From Asparagopsis taxiformis (lineage: Eukaryota > Rhodophyta > Florideophyceae > Bonnemaisoniales > Bonnemaisoniaceae), in assembly GCA_030407315.1 (NCBI GenBank), contig JALQPE010002015.1, positions 62,001 through 126,000 on the forward strand: a stretch of DNA of 64,000 bases, given 5' to 3'. Positions within the stretch are counted from its first letter, which is position 1, and each line of letters starts with the position of its first letter. The position numbers and the translations under genes are program-made. The notes below the pieces were generated by a model. That model made no database searches, was not told the origin of the DNA, and saw only the letters and a program-made list of their open reading frames with translations. Shown piece after piece: positions 1-64,000 of the stretch.

Positions 1-591
1 GCGCAGCGTGTCGACGCGCTGCTGCATGGCTGCGTTGCGCGGTGGCGGGGTGGGGGCGCAGTGCGACGTGGTGGAGAATAACGGTTAGTAGAGATGAGGC
101 ATGTGGAGGTGCTGCGCAGCTTGCAGAGCTTGTTGGCAGAGGTTTGGTCGGTAGCCCTGAACGGTGGCGAGAAGAGGAAGAGACCAGTCGCGCCAACGAG
201 TCGAATGCGGTGTGTGTGCCGGTTGAACAGACGTTTGAGGTCCAGGATATTTGGTGCCGACTGGCGATTTTGGCTGCGAGTAGCGAGGGCGTGCGTGAGG
301 TGGAATGATCCGGATTGGGGGAGCGGGATAATCACAGCGACGTGAGTCGTTACAGTTTGCATATGCGCTGCGCTGCGTCCGAGAAAACAATTGTATTTCT
401 ACACTTTGTGCAAATTGGTCTGTCGTTACCCCACTGGATACCGAACAATTGCTCGCGATAGTTGACCACTTCCCCCACATATGTGCCAAAAATAGGGCCA
501 AACCCCCACCGTCGTCGCAATGGTACAACAAACGCCCATAAACTTGTAGCCGTCAGTTTATCCCTTTCCAGTGTACAGTGTATCTTCCATC
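1..591. other. Intergenic, no supported gene
   Basis: Short overlapping frames occur on both strands, but none shows a recognisable motif or protein-like composition. The stretch ends in the 5' flank of the gene at 592. A few bases may belong to the 3' end of a gene outside the window. Confidence 0.4.
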
Positions 592-1428
592 ATGACCGAC
601 ATTGAGGATCTTCACCAACATGCCATTGATACCGCTTCTCCATTCTACATTGATCCCCATTCTGGTCTCTACGTCTTCACCTCTTCTCATTTGCTCGCAC
701 GCGGTACCTGTTGCTCCTCGTCATGTCGCCACTGTCCCTATCGATCCAAGCCTCTTTCTGCTTCTCCAGTTCCGCACATGCTCCACGGCTCCCTGGATGA
801 TCTCGACGACAATCCGCTCGACATCCTCTTCTGGTCTGGTGGAAAGGACAGTTATCTCGCATTTAACCATTTGCGCGCCAATTCCAATCCAAACCTGCTT
901 CTCCTCACAACCTACGATGCCCACAATGCCCGCATCGCACTTCAGGAGCTCCCCCTGCATGCCGTCCGACAACAAGCCTCCCTATTGCGCCTTCCGCTGC
1001 TTGCCGTCCCGCACGTCTCCGACGGCTACATGTCTTCCGTGCGTGCAGCGTTGAACAAAATTTTAAACCATGGTTTGCAATTGGGTCGACTTGTGTTCGG
1101 CGACTTGCACCTCAAACATATTCGACATTGGAGGGAGAACCATTTAGCCAATATTCTGCCCGAACAAACATTCGACTTGTATTTCCCAATCTGGCATGTT
1201 CCATATGAACAGTTGTTAGACACGTTGCGCGCGTCTGGGGCGCGTGTCACAATCTCAGCCGTAAATCATCACATGAATGTGCCGCAATGCGTTCAGGTGG
1301 GTGATGTATTTGACCGCGAGTTTGTGAACAAATTGCCTCCCAATGTAGATGCATTCGGTGAGAAAGGCGAGTTTCACACATACGTCGATGTAAGCTCAGC
1401 TGTTTCCAAGACCCACAAAACACAGTAA
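592..1428 (+). CDS. DUF5522 / PP-loop ATP pyrophosphatase (diphthine-ammonia ligase-like)
   Basis: Seen: the first ATG is at 592; the frame opens at 571 with GTG only. The N-terminal 45 residues carry a cysteine-rich block ending CCSSSCRHCPY, the signature of the small DUF5522 family, which suggests a metal-binding knuckle. The rest is a PP-loop ATPase: LFWSGGKDSYLA near residue 90 is the ATP-pyrophosphate loop, VFGDLHLKHIR the middle motif, and AFGEKGEFHTYV near the C-terminus the motif typical of Dph6-type enzymes. Known: Dph6 amidates diphthine on translation factor eEF2 using ATP and ammonia. Odd: DUF5522 proteins are usually stand-alone and Dph6 normally lacks this extension, so the substrate may differ. 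Convergent with uS15, 243 bp downstream. Intronless. Confidence 0.82.
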   Translation: MTDIEDLHQHAIDTASPFYIDPHSGLYVFTSSHLLARGTCCSSSCRHCPYRSKPLSASPVPHMLHGSLDDLDDNPLDILFWSGGKDSYLAFNHLRANSNPNLLLLTTYDAHNARIALQELPLHAVRQQASLLRLPLLAVPHVSDGYMSSVRAALNKILNHGLQLGRLVFGDLHLKHIRHWRENHLANILPEQTFDLYFPIWHVPYEQLLDTLRASGARVTISAVNHHMNVPQCVQVGDVFDREFVNKLPPNVDAFGEKGEFHTYVDVSSAVSKTHKTQ

Positions 1429-1671
1429 CAGCTGCACCGCCACGCAATGTGTTGGGTGAGCGGGATGATGGACTGTTCTCACTGTTGAATGACACAGATA
1501 CGTTTAACACCTTTAATGTAACGTGGGTCGCGGTGCCTTCTTCGCTCCCAAACTAACATCCTTACTGAACACCGATGACGGTCGCAGTCCTAGTTCCTTC
1601 ACCACGCGCATGTATCGTTCTGCGAGCAATAAAACGTCAGAATCAACTTGTGGAAAATAATCGCATACCAC

Positions 1672-2189
1672 TCACAACATGCCCATCAACTTACGAGGAT
1701 CCTTCCTGAGCAGATACTGCATCTGCGAACGTCTCTTGCTAACCATGAGCACCAGGCGGCGAATATTATGTTTATCCTGCCGATGCTGCTTGACGTGTTC
1801 CGTAAGATTAAGAATACGATCGGAGAGAACCGCAACTACATGTAGAGATGTTAGACACTGCAGACCTGCAAATTCACAAACGTTGTGCTTCCAATTGACC
1901 TACTCTGTACTTCAGGCGACCCAGTATCCTGATCGTTTCGTCGAAACTGCTCGATCATGCGTGTCTTACGTATTCGATTTAGTTCCCTCTGTGACGCATT
2001 TTCCTCTGACAGCGCCTTGAGCACTGCTTCTGGATACTGATCCTTTTGCACTTTGAGACCGACCACCGTCTGCGATTCGTTCAGTTCCTTCTGTGTTGAT
2101 CGGCTGGTGCACAGCTTGAATTGCTGCGTCATCGGTGCCATCCGCACTCGTCGGAAGACGCTTCTCGCCGCACAGGTTAACGCAGACAT
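1672..2189 (-). CDS. Organellar ribosomal protein uS15, one intron
   Basis: Component of the small ribosomal subunit of mitochondrion or plastid. Exon 1 (2189-1904) encodes a basic, serine/arginine-rich leader, likely an organelle-targeting peptide, then the S15 start ending DTGSPEVQ, the family hallmark. The frame then closes, but a GTAGGT donor at 1903 and a TAG acceptor at 1836 remove 68 bp. Exon 2 (1835-1672) continues in frame as IAVLSDRILNLTEHVKQH, then RRLVLMVSKRRSQMQYL, and ends KLMGML before TGA. This matches the four-helix S15 core to its usual C-terminus. The ATG at 2189 is preferred over an in-frame ATG at 2219 because the targeting leader starts there; either is possible. Start sites of this gene and ThrRS are divergent. 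Confidence 0.85.
1836..1903 (-). other. Spliceosomal intron in uS15
   Basis: 68 bp with GT at 1903-1902 and AG at 1837-1836. Retaining it gives a stop soon after SPEVQ; removing it joins SPEVQ to IAVLSDRI, the expected S15 continuation. It is the only intron that coding homology supports in this window. Confidence 0.8.
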
Positions 2190-2408
2190 TTTGCGCTCAC
2201 GAGCGGTACCTCGACACAATTATCCACCTCCGACGCGGGGACGGAATTTTTTAGACCTGTTGGTGCGCTACTTGAGCCTTATCCGTCTTCATCGCACGAC
2301 AGACAAATTATATGATCTTCCGGCTTGAACCAATTAATTTATCCCAAGTGTCCCCCGCATTCCTCATCAAAATGACGTGAATTGTATTCTGAATACTGAT
2401 GATGCGAG
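2190..2408. promoter_or_regulatory. Shared divergent promoter region of uS15 and ThrRS
   Basis: A 219-bp gap between two divergent organelle-translation genes, so a bidirectional promoter is likely. No clear TATA box or known operator was seen; the assignment rests on position only. Confidence 0.4.
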
Positions 2409-4520
2409 ATGATCGAGATCGTCCGCTACCTGCCCCCCTTCATTTGTCGTTTCACTCCTGTCGATCTCCCCTCCATCGTAAACCCGCCTTCTGCAACATT
2501 TTCCCCGTTACGTTTCTCTAACACTCCCGCCAACATGGTCAGCAGGCTTCTGTTTGTACCGGCGTGGTCCAAGACCAGCTTCCACAAATCCTATCTAATC
2601 CGTTCAAATCCATGCACACGTCTTCGACCAACCTATCCTTCCACATTTTCCCCGTCGTTTTCCCGACGCATACCAATTGCAACAGTGGCACAGGACACGT
2701 CCAGTCCGCAAACAATTTCTGAGCCCCCGGCGCCAATTATCCTTCCGACAAACGATTCCAACCCGCACCTACTCCGATGTCGTCACACCGCCGCTCATGT
2801 CATGGCAATGGCCGTCCAAAATCTTTTCCCAAACGCACAGGTCACCATCGGACCCTGGATTGAGAACGGGTTCTACTACGATTTCGACGTCGGGGAGGCC
2901 TTCACGGACAAGGATCTCAAACGAATCAAGAAAGAAATGGACAAGATTATCCGTCGCAAACTTCCTCTGATTCGAGAGGAAGTGTCACGTGAGGAAGCGC
3001 GTACCCGAATTGAGAACATTGGCGAAAAGTACAAGCTGGAAATTCTTGACGCAATTGAGGAACCCATCACTCTGTACCACATCGGCGACAAATGGTGGGA
3101 TCTTTGTGCAGGTCCGCACGTCGAGCATACAGGTATGCTCAATCCAAAGGCCATTTCACTCGAGAGTGTTGCGGGTGCATATTGGCGAGGAGATGAGAAA
3201 AACGCAATGCTGCAGCGCATCTATGGTACTTGCTGGGAGGATGCAGACCAACTCGCAGAATACCTCCGACGCAAGGAGGAGGCTAAACGCCGAGACCACC
3301 GCATGCTTGGGAGTCGACTTGGCCTTTTTACAATCCAGGAGGACGCTGGAGGCGGTCTAGTCTTTTGGCATCCCAAAGGTGCAAGGATCCGTCGCATTAT
3401 GGAAGATTTCTGGAAGGAGCGCCATATTGCAGATGGGTACGAACTGCTCTACACCCCCCATGTAGCGAATGTGGATCTCTGGAAAACTTCTGGCCATCTT
3501 GACTTCTATTCAGAGAGCATGTTCGATCAGATGGATGTGGAGGGTGAAGAGTATCAACTAAAGCCTATGAATTGCCCGTTCCATTGCCTCGTTTATAAGG
3601 ATGGTCTACGTAGCTACCGAGAGCTACCATTGCGCTGGGCGGAGTTGGGTACCGTGTACAGGTATGAACGTTCCGGTACACTTCACGGTCTGATGCGTGT
3701 ACGTGGCTTCACCCAAGATGATGCCCATATTTTCTGTCTTCCTGATCAGCTTGCAGATGAAATCCGTCGCGTTCTTGATTTGACGGAAAGTATTCTTGGC
3801 CGATTTGGCTTTACCGACTATGAGATCATGCTTTCGACGCGTCCAGAGAAGAGTGTTGGTGACGATTCAATATGGGAAAAGGCAACTGCTGCACTCATAG
3901 AAGCCCTCCAGACAAAGGGCTGGGAGTATAGCATTGATGACGGGGGTGGCGCCTTCTACGGCCCGAAGATTGATGTCAAAATCCGTGATGCCATTGGTCG
4001 TTTGTGGCAATGTTCTACCATCCAGTGCGATTTCAATCTGCCAGAACGTTTCGAACTCGAATATGTTGACAGTGACGGTTCTAGAAAGCGGCCCATTATG
4101 GTCCATCGAGCGATCTTCGGATCCGTTGAACGCTTTTTCGGTATTCTCGTTGAGAGTTTTGCTGGTGAATTTCCACTTTGGCTTGCACCCGTCCAGATGA
4201 AGCTTTTGCCGGTCACAGACGCTGCGCGTGAGTATTGTGAAGATATTCAGAAGCGCGCGGCGGAAAAGGGCCTGCGTGTGGAAGTGGATGTTAGTGGTGA
4301 TAGACTAGGCAAAATGGTCCGTAACGGGGAGAAAGAGTATATACCGTTGATGGGTATCGTTGGTGCGAAAGAAGTGGAGGAAGAAAGTATCAGCGTTCGA
4401 TCAAGGCAGTCGAAAGATTTGGGAAGTATTCCTGCCGCTGATGTCATAGAAAGGATATTGCTAGGCGTTGAACGCAACGTGGACTTTGAAGCTGTCGATG
4501 ATAAGTATTCGAAATGTTGA
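2409..4520 (+). CDS. Threonyl-tRNA synthetase, organellar, bacterial type
   Basis: Class II synthetase that charges tRNA-Thr, predicted for plastid and possibly mitochondrion. Seen: about 120 N-terminal residues rich in Ser, Pro and Arg look like a transit peptide. Then the editing domain follows (RHTAAHVMA near 125 and WWDLCAGPHVEHTG near 230 supply its metal-site His/Cys residues). The catalytic core follows (GGLVFWHPKGARIRR, MNCPFHCLVY, YRYERSGTLHGLMRVRGFT as motif 2, VHRAIFGSVERFFGILVE as motif 3), then the anticodon domain (PLWLAPVQMKLLPV). There is no N-terminal TGS domain, as in several cyanobacterial and organellar forms. The ATG at 2409 is the first after an in-frame stop at 2400; an ATG at 2535 in a better context (AACATGG) could be the true start. 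703 residues, intronless. Confidence 0.95.
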   Translation: MIEIVRYLPPFICRFTPVDLPSIVNPPSATFSPLRFSNTPANMVSRLLFVPAWSKTSFHKSYLIRSNPCTRLRPTYPSTFSPSFSRRIPIATVAQDTSSPQTISEPPAPIILPTNDSNPHLLRCRHTAAHVMAMAVQNLFPNAQVTIGPWIENGFYYDFDVGEAFTDKDLKRIKKEMDKIIRRKLPLIREEVSREEARTRIENIGEKYKLEILDAIEEPITLYHIGDKWWDLCAGPHVEHTGMLNPKAISLESVAGAYWRGDEKNAMLQRIYGTCWEDADQLAEYLRRKEEAKRRDHRMLGSRLGLFTIQEDAGGGLVFWHPKGARIRRIMEDFWKERHIADGYELLYTPHVANVDLWKTSGHLDFYSESMFDQMDVEGEEYQLKPMNCPFHCLVYKDGLRSYRELPLRWAELGTVYRYERSGTLHGLMRVRGFTQDDAHIFCLPDQLADEIRRVLDLTESILGRFGFTDYEIMLSTRPEKSVGDDSIWEKATAALIEALQTKGWEYSIDDGGGAFYGPKIDVKIRDAIGRLWQCSTIQCDFNLPERFELEYVDSDGSRKRPIMVHRAIFGSVERFFGILVESFAGEFPLWLAPVQMKLLPVTDAAREYCEDIQKRAAEKGLRVEVDVSGDRLGKMVRNGEKEYIPLMGIVGAKEVEEESISVRSRQSKDLGSIPAADVIERILLGVERNVDFEAVDDKYSKC

Positions 4521-4985
4521 GAAATCTCCTATCGAAAAGTGTGAACCTCTACATGTGTGTACATTATTTCCCATGGTACGAAGGTTTTCATGCTGTGAGA
4601 TAGAACAACCATGTTTACTTTGAGGGAAGAAATTCGCAATGCTAAACATAGGGTAGTTGGATTGGAATATAAGGTGCTTGATGCAGACATGCTACATATC
4701 ATGGTACGTGCACGACGCACCATGGCAGACACAGTGATTTTGGTTTGTGATTGTTTGATTGCTGACTATGCGTTGTATTACGTGACCCATTCGAATACTT
4801 ACATATTTGGCCGTCCTGATGCGAAGCATCCGCAGACAAATGCAATCTCAATCAATGGTGTTGAATGATAGAGCCGTCTACGTGAGGGGTTGTATTCCGG
4901 TGCAGCTTGAACAGACACCAAAAACGGAAGAAACAAGTGAAATATGAGTGGTTTGTCGGTACATCACCCATATTCGTTCATGATA
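4521..4985. other. Convergent intergenic gap
   Basis: 465 bp between the 3' ends of ThrRS and the AAA ATPase. An 85-codon frame at 4611-4868 has no motif and is probably chance. No RNA gene recognised. Confidence 0.45.
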
Positions 4986-6434
4986 TCAACGTATCGAATC
5001 TGGAAAACGCGTATCACAAAAAGCTGGAAGTCCCGCAATACATTGTTCAGGAGTACTATCACAATGTTCAACGAACAACTTCTGCAACATACCAATAAAT
5101 CTCAACTTGTGACCTTCCGGCCTTGCGAACACAGCATCCGAAAATCTTCTACTCATCTCTTCCCCCGCATCTGGATAAAACGATAGGAACAAATCTTGAA
5201 TTTGTCGCGGCGTCGGCACGCCGAAAAAGAATCGCTTGTCAATACCATCTCTTAACAACGCCCGGTCGATACCATCAATTTCCGTTGCTGTCATGATGGT
5301 TATAACGCTTTCGGTCACAACGCTCTTCTCCAATAACTCGATAAATTCCACAGGAGTCATGTGAGGATCATCTTCGTTTGCACGGTCATCAAACAAAACA
5401 TCGATATCTTCAATGACAAGCAAAGCATTTCTCGGCACAAGACTAAGAGTTCCTTGCAAGTGTTCAGATGAGATGACATATTTTCTCATGCTGATTATGC
5501 AGCATGTAAGGCGAAACATGGAGGCAATCATACGAATGGTGCTCATCTTTCCATTGCCGGGCGGTCCCCAGAAAAGGTAACTCCGTCGATATGGCATCCC
5601 ATGTCGTTTGTACCAATCCTTCCGTTTTGAATCCATAAACTTTTTCACGTCGTCGAGTATAGCTTCCTTTTGTCCCTCGGCCAGTATCACGGATTGTTTC
5701 GGTCTAGGTTCCTGAAAGCCTTCGCCGATCCACCACCAGCTGTCATCTTCAAGTTTAAACCTGTACTGAACAAATACAAATGCGTCATCTTCTTCTTGCG
5801 TATCATATTTCTCGAAATACCATTTCACAAGCTCCTTTGGAAAGTTGCGCAACACATCGCCACCGTCTGCACTCGCCAGCAATATCTCACGATAATTATT
5901 CACGGAATTCTTTATATATTGAGGCTCGCCCACTATATAGTGCACGAGATATATGGTAGAACGCTTATTCTCTGCTTTGCTCACAACATCGTTGGGTTCT
6001 TCGTCTTTCTTTTCGCCTTGCTGCTCTTTCTCTTCCTTGACAACAGGGGGCCAGACAATCTGTGTCTCTCCGAGTCCGAAAAATATCTTTGGCACAAGCG
6101 GTTTGAACTTTTCGACTGGTCCACGTCCATCCACAAGTTTGCCGCCTTTCTTCCAATATTTACTCTCGCTATCGCTGGAGCTGGAATCGGAGCCATCCCA
6201 ATTCTCGTATGTATTTTCCGGTGCAATAAAGAGACTTTGGGTTTGGTCGCTACTTTCCAGACATTCTGCAGCATACTGTAGAACGTCCCAGTACAAATAA
6301 CGCGACGCACATGAAATCGTTAGAGTAGCGAGTGAATCGACAGAGGTAGCAGTCTTTTTGGCGATATTCTGCAGCGCGTCCGGCGGAGCACGCTGTGTGA
6401 TGCCGAACAAAACTCGAGGAAGCTGGTCGGACAT
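4986..6434 (-). CDS. BCS1-like AAA ATPase with unusual Walker A
   Basis: 482 residues from an ATG at 6434. The N-terminal 230 residues include an acidic, serine-rich loop (about 80-90) and a charged segment (about 130-150), then a BCS1_N-like region. The AAA core follows: MPYRRSYLFWGPPGNGK (about 280) is the Walker A region, NALLVIEDIDVLF Walker B, VITIMTATEIDGIDRALL the sensor 1 region, and RDGIDKRFFFGVPT corresponds to the arginine-finger segment RPGRMDxxxxFG. Known: Bcs1 translocates the folded Rieske protein across the mitochondrial inner membrane; related plant and algal proteins are diverse. Odd: Walker A reads GNGKMST, so methionine replaces the Thr/Ser that ligates magnesium after the lysine, and no N-terminal transmembrane helix is visible. 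A role in Bcs1-type export is therefore doubtful. Confidence 0.8.
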   Translation of the reverse strand: MSDQLPRVLFGITQRAPPDALQNIAKKTATSVDSLATLTISCASRYLYWDVLQYAAECLESSDQTQSLFIAPENTYENWDGSDSSSSDSESKYWKKGGKLVDGRGPVEKFKPLVPKIFFGLGETQIVWPPVVKEEKEQQGEKKDEEPNDVVSKAENKRSTIYLVHYIVGEPQYIKNSVNNYREILLASADGGDVLRNFPKELVKWYFEKYDTQEEDDAFVFVQYRFKLEDDSWWWIGEGFQEPRPKQSVILAEGQKEAILDDVKKFMDSKRKDWYKRHGMPYRRSYLFWGPPGNGKMSTIRMIASMFRLTCCIISMRKYVISSEHLQGTLSLVPRNALLVIEDIDVLFDDRANEDDPHMTPVEFIELLEKSVVTESVITIMTATEIDGIDRALLRDGIDKRFFFGVPTPRQIQDLFLSFYPDAGEEMSRRFSDAVFARPEGHKLRFIGMLQKLFVEHCDSTPEQCIAGLPAFCDTRFPDSIR

Positions 6435-9400
6435 GTTCTCTTGGAAGTTGAGAATATAGAGTTGGGTTGCTCTTGTGTGATATCAAGTGATAGTTGTTGG
6501 GCGGATATAGAATTATATTACACGCGCCAGATATTACAGTAGTGCACTGTATGCGTACCAAGCTTTAAAATCAACTTTTAGTGTAAATTTTTGATTCATT
6601 TGACTTTTCTCTCGCGTCGTGATCTGTGGCAAAATGGCGTTATTTTATCGCCTTTTGAGCCATCACCCGTCAAATCTCGCCGCGTATCAGTTTCCGCCAC
6701 CATCGTACCCTGCCAGGCGACATGACTTGCTCCACACGTTCAAACCCTTGAATGCAAAAGTAGCAAACCTCTTGTCGTCCCAACTCGCAAGTGATAACTG
6801 TGTGCGACTGACGTAGCAAAGTAGCCGTAGCAATCCAAACTATTACAGGTAACACTACACCTCAGAAGTCGTGCCAACGCATCACACGTAACGATGTGAC
6901 CAACATTATACCTGCGGTAGAAGAGTCTCGGAAATTTTCTCAATTTCCAATTTTACTGCGCCGCCCATCTTGCGCAAACTACAATCTGATGCCAGGCTGT
7001 CTCAACAACCCAGCGCCGTTCTTCATTGGAATTTCGAGCCGATGGATTAGGTATATGCCAGTTCGCTAAACCACCAGATATACAACCAATGGGACGAACA
7101 CCAGATATGCAGATGTGGTTCGACCCTCGAGGGGCCGGACCACTTCGCTAGATTGCTTCCGCACCCATAAGTAAACGAAATAGAAATTTATATTCGGCGT
7201 TCAGCCGAGAAATCTGCTCGGCGTGTTCATCACAATGCACTTTTATTTGCGGCAAAAGAAGGCTGCTATAATCTCTGCTACGATAGCTGAATATACGGCA
7301 TCAAGACGAGCCCGTCGACCGCCAAAGTTCAGACGAGCGGCACTGCTTCGACCAATTCAGACAAAATGGTCAGCACCATGGAAGCAGATACTATCATGTG
7401 GCGTTGATAAAGACTTTCTTTTTTCAACAGATCTAACCAAAAAGCTCTTTCTAGATGACCTACTCTCCTTTGAACAACAACGCAGTATATGCAACTCTGA
7501 CAGCCCATTTCCGAATGGCCGGAAAAAAGGGGTCGAGAACCATTGCTGGACTCAGTGGACCTTCTCAGGATATGTTTTTGTTCCTGAATAACATAAGGCA
7601 TAATATCCGCAATGTATCCAATCTTTAGTGTAATAGACAGAACAGTTGGTATTTGGATAGGCTATAAGCTTGAGGTGATTGAAACAAACGATCGTCCTTT
7701 ACTCTTGAGTAGCGATAACCCCCGCCGGTCGTTCCCCGGCCGCTGGGGTCCCCTCCTAAATAGCCCGTGGTGAGGGGTCAAGTCGAACCTACAGTTCCTA
7801 CCTGTAGAATTACGATTAAAATACGGACGGTGCCATCGACGTAGTGTACTGCACTTTGGCGCCAAATTGCCACTGACATTCCACCTTGGGTATGACATTG
7901 CGTATCATACTTGTCGTTCTCAAGTAACACTGTTTCAGTAATTGTAGCAGGTAATGATGGAACCCTCCGACCAGGCACGTTTTTCTGCCGCGTCCTGGGG
8001 AGCGAGCGTAGACCCGAGTCGCCTGTCCAGCCATAGCTCGACGCGACGGGTGCCGTACAATTATGATGATGGGTAAAGTGACAGTGTCCTGCGTAATGAG
8101 AGACAGTGTCTTCTACCGGGCTGTGGGTCCTGGTTGTGGACTGCGCTATGTCGGAGTGTCCCTCCACTACGACCCCTCTGGGAGGGGGTTTTCCCCGGGC
8201 CGGTGACGCCCTGTCCGGGGAGTCGCTGGCTCGGCTAGGTCTGTGAGACTCGTCCCGTCTTGCGCTGTGAGCGGTCGCGGGAGGATAATTCCAGGCGTCT
8301 GGAATGGGCGCCAGGAGGGGTCGCTTAAGCGGTACGATCGAGAGCGTGAGTGGGTGTTCGGTAAGGAATCAGCCGCGAAGAGCCGCGTTGGTAATCACTA
8401 GCCGCGGTGACGTGGCAAAGGAATTGTCGCCCAAGGGCGAATGGGCGCGTGCCGCCTTGCATTTGCACCGGGCCACATTGCTTGCGCGGGACTCTTCGGC
8501 GAGTGTGCAAAGTGTAGCGATATAGGCGAGATTAGTCGCACACGTGTGCGAGCGGGAAGATTCTCCCGTTACAACTGTGCACGTGTATGTTACGTCTGGC
8601 CGTTTCTATTAGTTTACATGTAGCAACGTAGCAGCTTACTCTGTAAGGCCCCCTGGGCCGCATAAACACCCCACAAGGTCCATTGGACGCCGGACAGGGA
8701 CCATTGGTCCTGGTCCGGTCCCGGCAGTCTCGTTGACCATTTAAGGTCAACGGACTGACCACTAAGCTACAATAAAGGCAGATCGTTTCGGTTCCAAATC
8801 TTTCGACCGTGGTCGTTTAACTTACAACTAAACGGCGGCGGCTTTTCCCTTACCGGATACCCGCTGCTCCGTTTCGATCTCCAATTGGGGATCGCTCGCA
8901 CATTTCCCCAATTGCCCGCCGCGAGCCTCCTCCGGCGGGAGTGCACGTGGATTGACCTAGGGCATTTCGTCTCCGCGGTAGTGGACCACCTTCCCGCTTC
9001 TTTTAACGCCGTCAGGCGACCGAGAGTGGCCTTCCGCCCACCGGGACAAGGCTACCGACTGGGAGCGCTGTCGGTTCGGCACTCCCAGCCGGTCAACCGA
9101 ACCAAAGCCCGTGGGCTTCTCAATCGGTCTCTACCGTACCGCCAGCCGTATCACAGTTGCGGAATCCGTCGTGTGGGCAGCCACGCGTGGAGGCGACCAC
9201 AATTCCCCGCGGGGATCCATCGCGCTAAGTGCCTAGTGAACCCTTAAGTGGGTTGAGGACGGCCACAGCTGATAGATCCCTCCGGCAGGTTAGATCCAGC
9301 CGTCCCGGACCCCGCTCTACAACCCGCTACCGGGTTGGGAGACAGGTGTCCGGGCTCCGAGGGATCAATCCACCCGACACCGCCCTCGGGCTACTAGGAT

Positions 9401-9692
9401 CGCACGAGGCGCCAGCCTCGTGGAATCGGCGCTCTCACTCGTGAGTTCGAAGCCTTATCCCTATCCTCTAATCCTCCTCAGAGGTACAATCTATCTACAA
9501 GGGCTAAGGTCCTACAAAGTCGACCAGAAAACGACCGTCCCGAGGGGACGGGGTCGGCAGCTCTCCGAGGAAGGGAGAGCGGACATGTCGAGGTGAGATG
9601 GGCGTGGCTGGCGAAACCTTTACGTAGGTAGCGGCATCTAGGGGCGCTTCAGGGATGTTCAACAACCTAGGAGTATGTGAGATCATAGATAG
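6435..9692. other. Non-coding or decayed sequence before the Ty3 cluster
   Basis: No supported gene. A frame at 7223-7591 (+, 122 codons) has a basic N-terminus and WSAPWKQIL followed by an acidic stretch, vaguely like the start of a PIF/Harbinger-type transposase, but this is too weak to assign. From about 7,660 the sequence turns GC-rich with many inverted GC blocks (for example near 8,170 and 8,650-8,730). Its composition matches the LTR and leader DNA of the following element, so 8.6-9.7 kb may be its lost 5' LTR and leader (inference). Confidence 0.35.
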
Positions 9693-9892
9693 TTGAAAGT
9701 CTACATAAAGGTGCGGCTCTTTTACTCAAAAGGAGAGGATAGCAGCGTACTGGATCCAAAAATCGCCTCCGCAGACAGTAGTGGCCGGAAGGGTGCGCGG
9801 AATAACAGAAGGGGACGGATTCCCTGCGGGGAAGAAAAAAGAGCATTCCTTGAAAAGTATATAGCCGGGGGAAGGTTTTTCTGGAAGCAACT

Positions 9893-10533
9893 GTGCCGTC
9901 GGCGCTGGGAATCGCGACCATTGCTCCCCCGGAGCTTCTCAGTTTGAGGAGTGAGTATGTAGTTTCTTTCGATCTCGAGTATACTCGGTACATTATGAAT
10001 GGGACAGACGTGAACCGGAGCAGGGGCAGACTCCAGCCGATCCGGCCGGCCAGTATGAAGTTTTGTATTTCGACTGACCTGCTGGCATCCGTGGTCTCCA
10101 TAGGAGTGTTAAAAAGTGCGACAGGTCCGCAAGGGATGTCCAACGAACAAGTGAGTAACTGGGTAAAGGAACGAGCTAGGTGTTGCACAGAAAGTGTACC
10201 CATCAGGGTACAAAGTGCCCTCTCGGGGATCAAGTTTACCTTCGACAAAGCGGATACCCAAGCGTCTGTGTGGTAATTCTTTGCTGGACTGACCTCGGAA
10301 CTGCGAAGGGCTAGGGTAGCTCACATAATCAATGAGTCTGCCGGAGTCCTCGTCGCGCAAGTGTTGCGCAAACTGGAGCCTAGGCAGTTACGTGAGGAAA
10401 TGATCGATGCGCATCAATATTGGTCTCCAAAAAAGGAGGCTGAACTCAAATTCGCAATGAGGGAAGTATCGAAGATGACAGTCGATTTCGTAAGATTCGT
10501 AGAGCGGGAAGTCCGGGGCCCATCCGAAGGTCG
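9893..10533 (+). pseudogene. Gag, old Ty3 element (5' part)
   Basis: One frame runs from about 9893 to the LTR at 10534, broken only by a TAA at 10274-10276. The translation has a helical capsid-like pattern (ELLSLRSEYVVSFDLEY; PASMKFCISTDLLASVV; LRKLEPRQLREEMIDAHQYW; KMTVDFVRFVEREV) as in Ty3-type gag. The true start is unclear and may lie upstream. After the solo LTR the same frame resumes at 11227 and ends at 11430 with KCLNPEYRDICP, a decayed zinc knuckle (C at first and last position, middle Cys and His lost). Nonfunctional. Confidence 0.6.
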
Positions 10534-11231
10534 TGTCCTACCTCGCGGCGGTCTGCCCTGGTGGGGTCGTGTGAACATCCTATTGGATGACCCCGGTTCG
10601 GGAATGACCAATGGAAACAGCCTCGTTGTATCTAGCCCAAGTCAAGGGAATGGACCCACTGGGGCAACTCAAGACCCCACAAGGGGCAAATTTTAACTAA
10701 GCTGACTCAGCTAACTTTACACTGTAACACTAACAGTTGGTGATCTCGCGGGCTCCCGCAGTCGCCATAACCAGGGATCTGATTGGTGCACCTAAGGATA
10801 TTTATTTCTAACTGTCTACCTACCCTAACTGTTTACAGTAACTTAGAATAGTATAAAATGCCTCTGGATTAGCCAGAGTGCTTAACCTTTAGAGGTAACG
10901 TAAACTCACGTGGAATTTACGACTCCACTGAACAGTGTTTGCATTACTCTATTCTATCCTTCCAGGACGAATTAGCTTTAGCTATACAGCTCGACGGGTT
11001 ACGTCTTTCGCTCCATCAATACGCACTTAGTGCGTGAGCACCCCCAACCTTCACCCGGCATTACCGGAAGACCTTTCGTGGTATACTCGCCATTGGCGGT
11101 TGACGCAAGATTCGCTTGCTCTACCACACTACCGAGGCTCGGGACACCTGTAGGGTGGTTTTGCCGCTTTGCGGATTTTCTACCTACTACAGACCGGGGA
11201 GGTGTGGAGAAGGCGCCCCACCACCAGGTCG
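10529..11231. repeat. Solo LTR, family 3, with TSD GGTCG
   Basis: The 693-bp LTR (10534-11226) starts TGTCCTACC and ends CACCACCA. It is flanked by GGTCG at 10529-10533 and 11227-11231. A second diverged copy begins at 15981. The insertion lies inside the gag frame of the old Ty3 element; excision in thought restores an open frame (SEG|RRGTKR). Start TG and end CA fit the LTR rule. Confidence 0.8.
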
Positions 11232-11613
11232 GAGAGGGACAAAGCGAAGAAACACCGCCAACGAGGACAGAGACGTATCGAGATGTTTGCGAAAGGACAA
11301 GACCCTTACTGAACCTGGCCCGTCGGGGCCAAAGCACCAACGCCAGCATCAATGGTCCGGAAAGTGTCTGAATCCTGAGTATAGGGACATCTGCCCTGTG
11401 CGAGACAGTCCGAATAGAAGCGAAGACTAGGAAACAGAGTTGCTTACACAATACCGTGCACGCAAACCCAAGAGAAAAAAGGTACAAGCTGTGAAAGCTA
11501 ACGGTGGCTCTGCCAAAAGCCGGAAACCGTCCAAAAATGGAAAATTTAGGGGTGACCTGCTCGTTCGAGGCATCTGTGAAATCTAGGAACCCCTACCATT
11601 TACCTCGTCTAGG

Positions 11614-11778
11614 ATGGTAAGAATGGGCGTGATAAGGGTGAAACTCCCATGCGGACCGTTAAACATACGTAACGTCGACTGTTGGGTCATTGACCAAGAC
11701 ATGAATGAAGTAATCTTGGGTCAGCCCCTGCTGCAGTGCATAGGTTTCGACCTCGACGACCATTTAGCCTCCCTCTGA
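11614..11778 (+). pseudogene. Retropepsin C-terminal part, old Ty3 element
   Basis: 55 codons. MNEVILGQPLLQCIGFDL matches the C-terminal flap region of Ty3-type proteases (I/V-LG-x-PLL-x-x-x-GF). The catalytic DTG half is not recognised upstream (11,431-11,613 is frame-broken). Ends at TGA 11776-11778. The following 11,779-11,992 stretch (acidic, in frame as far as DIQDAF) is the spacer to RT and is cut by the solo LTR at 11998. Confidence 0.55.
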
Positions 11779-11992
11779 GCACGATGCGACTAGATAGATG
11801 TCTCAAAAGATTTGGCAGATGTTGTGAATATGGATGCAGAACGATGCGGAAAGAGCGCGAAGCCCAGGGCACCCTCTAATGTTCGTCAATACCGGGGTTT
11901 GTTGTACGATGCAGAGGAAGAAAGCCCGGTGACACAGGTGCGCAGTGCCAGTGCTAACATGGGACTGGACAGCGAAACAGACATCCAGGACG

Positions 11993-12807
11993 CTTTCTGT
12001 AGGACCAACCGGGATGGCGGTCACTAGGAGAGTTCTAGAATCGCTTGCCTTGTCAGGGCGTGTTGAACCGTAACGCGCTCGTGAACTAGCGTTTCGCACG
12101 TCGCTCGGTCGCGGTGGCGATCGGGTGGTACAACGGCGGAACGCGCAGGGTCGATCGCAACACGGGATTCGCGGGCCGGCGCCAGCCGTGATCTCAGGGG
12201 GAGATCACCGAGTAAACTCGAGCTCAACACGATCCACGCAGGGGTCGTAAATCCCTGGCCTAGTGGAATGCGACGCAACGCGCGGTCTCGCGGTGCGACG
12301 TAGTTCGACGGTCGGTAAACGAGACGCGCGCGCACGTACGTCGGCGATCGTGAGCAATCCGCACGCAAGGTCGTAACGCAATCGGTCCTCGCGACGCGCT
12401 CAACGCTTAACTCGTAGCTGCGAAAGTTCTGACTGTTTATTGGTAGGGTGCGAAGCAGTGCGACCACTAATAGCTAACTATTCAGGACAGGTTGTCCCTG
12501 TACGGCCGGCCGGCGGCCGCTCGCTCGCACGCAAAAAGGGGAATATTTTGGGAAAAAGACTTTCGTCATAAAAAACCCAAAAAGGGAAAATAAAGGGAAA
12601 TTCGCGGAAATCGCTACACGTGGCGCGGCTCGCGGTATCGTGGCAACGTACGCGCGCACGCGCTCGCATTGACGCTCCGTGACACGTAATCAAGACGCCA
12701 CGCGTACGCTCGCTTACTAGACGAACTCAAACGGATGCTTGCGGACTAACGTAAACGCGCGCGCTCGCATCGATTCCATCGACCAACTTAAATTGCGCCA
12801 CACTTTC
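11993..12807 (-). repeat. LTR family 1 copy A, solo, TSD CTTTC
   Basis: The 805-bp LTR spans 11998-12802 (TGTAGGACC...GCGCCACA on +), flanked by CTTTC at 11993-11997 and 12803-12807. Sense orientation is assigned as minus because AATAAACAGTCAG, a candidate poly(A) signal, reads on minus. Four further copies lie at 16826, 17734, 20077 and 25030. The long open frame on minus inside it (147 codons) recurs in other copies and is a repeat artefact. Confidence 0.85.
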
Positions 12808-13153
12808 GACGCTGCAATCTCGAGAGCAAAGGGAGCAGGGATGTCGATGCTAGGGATTTCACGGGCAACCCAGATGCTACAGGGGTTCTGTGAAGTATTC
12901 TGGATCAAATTAGGCCCTGATCCGCCAGCAAGGCTTAGCGAATCAGGTTCAGGGTGGGGGAAAAGCCAGTCTGCTCCACCCAAAGGAGGTATGCACCAGC
13001 TGAGAAGGAGTTACTCACCACCAATAAAATGAAAGTTGAAGAAGTGAGGGCGGTAGTACCTAACCCGAGGGCGACATGGACTTGCCCGGCCCTGGCGGTA
13101 CCAAAACCTGGAAGTGAAAAATTTTGGTTCACTGTGGACCTCAGAGCGCCAAA
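12808..13153 (+). pseudogene. Reverse transcriptase, N-terminal part, old Ty3 element
   Basis: After the solo LTR the frame continues AAISRAKGAGMSML and LQGFCEVFWIKLGPDPPARL, then after frame damage WTCPALAVPKPGSEKFWFTV and DLRAPN. These are the pre-RT segment and RT motifs 1-2 (VPKP..FR.TVDLR.vN). The frame is interrupted at 13154 by a second solo LTR. Confidence 0.7.
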
Positions 13154-13823
13154 TGTGGAACGATAGTTCGTTAGACGTAGTAGCTGGTACGAGCCAGTGG
13201 ACACGCTGTCCTTACGAAACGAAGCAACAGTGCCACCCGCTGGTGTTTGACTGTATTGTTAGAACGGTAGGAGGTAGAGTGGTTAGCGAGTAGACACGAG
13301 CGTCACGACGCAACAATCCACGCGAGGATTAATTTCGGTAAACGAGGTGGCACGTCACCAGAGGCGCTCTCAACCAAGCCCGGAGGCACTACACGCAATC
13401 AGCCTCACGTGCGGCGATGGGTAGGGAGTACGCAGCTCGACGGAGACGAAGCCTCGTTAGGCGAAAACGTAAACGTAAAACGGAGAAGTCAGTCGTAGAC
13501 TAGAGCCGTTGCTCGTTCGATAATTGTCCCCTTTCCCTCCCGGCACGATTCCAATACCTATTTAGCCACGATGGCATCGCTTTACAGTGTAAACACTGCT
13601 CGTAACGTCCCCGAATGGGAAAGGACCTTGTGGGTCGCACGTAGGGACCCGTTGGTCCGTTGGCCGTTGCCAGTACGTTCGTTGCACACGTGTGCCGGTT
13701 GCGCGCGCGCATGCGCCAGCAATGTTCGTGCATTGCTGTCGCCGGTCGTGTCCGCCGAAATTCGAATTCCGCGGAAATCGTAAATATTTGCAATTTCGGA
13801 ATTGCCACGTATACTACACCAAA
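13149..13823 (+). repeat. LTR family 2 copy F, solo, TSD CCAAA
   Basis: The 665-bp LTR (13154-13818) starts TGTGGAACGATAG and ends CGTATACTACA. It is flanked by CCAAA at 13149-13153 and 13819-13823. Removing it joins RAPN to METIPVAS, the correct RT order. A close copy, the 5' LTR of another element, lies at 36000-36657 and fixes the orientation as plus. Confidence 0.85.
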
Positions 13824-14452
13824 CATGGAGACCATACCTGTCGCATCCACTATGCCTGACCTGGAGGGAATGTTCGTATCGCTAGCAGGGAGTAATGTAT
13901 TCGTGAAGCTAGAAATGTGCCTCGCGTACTGGCAAGTTCCGTGGCACGAAGAATCAAGGGAATGTATGTCGATACAGACACCTATCGGGGTCTGCATATC
14001 TACCAGAATTCTGCAAGGCTCGACGGACGCCTGAAACCATTTTCAAGCCACGACGGTGAACGTGTCTAGAGAACTACCTGGGGAAATGCTCCAGTGACCA
14101 GATGGCTTTCTGATTCATGCGAAGCCGGAACAAAATCTCTTGGACATACTACAGCGGTTTTTGGGAATTTGCCGGGAGTTAAATTTGAAGATCCATGCCG
14201 AAAAAATGAGGTCCTCAAAAAATCAGCAAAATGCTATGCCAGAGTCGTCGATGGTTACGGCGTTACATTAACCCTTCATCATTAGGGCCATTAACGAACC
14301 TGCGAACCCCCGAAAGGGTGAAACAACTGCTGCAGTTCATCAGCGCGCCAAATTGGATGCTAATGAGCATACTAGAGTATTCCAACGCCGTCGCCCCTTT
14401 GCACGCGCTCCTAGAGGACTGCTACGCGATGGCCGGGAAGCGCACCAAGTGA
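13819..14452 (+). pseudogene. Reverse transcriptase, palm and thumb, old Ty3 element
   Basis: METIPVASTMPDLEGMFVSL, then FVKLEMCLAYWQVPWHEES (the first catalytic Asp of LDL is Glu here) and RILQGSTDA. In another frame follows PDGFLIHAKPEQNLLDILQ, where the xDD catalytic pair reads PDG after a stop. Further down, TPERVKQLLQFISAPNWM and ILEYSNAVAPLHALLE match the thumb/connection of this Ty3 lineage. Two frame changes plus loss of catalytic aspartates mean no activity. Confidence 0.75.
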
Positions 14453-14575
14453 GCAGCAGCCAAAGTCTCGCTCTCCGGGCTATGGGGGCGGCACAAACTG
14501 AAGCTTTACGGTGTGTCAAGTAGCAAATAGCCCGCGCAAAGAGACTCACACACCCGGGGCAAGGGGTGGGTAAAG

Positions 14576-14914
14576 TGCCTTTTCTCCGACGCTTCGGAGA
14601 CTCACTGATCTTCCATGCTATCTCAAGTCAAACGGGAGGAAATTTCGCTATGGGTGGATGAGAAGGAGCATGAGCCTCTCGCGTTCTTATCCGGACTATT
14701 CTCTGGGAACGCTGCGAACTGGAGTACGGTGGAAAAGGAAGGTTTCGCTGTGGTAGAATCGATGCACAGACTGGATAATATCACAGCGATGGAGGAGATC
14801 CTTATATTTACCAACCACTCGAATCTCCAACACATTTTTAACCCGTACGGCCGGAACCATGGCATACGGAAACAGGTTGCACATAAGCTATTCCGCTGGG
14901 AACTCAAACTGTAG
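14576..14914 (+). pseudogene. RNase H domain, old Ty3 element
   Basis: FSDASETH (catalytic Asp kept), an in-frame TGA at 14606, then EPLAFLSGLFSGNAANWS, EKEGFAVVESMHRL (catalytic Glu kept) and IFTNHSNLQHIFNP, where the catalytic Asp of TDH is Asn. Ends at TAG 14912-14914. This closes the recognisable part of the old element; no integrase motif was seen downstream. Confidence 0.72.
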
Positions 14915-15980
14915 GACTTTTTTCTCGCTGCAAAGCGATAGAATTCTCCGGAAACGGAGTAGCTCAAGCGACAGCGAGGAAAGCCTCGACCCAGGGAGTA
15001 CGCTGTAGAAATGATCTCCAATCGGCGGTGATCAGCCGGATTCCGAAGGGAGGAAAATGAGTAATATTCGAGGATCGAGTCCTGCAACGGCCTTCGACTA
15101 AGAAGTTGGTAGAGTGGTAGAGCGGGTCTTCCACGAGATTCCTCCGACCAGGAGTATTTCCGTCTGCCGTCCCCAACCTACTTAAAGGTTAGCTGGGCTC
15201 GCGAATCCTCCGAACGGAGTATCTCCTTGTGCGAGTAGGACCGGATTGGGTGCGCGACTGCCAGCACCGGATCTGGTCTTACTACCTCGCGGTAGGAGTC
15301 TCCTGCACAGTCGGGACTCGGCGTCACGGCGCGTCGCGGTGTGTTGTGCGGTTCATGCGCGACGGAACACGATTGGGGATCGTAGATCTACTCTCGCGGG
15401 AGAGGTTGTGCGCTGAAGAGCGGTTGTAAGGCGCTTTCCAGGCGAATAGGATGTAGACCACAATAGTGCTGACTTTATTGTATCCGTTGCGGTGAGTCAC
15501 CGTACTAAATACGTTAAAGTCGGATCTCGGTTGGCCAGGACCGATAGTCCTGGCCAACCAGTGGGGTGGACCTTGTGGTCCCTACAAATTCCCCACTACA
15601 CTGACACTTTTCGTGTACTTCTACTACAGTAAACTAATATTGACACTATAGCTAACAGTGTCGCCACTAGTGTAGAATGACGTGTACGCGCGCCGGCGTA
15701 CACGTGTGGAAAGGCTCGCGTCCCTGCAGTCGCCCCGCGCTACTACACGTGTCCGTGAATTCAAGTTACAATTGGCGCCAACCCTTCGTGATCCATCGCT
15801 CGCTGCGCCCGTTACCTTTGTTCCCGACCCTTCAGCCACGTCCGTACGAACTCGAGACCGCTCAACGAACTACCCCAGCGCTTTAGCTGTTTTCATTGCA
15901 AATTAGTTTGCATTCGCGCCTCCCTGCAAGGCGCAGTGTCCCACACAAACTAAGTGCCTATAGATACGTGATCGAATACC
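14915..15980. other. Decayed element remainder
   Basis: No recognisable domain. GC-rich with local inverted blocks (TTGGCCAGGA...TCCTGGCCAA at about 15,531-15,560). Probably the lost integrase and 3' part of the old Ty3 element, but no motif confirms this. Confidence 0.3.
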
Positions 15981-16505
15981 TGTCATACCACGATGTAGTC
16001 TGCCCTGATGGGGTCGTGTCGACATCCTATTGGATAACCCCGGTTCGGGAATAACCAATGGAAAAAGCCTCGCTGTATCTCGGAACAGTCGACGGAAGGG
16101 ACCCATTTTGACAATTCAAGACCCCACAAGGGGCTAAATTTAACTAAGCTGAATCAGCTTACTTTACACTGTAATACCAACAGTCGGTGATCTCGCCGGC
16201 TCCCGCAGTCGCCATAGTCAGGGGTCTGATTGGTGCACATAAGGATATTTATTCCTAACTGTCTACCTACCCTAACTCATTACAGTAACATAGACTGGTA
16301 TTAAATGCCTCTGGATTAGGCAACCTTTAACCTTCTAGAGGTAACGTAAACTCACGTGGAACTTACGACTCCACTAAACAGTGTTTGCATTGCTCTTTTC
16401 TATCCTTCCAGGACGAATTAGCTTTAGCTATACAGCTCGACACACTACCGAAGCTCGGGACACCTGTAGGGTGGTTTTGCCGCTTTGCGGATTTTCTGCC
16501 TACTA
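15981..16505. repeat. LTR family 3 copy 2, truncated
   Basis: Starts TGTCATACCACG and aligns with 10534-11190, including the shared blocks CCACAAGGGGC and GGACGAATTAGC. It lacks about 125 bp present in copy 1 and loses homology after CCTACTA at 16505. No target duplication found. Together with copy 1 it defines the family. Confidence 0.7.
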
Positions 16506-16825
16506 AATTGGCCTCTCGACCTTGAATCTTCCCGTCATCTTAGCTGACCGGCGACACACCGAAACCACTCAAGAAGAATAAAATCGTCGTTGGACGTGAG
16601 CTCATTGAGCAAGAGTAGAAGTGATGCCATCGGAGAAGGTGGAAACCAAGAATTCGTCACTGAGGAAGGAGTCTTTCCGACTTATGCATGAACAAGCGGA
16701 CAAGATTCTCAATGATAAATGGAAAGAGATTCGTGATGAGATCAGCCAAGCTGTTGAGGACACCTCGATGATCGGCACGAAGATTTCATTTCGACTCTCG
16801 TGGATAACACGATTGATTTGCTTGG
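16506..16825. other. Short decayed segment with a coiled-coil-like frame
   Basis: A 69-codon plus-strand frame (16621-16830) contains a charged helix (LMHEQADKILNDKWKEIRDE) and runs into the LTR at 16826. It may be the tail of a lost element protein. No homology claimed. Confidence 0.3.
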
Positions 16826-17633
16826 TGTGACGCAATTTATTTCGTCGACGCGCGCGCGTTCGCTGCGATTGCGTCAGGATGAATTCGCGTGCATCTATCT
16901 TAGTTAGTTAGTAAGCTAGCGTACGCGTGGCGTCTTGATTACGCGTCACGGAGCGTCGATGCGAGCCCGTGCGCGCGAACTTTGCCACGAAACCGCGAGT
17001 CCGACGCCACGTGTAGCGATTTCTACGAATTTCCCTTTATTTCCCCTTTTTTTGGGTTTTTTATGACGAAAGTCTTTTTCCCAAATATTTCCCTTTTTGC
17101 GTGCGAGCGAGCGGCCGCCGGCCGGCCGTACAGGGACAACCTGTCCTGAATAGTTAGCTATTAGTGGTCGCACTGCTTCGCACCCTACCAATAAACAGTC
17201 AGAACTTTCGCAGCTACGAGTTAAGCGTTGAGCGCGTCGCGAGGACCGATTGCGTTACGACGTTGCGTGCGGATTGCTCACGATCGCCGACGTACGTGCG
17301 CGCGCGTCTCGTTTACCGACCGTCGAACTGCGTCGCACCGCGAGACCGCGCGTTGCGTCGCATTCCACTAGGCCAGGGATTTACGGCCCCCGCGTGGATC
17401 GTGTTGAGCTCGAGTTTACTCGGTGATCTCACCCTGAGATCACGGCTTGCGCCGGCCCGCGAATCCCGTGTTGCGATCGACCCTGCGCGTTCCGCCGTTG
17501 TACCACCCGGCCGCCACCGCGACCGAGCGACGCACGAAACGCAAGTTCATCAGCGCGATCCGGTTCACCTCACCCTGACACGGCTAGCAATTCTAGAACT
17601 CCCTTAGCGATCGCCATTCCGGCTGTTCCTACA
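16826..17633 (+). repeat. LTR family 1 copy B
   Basis: Starts TGTGACGCAATTTA and ends GTTCCTACA. AATAAA near 17190 supports plus sense. The five-base flanks (CTTGG left, GAGGG right) do not match, so it is not a simple solo LTR. It is nearly identical to the inverted copy at 17734-18535 over about 720 bp. Confidence 0.75.
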
Positions 17634-17733
17634 GAGGGTTGGGTTATTCGTTCCCTTATTTCGTCCGTGGTTCGCGCAGCCGAAGAATTCAGGTCGCAGA
17701 AGTTGGACTTGAGTACCCGCTTGGCGACGGAAC

Positions 17734-18535
17734 TATAGGACCAGCCGGAATGGCGATCGCTAAGGGAGTTCTAGAATCGCTTGCAGTGTCAGGGCGTGGT
17801 GAACCGGATCGCGCTGATGAACTTGCGTTTCGTGCGTCGCTCGGTCGCGGTGGCGGCCGGGTGGTACAACGGCGGAACGCGCAGGGTCGATCGCAACACG
17901 GGATTCGCGGGCCGGCGCAAGCCGTGATCTCAGGGTGAGATCACCGAGTAAACTCGAGCTCAACACGATCCACGCGGGGGCCGTAAATCCCTGGCCTAGT
18001 GGAATGCGACGCAACGCGCGGTCTCGCGGTGCGACGCAGTTCGACGGTCGGTAAACGAGACGCGCGCGCACGTACGTCGGCGATCGTGAGCAATCCGCAC
18101 GCAACGTCGTAACGCAATCGGTCCTCGCGACGCGCTCAACGCTTAACTCGTAGCTGCGAAAGTTCTGACTGTTTATTGGTAGGGTGCGAAGCAGTGCGAC
18201 CACTAATAGCTAACTATTCAGGACAGGTTGTCCCTGTACGGCCGGCCGGCGGCCGCTCGCTCGCACGCAAAAAGGGAAATATTTGGGAAAAAGACTTTCG
18301 TCATAAAAAACCCAAAAAAGGGGAAATAAAGGGAAATTCGTAGAAATCGCTACACGTGGCGTCGGACTCGCGGTTTCGTGGCAAAGTTCGCGCGCACGGG
18401 CTCGCATCGACGCTCCGTGACGCGTAATCAAGACGCCACGCGTACGCTAGCTTACTAACTCAAACGGATGCATGCGGTCTTACGTAAACTCGCGCGCTCG
18501 CATCGATTTCATCGACCAACTTAAATTGCACCACA
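17734..18535 (-). repeat. LTR family 1 copy C, inverted partner of copy B
   Basis: Reads TATAGGACC...GCACCACA on +. It forms, with 16826-17633, a long inverted repeat around a 100-bp spacer (17634-17733). Flanks GGAAC and CTCCC do not match. B and C resemble each other more than the other copies, which points to one event or to gene conversion between the arms. Confidence 0.75.
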
Positions 18536-20076
18536 CTCCCCCCGACTAACTCCACAGGGCGTCCTCGCGCGTTATCTTTCCGTGTGTATCTTCATCTCTT
18601 GTCCTCCATTCCTCTCTCCATTCTTCTTCTGCTTCCTTCTGTCTTCTGTTCTTCTTCCTTTTTTTCTTCTGTCTCCCGCGCTCGTTTCCTCGCCGCGCGT
18701 ATTCCTTCTTCGTCGACGCACGCAGTCGCATTCCGCAATGTCGCACGACGATAACGCTCTTCCTGGCTCGCTTCGTGCCGGTGCTGCGTCTCGCGACGAA
18801 CCTGCGACGCCGACGAACGTGTCACCTCGCGCTACGCGCGTCCCGTTTCCTTCTCTTTCAAGCACGGAGAGTCCTTATTACGTGGCGCAAGCATCTTCCT
18901 TGAGCGCTCCCGCGTTGTCGGGCGGTCGTGGCGAAGGCGGCACCGGTGGCTCCTCTGACATCGTCGCTACGGTGGCCGCCACCACCACTCCAACTTCTGC
19001 GTCTGCCGTGCGCTCCGGCAGTGGCATTCTTCTCCGTTCGGTTCCCGCGCCTGCATCCGTTTCACTCCCGTCGGCTGCGCAAAATGTTCCCGATACGGCT
19101 CCGCGCACGCGTTACGACGACCCGGTCGCATTCCGCTTCATGCCGCGCGTGATGCCGACGTGGGCGGAGTAAAGTCGACGCCAGTTCTTTCCGCGGCGCT
19201 TTCAGTGGACTCGTATCGCCGACGTTAGTCGCTATGGTGTGCTACCTGGCCACAGAAATGCGCAAGCGGTATGGGACGCGCGGCGCGAATCGGCGGTATG
19301 CGACTTGGCGGTTTCCACGAACATGCACTGCGACGCGTGTTTCCTCGAAGACGCGGCAGACGAGCAAATGGTACGCAACTTGGCTCGCCTACGCGCGCGG
19401 CGTCGCGACGAAATTGCGCAAATCGCCCCGTGGGCTGCGGCTCCCAGCGCCGTCTTCTTGTTGGACGGGAGGCATTCCGTGGAACGATACTGAAAGTGAA
19501 GGTGAAACCAGCGAACCGTAGTTTCTCGTGGCGGGAATGCGCGCGGAAGCGCTTGCGGCGAACAACGGGCTATTTCGCTAGGTATCGCGACGTCGAGTTT
19601 CGCGAGTTTCCCGAGGATCGCTTCGCCGCTTTCCTCCCGCGCTACGACGCACGCGACTGGCCCGAGGCACCCGAATCGTTATCGGTGCCGTTGCCTTGCG
19701 TCCTCCATTACGCGCCGTCGGTTCTGCTTGGGCTTGATGTGCCCGTCGAGAGCGTTCGTATTTTTGGGCCGTCGCCCTTAGCGAATGGGTTGTGATGGTC
19801 GCCGCTGCTTGGCTGCACGTCGCGTACGTCGAACGTCGCTTTGTTAGCTTGAGCGACCAGCTCATAGCGGGTATCGAGCGCGTCGTCGTGGCGGCGATCG
19901 AGCGCGGCGGTACGTACTCGGCGGCGCACTTGGAGAGCCTCTTAACCGAGCATCGCGCGTGCGCGTGGGACGAGAATCCCGTTTTCGATATTGCGCCTGG
20001 TATGGATTTAAAGGAAGGAGGCCAGTGGTTACCTTGGAGCGCGGAGCGCGGCGTCGTCGACTGGGCGCATGGCTCG
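18536..20076 (+). pseudogene. Unassigned, broken plus-strand reading frames
   Basis: A pyrimidine-rich tract (about 18,590-18,680) precedes an ATG at 18738, which opens a Ser/Thr/Ala-rich frame to 19172. Protein-like frames then follow with shifts (about 19,190-19,493; 19,490-19,795; 19,800-20,076, including LSDQLIAGIERVVVAAIERG). Together they look like one broken gene of 400-450 codons, perhaps the gag of another retroelement. No domain recognised. Confidence 0.35.
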
Positions 20077-20864
20077 TGTGATGCAGTTTATGTTGCGAGT
20101 GCGCACGCGGGTCGGAGCGATGGCGTCGAGTTGAGTCCGCATGCATCCGCGTTTAGTTAGTTAGTAAGCGAGCGTACGCGTGGCGATACAATTACGTGTC
20201 ACGGCGCGTCAGCGCGAGCGCGTGCGATTGCGAGTCCGACGCCACGTGTAACGGTTTCTACGAATTTCCCTTTTTTGGATTTTTTATGACGAAAGTCTTT
20301 TTTCCAAATTTTCCCCTTTTGCGTGCGAGCGAGCGGCCGCCGGCCGGCCGCGCAAGGACAACATGTCCTTAGTAGTTAGCGATTAATGGTCGTTCTGCTT
20401 CGCACTTTACACCAATAAACAGTCAGCATCTTCGCAACTACGACTTAAGCGTTTAGCGAATCGCGAGGACCGATTGTGTTACGACGTTGCGTGCGGATTG
20501 CTCACGATCGCCGACGTTCGCGTGCGCGCTGCGCATAAACCGATCGTCGAACTGTGTCGCACCGCGATAGCCCGCGTTGCGTCGCACACCACTAGGCCAG
20601 AGATTTACGGCCCTTGTGTGGATCGGGTTATGCTCGAGTTTACTCGGTGATCTCACCCTGAGATTTCGGCTTGCGCCGGTCCGCGAATCCCGTGTTGCGA
20701 TCGATCCCTACGCGTTCCGCCGTTGTACCACCCGATCGCCACCGCGGCCGAGCGACGCGCGAAACGCAAGTTCAACCAGCGTGGTCCGGTTCACTACGCC
20801 CTGACACGACAAGCGATTCTAGAACTCTCCTAGTGACCGCCGTCCTGGCTGGTCCTACAGCTCG
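20072..20864 (+). repeat. LTR family 1 copy D, solo, TSD GCTCG
   Basis: The 783-bp LTR (20077-20859) starts TGTGATGCAGTTTA and ends GGTCCTACA. GCTCG flanks it at 20072-20076 and 20860-20864. It sits next to the broken end of the minus-strand RT of the following element. It is inverted relative to copy E and nearly identical to it. Confidence 0.83.
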
Positions 20865-20936
20865 CCTGTCGTCCGAGGATTCCCAATATCTCGTCGACGT
20901 GGTGCACGTGCGCGTTTACGTCGGCGGAGAAGATGA

Positions 20937-22025
20937 TTACATCTCCAGGTAGACAAGGCAGTGCTGCCACTTCACGTTCGCGAGCAAAATGTCAAGCGCG
21001 CGCTGAAACGTCGCCGGCGTGTTCGAGAGCCCGAATGGCATGCGGCGGAAGCGATACGTACCAAAGTGCGACGTAAACGTAGTCTTATCGCGGTCGGCGT
21101 GCGCTACTGGGATTTGCCAGTATCCCGAGTTGCAATCCAGCGTCGTGAAAACTGTCGCGTTACCGAGCGAATCGACGCAATCGTCCATGCGCGGAATCGG
21201 ATACGCGTCCTTCACGGTGGCGGCATTGAGGCGGCGGTAGTCGATGCAGAAGCGGGAGGTCCTGTCCTTCTTAGGCACGACCACGACCGGGCTTGCCCAT
21301 TCCGACGTAGCGGGCTCGATTACTCCAGCGCGGAGCATCTTTTCCACTTGCGTACGGATAATTTCGCGCGACGCGTGTCCGGCGCGGTACGGCGGTTAGT
21401 TGAGGGGGGTCGCCCCTGGAACCAGTTCGATGCGGTGTTCCGTGGCGTGGGTGGCTCCAAGCGTGCCGTTCCACATTCGCTCGTGCTTACGTAGCATCTC
21501 GATAATTTCTGCGTGTAGGCCGTCGTCTACCCGCTCGTCGCGCAGCGTCGTGCGTAAGAGATCTTCCCAATGCGGCGTCGCGTTCGAAATTTCGTCGTTT
21601 TCGAGCAAGTCCGGCGGATTCGTCGCGTTGCGTAGCGTCGCGTCGTCGGGCGGTCGGTCTTGCGGATTCGGCGCTTCTCGTGCAACTTGTAGGCAACCTA
21701 CAGGGTTGGGCACTGCGGCGCCCACCTTCATGCCTTTGGGAAAGACCTGTAGGCGGGTACCGGCGTTGTGCACATGCACACTGAAGGGCATGTTCCTTTT
21801 GATCTGCGTTTCGCCATTGGATAGACGCAGCAACTTCTGTCCGTAGAGGTTGGTCGCGGGTATCGTAATGCAGCGTCCGTCAGCGCTCGTGGTGACTTCG
21901 ATGGCTCGCGTCGCGTGCGGCGGGATAGACGTGCGGCGCGCGACGCGGATAGGTGCGAAATCTGTTGGTCGGGTAGCCTTGGGGGTCGGTGCGCGGCGCG
22001 GTTTCGTCGGCGTGCGCGGGAGCAT
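20937..22025 (-). pseudogene. Pol (linker and RT), Ty3-type, truncated at active site
   Basis: A Pro/Arg-rich linker is followed by an in-frame TAA near 21,396 in a segment that should read LxxPPYRAG. The RT motifs are MLRAGVIEPATSEWASPVVV, VPKKD, FCIDYRRLNAATVKDAYPIP, TLDCNSGYWQIPV and FRRMPFGLSNTPATFQR. The frame stops right after CLVYLEM; a one-base loss places the rest, DVIIFSADVNAHVHHVDEIL, in another frame to about 20,865. The YLDD catalytic site is therefore split by a frameshift and nothing past the palm remains. Confidence 0.82.
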
Positions 22026-22806
22026 CAGAACGTGGTCTCCATAGCGGGTTCGCAGCGCGCTGCGGTCCAGTATAGATCATTTGAACCACACGGTCGATGA
22101 AGTCCGCTCCCAGAATGCAAGGGACGGATAAGCGTGGCATCACCAGGAAAGTTTGAAGGTGCACGCGGGCACCTAGAAGAACGCTAAGTCGCAGCGACGC
22201 ATTCGGCGCGAGGCGTCGTCCATTCGCGTCGATAATCGCGCAGCGCAGCGTCGGCGGCGTAGTGTGGCGCTTCCAATCAGCAGCTAATACGTTCTCGCGA
22301 ATGAGGCTCGGGCCTGCGCCAGTATCAAGCACGGCGGTCACCGCGGTGGCCATGCGTAGATTATATCCAACGCGGACCTCGAGTTTGTAGTTCGCGGTAG
22401 GGGGTTTGAAACAGAACCACTGTTTCGGGTGGTACCGGAGACGGTTTTTCGCGCGGCGGTTGCGTCGGCGCGCGTCGCGTGTCCATTGAGTGAGGAGTTG
22501 GCCCACTCGTTACGACTCCTCGTAGGCGTTTCCCGGGTCTTCTGCGAAGCAAACCGAATGGGGCGTAAGCTGCTCGCCGTCGTGCGCCTCTTTTTCGTGC
22601 GTGCGTTCGCTTTCGCGTTCGTGTGCGTCATCGTCCGCGGAAACTTCGAAAACCTGAACGTTGCGTTGCAGGTTCAGTTCCTCGGGCGTTGAGCGCGCAT
22701 GGCTATGCATCTCGCGAATCGCAGCCTGCTGTTCGGGCGAGAGCAGTGGGCAGTTTACCATCGGGTGCCCGAATTTCCTACATATCAGGCATCGGAATGC
22801 CGCCGT
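21880..22806 (-). pseudogene. Zinc knuckle and retropepsin
   Basis: Same frame as the gag that ends at 22807. CLICRKFGHPMVNCP is a perfect CX2CX4HX4C knuckle (about 22,786-22,746). A second stop at about 22,510 is followed by the protease: AVLDTGAGPSLIRENVLA (catalytic DTG) and VPCILGADFIDRVV (the ILG strand). Gag, knuckle and protease therefore share one frame separated by two stops, either mutations or read-through sites; mutation is the simpler view. Confidence 0.75.
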
Positions 22807-24453
22807 TCAAGACGTGTCGGCTGGTGCGGTCTGTCCCACGATAGGCGGAGGGTAAGTCGCGCGCGGTATGTGCGCCATGTACGTTCCCACGCGTTCGCGT
22901 TCTCGGTCGTCGTTATGCGCAAAGTGGCGCGAGTGGTCGGAGGGCGATGCGTCGCGAGAGCGTGGCGTGCGATAATTCGACGAAGGGGTGCCAAGCGAGG
23001 TTGGACTTCGCATGGGGCTCGGGGTCGAGAACTTCCATTCGCGCGGAGCGTGCGGCGTCGCGGAGGAGGTTGAGACGTTTGGCGATGAGAAGCCTGATGG
23101 CGGGTTGTGCACTACGGTCAGCGCCTGCAGTGTCGGTGTCTCGTCCTCTTCCACGTAGAGCGCGGGAGTTCGCCGAGATAGCTGTCGCGCGCTCGTTGTC
23201 GGCTTCATCGCTCGGTGCGTGTCCCTGTGGCTCTGTGCCATAGAAACTAGCTCTCGAAAGGTGTATCTACGCAGGTCGAGAGACAGCGCGTCCCGTACGA
23301 GGTGTTGCGCGTAAGGGCGTAGACCGTCGACGAAAATAGAAACAAGCGTTCGCTCGCAAAACGCATCGCCGCAGCGCAGCGCGCGGCGTCGTAATCTCGC
23401 AGCGAACTGCGTTTCGGTTTCCTTCGGGTCTTGCGTTTGTTGCACCACGTCGCGGTACGCTTGCGCGACGTCGCCTTCGCGCGCATAGGTTAGCAGGAGC
23501 CACTGAACGGCTTCCGCGTAGCAAGTTATCGAATCGACGCCCGCGCGCGCTCCTCGGAACGTTCGTCCCACGTACGTTTGGAACGTGTCGCGCGCCTCGT
23601 CAGCCAGGAAATACTTGAGAATCGGCAGCGCTGCGCCTTCGGATACGCCGTTGTCGTCGCATGCGCTCTTGAAGTACTTCAGGAACGATAGCACGGCGAT
23701 TCCATCAGCGCCCGTGAAATTCTCTCCTTGCATCGAATGGCGCACCATTTTCGCGGTGTTAGCCAACTCGCTCGCAATTGTTCGGTTAAACGCGCGGTCC
23801 GTATTACGCAAACGATACGTGCGGTACGAAAGCGCGCGCGTGAACAGCTCGTTCAACGGCTGGATCTCTACCAGCCCGGGATGCGCGGGTCCATTGTCGC
23901 TATCCGAATGCGGGTGGTCGTCGAATGACAGGTCCTGGCGCGCCAGTTCCAGCCATCCTTCGGGATCCGCATCGCGCGCGTAGTTCGTAGGAGTCGCGCG
24001 CGCAGCGACGTTCGCGCTGTCAATATTGTGCTCCTCGCGGGAGTCCATCGTAGTGACGATTAGGTTGTGGACTTGCGCCCTCATCTGAGCCGTCAATCCA
24101 CGTGACTGGCCCTTGATAGCGCGGTCCACCGCAGATCGTACTTCAGCCTGGAGCATGCATTGGAACGTAGGGTTGTCCACTACTTGTCGAACCAAGCTCG
24201 GGAGCGTTGCGGACGGCGTAGCGTGCACGTCGGAAACGCGGAACTCGGCCTCGCGCTTCGTTGCGGCGCCATCTTCGGACGTTTGCGCGTCGTCTTCGAT
24301 GCTCGCGAGCGCTTGCGTCGGTAGCCGCGGCCACGGGGAAGCGGTAGGGTCAGGGATGTGTGAAGCGACCAGTGCGTCGACTGCGTGCGTTTGCGACGCG
24401 ACTGGCGGCGGTTCGGTCGGTGCGTTCGATCGCTCGGGCGCGGATGGATCCAT
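22807..24453 (-). CDS. Gag polyprotein, Ty3-type
   Basis: 548 codons from an ATG at 24453 to TGA at 22809. The disordered N-terminus (Pro/Ala/Thr-rich, 1-110) is followed by a helical capsid-like region (about 200-400) with FNRTIASELANTAKMVRHSM, ALPILKYFLADEARDTFQTY and TETQFAARLRRRALRCGD, as in the retrotransposon gag family, then a Ser/Arg-rich tail. The zinc knuckle lies just after the stop, in frame. It assembles retroelement particles. The reading frame is intact, unlike pol. Confidence 0.78.
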   Translation of the reverse strand: MDPSAPERSNAPTEPPPVASQTHAVDALVASHIPDPTASPWPRLPTQALASIEDDAQTSEDGAATKREAEFRVSDVHATPSATLPSLVRQVVDNPTFQCMLQAEVRSAVDRAIKGQSRGLTAQMRAQVHNLIVTTMDSREEHNIDSANVAARATPTNYARDADPEGWLELARQDLSFDDHPHSDSDNGPAHPGLVEIQPLNELFTRALSYRTYRLRNTDRAFNRTIASELANTAKMVRHSMQGENFTGADGIAVLSFLKYFKSACDDNGVSEGAALPILKYFLADEARDTFQTYVGRTFRGARAGVDSITCYAEAVQWLLLTYAREGDVAQAYRDVVQQTQDPKETETQFAARLRRRALRCGDAFCERTLVSIFVDGLRPYAQHLVRDALSLDLRRYTFRELVSMAQSHRDTHRAMKPTTSARQLSRRTPALYVEEDETPTLQALTVVHNPPSGFSSPNVSTSSATPHAPREWKFSTPSPMRSPTSLGTPSSNYRTPRSRDASPSDHSRHFAHNDDRERERVGTYMAHIPRATYPPPIVGQTAPADTS

Positions 24454-25029
24454 CGGCGCGGTTGCGTTCGATCGTCGCCTAGGGAAAAGGGAAAAAGGTA
24501 TGGTGGGGAAGGAGAAAGGGGAATTCGGCGCGCGTCAAAATCTCGCGTCGGCGCGTCGAAAAATTGGCAAGTAAAAAGGGAAGCGCTTCCCGAAAATTGT
24601 CTGCGTATCGGGCGCGCGTAGTAAGGGTGAGGGGGACGAGTTCGCTCGCAGGAGGGCTTCTTCCTCGCTCGGAACGCGCAAAGACGGATCTCGGTCGTCC
24701 GCAAACCCAGTATTTTCGGCACCGCCGAACACGCGTTAGGGTTGCTAACTAGCGCGCGCACGCGCTGTGTCTTCGATCGCGTCGTTCCGCGCGGCGAACT
24801 GTCGTAGTAGAGATAGGGTAGTTATACAAAACCAGAGGCTATAGCACCACTTCCGGGATAGCGATACGCGCGCACGCGTCAATCGCCCTCGCTGTCGCGC
24901 ACGACGAACGGAAAAAGGGAAAATTAGAGTAAGCGATAGGTTTTGGCGTCCCGTGTTTCCCCAAGCGGAGTTTCTGTCCTTCGCTGAGTTCGCACGTCGT
25001 TTCGCGCAATTCTAGGTCGAGAGACCAGT

Positions 25030-25819
25030 TGTAGGACCAGCCGGGATCCGGGATGGCGATCGCTAAGGGAGTTCTAGAATCGCTTGTCGTGTCAGGGCGT
25101 AGTGAACCGGATCGCGCTGGTTGAACTTGCGTTTCGCGCGTCGCTCGGCCGCGGTGGCGATCGGGTGGTACAACGGCGGAACGCGTAGGGATCGATCGCA
25201 ACACGGGATTCGCGGACCGGCGCAAGCCGAAATCTCAGGGTGAGATCACCGAGTAAACTCGAGCACAACCCGATCCACACAAGGGCCGTAAATCTCTGGC
25301 CTAGTGGCGTGCGACGCAACGCGGGCTATCGCGGTGCGACACAGTTCGACGATCGGTTTATGCGCAGCGCGCACGCGAACGTCGGCGATCGTGAGCAATC
25401 CGCACGCAACGTCGTAACACAATCGGTCCTCGCGATTCGCTAAACGCTTAAGTCGTAGTTGCGAAGATGCTGACTGTTTATTGGTGTAAAGTGCGAAGCA
25501 GAACGACCATTAATCGCTAACTACTAAGGACATGTTGTCCTTGCGCGGCCGGCCGGCGGCCGCTCGCTCGCACGCAAAAGGGGAAAATTTGGAAAAAAGA
25601 CTTTCGTCATAAAAAATCCAAAAAAGGGAAATTCGTAGAAACCGTTACACGTGGCGTCGGACTCGCAATCGCACGCGCTCGCGCTGACGCGCCGTGACAC
25701 GTAATTGTATCGCCACGCGTACGCTCGCTTACTAACTAACACAGTGCGGATGCACGCGGACTCAACTCGACGATATCGCTCCAACCCGCGTTAGCATTAG
25801 TGGCATAAATTGCATCACA
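25030..25819 (-). repeat. LTR family 1 copy E (5' LTR)
   Basis: 790 bp, TGTAGGACC...GCATCACA on +, so minus sense runs TGTGATGC to GGTCCTACA into the gag leader. AATAAACAGTCAG on minus is a candidate poly(A) signal. The nearest relative is the inverted solo copy D. Confidence 0.8.
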
Positions 25820-28800
25820 GCAGGTGTACACCCGCAGCTTTCTACTTCCACCAAGCTGCGGGACTGGGCAATAGAGATGTTTATATCTGAAAGAATGAAG
25901 ACAATCATGAAGTCAGTGGCAAGAGTAAAGGCAGTTCAGCTGAAGCAGACTATCAGTCTTCATTCCTTGCACAACAAAATGAAACCAATGAAGAGCTCCA
26001 CAGAGATAACTTACCGGATGAGAATAGTATCATTGCAACTAGGGAAGCATGCAGAGGAGGTCTCTCAACAAATTGAGAAACTCAGATCACTGAAAACCGC
26101 CCTACATGTAATGAATCAAGTGCTGTACCGATGGCACCCGGCTTAAATCAGAATCGTTTTCCATCTCCACATCAAATCAGTCCCCCCCAGATACAGTGAT
26201 GGATTCTCAGTCAGTACGGAACCTCGAAACCCACGCATAAGTATAATATATGTCAGAAACGCACCTTTTCAAGAAACACGGGACTCTATTGCAGCCGAAA
26301 GGGTCCCGGGAAATCTTGTTATGCCAATGGGAACAATTGATCAGGTCAGATATCAAGAATTAGCCGCGGAAAGAGTTGAAAGGGTCACAAAAAGATCCCC
26401 TCTTCCGGTCTCCAGAGCAATAAGTAAGAGTGGAGGAAGGAATAAAAGAGGGAGGTGTCCTGGTAGAGATAGATATCGCGTTGCACGCAGCAGTGTCCCA
26501 TTTGATATCTGTCGAATTGAGCATGCAAATCGGTCTGGACAATGATCAATGAGATCTTGGAGGTGAATATGTGCTTTGTTTTCAGTGCATGAAAGGATGA
26601 ATCAATTCATGAAGGTGGTTATAGGAACAAGTTTCAGTAGTTCATCTAGAACCGAGTAGCTAGAGATAAAATATTCGGTAGATCGTGCCGTCAACCTGAT
26701 GGTGTTCCTTTCCACTCCATAAGTCTCCACAACTGTTTCAAAACTTGTCCCCGGGAAGGAATTTTTCATGTGTACCAGATACCAAGGCCACATCATCATG
26801 CACTCACCACACATGAACTCTGATGTTTGGAAACTAATTTAGCATAGCACGAAAAGAGGCGTGACAGTTTTGTTGGCCTTGCTCAGGAAACGTGAGATGT
26901 CTAGGGTAAAATGGCCCAATGATTCTTCCAGAATGATACACAACCATGCATGGGCACTCGAGAGACAAAGTGATTACACAATTCTGACTTTTACCGGGAC
27001 TTGAGTCGTTTTCCTGTACGTGGGTATGCCCAGTGGTAGCAACAGTACCTATCGGTACCTGTTTTCAGTATTATTAAATTGGAATCTTCATTTGGGGAAA
27101 AGGGTGAATTTATGAATTCGTACATATCATCATATTTCTAGTTCAATAAATTAATTTATATTCGTTACATCTATGCTGCCAGTCACTCACAAATTGTCCA
27201 ACGAGCGATTTCTATCAACGCCCAACTATGGAGCAAGTGCAAATAGCTTATCCGGGCCGTACCGACATATCTGGACCCACGAAGTTGCGCGCATCAAATA
27301 ATCTTCTCGGTTGACTTTGTACAAGTCGCCGCCGATACAAATGCACGAAGCATGCAACTTTAATACCGCCTTCGAATCTGCCCAAGGTGCGCGCCGAGTA
27401 CTGTTTCACAAGGGCATTGTGACATGAGCTGTGGGTGCTCTCAATCGATTCGTGCACTTTGCACAGCTCGTTGCAAATCTCGCCGCTGTACTGCGCAGCA
27501 ATTGGGCAATTTCTGTTCATTGACATCGAGGGTCGTTGTATGGTGGGCTCTGCAAGTGCTGTGGGAAATTATCCTTGTTGCAGGCGGCACACCCGTCTTG
27601 TGTGAAACTCGTATCTGCACTGCTTTCATTTTGTGATGCACAAATTATTAATGTGCCCAGATTCAAGAGAAGAAGAGTTATTTGCAAGGCCGTTCACATT
27701 CTAGACATGGAAAATCTCGACTCTATCCCAAACTTTTGAAAATATTAGTTGTTCTGGTCGGATTTTGTACCGTGTGTACCCCAGATAACCAGGTTGAAAG
27801 CGCTGTATTGCTTCCTGCTATGTTTTAAACTCTCGAAAATACTTTAGAAGACAACGACCTAGACGTTGCTTTTCACTCCTTAATCGCTCAGACCAACATC
27901 AGCGACTTCTGGACCAAAAAAGCTCTGGGTTACCAGCTGGAAGATATTTAAAGATTCTGGACTTGCATTATTAGTTTTAGGTACAAAGATATCGAGTCGA
28001 TTGGGCACCGCGACATAATGGGCCTTATCCACACTGTCTACTGGACAAGCATCCGTCAAATCCAAATTACACAATCATGTGCAGGACGTTCCGGACTTTT
28101 ATGCCCCGTCCAACCATGTCGGGTCTGCGCTGCAATTTATGCAGGATGTGCTTCATGACGTTTACGACCTTCCGGTCTCGAGCATTTATGGTACGCAAAC
28201 TGATCGTGTACACGAGTGCGACCATCCATACCTCGAAGACGTTGATGATTCAGAGTGCGATTCAAGGATATCTCGTTCTCCCTAGAGGGAAGTGTGTCGT
28301 AGAGTGCCATGTAGCAGCGTGATTTCGAGCGCTACCGAAGAATTATTCACTAAGAGTCCAAGAAGAAAAGTACCAACACGTTCACGACTTCTGTGGAAAT
28401 CGATTTCTGCAGCAGATTCAAACTGGCATGATGAATCCCACTTGAATTCGCCTCTCCGGATTATTTATTTGGCAGATTCGGTGAGATGCTAGATGTACAA
28501 TTACTTGAAGTCGATAAAACTGAATTATTTCTGCAGCAGTTACTAGTAGTTACTAGTACTGGGTGCAATATGGGTTGGGATATCACTTGCGCGCTCGCTA
28601 GGGACCACGTGGATAGGTGCTGATGTAGGAAAAAGTGTACAGAATATAATGGCTAGGACCGCCTGGGTATTCACGCATAAATGTCTGAAACGACTCCGAT
28701 TTGATCACTTCCCTAAAGTTTTGCGTCATGAATTTTATGCAGTAGAGCTTGGGATGCTGTGAATTGTGCCTATCAGCTGCCTGGAAAATTATCAAGGTGT

Positions 28801-28930
28801 TCCTGACCGTCACCGCCATTTCCACTTTCGCAACACATAGATCGCGTAAGCCTTCAATTCTCACTGACAGTTGCCCTGTTTCAAATGAATTACCCATCCT
28901 CAAATACCCCCAAGTAGCTCAACAGTTCCT
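25820..28930. other. Decayed AT-richer DNA, no supported gene
   Basis: Composition changes sharply after the LTR. At 25,880-26,200 one plus frame reads like a Ser/Asn/Glu-rich protein but is broken by stops. Minus frames at 26,602-26,814, 27,248-27,526, 27,880-28,074 and 28,598-28,903 look protein-like but have no motif. Likely the remains of one or more old elements. Confidence 0.35.
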
Positions 28931-28933
28931 GTA

Positions 28934-29010
28934 GCAGGTAGAAATCCGCTGGAGCGGCAAACCACCCGACAGGTGTCCCGAGCCTCGGTAGAGGAAGTGG
29001 TAGATCAGAT
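28934..29010 (-). repeat. Fragment related to LTR family 3
   Basis: About 75 bp match, in reverse, 11,115-11,190 (shared block ACAGGTGTCCCGAGCCTCGG). The rest up to about 29,370 is not matched by eye. Confidence 0.5.
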
Positions 29011-29460
29011 GAACCTTATAGGTACCCAGCGGGTAGTCTCGTAAGAGAGAAGGTGTCGTTACCCGGAGGGGGTTGTGCGACAAAGGGGTGCTCACGCGAG
29101 AGGCCTATGGATAGAGCGAGTGACGTAATCCGTCGAGCTGTTGGCTAACCCTAAGGTTTTCCCGGAGAGGGGTTGAACAATAGGTATGCGAACACTGTTC
29201 CACCCAGTAAGCCTTATAGATGTACCAAAGATGGCCGAATGATGAACCTATAACATGCATGGTGTTCCTCTGATGTACGGATAAGGAACATTTGCTCTTC
29301 AGCTGATGGCCGCATAGCGATACACCAATGATGGACGGGAGATGTCCATACGCTCATCTCCCGGACATCAGCGAAGTATCCCTTGCGTACAGTAGAGATA
29401 TCACGTACATCATTGGTTCATCTAAAGCATATCAGGGGTACATATTCCTTTTCTTATAGG

Positions 29461-30702
29461 GTACGTATCAACGTGTTAAACCATCGAGATAGTACAGTTG
29501 CAGAGCTGCCGCCTTATCGCAGAGATAGTGAGTTCACCGAAGATGGGTATTACGGCGTGGAGCCTGACAATTATTCCGACGGTCATCCAGATTCTTACAA
29601 GTATCGGCCTGTTGGCGAGGCATTTGTGCCGCGTCCGTGGTGGACTGCCGCCGAGGCGGGAGGCCCAGCTGGGCGTTCTCCTTACGCAGGACGGAACTTC
29701 GCTCCTGTTGCTTCCTTACCACCCAGTGGTGCTGATGACTTGTACGAGAGTCAGGTCCCGATGGTCGTCGCGCCTACCGCGCCTACCGCGCCAACCCCTC
29801 AGCCTACAGCTGCTCCTTCATCCCAAGTGGGTCCTGCCATGGAGGCGCTTCTAACGTCAGACAAAGTCTCTGAGCCATCCGTGAACGGTGATGATGTAGT
29901 CACGCGTCAGCCTCCAGCTGTAGATATCCTACGTGGGGAATTGTCAGGTCGCGAGTTGCTGTCGATTACGCATGTGCGGCGGTTGGCCGATGATCTCGGG
30001 GATGGTACGGTGGCTTCTATTTTTGCCTCTGCCAATGGGCGTTACATCGTAAGATCCGCATTGGATGGACTTGCACTGTCGTGCATCACGTTAGCTGATC
30101 GCTATAAGCAAGGACGCGAACAGCGTAACATCGCCCGAGAGCGTCGCCGCACTGCGGATAGGGAGGTTGAGGCCGCACGCCTGGAAGCAGCAGAATTGCG
30201 AGCCCGGATTGGGGAATTAGAAGGTGAATTGGAGGACGCCAGGCGTCTACTGCAGCAAGCAGTTATTCCCGAAGAGGGTGGCGAGGAGGCAGCTCAGCCT
30301 GGTTACTCACGTCGTCGTGCTAGGTCTCCCGATGAGGGTCTTCCCGAACGCAACATGCGTACTCGTCTTCATTCCCCCGTGGGTGCTGCGGATGCTGGTA
30401 ATCCTCTACTCGCGCGTCTGGATGCCCGGCTAGGGTCACCTGAATCGCCAGATGTTTCTCCGCCTCCAGCGTCCATCCCCGCAGTTGGGTTATCCGCGTC
30501 TGCGGTTGCGCCTTCGCATGGCCCTGTGCCTGCCCGTCGTCGGGGTACTAGTGCAGTTCCGCAGCGCGGTTTGCGTCGTAATCCTACCTACGCAAGGGTT
30601 GCACCCCGTCATCCTCGTCCTTCGACGAATGTACGCGCTCCCGCCCCTATGGCACCGTCTGCCTCTCATCGTCCTCGGCCTTCTAGCCATTATCGTCGCT
30701 AA
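29461..30702 (+). CDS. Unassigned coiled-coil protein, probably gag-like or 3' exon
   Basis: The frame is open from 29383 to 30702 but has no early ATG. A pyrimidine tract and AG (TTCCTTTTCTTATAG ending near 29,460) suggest a 3' splice site, so this may be a terminal exon. Content: an acidic Tyr/Asp-rich start, a Pro/Thr-rich stretch with a short APTAPT repeat, a helical region (about residues 180-245), a strong coiled coil (about 248-300, ARLEAAELRARIGELEGELE), then a basic Ser/Pro/Arg-rich tail. The layout resembles some retroelement gag proteins, but no capsid or knuckle motif is visible. Function unknown. Confidence 0.4.
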   Translation, partial: VRINVLNHRDSTVAELPPYRRDSEFTEDGYYGVEPDNYSDGHPDSYKYRPVGEAFVPRPWWTAAEAGGPAGRSPYAGRNFAPVASLPPSGADDLYESQVPMVVAPTAPTAPTPQPTAAPSSQVGPAMEALLTSDKVSEPSVNGDDVVTRQPPAVDILRGELSGRELLSITHVRRLADDLGDGTVASIFASANGRYIVRSALDGLALSCITLADRYKQGREQRNIARERRRTADREVEAARLEAAELRARIGELEGELEDARRLLQQAVIPEEGGEEAAQPGYSRRRARSPDEGLPERNMRTRLHSPVGAADAGNPLLARLDARLGSPESPDVSPPPASIPAVGLSASAVAPSHGPVPARRRGTSAVPQRGLRRNPTYARVAPRHPRPSTNVRAPAPMAPSASHRPRPSSHYRR

Positions 30703-30984
30703 GGACTGGCAATTGCCTTTGGGAGAATAAACTCTAACGGTAGTTTGAACACGCTTTTGCGTTGCGCCATTGTTCATCAGGTAGTCATGAGGCACCTCTG
30801 AGGTACATTAAAGATGTATCATTACGCTGACGTGCGGATTTGTTTGTTGAAACCCTTTTTGGTCAATTTTTCATTTCCTGGAAAATGATAACTTCCAATT
30901 TGGCTCCGGTTGATGGTGATAAAGTGTGCCCCTTTTTTGGCTTGACCCTCCGAGGTTCGGTAGCTCCACCCAGTGGGTTCCTTG

Positions 30985-31923
30985 TTAGATTCTTTTCCCT
31001 GTGGGGTTATGCAGCTTCTTCCCTCTTTTGGGTTTGCGCGTGCGCGTGCGCGCTCGGCGCGGTTGCCGGTCACCTTCGCGGTGTTGTCTTCGACGGAAGT
31101 ACCTTGATGCCCATTCGGGGGGAACGTTTGCACGCTGCGTCCATGTCGGCTGTCGGTAGCCATACCATTTCACGAGGAACCATTGTTCCCCATCGTCATC
31201 AATGACGTAATCGATGAGATCATTGATGGGATATTCCTCCTCTGAGGTTGCGCGTTCGGCGTCGCTACTTCCCTCTGGGGTTTCCTTCGTCCCTTCAGGG
31301 AGAGCTACTCGTTCCGAGTTCGGCTGCGTGCCCTGTGGCGCTTTCTCTTGTTCTCCATTGGGAGTGGTTTCCAAGGACCTTACGGAGTTTGCCGTGGCTA
31401 TCTTCCTCTTCGCATTTGAGCAAGTGGTTCGACCCTGTTTGGGATTTTCCACATGGGAGGGTGCTTGTCTCGTTTGGTTCGAGGTGCGCGCTTCCGTTCC
31501 CGTTAGAGGGTTTGCGTCCCGTTGAGGGGGAGTCGGCGTTTGTACGCGTGCTTTGATTGAGCGTCGCCTGGTCGCGTTTGCGTTGGTCAAATGCCTTGGG
31601 GCTGAGTCTGTGGCGTCGGTGCCTGCCATACTTTGGCGAGTTGTTCGCTCATGCGATGGATGAGCCCTGTCAGGGTTGGAACTTTGATCTGCATCGGCAG
31701 TGCGGGCGTCTCTACTTCGTAGACTTCTCCGCAATTGTGTGCGATTGCGGTTGGTAGTTACCGGCAGAGTGGGTGAACGACTTGGGTCGTGTGCGTCGTT
31801 CCCAATTTTGGGTGAGTTACCGAAGGGTGAAAGACTACAAGGTTTATCCCGAGAGTGGGTTGCAAAATTTTTGCTTACGCGCATAGCATCTGGGGCCCCC
31901 TCCTGAAGGGTGGTTTGTCCCAA
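30985..31923 (-). pseudogene. Chromodomain-bearing tail of a chromovirus-type Pol
   Basis: The basic, Arg/Thr-rich disordered part is followed by NDLIDYVIDDDGEQWFLVKW and YGYRQPTWTQRANVPPEW, a chromodomain (hydrophobic ID-Y-V start, WFLVKWYGY, W..R pattern), and a basic tail. Known: chromoviruses carry such a domain at the end of integrase to steer insertion to marked chromatin. Integrase itself is not present upstream; 160 bp further up, at 32,084, a CACTA-like element begins, so the gene was probably cut there. Confidence 0.6.
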
Positions 31924-32106
31924 ACCACTATCTTCTTCGTTTGTCCTAATTGTCGGTTGTTGTAAAAGCGGTGGATGACCCGTGGTGGGAAGTTCTTGAG
32001 TAGGAGAAGGCGGAAGTGATTAGCTTTGTGCGTTCTGTTGGCCGTCGCCCGGCGGTTGGCGTGGTTGTGTATTCGGCGCGAGGCACTACGGTGTTGAGAA
32101 TGAAAA

Positions 32107-32480
32107 AAGACAGTAAATTTACTGTCTGAGACAGTAAAAATTACTGTCTGGCCAAGACAGTGCGCGGAGACAGTAAAATTTACTGTCTGGAAATTTCAGA
32201 ATACTGCTGCAGCAGTAAACTGGCACGAAATCTGGACAGTACCAAAAACAGTAAAATTTACTGTCCAGAACAGTAAATTTTACTGTCCGGAAGTGTTGCC
32301 GCCAGACAGTATGTGCAGACAGTACATTTTACTGTCTGAGACAATACATTGTACTGTATTACTGCACTGTCTGGGGAAATCTGTAGACAGTAGTGTAGAT
32401 AGCAAATTGTATTGTCTGCGGGTAGTACCGTGCATTGTTTGACAACACTGTCTGGTGGAGTGGACTTGAGAGGAAATATG
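32107..32480. repeat. Subterminal inverted-repeat array
   Basis: About ten short units built on AGACAGTAAAATTTACTGTCT, self-complementary around AATT or AAATTT, with decayed variants. Such arrays just inside the ends are typical binding sites for the TnpA-like protein of CACTA elements. Confidence 0.7.
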
Positions 32481-32987
32481 GAGCATAGTGTTGGTGTGAA
32501 GGTAAATATTGGAATGGTGTGTGGTATACGACTATAGTAATTGTGATGGTGCTTTACAGATAGTTGGGTGCAGGGAAGCTAGATGTTGAATAGGACGTAG
32601 AATGAAAGATTGGGAAGATTGAACATATCTCGTTTGTCTCACCGTAAGGAGAGAATGTACAGAGTAGCTATAATATGTTAAGTTTAGCATTTCAAATTAT
32701 ACCTATCTATCTTTGCATTGAAAGTGTCTAGTAGGAGAAGTCAGTCTGGTAGCGAGTTGTGGTATGCACAGGACGTGGGTGGTGGCAAAGGAAAGAATAC
32801 GCACCATCCACCACTAAATTATGAAAAATAACCGTTACGGAGCACTGAGAAGCATTATTATTATGTAGAGTAGACCAGGATGGATGCATCCACTGAAATG
32901 ATATTTGCTACAACACTGCTGTACTAAGCGTGACATCCTTCCTTCAAAGCAATTCTCCTTTTAGCAAACTCCAATTGCAAGGTCAAG

Positions 32988-34513
32988 ATGAATCCCGAAA
33001 CCTCCGTAAGCATCGCCGCATTTTCCGAAATAACGCGTGAGGGCTTTTCGAACATCACTGCAGAGTTGAAAGCCCTGAGTGATAAAATGGATGCCGTCGA
33101 GAAGAGCACCATTCAATTACGCGAGACTCTCTGAAATGTCGCCAAGACTGTCTCCATGCTAAACACCGATATGCAGGAGGTCAAGAGCATCGTCGATGGG
33201 CTTCTGAGCCAGGGACAAGGACATCCGAAGAAGATCGCCTCCGAGAAGGACAGGGAACGTCTCCGCATTGCGCAGGATGCGGAGAAATCGTTCACGTTCG
33301 AAATGGTGTGTGCTGTGCTGTGTGCTGTTGTTCCAACATACACGAAAGCAATGGTGGATAAGAGGGATAGGCATTTCAACGGATGCCAGCTAATCAATAC
33401 GCTGATGTTCGCCAGGCAGAGCAATGAGCGAAAGGATGTGTTCAATAGGACGCTTGCCGGCCGGAACCACATTGAATTGCGCTGCCAAGTTGTGACCTCT
33501 TTAATCAAGAATACGTGTCAAAACAATTCTTTCAGAGAGGGAGGAGACCGTTCCAGCTCCAATGGAACTTCGGAAGGTATCGAACGGTGGAGGGCGCGGG
33601 GGTATGTGACTACCGGGACCATTGAGGAGACAATTCGCGGAACGGACTCTGCTCGCATGGATGGAATGCATGGGACGTCCGAGGGAAGTGATGGGGCCGC
33701 TCGAAAGCAGAAGCGAAGAAAGGTTGGTGACAATGGGCCGTTGCACAGAAAGGAGGTAGGCATCACTGTGACGAAATCGGCACTGACGGCAGTGACCGGG
33801 TTTATGAACAAGTCCAGAGATCATGTGCGAAACCGGTTCATCCGAGATCTTGGATTCGTTCTATACAGTGGGTTTCAAGGTTCAGTCCGAATGGAGCATC
33901 ATTTGCACGACGGTGGGCTGGACATTGAGTCAGTTCCAAGTCTGTACTCGGCGCAGAGGAAAATGAATGCAGCGGAGCGTGCAGCAATGGATGACAAGAA
34001 TATGAAGATTCTTCGCGACTTCATTGCGTTGCGAAAAGAAATGCTATTCAAAGTCGAGTACGAAGTTCAAATAATTGGAGAACCGGACATGAGGTTTTTG
34101 ACTAGGAGGATCAATTTAGTAGAGGTTGCACTGAACTTTGCAGTCGCCTACACGCAATGTTCTGATAAGAACATGTTCCTGCGACGTTCAGAATACTCCT
34201 TGCAATTCATCTACATACTTGCATACGGGTTCCGAACGATTTTGAAATTTCAAAGTGGAACAGAGGTGGAAGGAGCGCAAATCCGGGAAATCAATGAAGC
34301 AGTGAAACTGCTTCTTCCCGGGGAGCGGGTGAGTAGTCGGTTCATGAATGAGGAGGTTTTGACTATATCGCGTGATAGATATGAAGAACTGAATGTAGAC
34401 GATGGGGGGAATCAGTGCTGGAGGAGAGCTTCAGGTCTATGGAAGAGGACGGAGGAGATGCAGAATATGTGAAGGTATTCGTCGATGATGAAATCGAGAA
34501 TGAAGGGGAGTAG
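32988..34513 (+). pseudogene. CACTA accessory gene B, copy 1 (coiled coil)
   Basis: ATG at 32988. A coiled-coil N-terminus (AFSEITREGFSNITAELK ... KMDAVEKSTIQLRETL) meets a TGA at 33132 where copy 2 has GGA. After it comes a charged middle part, a basic nuclear-localisation-like run (KQKRRKV, about 33,706-33,726) and a helical C-terminal half (TKSALTAVTGFMNKSRDHV; QFIYILAYGFRTILKFQSG). A one-base difference near 34,415 changes the frame before the natural stop at 34511. It may be the TnpA-like DNA-binding partner of the transposase (inference from position only). Confidence 0.6.
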
Positions 34514-34788
34514 TATCGGATGAAACCAGTTTCGGTGTAGTAGACGAAGAATGAAGAAATAAAATTTCTGTTGAGTTGAATTTTGTAATAGATGGAAGTA
34601 GATAGATGCGAGACATCAGGAAACCAGTCAGACGATAGTGTCAAGTCGAAGGAAAAGCGCAGAGACAGGTAGTGGAATAGTCGAAGTAGGAAGGGGCGAG
34701 GGTATCCGTCTTTACTAGAAATTGATGGCCACAGGAGCTCTAGAATGGAATACCCAGGAACAGGATAACTACGGATAGGTGTGCTTTA

Positions 34789-35999
34789 TCATTTTTGCTC
34801 CGGACTGCAGGTGGCAGGTGGAGGAGAGGGTGGGTGGGTAGTGTCTGAATCCGCATTGAAGCCAAGACGAGAGATAGCCTCATAGCCAATGTCTTCAAGC
34901 TCCTGGCATATAGTAGTACCACTGAAAATACAGCAAGGTAAGCGTAGATGTAGTGTACCAAACGTCTCTGCGGTTGATAGAGGCTGGAAAGTGCTGTAAC
35001 AAGCTCGGCGCTGAATACGTCTCCACAGTAACGAAAACGTTGCTCCATAAGTAACAGTAGCCTTATCACGTAGGTGGAAAGAGTCCACGATGCTAGACTG
35101 TGATAGTTGGCTAAGACATAGGGGATGTAAAAATGTATTGTTGACATGGTCAAACTCGTAGGAGTCTCTGCAAAGAACTGTCATACGTTGGTCTGGGCTG
35201 GGCAGGACGTAAGCAGATGAGCCGACGAGAAATGCGGAAGAAGGAGCATCATGAGAGCAATCAACGTCGACTAGATTTCCTAAAATTCGGACAATCGATG
35301 AGCTGCCTCCATCGCGTTCCGCCCTGCTCTTCACCAATATTTTCTGGAACCCGTGTTGCGAGGTACCTATGGAGTCACATAGTGCCTGAAAGGTGGGGAA
35401 AATGATGGAAAGATCCGACTCATTTCCAGAGGGAAAGGTGATGTCCTCAAAGGACGGCAGGAAGAGAACGTCACGATTCTCTTTCGCCTTGCATTGAATG
35501 GCAATAGTGCGGAATTGAGCAAGGGAGCAGTCAGCCTGTACTCTGATTTCTTCTTGCGATGTTTGTCGCATTCCCCTGGAGTGCTCGGATTTTGTCATCC
35601 GGAGGGAGAGGGGCTTGTCCGTGTACACACCAAGCTTCTGAAACAGAATGCTACATACAGTCAGAGCAGAGGAGGTCATGGAGCTGTTGGAATCGAATGG
35701 AGGGGGAAGAGGATGTTTGGCAGCTGACTCCAGCTTTTCCAATCTTGCCAGCATTTCTGCTATGGTCTTCTTCATTTGATCCGCAGTGCAATCTTGAAGG
35801 ATGCCGCGGTGGCGGTGGCGAGTGTGGTCAATGCCGTAGTCCGGGTCTCTCTCTGCTGGGGATGCAGGTGAGTCCATACTGCGAAGCTCACCACTTCGCC
35901 ACGGGAGAACCCTTCCGGAATCCTTGTCGACGAGCTCGTTACGATCTTAAATCTTGACTTGAGAAAGGGTAGAGTCGAAACCATATTCAGCTTTGTATT
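34789..35999 (-). pseudogene. CACTA accessory gene A, copy 1, truncated
   Basis: Convergent with gene B. The 5' part is removed by the LTR at 36000 and there is a TAA near 35,950 where copy 2 has TCA. The remaining 362 codons from 35877 are open: an acidic/His start (DPDYGIDHTRHRHRGILQD), a coiled segment (ADQMKKTIAEMLARLEKLES), then a mixed alpha/beta part without a known motif. See copy 2 at 60384 for the N-terminal SH3-like part. Confidence 0.6.
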
Positions 36000-36657
36000 T
36001 GTGGAACAACGTTAGTTCTAGATAGCTGGTACGAGCCACGGACACGCTGTCCTTAACGAAACGAAACGAGCAGTCCACCCGCTGGTGTTTTGACTGTATT
36101 GTTAGGTAGGAAGGTAGAGTGGTTAGCGAGTAGACACGAGCGTCACGACGCAACAATCCACGCGAGGATTACGTTAGCACACGAGGTGGTACGTCACCGG
36201 AGGCGCTCTCGACCAAGCCCGGAGGCACTACACGCAATCAGCCTTACGTGCGGCGATGGGTAGGGAGTACGCAGCTCGACGGAGACGAAGCCTCGTTAGG
36301 CAAAACGTAAACGTAAACGTAGAAGTCAGTCGTAGACTAGAGCCGTTGCTCGATCGTTGTCTTGTCCCCTTTCCCTCCCGGCACGATGCCAATACCTATA
36401 TAGCCACGATGGCATCGCTTTACAGTGTAAACACTGCTCGTAACGTCCCCGAATGGGAAGGGACCTTGTGGGTCACACGTAGGGACCCGTTGGTCCGTTG
36501 GCCGTTGCCAATACGTTCGTTGCACACGTGTGCAGGTTGCGCGCGCGCATGCGCCAGCAATGTTCGTTCATTGCTGTCGCCGGTCGTATCCGGCGAAATT
36601 CGAATTCCGCGGAAAAACGTAAATATTTGCAATTTCGGAATTGCCACGTATACTACA
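36000..36657 (+). repeat. LTR family 2 copy G (5' LTR)
   Basis: 658 bp, TGTGGAACAACG...GTATACTACA, with a TATATAG box near 36,395. The left flank is GTATT; the matching right duplication would lie beyond the window. It interrupts gene A copy 1. A gag frame follows on plus, so it is a 5' LTR. Confidence 0.8.
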
Positions 36658-37941
36658 CAGCCCCACCCCCACACGTGGACGTCCCGGCCACGCGAGGCCC
36701 GTCAGGACGCGCCTGAGACACGGGGCCGTGGCGCCTTTTCGGGTACAACTGCGGACGTGGCAGTTGTCCCGAAAAATCTCGTTGAAACGTACATGGCCCG
36801 GTTGGCTGATCGAATCGCCACGGCGCCGGAGCGCGCGCGTGCGCTCCGGCTCTTTCGTAATCATCGCGGCCCGCCCGTTGGCGTCGTACGTCAATGCCTC
36901 GCTTAGGCGTTTTCCTGCAACGGATGCAGTGTCCAATTCCACCACGCGGGTGTGCTTCAATTCAGCGCGATACGAGCGCAGGCCGCGGCCTTTTCGTGAA
37001 TCTGCCAGCGGGCATGTCGACAACGGTCGTCCGAAGGATATTTAAGCGGCGGCTTAACGTGATAGCGATCGTCGCTCACCCTTCCTCTCACCATCGTCAT
37101 CCAGGCCGTTGCCTTTCGTTCTCCCTTATCCTCTTCCCCCGCTGGGTACTACTACCTCCGTTCCTTTCGTTCTCTTGTTCCGTTTAGCCCGCGTGGCTCT
37201 CGTCGTCGTGCTCGTTGCACTCGTCGTAATTATCGTGTACAGCGTAACCACGATGGTTACGACTCGCAGTACCGATGCTAACACCCCGCGGCCCGCCGGC
37301 TCTGCTGGAGGTGGAGCGAGAAACCCTTCGCAGGGCGCTCCCTCCCTCGTCGGGGCCGGTGCGCCGCCAGCGACGGAAGCGTCCGTCGCGCCCGCCCCAT
37401 CCGTTAGGGCGGGAGAAGCCGTTGCTTCGCAGGCCGTCGCCTCTTCGTCTCGCCCGATGGCTCTGTCTCGCCTAGTGGCTTCCGTGACGCCTGCCGAGGC
37501 TGCTAGGGCCGTCGCCCCACGTGATGATGACGCAACGGCGTCCGACTCGGGGTTCGTCACCCATCATTCCGGATGCCGCGGCCCCTTCGATGGGTGTAGC
37601 CGCGATGGCAGCGGCCGCTCGTTCGCGTCGTGCTGTGGCGGCGGCCCGCACGGGCGTGCCTCGTCGTGATGGCTCGCCGCGTTCTCCTCGCCAGGACCCC
37701 TCGCCGGAGGGTGGTGACCCCGTTGGGACAGTCGGCACCGCCTCACGTGGCGGTGCGGCGCTAAACGTAGGCGTCCTGACCCACGCGTGGGCTGCGTTGC
37801 CCCGCGTGGGTATCACGGATGACGATCTCGCCACGTTGGCTAGAGATCGTCTGGACGCCCGCGCGGTCGTCGACTATATGCGTTCCGCCGAAGATACGTG
37901 GGGGCGAGCAGCCGGGCGTCGTTTCGCCAACGGGCCGCCGG
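36658..37941 (+). pseudogene. Leader and gag fragment of the LTR-G retroelement
   Basis: After a 590-bp leader, the ATG at 37253 opens a disordered Ala/Pro/Ser-rich frame. A frame change near 37,550 leads to an Arg/Ala-rich part ending THAWAALPRVGITDDDLATL, RDRLDARAVVDYMRSAE and RRFANGPP, where the CACTA-like element at 37942 cuts it. Gag identity is inferred from the place after a 5' LTR and from composition. The rest should lie on the far side of the giant element. Confidence 0.5.
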
Positions 37942-37965
37942 CACTACGGTGTTGAAAAGGGGGCC

Positions 37966-38300
37966 TCAGACAGTACTGCGAGACAGTGATTTTTACTGTC
38001 TGAGACAGTAAAATCACTATGCGGCAAATGAAAATTAATGCCACACTTGGAGACAGTGATTTGCACTGTCTGGCAGACAGTACGGAACACTGTCTGCAGA
38101 CAGTAAAAAACACTGTCTCACAGTACTGTCTGAGGCAGTGAATGGAGACAGTAAAAATTAATGATTTATTCAATAGTTGGATATGATGTAATTTACTGTA
38201 CTGGGCAGTGTTGGCGGATAGTGTTTTGTATTGGCCAAGGCAACATGGCCGGATAGTGAAATACGCTGCCTGGGACAATAGATGGAACCAACACGGTGCA
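37966..38300. repeat. Subterminal ACAGT/ACTGT repeats, left end
   Basis: Irregular units of GACAGTGATTTTTACTGTCT type with inverted symmetry, spaced 20-60 bp apart. They grade into the regular 35-bp tandem array. Confidence 0.65.
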
Positions 38301-38925
38301 CTGTCCTGGGCAGTACCTGGAGACAGTGATTTTCACTGTCCTGGGCAGTACCTGGAGACAGTGATTTTCACTGTCCTGGGCAGTACCTGGAGACAGTGAT
38401 TTTCACTGTCCTGGGCAGTACCTGGAGACAGTGATTTTCACTGTCCTGGGCAGTACCTGGAGACAGTGATTTTCACTGTCCTGGGCAGTACCTGGAGACA
38501 GTGATTTTCACTGTCCTGGGCAGTACCTGGAGACAGTGATTTTCACTGTCCTGGGCAGTACCTGTAGACAGTACTTTGTGCTGCCCTGGGCAGTACCTGT
38601 AGACAGTACTTTGTGCTGCCCTGGGCAGCACCTGTAGACAGTACTTTGTGGTGCCCTGGGCAGCACCTGTAGACAGTACTTTGTGCTGCCCTGGGCAGCA
38701 CCTGTAGACAGTATTTCGTGCTGCCCTGGGCAGCACCTGTAGACAGTATTTCGTGCTGCCCTGGGCAGCACCTGTAGACAGTATTTCGTGCTGCCCTGGG
38801 CAGCACCTGGAGACAGTATTTCGTGCTGCCCTGGGCAGCACCTGGAGACAGTATTTCGTGCTGCCCTGGGCAGCACCTGGAGACAGTATTTCGTGCTGCC
38901 CTGGGCAGCACCTGGAGACAGTAAA
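38301..38925. repeat. 35-bp tandem repeat, about 18 units
   Basis: The first half repeats CTGGGCAGTACCTGGAGACA + GTGATTTTCACTGTC almost without change. The second half drifts to CTGGGCAGCACCTGTAGACA + GTACTTTGTGCTGCC and then back to CTGGAGACA. Each unit holds an inverted ACAGTGATTTTCACTGT core, matching the subterminal motif. Minus-strand open frames here are only the repeat read in three phases. Confidence 0.9.
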
Positions 38926-40724
38926 AGTAGTGTCCTGATATAGTAAAATTCGGTGTCTGGGAGTGGTGGATGAGATGGAGCGTCACGCTGTCGTGGGCAT
39001 CTTTCTGGGGTAGAGGAAGGCAGTTCTAGCGCTATGAGGATGGGGCATGGACGGTATTCATATGGGAATGGACAGAATAGTACGGCTAGGAATTTTTATT
39101 TCGTAGTGACTATGAGCTAGCGAGAGGTATACGCGGTAGGATAGGTAGCAATCTAAGAGGGTGCGATATGGGAAACTTCACTCTGGATTTGTTTATTTGC
39201 GCAGGCTACATTGAGAATAAACAATCCCTATGTTAAAAATGCTACTACAACTAACACTATTCCGACGAGTAAAACTAAAACTACTAGAAAAGTCTAGAAA
39301 TCTATCAACTGATTGAGCTGCATGAATAAGCTAGGAAATGAAGAGAAGAAGAAAAAATGATGTAGAGAAAGGAAACAAGTTAGTGACGTTGAATTGGAGA
39401 GGGAAATTGATGGTGATTAGGAGACTAACGTACCTTAACAAATACCATTGCATCCCAAATTGAGATATGTACTCACAGGCAGAAAAGAAAATTAGTGGAG
39501 AAGTGGTAAGAGAGAAAGATAAATGAAAGTAGAATTGGAACACTCACCGACTGGAAACCTGAGAAAGAGAAAACGAATAGAAAACTGGGTTAGTGGCGTG
39601 AGTTGTGGAAACGTACCATCATGGTTCATATCCGTCGGAGACAAAGCAACAACTTTGGCCTTGGGAGCCGTATTGATGATCTAAAACTTACGCTTTGGAA
39701 GCAGTTTAGATGATCTATACGGCTTCCACGGCCAGGGTTGTTGCTTTGCTTCCGACGGATATGAAGATGGAAACAGGGATCTCCAGAATCTGTTGTTTAA
39801 GTAGCACTCTGCGGGCGGAAATGACGTGTACTCTAACAATAGAGGGATGAATTTGAAACGGAGCGGTGCGATGGGAGGCCCAGAAAAACGATACCTAGGG
39901 TGCGAATTACGCTTTGAAGCACATGACCTGGCAGAACAGGCGCAAAATTATTGTATCTTCTACCGCCTTCTCTAGTCTATAATGACGTCATCACTACAGA
40001 AATATAGGAAAAACACTAGCATATCGGGCCTACTGGAAAGGGGGAGGCGAGGAGTAGGAAAAATGGCGCACTTTCCTGGACGAGGAGTCCGCGCTTCCAG
40101 TGATGATTTGGACGGTATATATCGATGACGTCATTGCATGCTCTGAGCACACTTGGCAGGCAGTCAAAGCGGGCCACGTGGATGTGGGCGGCTAGGAAAC
40201 AGCAGTGTGGGAGAAATTTTATAATTTTCATGTTGCAAGCGAGCAGTGAATCTGCATTGCAATATATAAATTTATGCTAATTTAAGATATCACACCGAGT
40301 ACGATTCAACGAGAGATTGTGCTTTCAACTTGTAAATAGGGCCGAAAATGGTAGAGTATACGAGTAGGAAGTACGTGTATGAGAAAATCAGATTCAGTAT
40401 TAGTGCCTAGAGCATCACTGCGAAATAAACGGCCGTTTTCCGGAAATGGATACATCTTGGCTGGGTTTGTGGTTAGGGGATGCGATACAAGATAGCAAAA
40501 CGATGTTGAGTCCGGATGAAATAGCAATCAATGTGCATAAAGCAATGAGCATAGGGCAAAGCATTGTGGTGAACCAGTTCATTGGATCGAATGAAAGCCT
40601 GGAAAGGTTTCGTAACGGTTAAAAGTAGTAGTACTGTATTGAGATAGTAGTCATGTCATAGAAGTTTAGAGTTGTATTCTATGCAACAAAACTGAGCGAA
40701 GAAGAAAAGAACAAAAACATCAAG
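38926..40724. other. Non-coding spacer upstream of the transposase gene
   Basis: AT-richer DNA without a protein-like frame. It contains the long hairpin at 39,625-39,765 and presumably the transposase promoter; TATATAA occurs at about 40,262. Confidence 0.5.
39625..39765. repeat. Long imperfect hairpin
   Basis: Arms of about 65 bp: TTCATATCCGTCGGA at the left pairs with TCCGACGGATATGAA at the right, continuing through AAAGCAACAAC and GGCCTTGG blocks to the centre near GTAAG. It could fold as a small foldback element or as an RNA hairpin. Confidence 0.75.
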
Positions 40725-43700
40725 ATGGCTCCGAGACGGACTCCTATTCGAAAGAAAACCACAAGTCGTAGGACAAAGGCGAGATTCGATTCACTCAATG
40801 TGGCCAGTCCCAGTAAACAGCTTCCTGGGAAACTGCAGGGAGAAATCCGCAGCAGTGATGCAGCCTGCATGAACAAAGAAATCCCGAGAGGTAATGAGCT
40901 ACGACGTGAGTGTACCACAGATGACCTATTGGAGTCCCCAATCCCTATGGGTGACACAATAGAAGGTTGTATTGATGTGTACAGCAACAACGATGAAGCT
41001 GGAAGTGACATCTACGTAGCATCGAGCACGCTAATGGAATCGGAAGAAGCAACCGGACGAGGTTCTGATTCCATTTCAACTGGAGGCCCGATAGACCGAA
41101 ATGCTGGGGATGAAGCATGTGGTGATTTCAAGGCATTACTACAATGGCCTGCGATGTATGGGGCTCTTCAGCTGAGTGGAACTCAAAGAATGACAAGAGC
41201 CCACTATGAAGGTACCCTGTTCGGAATGAATTTCCGCAGAGATCCAAGTGAGCACGTCCCGTCGGACTCTGTGATGCGACAGAAGATACTACCATTCTTG
41301 AGGAAACACTGCTATGCAAAGAGCTGTGACATCGAGTTTCCGATAGACCTTCGAAAGAGCGGAGCAAGAGCTGCACAGCATCGAGGTGCAGTAGGAACCC
41401 GTGGAACAACAGATGACAGAGACAATTGTGGAGGAATGGCGAAAGTTCGTATTGTACTCCCAAGCACATGGGCTCTGAAAGATGTCCAGACTCGACCAAT
41501 CTTTGAATCATTCCGCAGTGATGCGAACAATCGAAGCTCAGAAGGAGAAAAATCAACCGCAGAGTGCAGCATTGAAGATTCGTTCATTGCAAAGTGCAGG
41601 AGGGGTGTTTTGAGCGACCCATTCGTTCGCACAGCAGTTGTTCCCATTGACAGCGATGGGAAAAAGGGTTTGAAGCACATTTATGTACCTGATGGAACAG
41701 CAATTCGAATCCGATGTCATCCAGGAGCTCGTCAGGTTGCCGTCATCGAAAGAGCAAAAGGGTTCAGGAAGAATGACAGAGATGGTGGGAAACCGAAGAG
41801 GAGAAGAGTGGCGGTTACGTCGTTGTGGGAACTTCATGCTAGGACCATAGTTACCTATGAGGCTCGACACGACGGTGAGCATGATGTGCATGTCGAAAAA
41901 TATCTGCAGCCGCGAATGTCACATCTATTGGAATGGGAGAGGCAGCATGCTCTGCGAGCGATATCGCAATGTGTAATCGGAGCAGGAGCCAAGGGAAAAG
42001 AAACACGAGCTGGGGACGTGATAACCGTTCTATTACCAATTGGAATGGAAGAGGGTGATATTGTTCCACACGTCGTATTGGTGAACAGGTATTTGAAAGA
42101 GCAGGTCGGAGAAGCATCCACCATGTTACTTTGCTTTTCACCGGGCGCGAGCTTTGCTGAAGCCAGAAAACCGCCCGATAGACTAGGAAGCCCCAACTAT
42201 GAAGAAATTCGTGTTTCAGGGGTGTTCTCGGATGGTTTCGGAGACCACAGGTCGCAATGGCACCCAGCGTCTCCGCGAGAAGATGCACCATGTTGGGGAA
42301 AGCTGGAGGATGGTCGAAACTACTTTGTTTACCGATTTCTCCTTTACACGGATGACTTCGAACCATTCACAAGCAGGAAGGGAAGTTTTGGTGGATGCTA
42401 TATGTTACCTCTCAATCTACCACCTCGGAAAAGGGGAAGCTACCAAGCGGTTCGAGTGATTGGTTTGCCACCTCCGGGAGTGTCCACAAATTGTGTATTG
42501 CGATATATCGTTCAAGATATAGTGCGAGGAAGCACAGAGGGTTTCCCAACGAAAAATGCAGAGGGAGAAGATATTGTGGTATTTCTAGACCCAGTGGGGA
42601 GCATTGGAGACTATCCTGCAGTTTCACATACCCTGGATGTTCTTGGACACACATCAAACTCTCCGTGCCACATCTGCAGTTTCCGCAAATATGACCTGAG
42701 CAGTACTGGTGGCACGAAGAATGCATACACTTCGGTAGTGAACGGGCAAACATCGACGCATGCCAGGAGCAAGTATCGGAATGCATCGACACGTAAGGAT
42801 GCCACAGAAACCCAGCTTCGCACTCTCGGACTGGCTGCAGAAGAAGGGGAAGATTTACCATTTCATGTCCTGAGCACTTCCTTGGAAGCAGTGCAGGAAG
42901 AAGTACCGAAGACGGAAAACGGAGTTTCAGTTGTCCCAGCAATTTTTGACCCGTACCGTTCCGCAGTGATAGCACCTGACCATCTATTGTCTGGACTGGC
43001 ACAAGATGTACTGAACGCTTGTATTTCAGCTGCCAGCCCACGAATTCGAGAGGTAGCTGAATTGCAAATTCTGGGCGCTCTGAAGAAGTTCAGGATGGGA
43101 AGGCAGAACCGTTTATTTGGAACCAACAATCTGCTTTCCATGAACATGAGTGACATATTCAGTGTGCTTCTGATAGCACCTATGGCATTCGAAAACGCAG
43201 CTCGAATGATGGATGGGAAAGGGGAAGGTCATCGTGAAAAATTTGATGGGGCCGTCAAACTAGTAGTGATGTTTCAGAAGCTGGTTTCGTGTATTAGTTT
43301 CATGCCCGTATGGTGGAAAGACGGTCCCCATGAAGTAGAGACGGCTGACGGAGAAGGTGGCAGGAATGAATACATTCTGGGAAGAACTGTAGACTACGTG
43401 GAGACGTTGAATGAGTATTGTCGGAAAGTGAAGGGAGCAGGAGCACATTTGGACAAGCCTAATGTTCATCGTCTTGTCGAGTTTTGTGTTCATACGCTTC
43501 CTGCCTACGGCTCTGTGAAGCACGTGCAGGAGCTTATATTCGAACGGATGCATCAGCCGCTGAAGAAAGGTGTGAGAATGTCCAATCACCAAAGCGAACA
43601 GCTTTCAGCGCTGGAATTAGTTCTTGCGGATGACTGGCAGACGAGAGTGGCCATTGTTTTGCGCGAAATCGGCATGGAGCCACAACATTGGTCCTCGTCC

Positions 43701-44528
43701 GAATGCTCTCAAATGGTCAACGTTCTTTCACAGGAGCTAGGGAGAGAAATAGATGTGGAAGACGAGGTAGTGAAAAACTGCTTCCAGGAACCGGTTCTCC
43801 AGCTTCTCTCCCAGCGTCGAGGAAAGATATTGTCGGCGGATGGTGAAATTGTGACGTGGAGAGGGCATGGAGGTATATCTATTGACGAGGTCAAGGAGTA
43901 CATGAATGGAAAATGTGATATGGCAGAGGGTGCTGTAGGTGTTTTCAAACGGTTCTTTACCGAAAGGTACGGAAGCGGAACAAGCGGGTGTGGAAAGTAT
44001 GCCGAATGGGTGAGAAGAGTTTCTAGAAGCACTACGACAGAGTGGGGAAGGAAAACAGTGCAGAGGTCTGGCTCTCTAGAATCAGGAGCTATCATCCATG
44101 CTGTTTGCCCTGAACAGAGGACATGTGAGGATGGTGCAACTTCACAAGCGATTCTGTACCCGGCGTCTCGTCTCACATCAGAGATAATGCGGGGAAGAAT
44201 TAATTATGAACCGCGGTTTTTTATTGTTCTAGCGTTCTTTATCCTGAGGAACGAGAGTGCGAGAGATGAGCAAGGTAGAGCTTATGGAGTTTGCCTGGGT
44301 TTGCAAAAAACTGATGAAGGAGTGTTCAAGGTCGAAGAGAGGCGACGAACAGTAATTGTGGAGATGAGTGAGGGAGTCACTGAGGTGTTTGGTATGCACT
44401 ATTGCAATGGGAGTGTATGCGAATATGATGAGAACATGAGGGAGGTAAGGCACGGACCCGGACTGCTGGAGGGTGGAGAGATATATGCACTATGTAGGCG
44501 AGACGGATTTCCACCGAGGGCTGCATGA
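40725..44528 (+). CDS. Tnp2/CACTA-type transposase
   Basis: 1,267 codons, one uninterrupted frame, ATG at 40725 in a good context (AAGATGG). The basic N-terminus has nuclear-localisation-like runs. The core resembles CACTA/Plavaka-type transposases: FLLYTDDFEPFTSRKGSFGG (first acidic site) followed by YMLPLNLPPRKRGSYQAVRV, then VVFLDPVGSIGDYPAV with LGHTSNSPCHICSFRKYD (second Asp plus a C-x2-C knuckle), and a C-terminal helical part, NVHRLVEFCVHTLPAYGS and LIFERMHQPLKKG, where FExxH would hold the third acidic residue. It excises and inserts the element by binding its ends. It is the best preserved gene of the element. The family call is from motif order, not alignment. Confidence 0.72.
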   Translation: MAPRRTPIRKKTTSRRTKARFDSLNVASPSKQLPGKLQGEIRSSDAACMNKEIPRGNELRRECTTDDLLESPIPMGDTIEGCIDVYSNNDEAGSDIYVASSTLMESEEATGRGSDSISTGGPIDRNAGDEACGDFKALLQWPAMYGALQLSGTQRMTRAHYEGTLFGMNFRRDPSEHVPSDSVMRQKILPFLRKHCYAKSCDIEFPIDLRKSGARAAQHRGAVGTRGTTDDRDNCGGMAKVRIVLPSTWALKDVQTRPIFESFRSDANNRSSEGEKSTAECSIEDSFIAKCRRGVLSDPFVRTAVVPIDSDGKKGLKHIYVPDGTAIRIRCHPGARQVAVIERAKGFRKNDRDGGKPKRRRVAVTSLWELHARTIVTYEARHDGEHDVHVEKYLQPRMSHLLEWERQHALRAISQCVIGAGAKGKETRAGDVITVLLPIGMEEGDIVPHVVLVNRYLKEQVGEASTMLLCFSPGASFAEARKPPDRLGSPNYEEIRVSGVFSDGFGDHRSQWHPASPREDAPCWGKLEDGRNYFVYRFLLYTDDFEPFTSRKGSFGGCYMLPLNLPPRKRGSYQAVRVIGLPPPGVSTNCVLRYIVQDIVRGSTEGFPTKNAEGEDIVVFLDPVGSIGDYPAVSHTLDVLGHTSNSPCHICSFRKYDLSSTGGTKNAYTSVVNGQTSTHARSKYRNASTRKDATETQLRTLGLAAEEGEDLPFHVLSTSLEAVQEEVPKTENGVSVVPAIFDPYRSAVIAPDHLLSGLAQDVLNACISAASPRIREVAELQILGALKKFRMGRQNRLFGTNNLLSMNMSDIFSVLLIAPMAFENAARMMDGKGEGHREKFDGAVKLVVMFQKLVSCISFMPVWWKDGPHEVETADGEGGRNEYILGRTVDYVETLNEYCRKVKGAGAHLDKPNVHRLVEFCVHTLPAYGSVKHVQELIFERMHQPLKKGVRMSNHQSEQLSALELVLADDWQTRVAIVLREIGMEPQHWSSSECSQMVNVLSQELGREIDVEDEVVKNCFQEPVLQLLSQRRGKILSADGEIVTWRGHGGISIDEVKEYMNGKCDMAEGAVGVFKRFFTERYGSGTSGCGKYAEWVRRVSRSTTTEWGRKTVQRSGSLESGAIIHAVCPEQRTCEDGATSQAILYPASRLTSEIMRGRINYEPRFFIVLAFFILRNESARDEQGRAYGVCLGLQKTDEGVFKVEERRRTVIVEMSEGVTEVFGMHYCNGSVCEYDENMREVRHGPGLLEGGEIYALCRRDGFPPRAA

Positions 44529-44648
44529 TTTTTAGGGAAGAATAAAATGAATAACCAGATGCATCACATATGAATTGTACACTCTAGGGCGGTGGTGGAT
44601 TGGTGCAAAGTAGTGGGGAGAGGATCTGAGAGGATGGAGGGAGGTATG

Positions 44649-45184
44649 CTTACAGCAAAGTCATCGTTACGATGACTTTGCTGTAAGAAAACGTTTCCAT
44701 TACAGTGGCCAAGAATGTTTTACCGGGTAAAAAAATCGTGGCAGCTGTAATGATTTGCTTTCTTACAGCAAAGTCATCGTAACGATGACTTTGCTGTAAG
44801 GAACCGTTTCCTTGCAGTGGCCGAAGAATTTTTTACCGGGTAAAAAATCAGCAAGAAATTTTACCGGGTAAAAAAATTGTGGCCGCTGTAATGATTTGCT
44901 TTCTTACAGCAAAGTCATCGTTACGATGACTTTGCTGTAAGAAAACGTTTCATTACAGCGGCCACAATTTTTACCCGGTAAAGAAATCATGGCTACTGTA
45001 ATGTTTTCTTTTCTTACAGCAAAGTCATCGTAACGATGACTTTGCTGTAAGAAAACGTTTCATTACAGCGGCCACAATTTTTTTACCCGGTAAAGAAATC
45101 ATGGCTGCTGTAATGTTTTCTTTTCTTACAGCAAAGTCATCGTAACGATGACTTTGCTGTAAGAAAACGTTTCATTACAGCAAA
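44649..45184. repeat. Palindrome cluster 1
   Basis: Five copies of a perfect 39-nt hairpin (CTTACAGCAAAGTCATCG, loop TTA or TAA, inverted arm) alternate with a second palindrome built on TTTACCCGGTAAA flanked by ATTACAGCGGCCAC arms. Lies between the transposase and the first ParB gene. Confidence 0.92.
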
Positions 45185-45999
45185 TTCATCGATAGTTAAG
45201 GTTAAGTAACCAACTTTAGGATGTCCAGAGGACCTGCTCGTTGTAAGGAATAAGGAATATTGATCAACTGACGAAGAGGAAGCATTTTGAATCGACTAGG
45301 GTAGGAACGCAATGAGATTTGGTATGCAAGAAAACTGAATCGCAGTAGTGAATAGGTAGTTGAAATGAATTCATATTGATGTTCTTGGTGTATTGTCCAT
45401 TGGAGCACATTGAAAACCATTTATATGATCACCGTTTAAATAGTCTATGAATCCTTTGCAGCCGAGTACGCCAATAGGAAGAAATTCAAGCAGTGGCCTG
45501 CACGGGAACCGTTCATTTGTGAGTAGCAAAAGTTAGTGTAGAAATGAATTTTTCAGACTTGTAGGAGAGGTGGATCGTAGTAAATGTATAAAACTCACGT
45601 AGAATCGATTGATAGGAATCAATGGTACGGAAGAAGAAGCGAGGTGGAGAGTGTGGATGAAATAGGTTGTTGGAATATGAATGATAATTGACGTGGTGAG
45701 GTAAACGGGTTCGATTGCATTATATGCGCTAGAGGTACATACTATTAGGTGTAGATTGATGGAAAGGGCTAAACGCTTTGTGGAGGTATCAGGATCAGGT
45801 AGAGTCAGAGGTGCTGAGCGGGTGCAGCGTAAGGTTCATCAGGACTGAACGTAGGTAGGGAATGTCTTGTCCGGACAGTATAAGAGAGGAAGCTGAGAGA
45901 CGGGAAGCGCACTCGGAGGTACCACAATTGTGGATTTCATCGTCTACACAACATTTGAACAGAGAACCGATTGAACGAACTGAGATTGCAGGGATTACA
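45185..45999. other. Spacer upstream of first ParB module
   Basis: No RNA gene or repeat seen. The frame of the ParB gene is open from 45862 but the likely ATG is at 46000, so the promoter should lie here. Confidence 0.4.
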
Positions 46000-47311
46000 A
46001 TGGGAGACAATAGTATCATGAATACTACAGCGGAGAAGAGCAATTCTCCTTCTGCTGAAGAGAAAAGCATCACTATTGCTCAGTACAGCTCTTCTAAAGT
46101 GCAAGTTGATCCTCGCAAAGTGAAATTTCCGACAGTGACCTCCCGTTTGGTGCGACCGGGTCGTGTAAACGAACTGGCCAGCATTTTCATGGATAGAGGT
46201 TTCTCTACCACTGGAACTATGATTACAGTCTGCAAAATGGAAGATAACGAAGGAGACGAGTTTTACTGCATCGATGGCTCTCATCGCATAGCTGCTCTGC
46301 AACTATGCCTGGAGAAGTACTCAGGAAAGAACAGGGATTCCTTGGAATTGGTTTGGGTACAACAGTTGATTGCGCCGAACGGGCGTCTAATTTTCGATGC
46401 GCTGGAGGTTCTGAAACTGTCTCTCGAAGCCAATATACAAACTCACGATGTCGCTTCTGTGAGCATTGCCGACAATGTGTGTGCGGTCATAGAGTTTCTC
46501 AGGTTTTCCAACCAGATGGATCTTCCTGTTGTCCGGCTTATTCCTATTCTGAAAGAAGAGCTATATTCTGCCGTCCGACAGGAACCGTTCGGAGAACTCG
46601 TATAGGCAGTACATCAACATTGCGAAGGGGTTCAATCGCACAGACAGCGTTGCTTTCGTGTACTGGAGCTCTATCCCTAGCGTTTACAATGCTTTGGATA
46701 GGAACAGAGAAATCGAGGATGCAAGAACCGAGGGAAGAGATCCGGACTTTTCTCGAATTGACTCTGCCGATATGTACGGGTGCGTGCTCGATCTTGTCAA
46801 TAACGCAATATTCCGCAATGGCACGGACGGACGCGGGACGCGCGATAAGGAGTGGTTCCAGTGGTTTGTGCTCGAGATGACAGCGTCGTGGACAAGGATG
46901 AGGAGGAAGAGAGGACTTGTCAGAAATATCGGAAGCGGAAGTCCGTTCACGATGCGCACTTGGCTACTGGCTCTGTTGGCCATCTATGATATGGCAGAGG
47001 TCGTCCGCAAGTGGTTGAACTCTGCAACGATGGAGGAATTCGTGCGAACGGATTTGGCAGCAGAAAACGCGAAGGAGGTCGGGGATAATGATCATCGCAT
47101 TGGAGAGCGCATTGTATTCGTCCTTGTCGACTTTCATGACGACGTGGTAGACAGTAGCAGTCTGAGAACCAAGAACGGGATGTTTACAAAGTTTTTACGA
47201 CAAACTGGAATATGCTACCGGGACAAAGGCAATGCAGGAGACGAAAGCGGAGGAGAGAGGAGAGGAACGGAATCGCATGACCCCCGGAGAAATAGAAAAA
47301 GCACTTGTTGA
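46000..47311 (+). pseudogene. ParB-like domain protein, copy 1
   Basis: From ATG 46000: SRLVRPGRVNELASIFMDRG, then YCIDGSHRIAALQL, the DGxHR..A box of the ParB/sulfiredoxin fold (in ParB a nucleotide-binding motif, in relatives a nuclease or ATP site). ASVSIADNVCAVIEFLRF follows. A one-base step near 46,590 moves the frame to SYRQYINIAKGFNRTD and WFVLEMTASWTRMRRKRG, both matched in copy 2. Another step near 47,200 enters a Glu/Ala-rich linker (47232-47837). Nuclear DNA-binding role inferred. Likely once the N-terminal half of a fusion with the oxygenase at 47810. Confidence 0.65.
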
Positions 47312-47809
47312 TGGCGCCAAAGCAGAAGACGAAGAAGCACCTACTGCCGCAGAACAGGGAAATAATTCTACAGAGAAGGAAACTGTGGAAACTTCTGGTC
47401 CTGTTCAAGCAGAAGAAGGAGTATCTGCCGAAGCCCAAGCAGAGCAGGAAGTTTCTGCTGTTGTGGAGGAAGAACAGGAAATTACTCCAAATGTGGTGGC
47501 TGAAGAAGTGATTCCTGCTGTCGCGACGAAAGCAATAGAAGAGGCACCTCTGAGCACCCCGAAAGAAGCAGAAGACCGTCCTGCCGCAGCAAAAGAGGGA
47601 GGACAGGAACGTCCTGCCACGCGTCTTGCAGCAGCTGAGAAGAGGGAAGCAGAACGTCTTGCTGTTCTCCAAAAAGAACAGGAACGTCTTTCAGCTTCAA
47701 GGGCAGAGCGGGAAAGTCGTGCCAGGGATAATTCGCCGGAAGGATTGTCAGAGAAGATCTTCCTCAGGGAAGGAAACAAAGCGGCGATACGCAAAGTCTG
47801 GATATCAAC

Positions 47810-49119
47810 TTGGACAATAGTGGTCGCATGGACATAGACACGCCTGGACAACAAGCTGGAGATGCGCAGAACCGCTCTGTGATATTGAAACTTCGAATCA
47901 GGACACCAGAAACTTACAGCACTAGCCCGGCCGAAGTGGACAAGGAGAATTCGGGAAGAAGCAGGAGTTCTGGTGGAAGCGGCGATGAAAACGAGTCCAG
48001 GTTGGATAAGAAGCGAAGAAGGGAAGATACTAGCGCGAAGTTTTCTGAGCCCAATACGCCGGATGACAACATTGAGATTGGGCCTCCCCGGGAAAAGAAG
48101 AGTAGAGTCAATGCAAGAGAAACGACGACTGGAGAAGAAGCACCACTCTTCACTGACGAGCAAGAAAACTCCCTTCCAGACCGCACATTCGCAGAGGACA
48201 TACCTGAGAAGCTGCCTTTATGCGTTCCTTCCAACTCGAGAATGAAGTATTATATCACAGAAGAAGACATTGATACAATCCGGACGGAGATAATGGAAGC
48301 AGCTGCAGGCTACTCTACTTTGGTATGTCCCCTCGGTTCTTGTGAAAGCCAACAATACTTCAGCTACCAGAGAAGAATGATCGACGAGCTTGGTTACGTG
48401 GTGTTGCAAGACATTTTCTCTTCTACTACAGTGGGAGCAGCTACGCACGAGTTATTCACACAGATGGCCAGCACATTCCAAGGTACTACAAGTGGCTCAA
48501 GTACAAGTCAGAAGAACCCGTGGAAACCACTTCGACCGAAAGACAGCACTGGTGTATTCAAGACGGACCGGAAAAGCATCTGCGATGACCTTGAGCAAGA
48601 AAGCGCGCGGCAGTACAGGAACAAGCTGATTCTGGAGCTAGGTAAGGCGATTTGTGCGGAGAACCTGAAGCTCGGGTTTGGAAGAGAAGAAGCGGTGGTC
48701 TTTCCAGAAACGGGTCTTCGTCTGATTTTGACCGCAGAAGGTAGTCAGGAGCAACTTATGCATACCGATGTTCCCGTCCGTGAGGGAACTGGAACTGGTC
48801 CTCTCAACTCGCCATCATATTTCATGATGGCTGCTGGTGCGGATGGGTTCATCATTCGTATCGCCAAGTTCAGCCATGTGTGCCTAAGTCATCCAGCGAA
48901 AGAAAGTACCGCGTGCCAGTGACGAACGTGCGCATCCCACCGTATTCCCTGCTTGTATGCCGAACGGACGTGTATCACGGAGGAATGGGATTCGCGGAGG
49001 GTCGTTCTTCGGTGAGGTACCAGCATCCTATCCGGTCCCATCTATCACTGCGAACTTCCAGGGAGAAGTTGCTACAGCCTCCCTTCAATGTCAACTACTG
49101 GGAGCGTTTAGATATCTGA
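47810..49119 (+). pseudogene. 2OG-Fe(II) oxygenase-like domain, copy 1
   Basis: A disordered N-terminus with LDKKRRRED and PPREKKSRV nuclear-localisation-like runs leads to the domain: MKYYITEEDIDTIRTEI, MIDELGYVVLQDIFSS, then TGLRLILTAEGSQEQLMHTD (HxD metal pair), SPSYFMMAAGADGFIIRIAK. The frame stops at 48922; a one-base step continues NVRIPPYSLLVCRTDVYHGG (distal His) and PIRSHLSL (candidate 2OG-binding Arg). HxD...H...R order fits the double-stranded beta-helix oxygenases, which include TET/JBP and AlkB; the subfamily cannot be told by eye. Confidence 0.58.
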
Positions 49120-49340
49120 TGAAATTAGTTCTTAATAGCATTCTATGGCAGGCATCAAGGCCGCCTTCAAGTAAACGATGAAAGTTAGGCTAGTACATGA
49201 CGTTTGCGTATGTAGACGGGTCGAGAGAGATATACAATACTCAATTTATATGAGAAGGGGAGGAAACTATGGTGGGCACTACTAGAATAGAACAAGGTAA
49301 TATCGCAGTCGTCTTTGGTACAACATTGAGGTGAGGAAGG

Positions 49341-49620
49341 CTTACAGATGATGCAGTTTCGCTGGGGTGCTGACAGCAAAGTCATCGTACGATGACTTTG
49401 CTGTAAGATTGATTTCTTACAGCAAAGTCTCGTAACGATGACTTGCTGAAGAAATCAAATCATTACAGCGGCCACAATTTTTTACCGGGTAAAAAATTCT
49501 TGCTGATTTTTTTACCCGGTAAAATTTTCTCACCACTGTAATCAAACCTTTCCTTACAGCAAAGTCATCGTAACGATGACTTTGCTGTAAGCATCCCGGG
49601 TAAACGGCTTCGGCTGTAAG
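49341..49620. repeat. Palindrome cluster 2
   Basis: Three hairpin units (one decayed: AAAGTCTCGTAACGATGACTT) with the TTTACC/GGTAAA palindrome between. Outer bases CTTACAG...CTGTAAG are inverted. Right flank GGGAGTTTCGTCC recurs inverted beside clusters 4 and 5. Confidence 0.85.
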
Positions 49621-50161
49621 CGGTTGGGAGTTTCGTCCGTCTCCCACCCTGGGAAGGGTGAGAAGGGAAGTGTGGAGCCGGGAACATCGTACAACGATGG
49701 TTTGGACGACTGTTGACGGCTCTGGGGAGCACTCTGCGTCGTGCAAGCCTGGTTTGCGCTGGCTGCACTACCTGGTATTGAACGGTTCTGTGCGCAAAGT
49801 TTACTCATGAAGGAGTTAGGGTGTTGTGTACCACACCAACCATAGTTACTAACATTTGCAGTGTACTCTAGTGATGTAATTATTATTCTAGTTTCTAGCT
49901 ATACAATGATATTAAGTAAGTCAGATGTGCACAGAGCATGGTCTAAGCCTAGCACGGTAGAGAAAGATGGAAGAAAGATTGAAGGGTAGGCATGCAGAGG
50001 TATGAAGGCAGCAGTATGTGTAGACTATGGCAGTGGTAAGAAAATATTTCATGCACCAAAGGGTGGGTAGAGTGACATTAGAGAGGTGGTGTGTAGGGGG
50101 AAGGTAGGTGGAGATGATGAAGGAGGACAACAGAAACGAGAGCGAGGGTTGAGACCAACGG
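49621..50161. other. Spacer between palindrome clusters 2 and 3
   Basis: No protein-like frame; GGGAAGGGTGAGAAGGGAAG and similar purine runs near 49,655. Nothing else seen. Confidence 0.4.
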
Positions 50162-50483
50162 CTTACAGATGGAGCAGTTTACCAGGGATGCTTACAGCAA
50201 AGTCATCGTTACGATGACTTTGCTGTAAGGAAAGGTTTCATTACAGTGGCCATGATTTCTTTACCCGGTAAAAAAATTCCTGGCCGCTGTAATGAAAACG
50301 TTTCTTACAGCAAAGTCATCGTAACGATGACTTTGCTGTCAGGAAACAAAACATTACAGTGGCCATGATTTCTTTACCCGGTAAAAAAATTCCTGGCCTC
50401 TGTAATGAAACGTTTCCTTACAGCAAAGTCATCGTAACGATGGCTTTGCTGTAAGGATCCTTGGTAAACTGCCTGAGCTGTAA
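50162..50483. repeat. Palindrome cluster 3
   Basis: Three hairpin units at about 50,191, 50,304 and 50,417. Terminal inverted sequence CTTACAG-GCAGTTTACC / GGTAAACTGC-GCTGTAA encloses the cluster, so it has the form of a discrete MITE-like insertion. Confidence 0.88.
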
Positions 50484-50688
50484 TTGTCGTACAACGAAAA
50501 GTGATGTGGAAGGTTCGGATTGGTCAACCGCTGAATATCATTACCAGGGTGTATACTAATAGGAATATGTCAGATCTCTAAGTTTCGCCTATCTTACTCA
50601 GCTTACGCAGCAAAACAGCTTGTCGTTCAGATCTTCTTCTCTCTTTCTCAATCTTTCACTCTTCGTTTGTCAATCACTCACCAAAGCA

Positions 50689-52990
50689 ATGGCTCAACAA
50701 TCCCCCAACGCTTTCGACCGCCAGGTGCGCTCTGCCAGCCGCCGTGACAACGATTCTCCCACTCCTTCTCCCTCTCCTTCTCCCTCTCCTTCTCCTTCTC
50801 TGGCCCCCCCTGTCCCCATGGACGTTTGCGAAGCTGCTGCAGCGCTGACCCAGCTCAGCCCAGCACCTAAGCCCGTCCCCTCCCCCCCTTCCGCTTCCGA
50901 TCCCGCGGTTGTCCCGACAATCGACGCTGGCGTTCCCGCAACTCCGCTTCCGGCTCAATCTGCCGAAGCGGCGCCAGCCGTCGAGGGATCTGGTGCTCCT
51001 CTGCCCAGCTCGCCTGCTCCGGACATGATCATCGCGTCCGGCAGCGACTTGGCAGAGGATGCGGAGAAGGTCGATGATCACAACGCTCGTGACATCGTAC
51101 CGAACAAGCCTCTCCGCAGCACCAGGCTGGCCTACCCTGGCACAGTGCCCATCCCGGTGGATGTGGACTACGACATAAGTCCGGAGAGCTGCCGAAACAT
51201 TCCAGTCTTCATTCCCCCCTGGATGTTTCTCCTCCGGCAGTCGTGTCCAGGGTGGTCAGGCCGCATCGCGTTGATGAGTTGAAGAAAACGTTTCTCACTC
51301 AGGGATTTTCCGTGATTGCTTCACGCGTGTCCGTCTGCGAGGTGATTGATTCCAATGCAAAAGTACGACTGCAATATGTCGATGGATCTCACCGAGTGAC
51401 CGCGTTGAAGGCCATTCTCGAGTCGGCTGGACCTGCTCCTGCGAAGGACAGTCCAGAGTGGGAGGAGTTTGTCAAGTCTGACATCTACCGTCGCTTTGGA
51501 ACTATTCCAGTCGACTTTCTCCTCCCACCGACTCGGCTTGGCCGGGATGTCTTCTGCTCCGAAGAAGTACTCCCGCTTTCACGGCTGATGAACTTCCACA
51601 CCCACAATGTCAGCGAGGTAACAGTTGCTGACAATGTGTGCTCTGTGATGGAGTTCATCAATATCCACCGCCTGGGAAAGAAGAAGATCGAGCCGACCGT
51701 TCAATACATAAAAGAACGGAAAGCGCTGAGCTGGATTCGTCCGAGACAGCTCATGCGCTACGTCTCGATCGCGCGAGGGTTCAAGACCATTGAAAGCCCT
51801 GCTTTCAAGTACTGGTCGAGCATCCCGAACAGGCCGGAGTTCGTGCAGTTCTCTTCGACCGAGGATCTGGCTGGTTGTACGGTGAACTTGTTGTTCAATG
51901 GGTCGTTCAGGAGTGCTCCGGATGTGCAGAAGTGTTTCATCCTGGAGATGACGGCGCGCTACACTTGTAGCCGTCGGTCGGCCGGGCTGAAACCGTACTC
52001 GGTTGGTACCATTGGGCAGGAATGGATTGCTGGTTTGTTGGAAATCTTCGGGTACGTGAAGGAGGTGGCCGAGTACTGGAACGTGTCGGATGTGTTGAGG
52101 ATGCTGGATGGGTCAATTCCCAGCGTGGGTGACCCGAGCAAGAGCTTCGACATTCGCTCGCGCGCGTTGTCGAAGTTCTTGCTCAGATGGTCCCCAAGAA
52201 GGGGTGCTGGGCAGACTTCCGTCCCAAGGAAGGCCCCCCCGATGGTTACAGTTACGAAAATATTTTTCCCCGTAAGAAGTCTGTCTTCGGGAAGGACGCC
52301 AGGAAAATGCTCCTGCGCGTCACTGGGTACCGCGACATGCAAATGCGGAAACGCTTTCACGCGATGTACCCAGACATCCCACATGCTGCGCTCCCAGCCA
52401 CATGTGGTGATGATGCCCCCATCCCTTCCTCTTCCAATTCCTTGCCCATCCCTTCATCCTCCATTCCTTTGCCCCCACCACCTCAACTGGAATCTTCCAG
52501 CAATTCCGAGGTTGCCCCTGTTCCTGTCTCTACCCCTGCCGTGTCTGCATCCTCCCCTGCGGTGACCCCGGTCAAGCCGACTGCGCGTGTCCCCAGGATG
52601 GCAGCGAACGCTCTGGTCCAGTTTCCCACGCCGGGACTGGTACCCCCAACCGTCCTGTCCAAGCCGCGCAGGAGCAGGTCTCACCGGCTTCGCAGCCTGA
52701 GCCTGCGACTCCGGCTGCCGAGCAGCACCCTGCTGCTCCGGCCCCCGCTGTCGAAGCTTCCCGTTCTGCATCTGCTAGCAGTTCGGGAAGCTCCAGCGAT
52801 GACAGCTTCGTCCCTTCACCATCCGGTGGGGTTGGACAGAAGACGGTTGCGAGGATTTCGACGGAGGGCCCTACTCCCGAGAATGTGGTCGAGGGCAGCA
52901 GTGCGAAGGGCGGTGCAGATCCTGACGAAGATGTCATTGAAGTCAGTGATTCTGCACCGCCCGGAGTGGAAACTTCTGGGAGGAAAGTGA
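50689..52990 (+). pseudogene. ParB-like domain protein, copy 2 (N-terminal half of ParB-oxygenase fusion)
   Basis: The ATG at 50689 opens a Ser/Pro-rich N-terminus with a short SP repeat. A one-base loss in a C-run near 51,215 moves to the ParB frame: VVSRVVRPHRVDELKKTFLT, LQYVDGSHRVTALKAIL, VTVADNVCSVMEFINIHRLG, RYVSIARGFKTIESPAFKYW, CFILEMTARYTCSRRSAG. A second step near 52,185 continues MVPKKGCWADFRPKEG and a Ser/Pro linker; a third near 52,630 leads into the linker with RKVMPRRSTRLQAS. A paralogue of copy 1 with about the same order. All steps are single-base losses, so the gene may be intact if these are sequence errors. Confidence 0.68.
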
Positions 52991-53126
52991 TGCCCAGAAG
53001 GAGTACCCGCCTGCAAGCGAGTCGTTCCGGTCGTGGTGGAACGGCGGGTGGTGCTGTGGAGGTCGTCGAGCTGGAGAGCGCCCCCGAGGATGCGGGTGAA
53101 AACTCCATCCTCCTCGGAAGCGTAAC

Positions 53127-54338
53127 TTGGAAGCCGCTTCTGCGACGCCCGAGCCTTCTACCAAAAAGAGAAGGCTCGGTGAGACTTCATCAAAGTCGTC
53201 GTCAAAGAAATCCAAGTCGGCTTCCCGAGGTCGCTCTCGGGAGCCGGTTCTCCAGTTCGACGACGCCCAGGAGAATCCCATTCCCGACAGCATCGTCGAT
53301 GAGAATGTGGCCGCCGTTCTCCCCAGCGCAATTGCGTCTGGCAGCCGGATGAAGTACTATATGGAAAGTACGACGGTGGAGACGGTTCGGGCGGAAATGA
53401 GGGCGGCAGCATTCCAGGCAGCTGCATCGCCGGGTGCTGAGGATACGGTGGTGGACAGGTACTTTGCGGTGAAGAAGGCATTGTTGGAAAACTTGGGGGT
53501 TATTGTTATGGAAGGCCTGTTGGCATCGTCCACGGCTGGTAATGCGACGCATGAGTTGTTCGGTCACTTCGCTAGGCAGTTCCCGCTGGTTGAGGAGGTT
53601 GAAAAACCCTCCCAGCAGTCTGATTCTAACGATGACGACAGGGAGCCACAGGACGAGCCGCCAGCTTTCGCAAAGCCCGGCTTCGATCCTTCGCCGTGGC
53701 AGTTCATCCACAACGTGGGTGATGCGAAGGACCGCATGGATGGTGGTCGTGGGCGCCTCTCTCTGCCGCGGCGTGAGTTGTGCGACAAGTTGGAGGAGGG
53801 GAATTTGGAGATGTATAAGAACAAGTTGGTGGCAGAGCTTGCTCTTGGTGTTTGTGCGGAGTTCTTGAAGTTGGGAATGGAGGGTGAGGATCCTGTCTTC
53901 TTCCCGAAGACAGGATTGCGGCTGCTTCTTACAGCAGATGGGGCTGCGGACCAGGATGGGCACACGGACTTCAAGGTAGCGACGAATAGTGTTGGAAGTC
54001 CTACCACGTCTCCATCATATTTCATGATGTCGAGCGGAGCCGATGGGTTCTCTATAGTAGTTGCCCCTTATAGTCATGTATGCCTGGCCAGTCCGGGCGC
54101 CGATATGTGGAAGGTTCCCCCTCTCATCTTTTGGGTGCCACCCTATTCCGTATTGGTTGGTCGCGGTGACCTTTACCATTACGGGGTCGGCTTCAGCCGA
54201 GGAGATCTTCCTGCAGGCGAGAAGTTAGTCTATGGCCTGCCCACGCGCGGCCACATCTACTTGAAGACGGAGAAGGACGTCCTCACGGACCACATCCACA
54301 CCGTCGAATATTACAAGTACGATAGGAGCAATAGATAG
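53127..54338 (+). CDS. 2OG-Fe(II) oxygenase-like domain, copy 2
   Basis: A 403-codon frame without an ATG start (opens at TTG 53127; in frame upstream it reads PPRKRNL). A fourth one-base step near 53,110 separates it from the ParB linker, so it is probably the C-terminal half of one fusion. Nuclear-localisation-like KKRRL and SKKSKSASRGRSR occur at 13-37. Domain: LLLTADGAADQDGHTDF with H279-D281, SPSYFMMSSGADGFSIVVAP, VPPYSVLVGRGDLYHYGVGF with H351, and LPTRGHIYLK with R374. This gives an HxD...H metal triad and a candidate Arg. It predicts hydroxylation or oxidative demethylation; the substrate (DNA base, histone or other) is unknown. A 160-180 acidic insert is absent in copy 1. Start uncertain. 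Confidence 0.62.
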   Translation: MEAASATPEPSTKKRRLGETSSKSSSKKSKSASRGRSREPVLQFDDAQENPIPDSIVDENVAAVLPSAIASGSRMKYYMESTTVETVRAEMRAAAFQAAASPGAEDTVVDRYFAVKKALLENLGVIVMEGLLASSTAGNATHELFGHFARQFPLVEEVEKPSQQSDSNDDDREPQDEPPAFAKPGFDPSPWQFIHNVGDAKDRMDGGRGRLSLPRRELCDKLEEGNLEMYKNKLVAELALGVCAEFLKLGMEGEDPVFFPKTGLRLLLTADGAADQDGHTDFKVATNSVGSPTTSPSYFMMSSGADGFSIVVAPYSHVCLASPGADMWKVPPLIFWVPPYSVLVGRGDLYHYGVGFSRGDLPAGEKLVYGLPTRGHIYLKTEKDVLTDHIHTVEYYKYDRSNR

Positions 54339-54811
54339 CATATCAGAAGTATTAAAACCTATACTACTGTTCCCTGCTATAAAGTTCTGTCTTTCTCATC
54401 TCAACATTGTTACCTTAGCCCATTTTTCAGTTCTCATCTATACATCTGTCCTTCATCTCATAGTTTAGTGCTACTCAGCAGATTGCTTGCTACTTTTTAA
54501 TATTAGTCTACAACGTTATATGATTTTACTAGCTAGGCCGTGGGGAGACTAGTTTCAACCCTTGACAACGCGCAGATTTCGACTACGAGAGCCGTCACTG
54601 TGATAAATTATTTGTAGAATTTTCGTCTATCTTCCCACCTACACTAGGCTACCTATATATATACAGGGTATAACCTGAACAGAGACCACGTGAGGTAAAA
54701 TACTCCTGAGAGCTGCTCACAGCCGTACAGACCTTTGCTGAGCAATTTACCCGACTTCAAACTTCGCTTCTTACCTTTACCAGGATGAGAGAAGGACGAA
54801 ACTCCCTGCTG
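54339..54811. other. Spacer after oxygenase copy 2
   Basis: AT-rich 3' flank; TATATATATACAGG at about 54,654. No gene. Near its end GAGAAGGACGAAACTCCCTG belongs to the shoulder sequence of palindrome cluster 4. Confidence 0.4.
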
Positions 54812-55155
54812 CTTACAGCCGAAGCCGTTTACCAGGGTTCCTTACAGCAAAGTCATCGTAACGATGACTTTGCTGTAAGGAACCGTTTCCTTGCAGTGGC
54901 CGAAGAATTTTTACCGGGTAAAAAATCAGCAAGAAATTTTACCGGGTAAAAAATTGTGGCCGCTGTAATTTTTTTCTTTCTTACAGCAAAGTCATCGTTA
55001 CGATGACTTTGCTGTAAGAAAACGTTTCATTACAGCGCCACAATTTTTTTACCCGGTAAAGAAATCATGGCTGCTGTAATGATTTTTCTTACAGCAAAGT
55101 CATCGTAACGATGACTTTGCTGTCAGCACCCCGCCGGAACTGCCAAAGCTGTAAG
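54812..55155. repeat. Palindrome cluster 4
   Basis: Three hairpin units (about 54,840, 54,978 and 55,087) with the TTTTACCGGGTAAAA palindrome between; enclosed by CTTACAGCCGAAGCCGTTTACC and its partner at the right end. Confidence 0.88.
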
Positions 55156-55603
55156 CAGTCTGGCTTCACCCTCTCCCCCATTTCTCTACTCCGCCTTCAG
55201 CATCCCAGCCTCTCTGGTGACGACTGACGCCTTTCGTTTCCCCCCTCACGCCCCCTCTCGCAATGAAATACTCGTCTATTACCACGATAGGCTACTCGTA
55301 CTGCCGCCTTAATTTTCCTCTACACACACCCTCCCATCCGTCTCTTCCGTACTACGATCTTAGGCTATCCTACCTTACGATTATAGTTGTATAGTGAGTA
55401 GCTAGAGTCCTACTTATTGACGACTATAGTGCACCGGAACCGGCGCCGGTTCCCGCCGGGCGGGTTGAATATTATTTATGCCGTGAGGCACAGGTACCAA
55501 TGGTCGCTGTGGCTCACGGCACAAGGAGTAGATTTTGCGACCAACAGCCGTCCAAACCATCCTCCGTGATGTTTCCTACTCACACTTCGCTTCTCATGTG
55601 AGA
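55156..55603. other. Spacer between palindrome clusters 4 and 5
   Basis: Pyrimidine-rich, no gene. Two perfect or near-perfect short palindromes: GGAACCGGCGCCGGTTCC at about 55,436-55,453, and ATGCCGTGAGGCAC paired with GTGGCTCACGGCAC at about 55,478-55,523. Confidence 0.45.
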
Positions 55604-55680
55604 CAGCAGGGAGTTTCGTCCTTCTCCCATCTTGGTAAAGGTACCTTTACCAAGAAGGGAGAAGGACGAAATCCCTGCTG
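55604..55680. repeat. 77-nt near-perfect palindrome
   Basis: CAGCAGGGAGTTTCGTCCTT on the left is mirrored on the right around the centre GGTAAAGGTACCTTTACC. It contains the shoulder sequence GAGAAGGACGAAA that borders the palindrome clusters and runs straight into cluster 5. Confidence 0.88.
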
Positions 55681-56132
55681 CTTACAGCTGAAGCCGTTTA
55701 CCAGGGTTCCTTACAGCAAAGTCATCGTTACGATGACTTTGCTGTAAGAAAACAAATCATTACAGCAGCCACGATTTCTTTACGGGAAAAATTGTGGCCG
55801 CTGTAATGAAACGTTTTCTTACAGCAAAGTCATCGTAACGATGACTTGCTGTAAGGAACCGTTTCCTTGCAGTGGCCAAAGAATTTTTTACCGGGTAAAA
55901 AATCAGCAAGAAATTTTACCGGGTAAAAAATTGTGGCCGCTGTAATGTTTGCTTTCTTACAGCAAAGTCATCGTTACGATGACTTTGCTGTAAGAAAACG
56001 TTTCATTACAGCGGCCACAATTTTTTTACCGGTAAAGAAATCATGGCTGCTGTAATGATTTGTTTTCTTACAGCAAAGTCATCGTAACGATGACTTTGCT
56101 GTCAGCATCCCCGGTAACGGCCCGCACTGTAA
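55681..56132. repeat. Palindrome cluster 5
   Basis: Four hairpin units (about 55,709, 55,817, 55,954 and 56,067) alternating with TTTTACCGGGTAAAA-type palindromes. Lies between oxygenase copy 2 and the SET gene. Confidence 0.9.
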
Positions 56133-56405
56133 TGGGGTGACTGCTTCTCCTACATCTCTGTTACTGGTGTTCTACAGCTGCGTTGCTACACAATTTCGCA
56201 CTCACATCTTTCTAGTTTCTCTCCCTTTCGTATCCATAGGTATAGCAGTTGAAAAGTGGATAGTTTGCACTCCAGGCCGCAGATGCCTTCCTGCAGTCAT
56301 GTCACGATGTGTGTAGTGTAGTCTATAATATCTAGCGCTCTTGGAAGATGATGCACAGTCTATTGTCTCTGTCAATGCGTGTTTACTCAAATCTATCAAA
56401 GTAGC

Positions 56406-57080
56406 TCAGTTAGCTGGCCAATATTTTCTACCATAGTCAGCAAATATCTCCTCATCAGCTTCAACGTCTCTGGTCAGAACGACCTTGACAGCATGGGGAT
56501 TCTTGATATTCGAAGCAAAGTCCGGTTTGTCTATGGCATCGCCTTGTCGAAACTCGGCTGACTGTGTTCGACTCACCTCGGTCGCTTTCTCCGTTCCGTC
56601 AATGACCCGACAATCATTGAGGTAGCTGGTACAATTATAGACCGCTGGAACGAGCCAGACCTTCCGAACAGGTGCACCCCTCCCTATGTACGTGGTTTCC
56701 AATTCCATGTTGTAGTCCTGGAACCTCTGTCCTGTGCACCCAAATCCTTCCGGGCCGTACATCACTGATCTCTGCGGTTCCGAGTCTCGAATCTTCGCAT
56801 AGAAAATCGTCCCGTTGTACCAGCCAATGACCGTCCCCTTCTTCAGTTTCTTCGCCGCGAATACGCCAAACCCACCACCTCTTACCTCCGATTGCGAAAC
56901 ATAGACACCGTAGAATGCGGCATCAGCAGCCAGAATCGCGTCCGGGTCTATGCTCCAAAACGAGTGCATGTCCTCGGCCGGCCACTGGTCCATAGGCACC
57001 CCGCTCAATCTGTGAAGCATAGAACCGTCCTTCTTCATTGACGCAACGAACACAAGCAGATGGTTCGGCAATGCTGTCAC
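56406..57080 (-). CDS. SET-domain protein (possible C-terminus of a fusion)
   Basis: A 224-codon frame; it opens with GTG at 57080 and is open further upstream, so the true start is unclear. SET features: VRGGGFGVFAAKKLKKGTVI (67-85, the GxG AdoMet-binding start), GWYNGTIFY, VPAVYNCTSYLNDCR (146-158, in the place of the NHxCxPN core but with Asn-Asp-Cys), and HAVKVVLTRDVEADEEIFAD with YGRKYW (196-221, the catalytic Tyr strand). Known: SET proteins methylate lysines, often on histones. The replaced NHS core may alter AdoMet binding. It follows the methyltransferase in the same direction, about 200 bp on. Could be one polypeptide with it, split by a frameshift. Confidence 0.72.
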   Translation of the reverse strand: MTALPNHLLVFVASMKKDGSMLHRLSGVPMDQWPAEDMHSFWSIDPDAILAADAAFYGVYVSQSEVRGGGFGVFAAKKLKKGTVIGWYNGTIFYAKIRDSEPQRSVMYGPEGFGCTGQRFQDYNMELETTYIGRGAPVRKVWLVPAVYNCTSYLNDCRVIDGTEKATEVSRTQSAEFRQGDAIDKPDFASNIKNPHAVKVVLTRDVEADEEIFADYGRKYWPAN

Positions 57081-58270
57081 AGCAGGTAAACCTTCTGGTG
57101 CATCTGAGATGTGCTTCTGACGAAGCCTTGGAGCTTTTCCTGTGACCGGTACCGACTCTCCCCAAGAATACTCTCCACCTCACGCTGCAAGATCCCCCCA
57201 TATCGCCCGGCTTTCACCTCACTGACGAAAGCATGCAGTATCCACTCCTGCGATGCATCGTGGCACCTTTTTTCCTTCTCACAACCCAATGAACCGACGA
57301 TACGTACCATCCCTCAACGTCATACACGCTATGGCTGTGCTGTATGTTCCCGAGAAGAAATCCATCACGATATCGTTCTGCTTCGAAAATCGTTCCAGAA
57401 GCTCACGAAGAGTGGTCAACGCCTTCTGCTCATGGCGCAGTCGGTTGTTCTGCCCATCGTATTGAGCTTCACCAGCCGACAACCTCGGAACGTTGTCAAT
57501 CGCGTTGGTGAACCCAGGGTGCCTCGATATGTCCGGATTGTGCAACCTGTAATCCACCATATCGTATGCAGCCATACCCTTCCCCCGCTTATACGCATGG
57601 ATAACGAAATCGTGCATATTATGCAGTGTGCACGTTTTCGTCGATGGATTGGACGTAAAGCTGTGTGGTCGGCGAGATAGCACGACTGGAACACTGTCCA
57701 CAATCATCTTGCCAGGCTCGGCATTTCTGATTGCATCCATCCATGCCACGAGTTGGCGCACGCTGGAATAGATTAGAGCATGACCGCCAGGCCGAAGAAC
57801 TCGAACTATTTCACACGCAACACTCGCCAACTCTTCCGGCTCCAGAATATCGTACTCCGAGTTTTCTCTGCCGCCTTCCCGCCTCGTGTTGAATGGAGGA
57901 TCAGTGAGCACAAGCTGAACACTGTCCTCCAACACGCCATCTTCCAGGAAACTAATTTTGTCCTCCACCTCTTTGGCTACATCAGTGGCGTCACAATTCA
58001 CAGTGTGAATGTAACGCCCCATCACAGCTTCCAGCTTGGTGACATATTCCGGCTTGGATTCCTTTCCGACGTCAACGAGCGGTGCTTCTGTAGGCGATAC
58101 AGTGTCAACCTCCATAGCGTCATCCTCGGCCGCACCTTCTCTTGTTGCTGTTTCGCTAGCAACCGCCGCATTATCGTCCTCTCCACCACCGCGCTCCAGC
58201 CTAGCCTTCTTCCTCTGTGGCTCCAGACTATCCTCTTCTATATCCTCGCTGCCATTGTTGGCACTGCTGC
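57077..58270 (-). pseudogene. Beta-class DNA methyltransferase (N6-adenine or N4-cytosine)
   Basis: The main frame is 58115-57279, open upstream to about 58,270 through an acidic stretch with EPQRKKARLERG, a nuclear-localisation-like run. Motif order is that of the beta class: motif IV VQLVLTDPPFNTRREGG (72-75 DPPF) first, then EEIVRVLRPGGH-like helix and ALIYSS strand, and motif I near the end, IVMDFFSGTYSTAIACM (FSGTY for FAGSG). After RRFIGL a stop at 57279; a one-base step continues as CEKEKRCHDASQEWI to 57077, probably the true C-terminus. DPPF favours adenine-N6, but N4-cytosine is not excluded. It methylates double-stranded DNA using AdoMet. Such genes are common in phages and rare in algae. 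Confidence 0.75.
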
Positions 58271-59874
58271 GGATATTTCCATCTGCGCAGGTGCACCTTC
58301 AAGGATGCCAGGCTCGGGCGTATCCTCAAGACTGTGCAACTCATCCATGTCAGAGGAAGCTTTCGTTGCTCTCGGGTTCGCAATAACCAAGCCTTCAGCC
58401 TCCTCTGACCATCCAGGGCATGAGACGTGTTCAACTTGGCTCGCATGAACGAGTTCAATCCGAACTTGTCAGGAGTGTCGAAAAGCAAGGCTCGAAGTCT
58501 CTGCATCAGCTGACCACGCTCGGCGAACACATTCACCTCAGTGACACATTGGCGTATCGACAGCAGGAAGGCGCTTGTCAATGATCGCAGCCTTGCATCC
58601 ACAGCCACTGGAAGGTCGGCACAGAACCCGTTTTCACTGTCTACAGTTTTCGGGACAATGGTCAGGTTTTTCCGATGCTCCTCGACCGCGCAGCCATCAG
58701 ACCGATTCGGGAGTGACCTGAAGCAAAGGCTCGCAGGATCGAATACCATGAACGGCCAGCACATCGATTCAACATCCTCATACCCCAACACTCTTGCCCC
58801 GGTATCCCACGCAGCTAACACACGGTCGACAACAAATCCAAGCTGGTTGGCTTGCGCACTGGATGTTGCAATTCCAACCATTCCACCACCACCAATGGCC
58901 CCGGATGTGGCTCTGGCCCGCCTAGATGGCGCACTGCCCATCTCCTTACTGCGAATAGCCAAGATACACTGGCACATCATAACCATCAGCCTCCTGAACC
59001 GCTTCTGGCTAGCCTGCAAAGAATCTTGCATGTCGGATGTAGCGCCGTCTAGAAAGTACCTGCTCGAAAGCAGTTCGCGGTTCAGTGGAGAGGACAATTC
59101 TCCGCGGGGGTGTCTTGCCAAACATTTCGACGGCACGAGAACTAGTCACCCCCACCTGTTTCGGAAACTCAACCATCCTCGGAGAATCACCCATCTCTGC
59201 ATTGAGTCCCCATGCATGACAAAACATTTGCCACAGACGCAAATCAATCGCACTCGAATCTTCTGCTCGGTGATACGGCCGAAGCACAGCCAGGATAGAC
59301 ATGCATGAGCTGTACTGCGGTTTACCACTCAGGCTTGAAGCAATTTGGCCGCTTGGATCGCAGGACTTGATCCAGCCCAACACATCGGCCATCATCCTCA
59401 CAGACGAAATATGAGCGTACTTGTCCTTTCCTTTTGGACCCAGTACTCGTCTCTGAGATCAACGGCGATCATCAGATACTCAACAAACATCATGCGCCTT
59501 TGCAGGCCTGCAATGTCGTTGGATGTCGTCGCTCTCACACGGTCCAGCACAACAGCAGTACTGCTGTTGGTGTCCGCCACGATAGACTCTTCTCGCATAG
59601 GAATCGTAACGCCAGGAGGAAAGACGCCTTTCTCCATTCCACGTACAATTGCCATGCAGCGGTGCGCTCCATCCAATATCTCCAGAACGCCTTCTCGAAA
59701 CCTGCCAGTCACGGGATGAGCTGTGTCATAACCGCTGTTGCGAATGCTCTCCATGAGCGCTTCCACATGACTTGCATCAACATCGCGAATCGATACGAAT
59801 TTGCTGACTTGATTGGGGTCGATGAACACCCATCCGTCGTGCTTTTCACCGTGATTGTGGAACGTTCCTTCCAT
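58228..59874 (-). pseudogene. ParB-like domain protein, copy 3, upstream of the methyltransferase
   Basis: ATG at 59874. DGWVFIDPNQVSKFVSIRDV, then VLEILDGAHRCMAIVRGMEK (ParB box DGxHR..A). A step near 59,420 moves to VRMMADVLGWIKSCDPSGQI, another near 59,100 to GATSDMQDSLQASQKRFRRL and FVVDRVLAAWDTGARVLGYE. A last one near 58,385 gives EEAEGLVIANPRATKASSD, which leads into the acidic linker of the methyltransferase. Read together, ParB, helical middle, linker and methyltransferase form one collinear product; ParB-methyltransferase fusions are known from phages and plasmids. Divergent from gene A. Confidence 0.62.
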
Positions 59875-60383
59875 GGCGAACAAAGGTAGAGTTTTTAAGA
59901 AAGGGATAGTTGGTTGCTGCTTGACCAGGGTGGCGCAAAGCAGAAGTTGGTTGTTTAAAACAAAGTGTCAGCGAGTGGTAGCACTTCGGTGGCTGTTTCC
60001 TTTCCCCTGTCCGAACCTTTACAAGATAACTACATCGACTGTTAGCTCAATAATCAATGTAATACTAAAGTAATACTCAAAATATTTTCCATGCAATTTA
60101 TTGGGCCCCGTAACATCTCTAAGCGTATCTTTGTAGTCCAATCGTATGCATCCGACATTCACTTCTAGAACGATTATTCACATCAAATTTTATGCTGCAA
60201 TCAGTTCATGGCAGACATCATCCACACTGACGTGTCAATTTTGTCAATTGTCCATTCTATTTCTACACCACCTAAACATCTCTTCTGGACCTTTCCAATC
60301 CTCCTAGTATATACTACTCTTTAGCAGAAGGTAACGGTTAGGCTTTCACTAATACAACAATTCTATCCCATAGCTATCCCAAC
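59875..60383. promoter_or_regulatory. Divergent intergenic region, ParB-3 and gene A
   Basis: 509 bp, AT-rich, between two start codons facing away from each other. TATACTAC near 60,310 could serve gene A. No palindrome cluster here. Probable bidirectional promoter, by position. Confidence 0.4.
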
Positions 60384-61740
60384 ATGCTTCCTCTCGCTCC
60401 AAACGACGTTATAGAAGTTCAATGGGAACTTCGGCCGTTGGAGGAGGAAACGAAAAATGTGTGGTGGTCTGCAATCGTCAAGGAAATTACTCAGGTCAAG
60501 ACCGAAACAGACCCATTCCTCCATGCATTGCTCGAATACAAAGCTGAATATGGTTTCGACTCTACCCTTTCTCAAGTCAAGATTTCAGATCGTAACGAGC
60601 TCGTCGACAAGGATTCCGGAAGGGTTCTCCCGTGGCGAAGTGGTGAGCTTCGCAGTATGGACTCACCTGCATCCCCAGCAGAGAGAGACCCGGACTACGG
60701 CATTGACCACACTCGCCACCGCCACCGCGGCATCCTTCAAGATTGCACTGCGGATCAAATGAAGAAGACCATAGCAGAAATGCTGGCAAGATTGGAAAGC
60801 TGGAGTCAGCTGCCAAACATCCTCTTCCCCCTCCATTCGATTCCAACAGCTCCATGACCTCCTCTGCTCTGACTGTATGTAGCATTCTGTTTCAGAAGCT
60901 TGGTGTGTACACGGACAAGCCCCTCTCCCTCCGGATGACAAAATCCGAGCACTCCAGGGGAATGCGACAAACATCGCAAGAAGAAATCAGAGTACAGGCT
61001 GACTGCTCCCTTGCTCAATTCCGCACTATTGCCATTCAATGCAAGGCGAAAGAGAATCGTGATGTTCTCTTCCTGCCGTCCTTTGAGGACATCACCTTTC
61101 CCTCTGGAAATGAGTCGGATCTTTCCATCATTTTCCCCACCTTTCAGGCACTATGTGACTCCATAGGTACCTCGCAACACGGGTTCCAGAAATATTGGTG
61201 AAGAGCAGGGCGGAACGCGATGGAGGCAGCTCATCGATTGTCCGAATTTTAGGAAATCTAGTCGACGTTGACTGCTCTCATGATGCTCCTTCTTCCGCAT
61301 TTCTCGTCGGCTCATCTGCTTACGTCCTGTCCAGCCCAGACCAACGTATGACAGTTCTTTGCAGAGACTCCTACGAGTTTGACCATGTCAACAATACATT
61401 TTTACATCCCCTATGTCTTAGCCAACTATCACAGTCTAGCATCGTGGACTCTTTCCACCTACGTGATAAGCTACTGTTACTATGGAGCAACGTTTTCGTT
61501 ACTGTGGAGACGTATTCAGCGCCGAGCTTGTTACAGCACTTTCCAGCCTCTATCAACCGCAGAGACGTTTGGTACACTACATCTACGCTTACCTTGCTGT
61601 ATTTTCAGTGGTACTACTATATGCCAGGAGCTTGAAGACATTGGCTATGAGGCTATCTCTCGTCTTGGCTTCAATGCGGATTCAGACACTACCCACCCAC
61701 CCTCCCTCCACCTGCCACCTGCAGTCCGGAGCAAAAATGA
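60384..61740 (+). pseudogene. CACTA accessory gene A, copy 2
   Basis: ATG at 60384. The N-terminus (about 1-75) reads NDVIEVQWELRPLEEETKNV, WWSAIVKEI and LLEYKAEYGFDSTLSQV: a beta-rich SH3/Tudor-like pattern with a paired Trp, as in chromatin-reader folds (weak inference). Then come the acidic/His stretch and coiled part seen in copy 1. Single-base losses in A-runs near 60,797 and 61,188, and one more near 61,468, break the frame relative to copy 1. Natural end EQK-TGA at 61738. Convergent with gene B. Confidence 0.58.
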
Positions 61741-64000
61741 TAAAGCACCACCTATCCGTAGTTATCCTGTTCCTGGGTATTCCATTCTAGAGCTCCTGTG
61801 GCCATCAATTTCTAGTAAAGACGGATACCCTCGCCCCTTCCTACTTCGACTATTCCACTACCTGTCTCTGCGCTGTTCCTTCGACTTGACACTATCGTCT
61901 GACTGGTTTCCTGATGTCTCGCACCTATCTACTTCCATCTATTACAAAATTCACCTCAACAGAAATTTTATTTCTTCATTCTTCGTCTACTACACCGAAA
62001 CTGGTTTCATCCGATACTACTCCCCTTCATTCTCGATTTCATCATCGACGAATACCTTCACATATTCTGCATCTCCTCCGTCCTCTTCCATAGACCTGAA
62101 GCTCTCCTCCAGCACTGATTCCCCCCCATCGTCTACGTTCAGTTCTTCATATCTATCACGCGATATAGTCAAAACCTCCTCATTCATGAACCGACTACTC
62201 ACCCGCTCCCCGGGAAGAAGCAGTTTCACTGCTTCATTGATTTCCCGGATTTGCGCTCCTTCCACCTCTGTTCCACTTTGAAATTTCAAAATCGTTCGGA
62301 ACCCGTATGCAAGTATGTAGATGAATTGCAAGGAGTATTCTGAACGTCGCAGGAACATGTTCTTATCAGAACATTGCGTGTAGGCGACTGCAAAGTTCAG
62401 TGCAACCTCTACTAAATTGATCCTCCTAGTCAAAAACCTCTTGTCCGGTTCTCCAATTATTTGAACTTCGTACTCGACTTTGAATAGCATTTCTTTTCGC
62501 ACTGCAATGAAGTCGCGAAGAATCTTCATATTCTTGTCATCCATTGCTGCACGCTCCGCTGCATTCATTTTCCTCTGCGCCGAGTACAGACTTGGAACTG
62601 ACTCAATGTCCAGCCCACCGTCGTGCAAATGATGCTCCATTCGGACTGAACCTTGAAACCCACTGTATAGAACGAATCCAAGATCTCGGATGAACCGGTT
62701 TCGCACATGATCTCTGGACTTGTTCATAAACCCGGTCACTGCTGTGAGTGCCGATTTCGTCACAGTGATGCCTACCTCCTTTCTGTGCAACGGCCCATTG
62801 TCTCCAACCTTTCTTCGCTTCTGCTTTCGAGCGGCCCCATCACTTCCCTCGGACGTCCCATGCATTCCATCCATGCGAGCAGAGTCCGTTCCGCGAATTG
62901 TCTCCTCAATGGTCCCGGTAGTCACATACCCCGCGCCCTCCACCGTTCGATACCTTCCGACGTTCCATTGGAGCTGGAACGGTCTCCTCCCTCTCTGAAA
63001 GAATTGTTTTGACACGTATTCTTGATTAAAGAGGTCACAACTTGGCAGCGCAATTCAATGTGGTTCCGGCCGGCAAGCGTCCTATTGAACACATCCTTTC
63101 GCTCATTGCTCTGCCTGGCGAACATCAGCGTATTGATTAGCTGGCATCCGTTGAAATGCCTATCCCTCTTATCCACCATTGCCTTCGTGTACGTTGGAAC
63201 AACAGCACACAGCACAGCACACACCATTTCGAACGTGAACGATTTCTCCGCATCCTGCGCAATGCGGAGACGTTCCCTGTCCTTCTCGGAGGCGATCTTC
63301 TTCGGATGTCCTTGTCCCTGGCTCAGAAGCCCATCGACGATGCTCTTGACCTCCTGCATATCGGTGTTTAGCATGGAGACAGTCTTGGCGACATTTCCGA
63401 GAGTCTCGCGTAATTGAATGGTGCTCTTCTCGACGGCATCCATTTTATCACTCAGGGCTTTCAACTCTGCAGTGATGTTCGAAAAGCCCTCACGCGTTAT
63501 TTCGGAAAATGCGGCGATGCTTACGGAGGTTTCGGGATTCATCTTGACCTTGCAATTGGAGTTTGCTAAAAGGAGAATTGCTTTGAAGGATGTCACGCTT
63601 AGTACAGCAGTGTTGTAGCAAATATCATTTCAGTGGATGCATCCATCCTGGTCTACTCTACATAATAATAATGCTTCCCAGTGCTCCGTAACGGTTATTT
63701 TTCATAAAGTGGTGGATGGTGCGTATTCTTTCCTTTGCCACACCCACGTCCTGTGCATACCACACCTCGCTACCAGACTGACGTCTCCTACTAGACACTT
63801 TCAATGCAAAGATAGATAGGTATAATTTGAAATGCTAAACTCAACATATTATAGCTACTATGTACATTCTCTCCTTACGGTGAGACAAACCAGATATGTT
63901 CTGTTCTCCCAATCTTCCTTTCTCCAACGTCCTATTCAGCATCTAGCTTCCCCGCACCCAACTATCTGTAAAGCACCATCACAATTAATATAGTCGTATA
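60541..64000 (-). repeat. Long inverted repeat, right arm
   Basis: Pairs with 32,525-35,999. The last base of the window corresponds to 32,525. Upstream of gene B this includes the terminal non-coding part (about 63,600-64,000) leading to the predicted element end. Confidence 0.85.
62017..63542 (-). pseudogene. CACTA accessory gene B, copy 2
   Basis: ATG at 63542-63540. The coiled-coil start is intact here (LRETLGNVAKTVSMLNTDMQ reads through where copy 1 has a stop). A one-base change plus small differences near 62,930 shift the frame, and the C-terminal half runs to the natural stop at 62017, ending FVDDEIENEGE, a part lost by frameshift in copy 1. The two copies are thus damaged at different places. 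KQKRRKV occurs here too. Confidence 0.6.

Follow-up and report, generated by a model that had tools for sequence, protein, structure and literature searches.

Single epigenetic enzymes are already known from transposons. Proteins that combine ParB and methyltransferase domains occur in transposons of green, red and brown algae, according to the extract of PMC12477816. The same extract describes Sola1-1_Ec32 of Ectocarpus, whose 1,104-aa ParB-methyltransferase accessory protein is proposed to bind the element that encodes it and to modify it. Red algae are known to harbour giant EnSpm elements that carry several accessory genes (extracts of PMC12477816 and PMC6431247). These include the 16-20 kb EnSpm elements of Chondrus crispus, with 4-5 ORFs (Kojima et al. 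2013, as cited in the PMC6431247 extract), and the giant EnSpm elements of Bostrychia moritziana (Petroll et al. 2025, as cited in the PMC12477816 extract). In bdelloid rotifers, the host-encoded, chromodomain-bearing enzyme N4CMT deposits 4mC at transposons (PMC8885841).

The preliminary description of the Asparagopsis taxiformis locus analysed here knew of no described CACTA element with such a gene set. As a claim of novelty this is too strong, because ParB-methyltransferase proteins and giant multi-gene EnSpm elements of algae are already in print. The locus has in common with the latter a red-algal host, the CACTA/EnSpm type, unusual size and several accessory ORFs; it differs in its length of 26.5 kb, its 2-bp duplications and the genes PO1 and PO2, the gene sets being compared only through the descriptions in the extracts of the citing papers.

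Extent and termini of the element

The best overall explanation of the region from position 37,942 of the window (the whole 64,000-nucleotide stretch analysed) to coordinate 64,438 is that it is probably one giant, autonomous, cut-and-paste transposon of the CACTA type, belonging to the CMC/CMCT clade and encoding a Plavaka-like transposase with a RAG1/Transib fold. At the sequence level, this reading draws on the matching termini with their subterminal repeats, on 2-bp target duplications and empty sites, and on further copies: a second one possesses both ends, cargo genes occur in more than 100 near-identical copies and a deletion derivative has been amplified.

The left terminal inverted repeat, CACTACGGTGTTGA, is a sequence match at 37942..37955 (+ strand). 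An inverted CACTA end had been predicted to its right, and its inverse, TCAACACCGTAGTG, indeed finishes at coordinate 64,438 (locus L009:425-438), 438 bp past the window edge. Terminal inverted repeats starting with CACTA, as in EnSpm/CACTA elements, are thus present. The 141.49 Mb searched (3,156 contigs) contain 1,431 instances (722 + 709) of the end sequence and 0 of its reversed control, which is more than chance. Another CACTA end, at 32,084, was ruled out as the partner; it belongs to a 3.9-kb inverted duplicate of the right end.

The right end lies only 6 bp short of the contig end and the window copy carries many indels, as might be expected if unrelated repeats had been joined there during assembly. 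Such an artefact is largely refuted and extremely improbable: C1772 is an independent collinear copy with flanks at both sides, and in C74 a pair of ends 25,264 bp apart has a 2-bp duplication and encloses four element markers.

The target-site duplication is 2 bp in four of six elements (C74, C104, C19 and C1772, the last when CCCTA is taken as its left end). In C44 and in the window copy the two flanks have just 1 bp in common; the latter shows no clear 2-bp duplication (GG on the left, GC on the right, with a right flank of 6 bp). The 3-bp duplication typical of EnSpm/CACTA elements was not found among the six. The earlier proposal of a giant CACTA-type element stands as to both ends and the DNA- and chromatin-modifying cargo, and fails as to the 3-bp duplication it predicted. 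The CMC/CMCT clade (EnSpm, Mirage, Chapaev, Transib, Plavaka and RAG1) is characterized in the extract of PMC12730594 by 5'-CA..TG-3' ends and duplications of 2-5 bp, a range into which the ends and 2-bp duplications fit. The left flank (37742..37941, + strand), which served as the insertion target, is a gag-like high-copy repeat, and empty sites of this repeat are found elsewhere in the genome.

Subterminal and internal repeats

The subterminal repeats noted beside the CACTA terminus were borne out: GACAGT/ACTGTC occurs 38 times in the first kb of the element and 16 times in the last, with 0.41 per kb between. The left subterminal region (37942..38923) is rich in GACAGT...ACTGTC and closes with a 35-bp tandem array of 17.8 copies (38301-38923). 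The right one starts at 63951..64000 and runs on past the window to 64,438. An inverted repeat at 39625..39765 has 61-nt arms (87% complementary) and a 19-nt loop. Five palindrome arrays follow, at 44649..45181 (units CAAAGTCATCGT[A/T]ACGATGACTTTG), 49373..49600, 50191..50457, 54838..55133 and 55705..56105; just past the fourth, at window position 55,152, copy C1609 diverges. Fourteen palindrome units lie between the genes of the window element and 8,457 occur genome-wide. An Rfam scan gave 0 matches.

Transposase

The transposase is encoded by an intact ORF at 40725..44528 (+ strand; 1,267 aa). It is assigned to a Plavaka-like branch of the CACTA/CMC clade, and is of the DDE type with a C(2)C motif and a RAG1/Transib-like fold, as in CMC/CMCT transposases. 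Its motif layout is like that of Tnp2 by eye only. The ORF and its RAG1/Transib-like core hold; the Tnp2 label lacks profile support: in a profile scan of 21 sequences, neither the transposase nor any of 20 relatives matched a Tnp2 model. Pfam Plavaka (PF18759) matched two of the 21, both of them relatives and weakly (best E-value: 5.2e-4), and did not match the element's own transposase. A PDB search with the transposase alignment gave no meaningful match.

Plavaka elements and the fungal DNA transposons with TET/JBP genes, as described in the extract of PMC12730594, are alike in transposase branch (through the weak Plavaka match in relatives), in their 2-3-bp duplications and in having a DNA-modifying dioxygenase as cargo, if the domain of PO1 and PO2 is one. 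They differ in their ends, which are TGT..ACA (A) or CATCA..TGATG (B) rather than CACTA...TAGTG. This element also lacks a TET/JBP profile match and has an additional methyltransferase-SET writer.

Methyltransferase and putative oxygenase genes

MT-SET (56406..59874, - strand) comprises a ParB-like domain, a beta-class N6/N4 DNA methyltransferase (DPPF) and a SET domain. It is split by frameshifts in the window and is one 1,155-aa protein in intact copies. The methyltransferase has the conserved domain PF01555 (E-value: 2.4e-16), with motif IV (DPPF/Y) before motif I, the order of the beta class; DPP at 689-691 and FxGT at 871-874 are invariant across seven sequences. A profile search of PDB matched DpnA, CcrM and RsrI, whereas a search with the single sequence gave none at E<=0.01. 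The predicted SET domain (PF00856) scores 27.5-31.1 bits against a cut-off of 22.4. A separate SET gene was ruled out, as SET is the C terminus of MT-SET; the methyltransferase and SET domains reported earlier are both present, not as separate proteins but in one polypeptide with a third ParB-like domain. The sole named relative found comes from Chondrus and likewise has methyltransferase and SET domains. Among four proteins scanned with PADLOC defence-gene profiles, the methyltransferase alone matched.

MT-SET and the Sola1-1_Ec32 protein, in the extract of PMC12477816, both have an N6A/N4C methyltransferase together with a ParB-like DNA-binding domain, putative in MT-SET, and are transcribed opposite to the transposase. 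MT-SET differs in its fused SET domain, in accompanying a CACTA/Plavaka-like transposase instead of a Sola one, and in the presence of two more genes with ParB-like motifs. MT-SET and N4CMT both couple a bacterial-type amino-methyltransferase to a eukaryotic chromatin domain, but this is a SET writer in the transposon-borne MT-SET and a chromodomain in N4CMT, which the host encodes (PMC8885841).

PO1 (45862..49119, + strand) has a ParB-like domain, an acidic linker and an HxD...H domain (putative oxygenase). Its paralogue PO2 (50689..54338, + strand) has a ParB-like motif and an HxD...H domain. Both are frameshifted in the window; PO1 is a single open frame of 1,087 codons in C1609, and PO2 one of 1,257 codons in C1609 and other copies. 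HTD...H is common to the two. Searches of Pfam, NCBIfam, PHROGs and PDB sequences gave no match to the putative oxygenase domain, and its AlphaFold model (two-sequence alignment, pLDDT 32) was unusable, so that of the oxygenase-like claim the HxD...H motif is what stands. PDB searches with the PO and ParB alignments gave no meaningful match, and PO2 had 0 homologues at E<=0.001 among 8,000 scored candidates. For the ParB-like assignment, MT-SET and PO1 weakly match PHROG 1033 ('ParB-like partition protein'; E-values: 0.0031 and 0.0071, respectively) and the ParB-like motif DGxHRxxA is present in all four sequences compared, while PO2 had no PHROG match and no Pfam ParB match was found. PO1 and PO2, two more cargo proteins, may be DNA binding.

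The accessory genes described next to the right end are present. One (60384..62281, + strand) is divergent from MT-SET; the other (62017..63542, - strand) has weak coiled-coil-type matches. Both frames are broken in the window and in C1772, in which PO1 and PO2 are also broken. Alignment of the window copy with other copies opens 4-10 gaps in PO1, PO2 and MT-SET and 0 in the transposase. Introns were ruled out as the source of the broken frames because intact copies are single open frames.

The large, multi-gene organization, the prokaryote-like methyltransferase and the ParB-like domains could also point to an endogenous virus or a virus-transposon hybrid (Teratorn/Polinton-like). This origin is very improbable and was rejected, as scans of viral contigs gave it no support: for the two queries scanned against IMG/VR, the transposase and the domain taken as an oxygenase, no relative was found. 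In addition, no capsid, polymerase or packaging Pfam family scored above cut-off among the element ORFs scanned, and CACTA ends and a RAG1-like transposase speak for a transposon.

Copies and gene content

The genome contains more than 100 near-identical gene copies, which suggests a recent spread of the element. Transposase and methyltransferase genes are convergent, as in the window, in 24 of 33 pairs (9/33 otherwise), and PO1 lies in the same order within 23 of these 24. Variable codons number 5 and 8 among seven distinct sequences from 12 copies; a synonymous/non-synonymous count is uninformative because the copies are too similar. Besides the 9 pairs that are otherwise arranged, it counts against the favoured reading that 59 of the 90 methyltransferase places listed lack a transposase 24-mer within 20 kb, contig ends being left out of account.

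The transposon could be real and its modification genes captured passengers (Pack-TE style) of no benefit to it. This is rather unlikely, although the cargo does vary: PO2 is found in only 7 of the 24 convergent pairs (by exact 24-mer), an NB-ARC gene occupies the place of the right half in C1609, and a deletion derivative, whose spacing implies loss of part of the transposase and part of PO1, has been amplified (8/24 pairs). However, PO1 and methyltransferase 24-mers are about as numerous as those of the transposase, long intact frames persist in many copies, the effectors carry attached ParB-like domains and relatives of MT-SET exist elsewhere. Other algal transposons are also reported with ParB-methyltransferase accessory genes (extract of PMC12477816).

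Proposed model

The giant transposon might work as follows. The transposase would bind the element at its ends and subterminal repeats. Through their ParB-like domains, MT-SET, PO1 and PO2 would bring effectors to element DNA, these being a predicted DNA adenine methyltransferase, a histone-type methyltransferase and the putative oxygenase. Marking or unmarking would keep the element expressed or shield it from host silencing. A parS-like form of self-targeting, in which the ParB-like proteins recognise the palindrome arrays or subterminal repeats of their element and the adenine-methyltransferase/SET 'writer' and oxygenase 'erasers' are limited to this transposon, giving it a chromatin state distinct from that of the host, is tentative and unlikely as specified. 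Distinctly unlikely is that MT-SET and the PO proteins serve transposition itself, by marking ends, daughter strands or the replication state, and not escape from silencing. Bacterial Tn10/IS10 transposition is gated by Dam methylation, one of the solved structures nearest to MT-SET is that of a CcrM-type enzyme and the convergent arrangement is largely kept, but SET has no obvious part in strand transfer.

With a DNA-methyltransferase/SET fusion and two ParB-linked genes in more than 100 near-identical copies, a transposon-run chromatin programme becomes directly testable, and MT-SET may be a eukaryotic source of targeted adenine methylation.

Element ends and insertion sites

The window spans positions 62,001-126,000 of contig C1889. 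The left end of the giant CACTA-type element, CACTACGGTGTTGA, is located at window position 37,942. The preliminary description predicted an inverse right end, and this sequence, TCAACACCGTAGTG, was found within the final 444 bases of the contig, which stops at 126,444 (assembly size: 141.5 Mb). This end finishes at window coordinate 64,438, giving an element length of 26,497 bp. GACAGT/ACTGTC motifs occur 38 times in the first kb and 16 times in the last kb, with 0.41 per kb between. The end sequence has 722 + 709 occurrences genome-wide (reversed control: 0). The element is a mobile unit. A solitary inverted copy of its right 3.9 kb (64,438-60,535; 98.6% identity) lies at 32,084-35,999; it opens with the same CACTA end and lacks the rest of the element. 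An inverted repeat (61-nt arms, 19-nt loop) is found upstream of the transposase at 39,625-39,765. Elsewhere in the window are host genes at 571-6,434 (diphthamide synthase-like, threonyl-tRNA synthetase-like and BCS1-like AAA protein) and, by self-comparison, several direct and inverted repeats of 0.6-0.8 kb at 11,996-25,819 (82-99% alike).

The 200 bases preceding the window copy belong to a gag-like repeat with at least 40 identical matches, including the window's own. In all four of the other matches for which the following bases were read, the sequence is continuous with no insertion, representing empty sites. To the right of the window copy, only 6 bp of flank are available (GCGGAT, where GATCGG is the expected continuation), which cannot confirm the site. 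Six end pairs, each assumed to be one element, had both flanks read, and four of these show a 2-bp duplication: contigs C74 (GC), C104 (GA), C19 (AG) and C1772 (TG, provided that CCCTACGG is taken as its left end). In the C44 pair, as in the window copy, the left and right flanks have just one base in common. The C74 ends are 25,264 bp apart and enclose the transposase, PO1, PO2 and methyltransferase markers in order; the C104 and C19 pairs span 14.4 kb.

The C1772 copy is collinear with the window copy, with approximately 99% identity once a tandem array close to the left end is set aside. About 1.2 kb of palindrome array is missing from it. The copy is inserted inside another gene with a ParB-like DGLHRLNAM motif (L041:2-784 and the flank on the opposite side). 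Another element end is found at a distance of 944 bp, such that giant elements are nested here.

Copy number and modularity

Exact 24-mers were counted genome-wide on both strands for the transposase (468), PO1 (433), the methyltransferase (426) and PO2 (176); reversed controls gave 0. Pairing was based on 90 of the 100 listed methyltransferase places (up to contig C445, the range common to the transposase list). A transposase 24-mer is located within 20 kb of 31 of these, and the other 59 are without a nearby listed transposase, contig ends being disregarded. Among the 33 resulting pairs, 24 are convergent like the window copy and nine are not. PO1 lies between the two genes in 23 of the 24 convergent pairs and the exact PO2 24-mer in seven.

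Eight convergent pairs (one each on C64, C83, C126, C224, C308, C334, C377 and C436) have a transposase-to-PO1 spacing of 602-603 bp. In the remaining 15 PO1-bearing pairs this spacing is 5.7-6.2 kb, with one exception at 4.8 kb. The fixed short spacing points to a single internal deletion that was subsequently amplified, the derivative presumably being mobilised in trans. Twelve transposase copies read fully have 0-10 base differences from one of the twelve; ten were the best-ranked matches and are therefore the most alike.

MT-SET and other cargo genes

The five minus-strand frames at 56,406-59,874 correspond, in copies that are intact, to a single open frame of 1,186 codons, MT-SET (1,155 aa when counted from its first ATG). 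This protein has a ParB-like domain followed by N6/N4 methyltransferase (E-value: 2.4e-16) and SET (E-value: 4.3e-6) domains. In the methyltransferase, motif IV (DPPF) precedes motif I, and the profile matches DpnA, CcrM and RsrI among solved structures. Because of this motif order and these matches, the enzyme is classified from its sequence as beta-class, probably targeting N6-adenine. The methyltransferase part is found at 99-100% identity in at least 119 genome places. Of six database relatives of MT-SET, one is near-identical and five show 27-31% identity, including one that its source labels an adenine methyltransferase of Chondrus crispus; four of the six have both Pfam domains.

PO1 (45,862-49,119, plus strand) and PO2 (50,689-54,338, plus strand) are paralogues with C-terminal domains 35-40% identical. 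On contig C1609 their open frames are 1,087 and 1,257 codons, respectively. PO1 and MT-SET match PHROG 1033, a ParB-like partition protein (E-values: 0.0071 and 0.0031), at nearly identical profile positions; PO2 has no match to this profile. The C-terminal domain keeps HTD and a distant H (GDLYHYG/TDVYHGG). An HxD plus distant H arrangement is found in 2OG-Fe(II) oxygenases. No support for the earlier name "oxygenase-like" was found beyond this conserved motif. No assignable domain was found in the last two genes (60,384-62,281, plus strand; 62,017-63,542, minus strand).

Aligned to other copies, the window copy shows gap openings in every gene except the transposase, which has none: 7-9 in PO1, 4-10 in PO2, seven in MT-SET and eight and two in the last two genes. 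These broken frames could reflect either decay or uncorrected long-read error. In C1772, the transposase and MT-SET keep intact frames; disrupted frames are seen in PO1, PO2 and the last two genes.

Palindrome arrays

The element contains five arrays, all intergenic, built from CAAAGTCATCGT[A/T]ACGATGACTTTG units. The unit is a 25-bp near-perfect palindrome forming the core of 39-bp hairpins (44,656-56,074). None of the 14 units is inside a gene, and genes make up 65.5% of the element. Exact units are absent from the left 37.9 kb of the window and the 10 kb preceding it. Genome-wide there are 4,257 + 4,200 = 8,457 exact copies; 94 of the 100 first listed have a listed element end or gene no more than 10 kb away, a count made without a random control.

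The palindromes are possible binding sites, terminators or breakpoints. The C1609 copy diverges from the window element directly after array 4 (54,838-55,133), and beyond is an NB-ARC gene (L056:847-1869; E-value: 1.9e-22) in place of the expected right half. No right end was found within the 28 kb covered, and this gene is either alternative cargo or a host gene beside a truncated element. Because the departure falls right after an array, the arrays may act as breakpoints, in addition to or in place of binding sites.

Proposed function of the cargo

In the open-licence papers covered, which did not include Petroll et al. 2025 or Iyer et al. 2011 (the two works most likely to describe such elements), no described element with ParB, methyltransferase and SET domains was found, nor any ParB fused to an oxygenase-like domain. 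Precedents include cytosine methyltransferases carried by retrotransposons (PMC5890265), fungal transposons with TET/JBP genes and Phytophthora transposons with SET genes (PMC12730594) and the N4CMT-chromodomain fusion of bdelloids (PMC8885841). Recruitment to element DNA has already been proposed by others for ParB-methyltransferase proteins (PMC12477816). The ends, duplication, empty sites, copies and cargo architecture are seen in the sequence itself. A similar model can be put forward here: the ParB-like domains would bring the methyltransferase, SET and HxD domains onto the DNA of the element.
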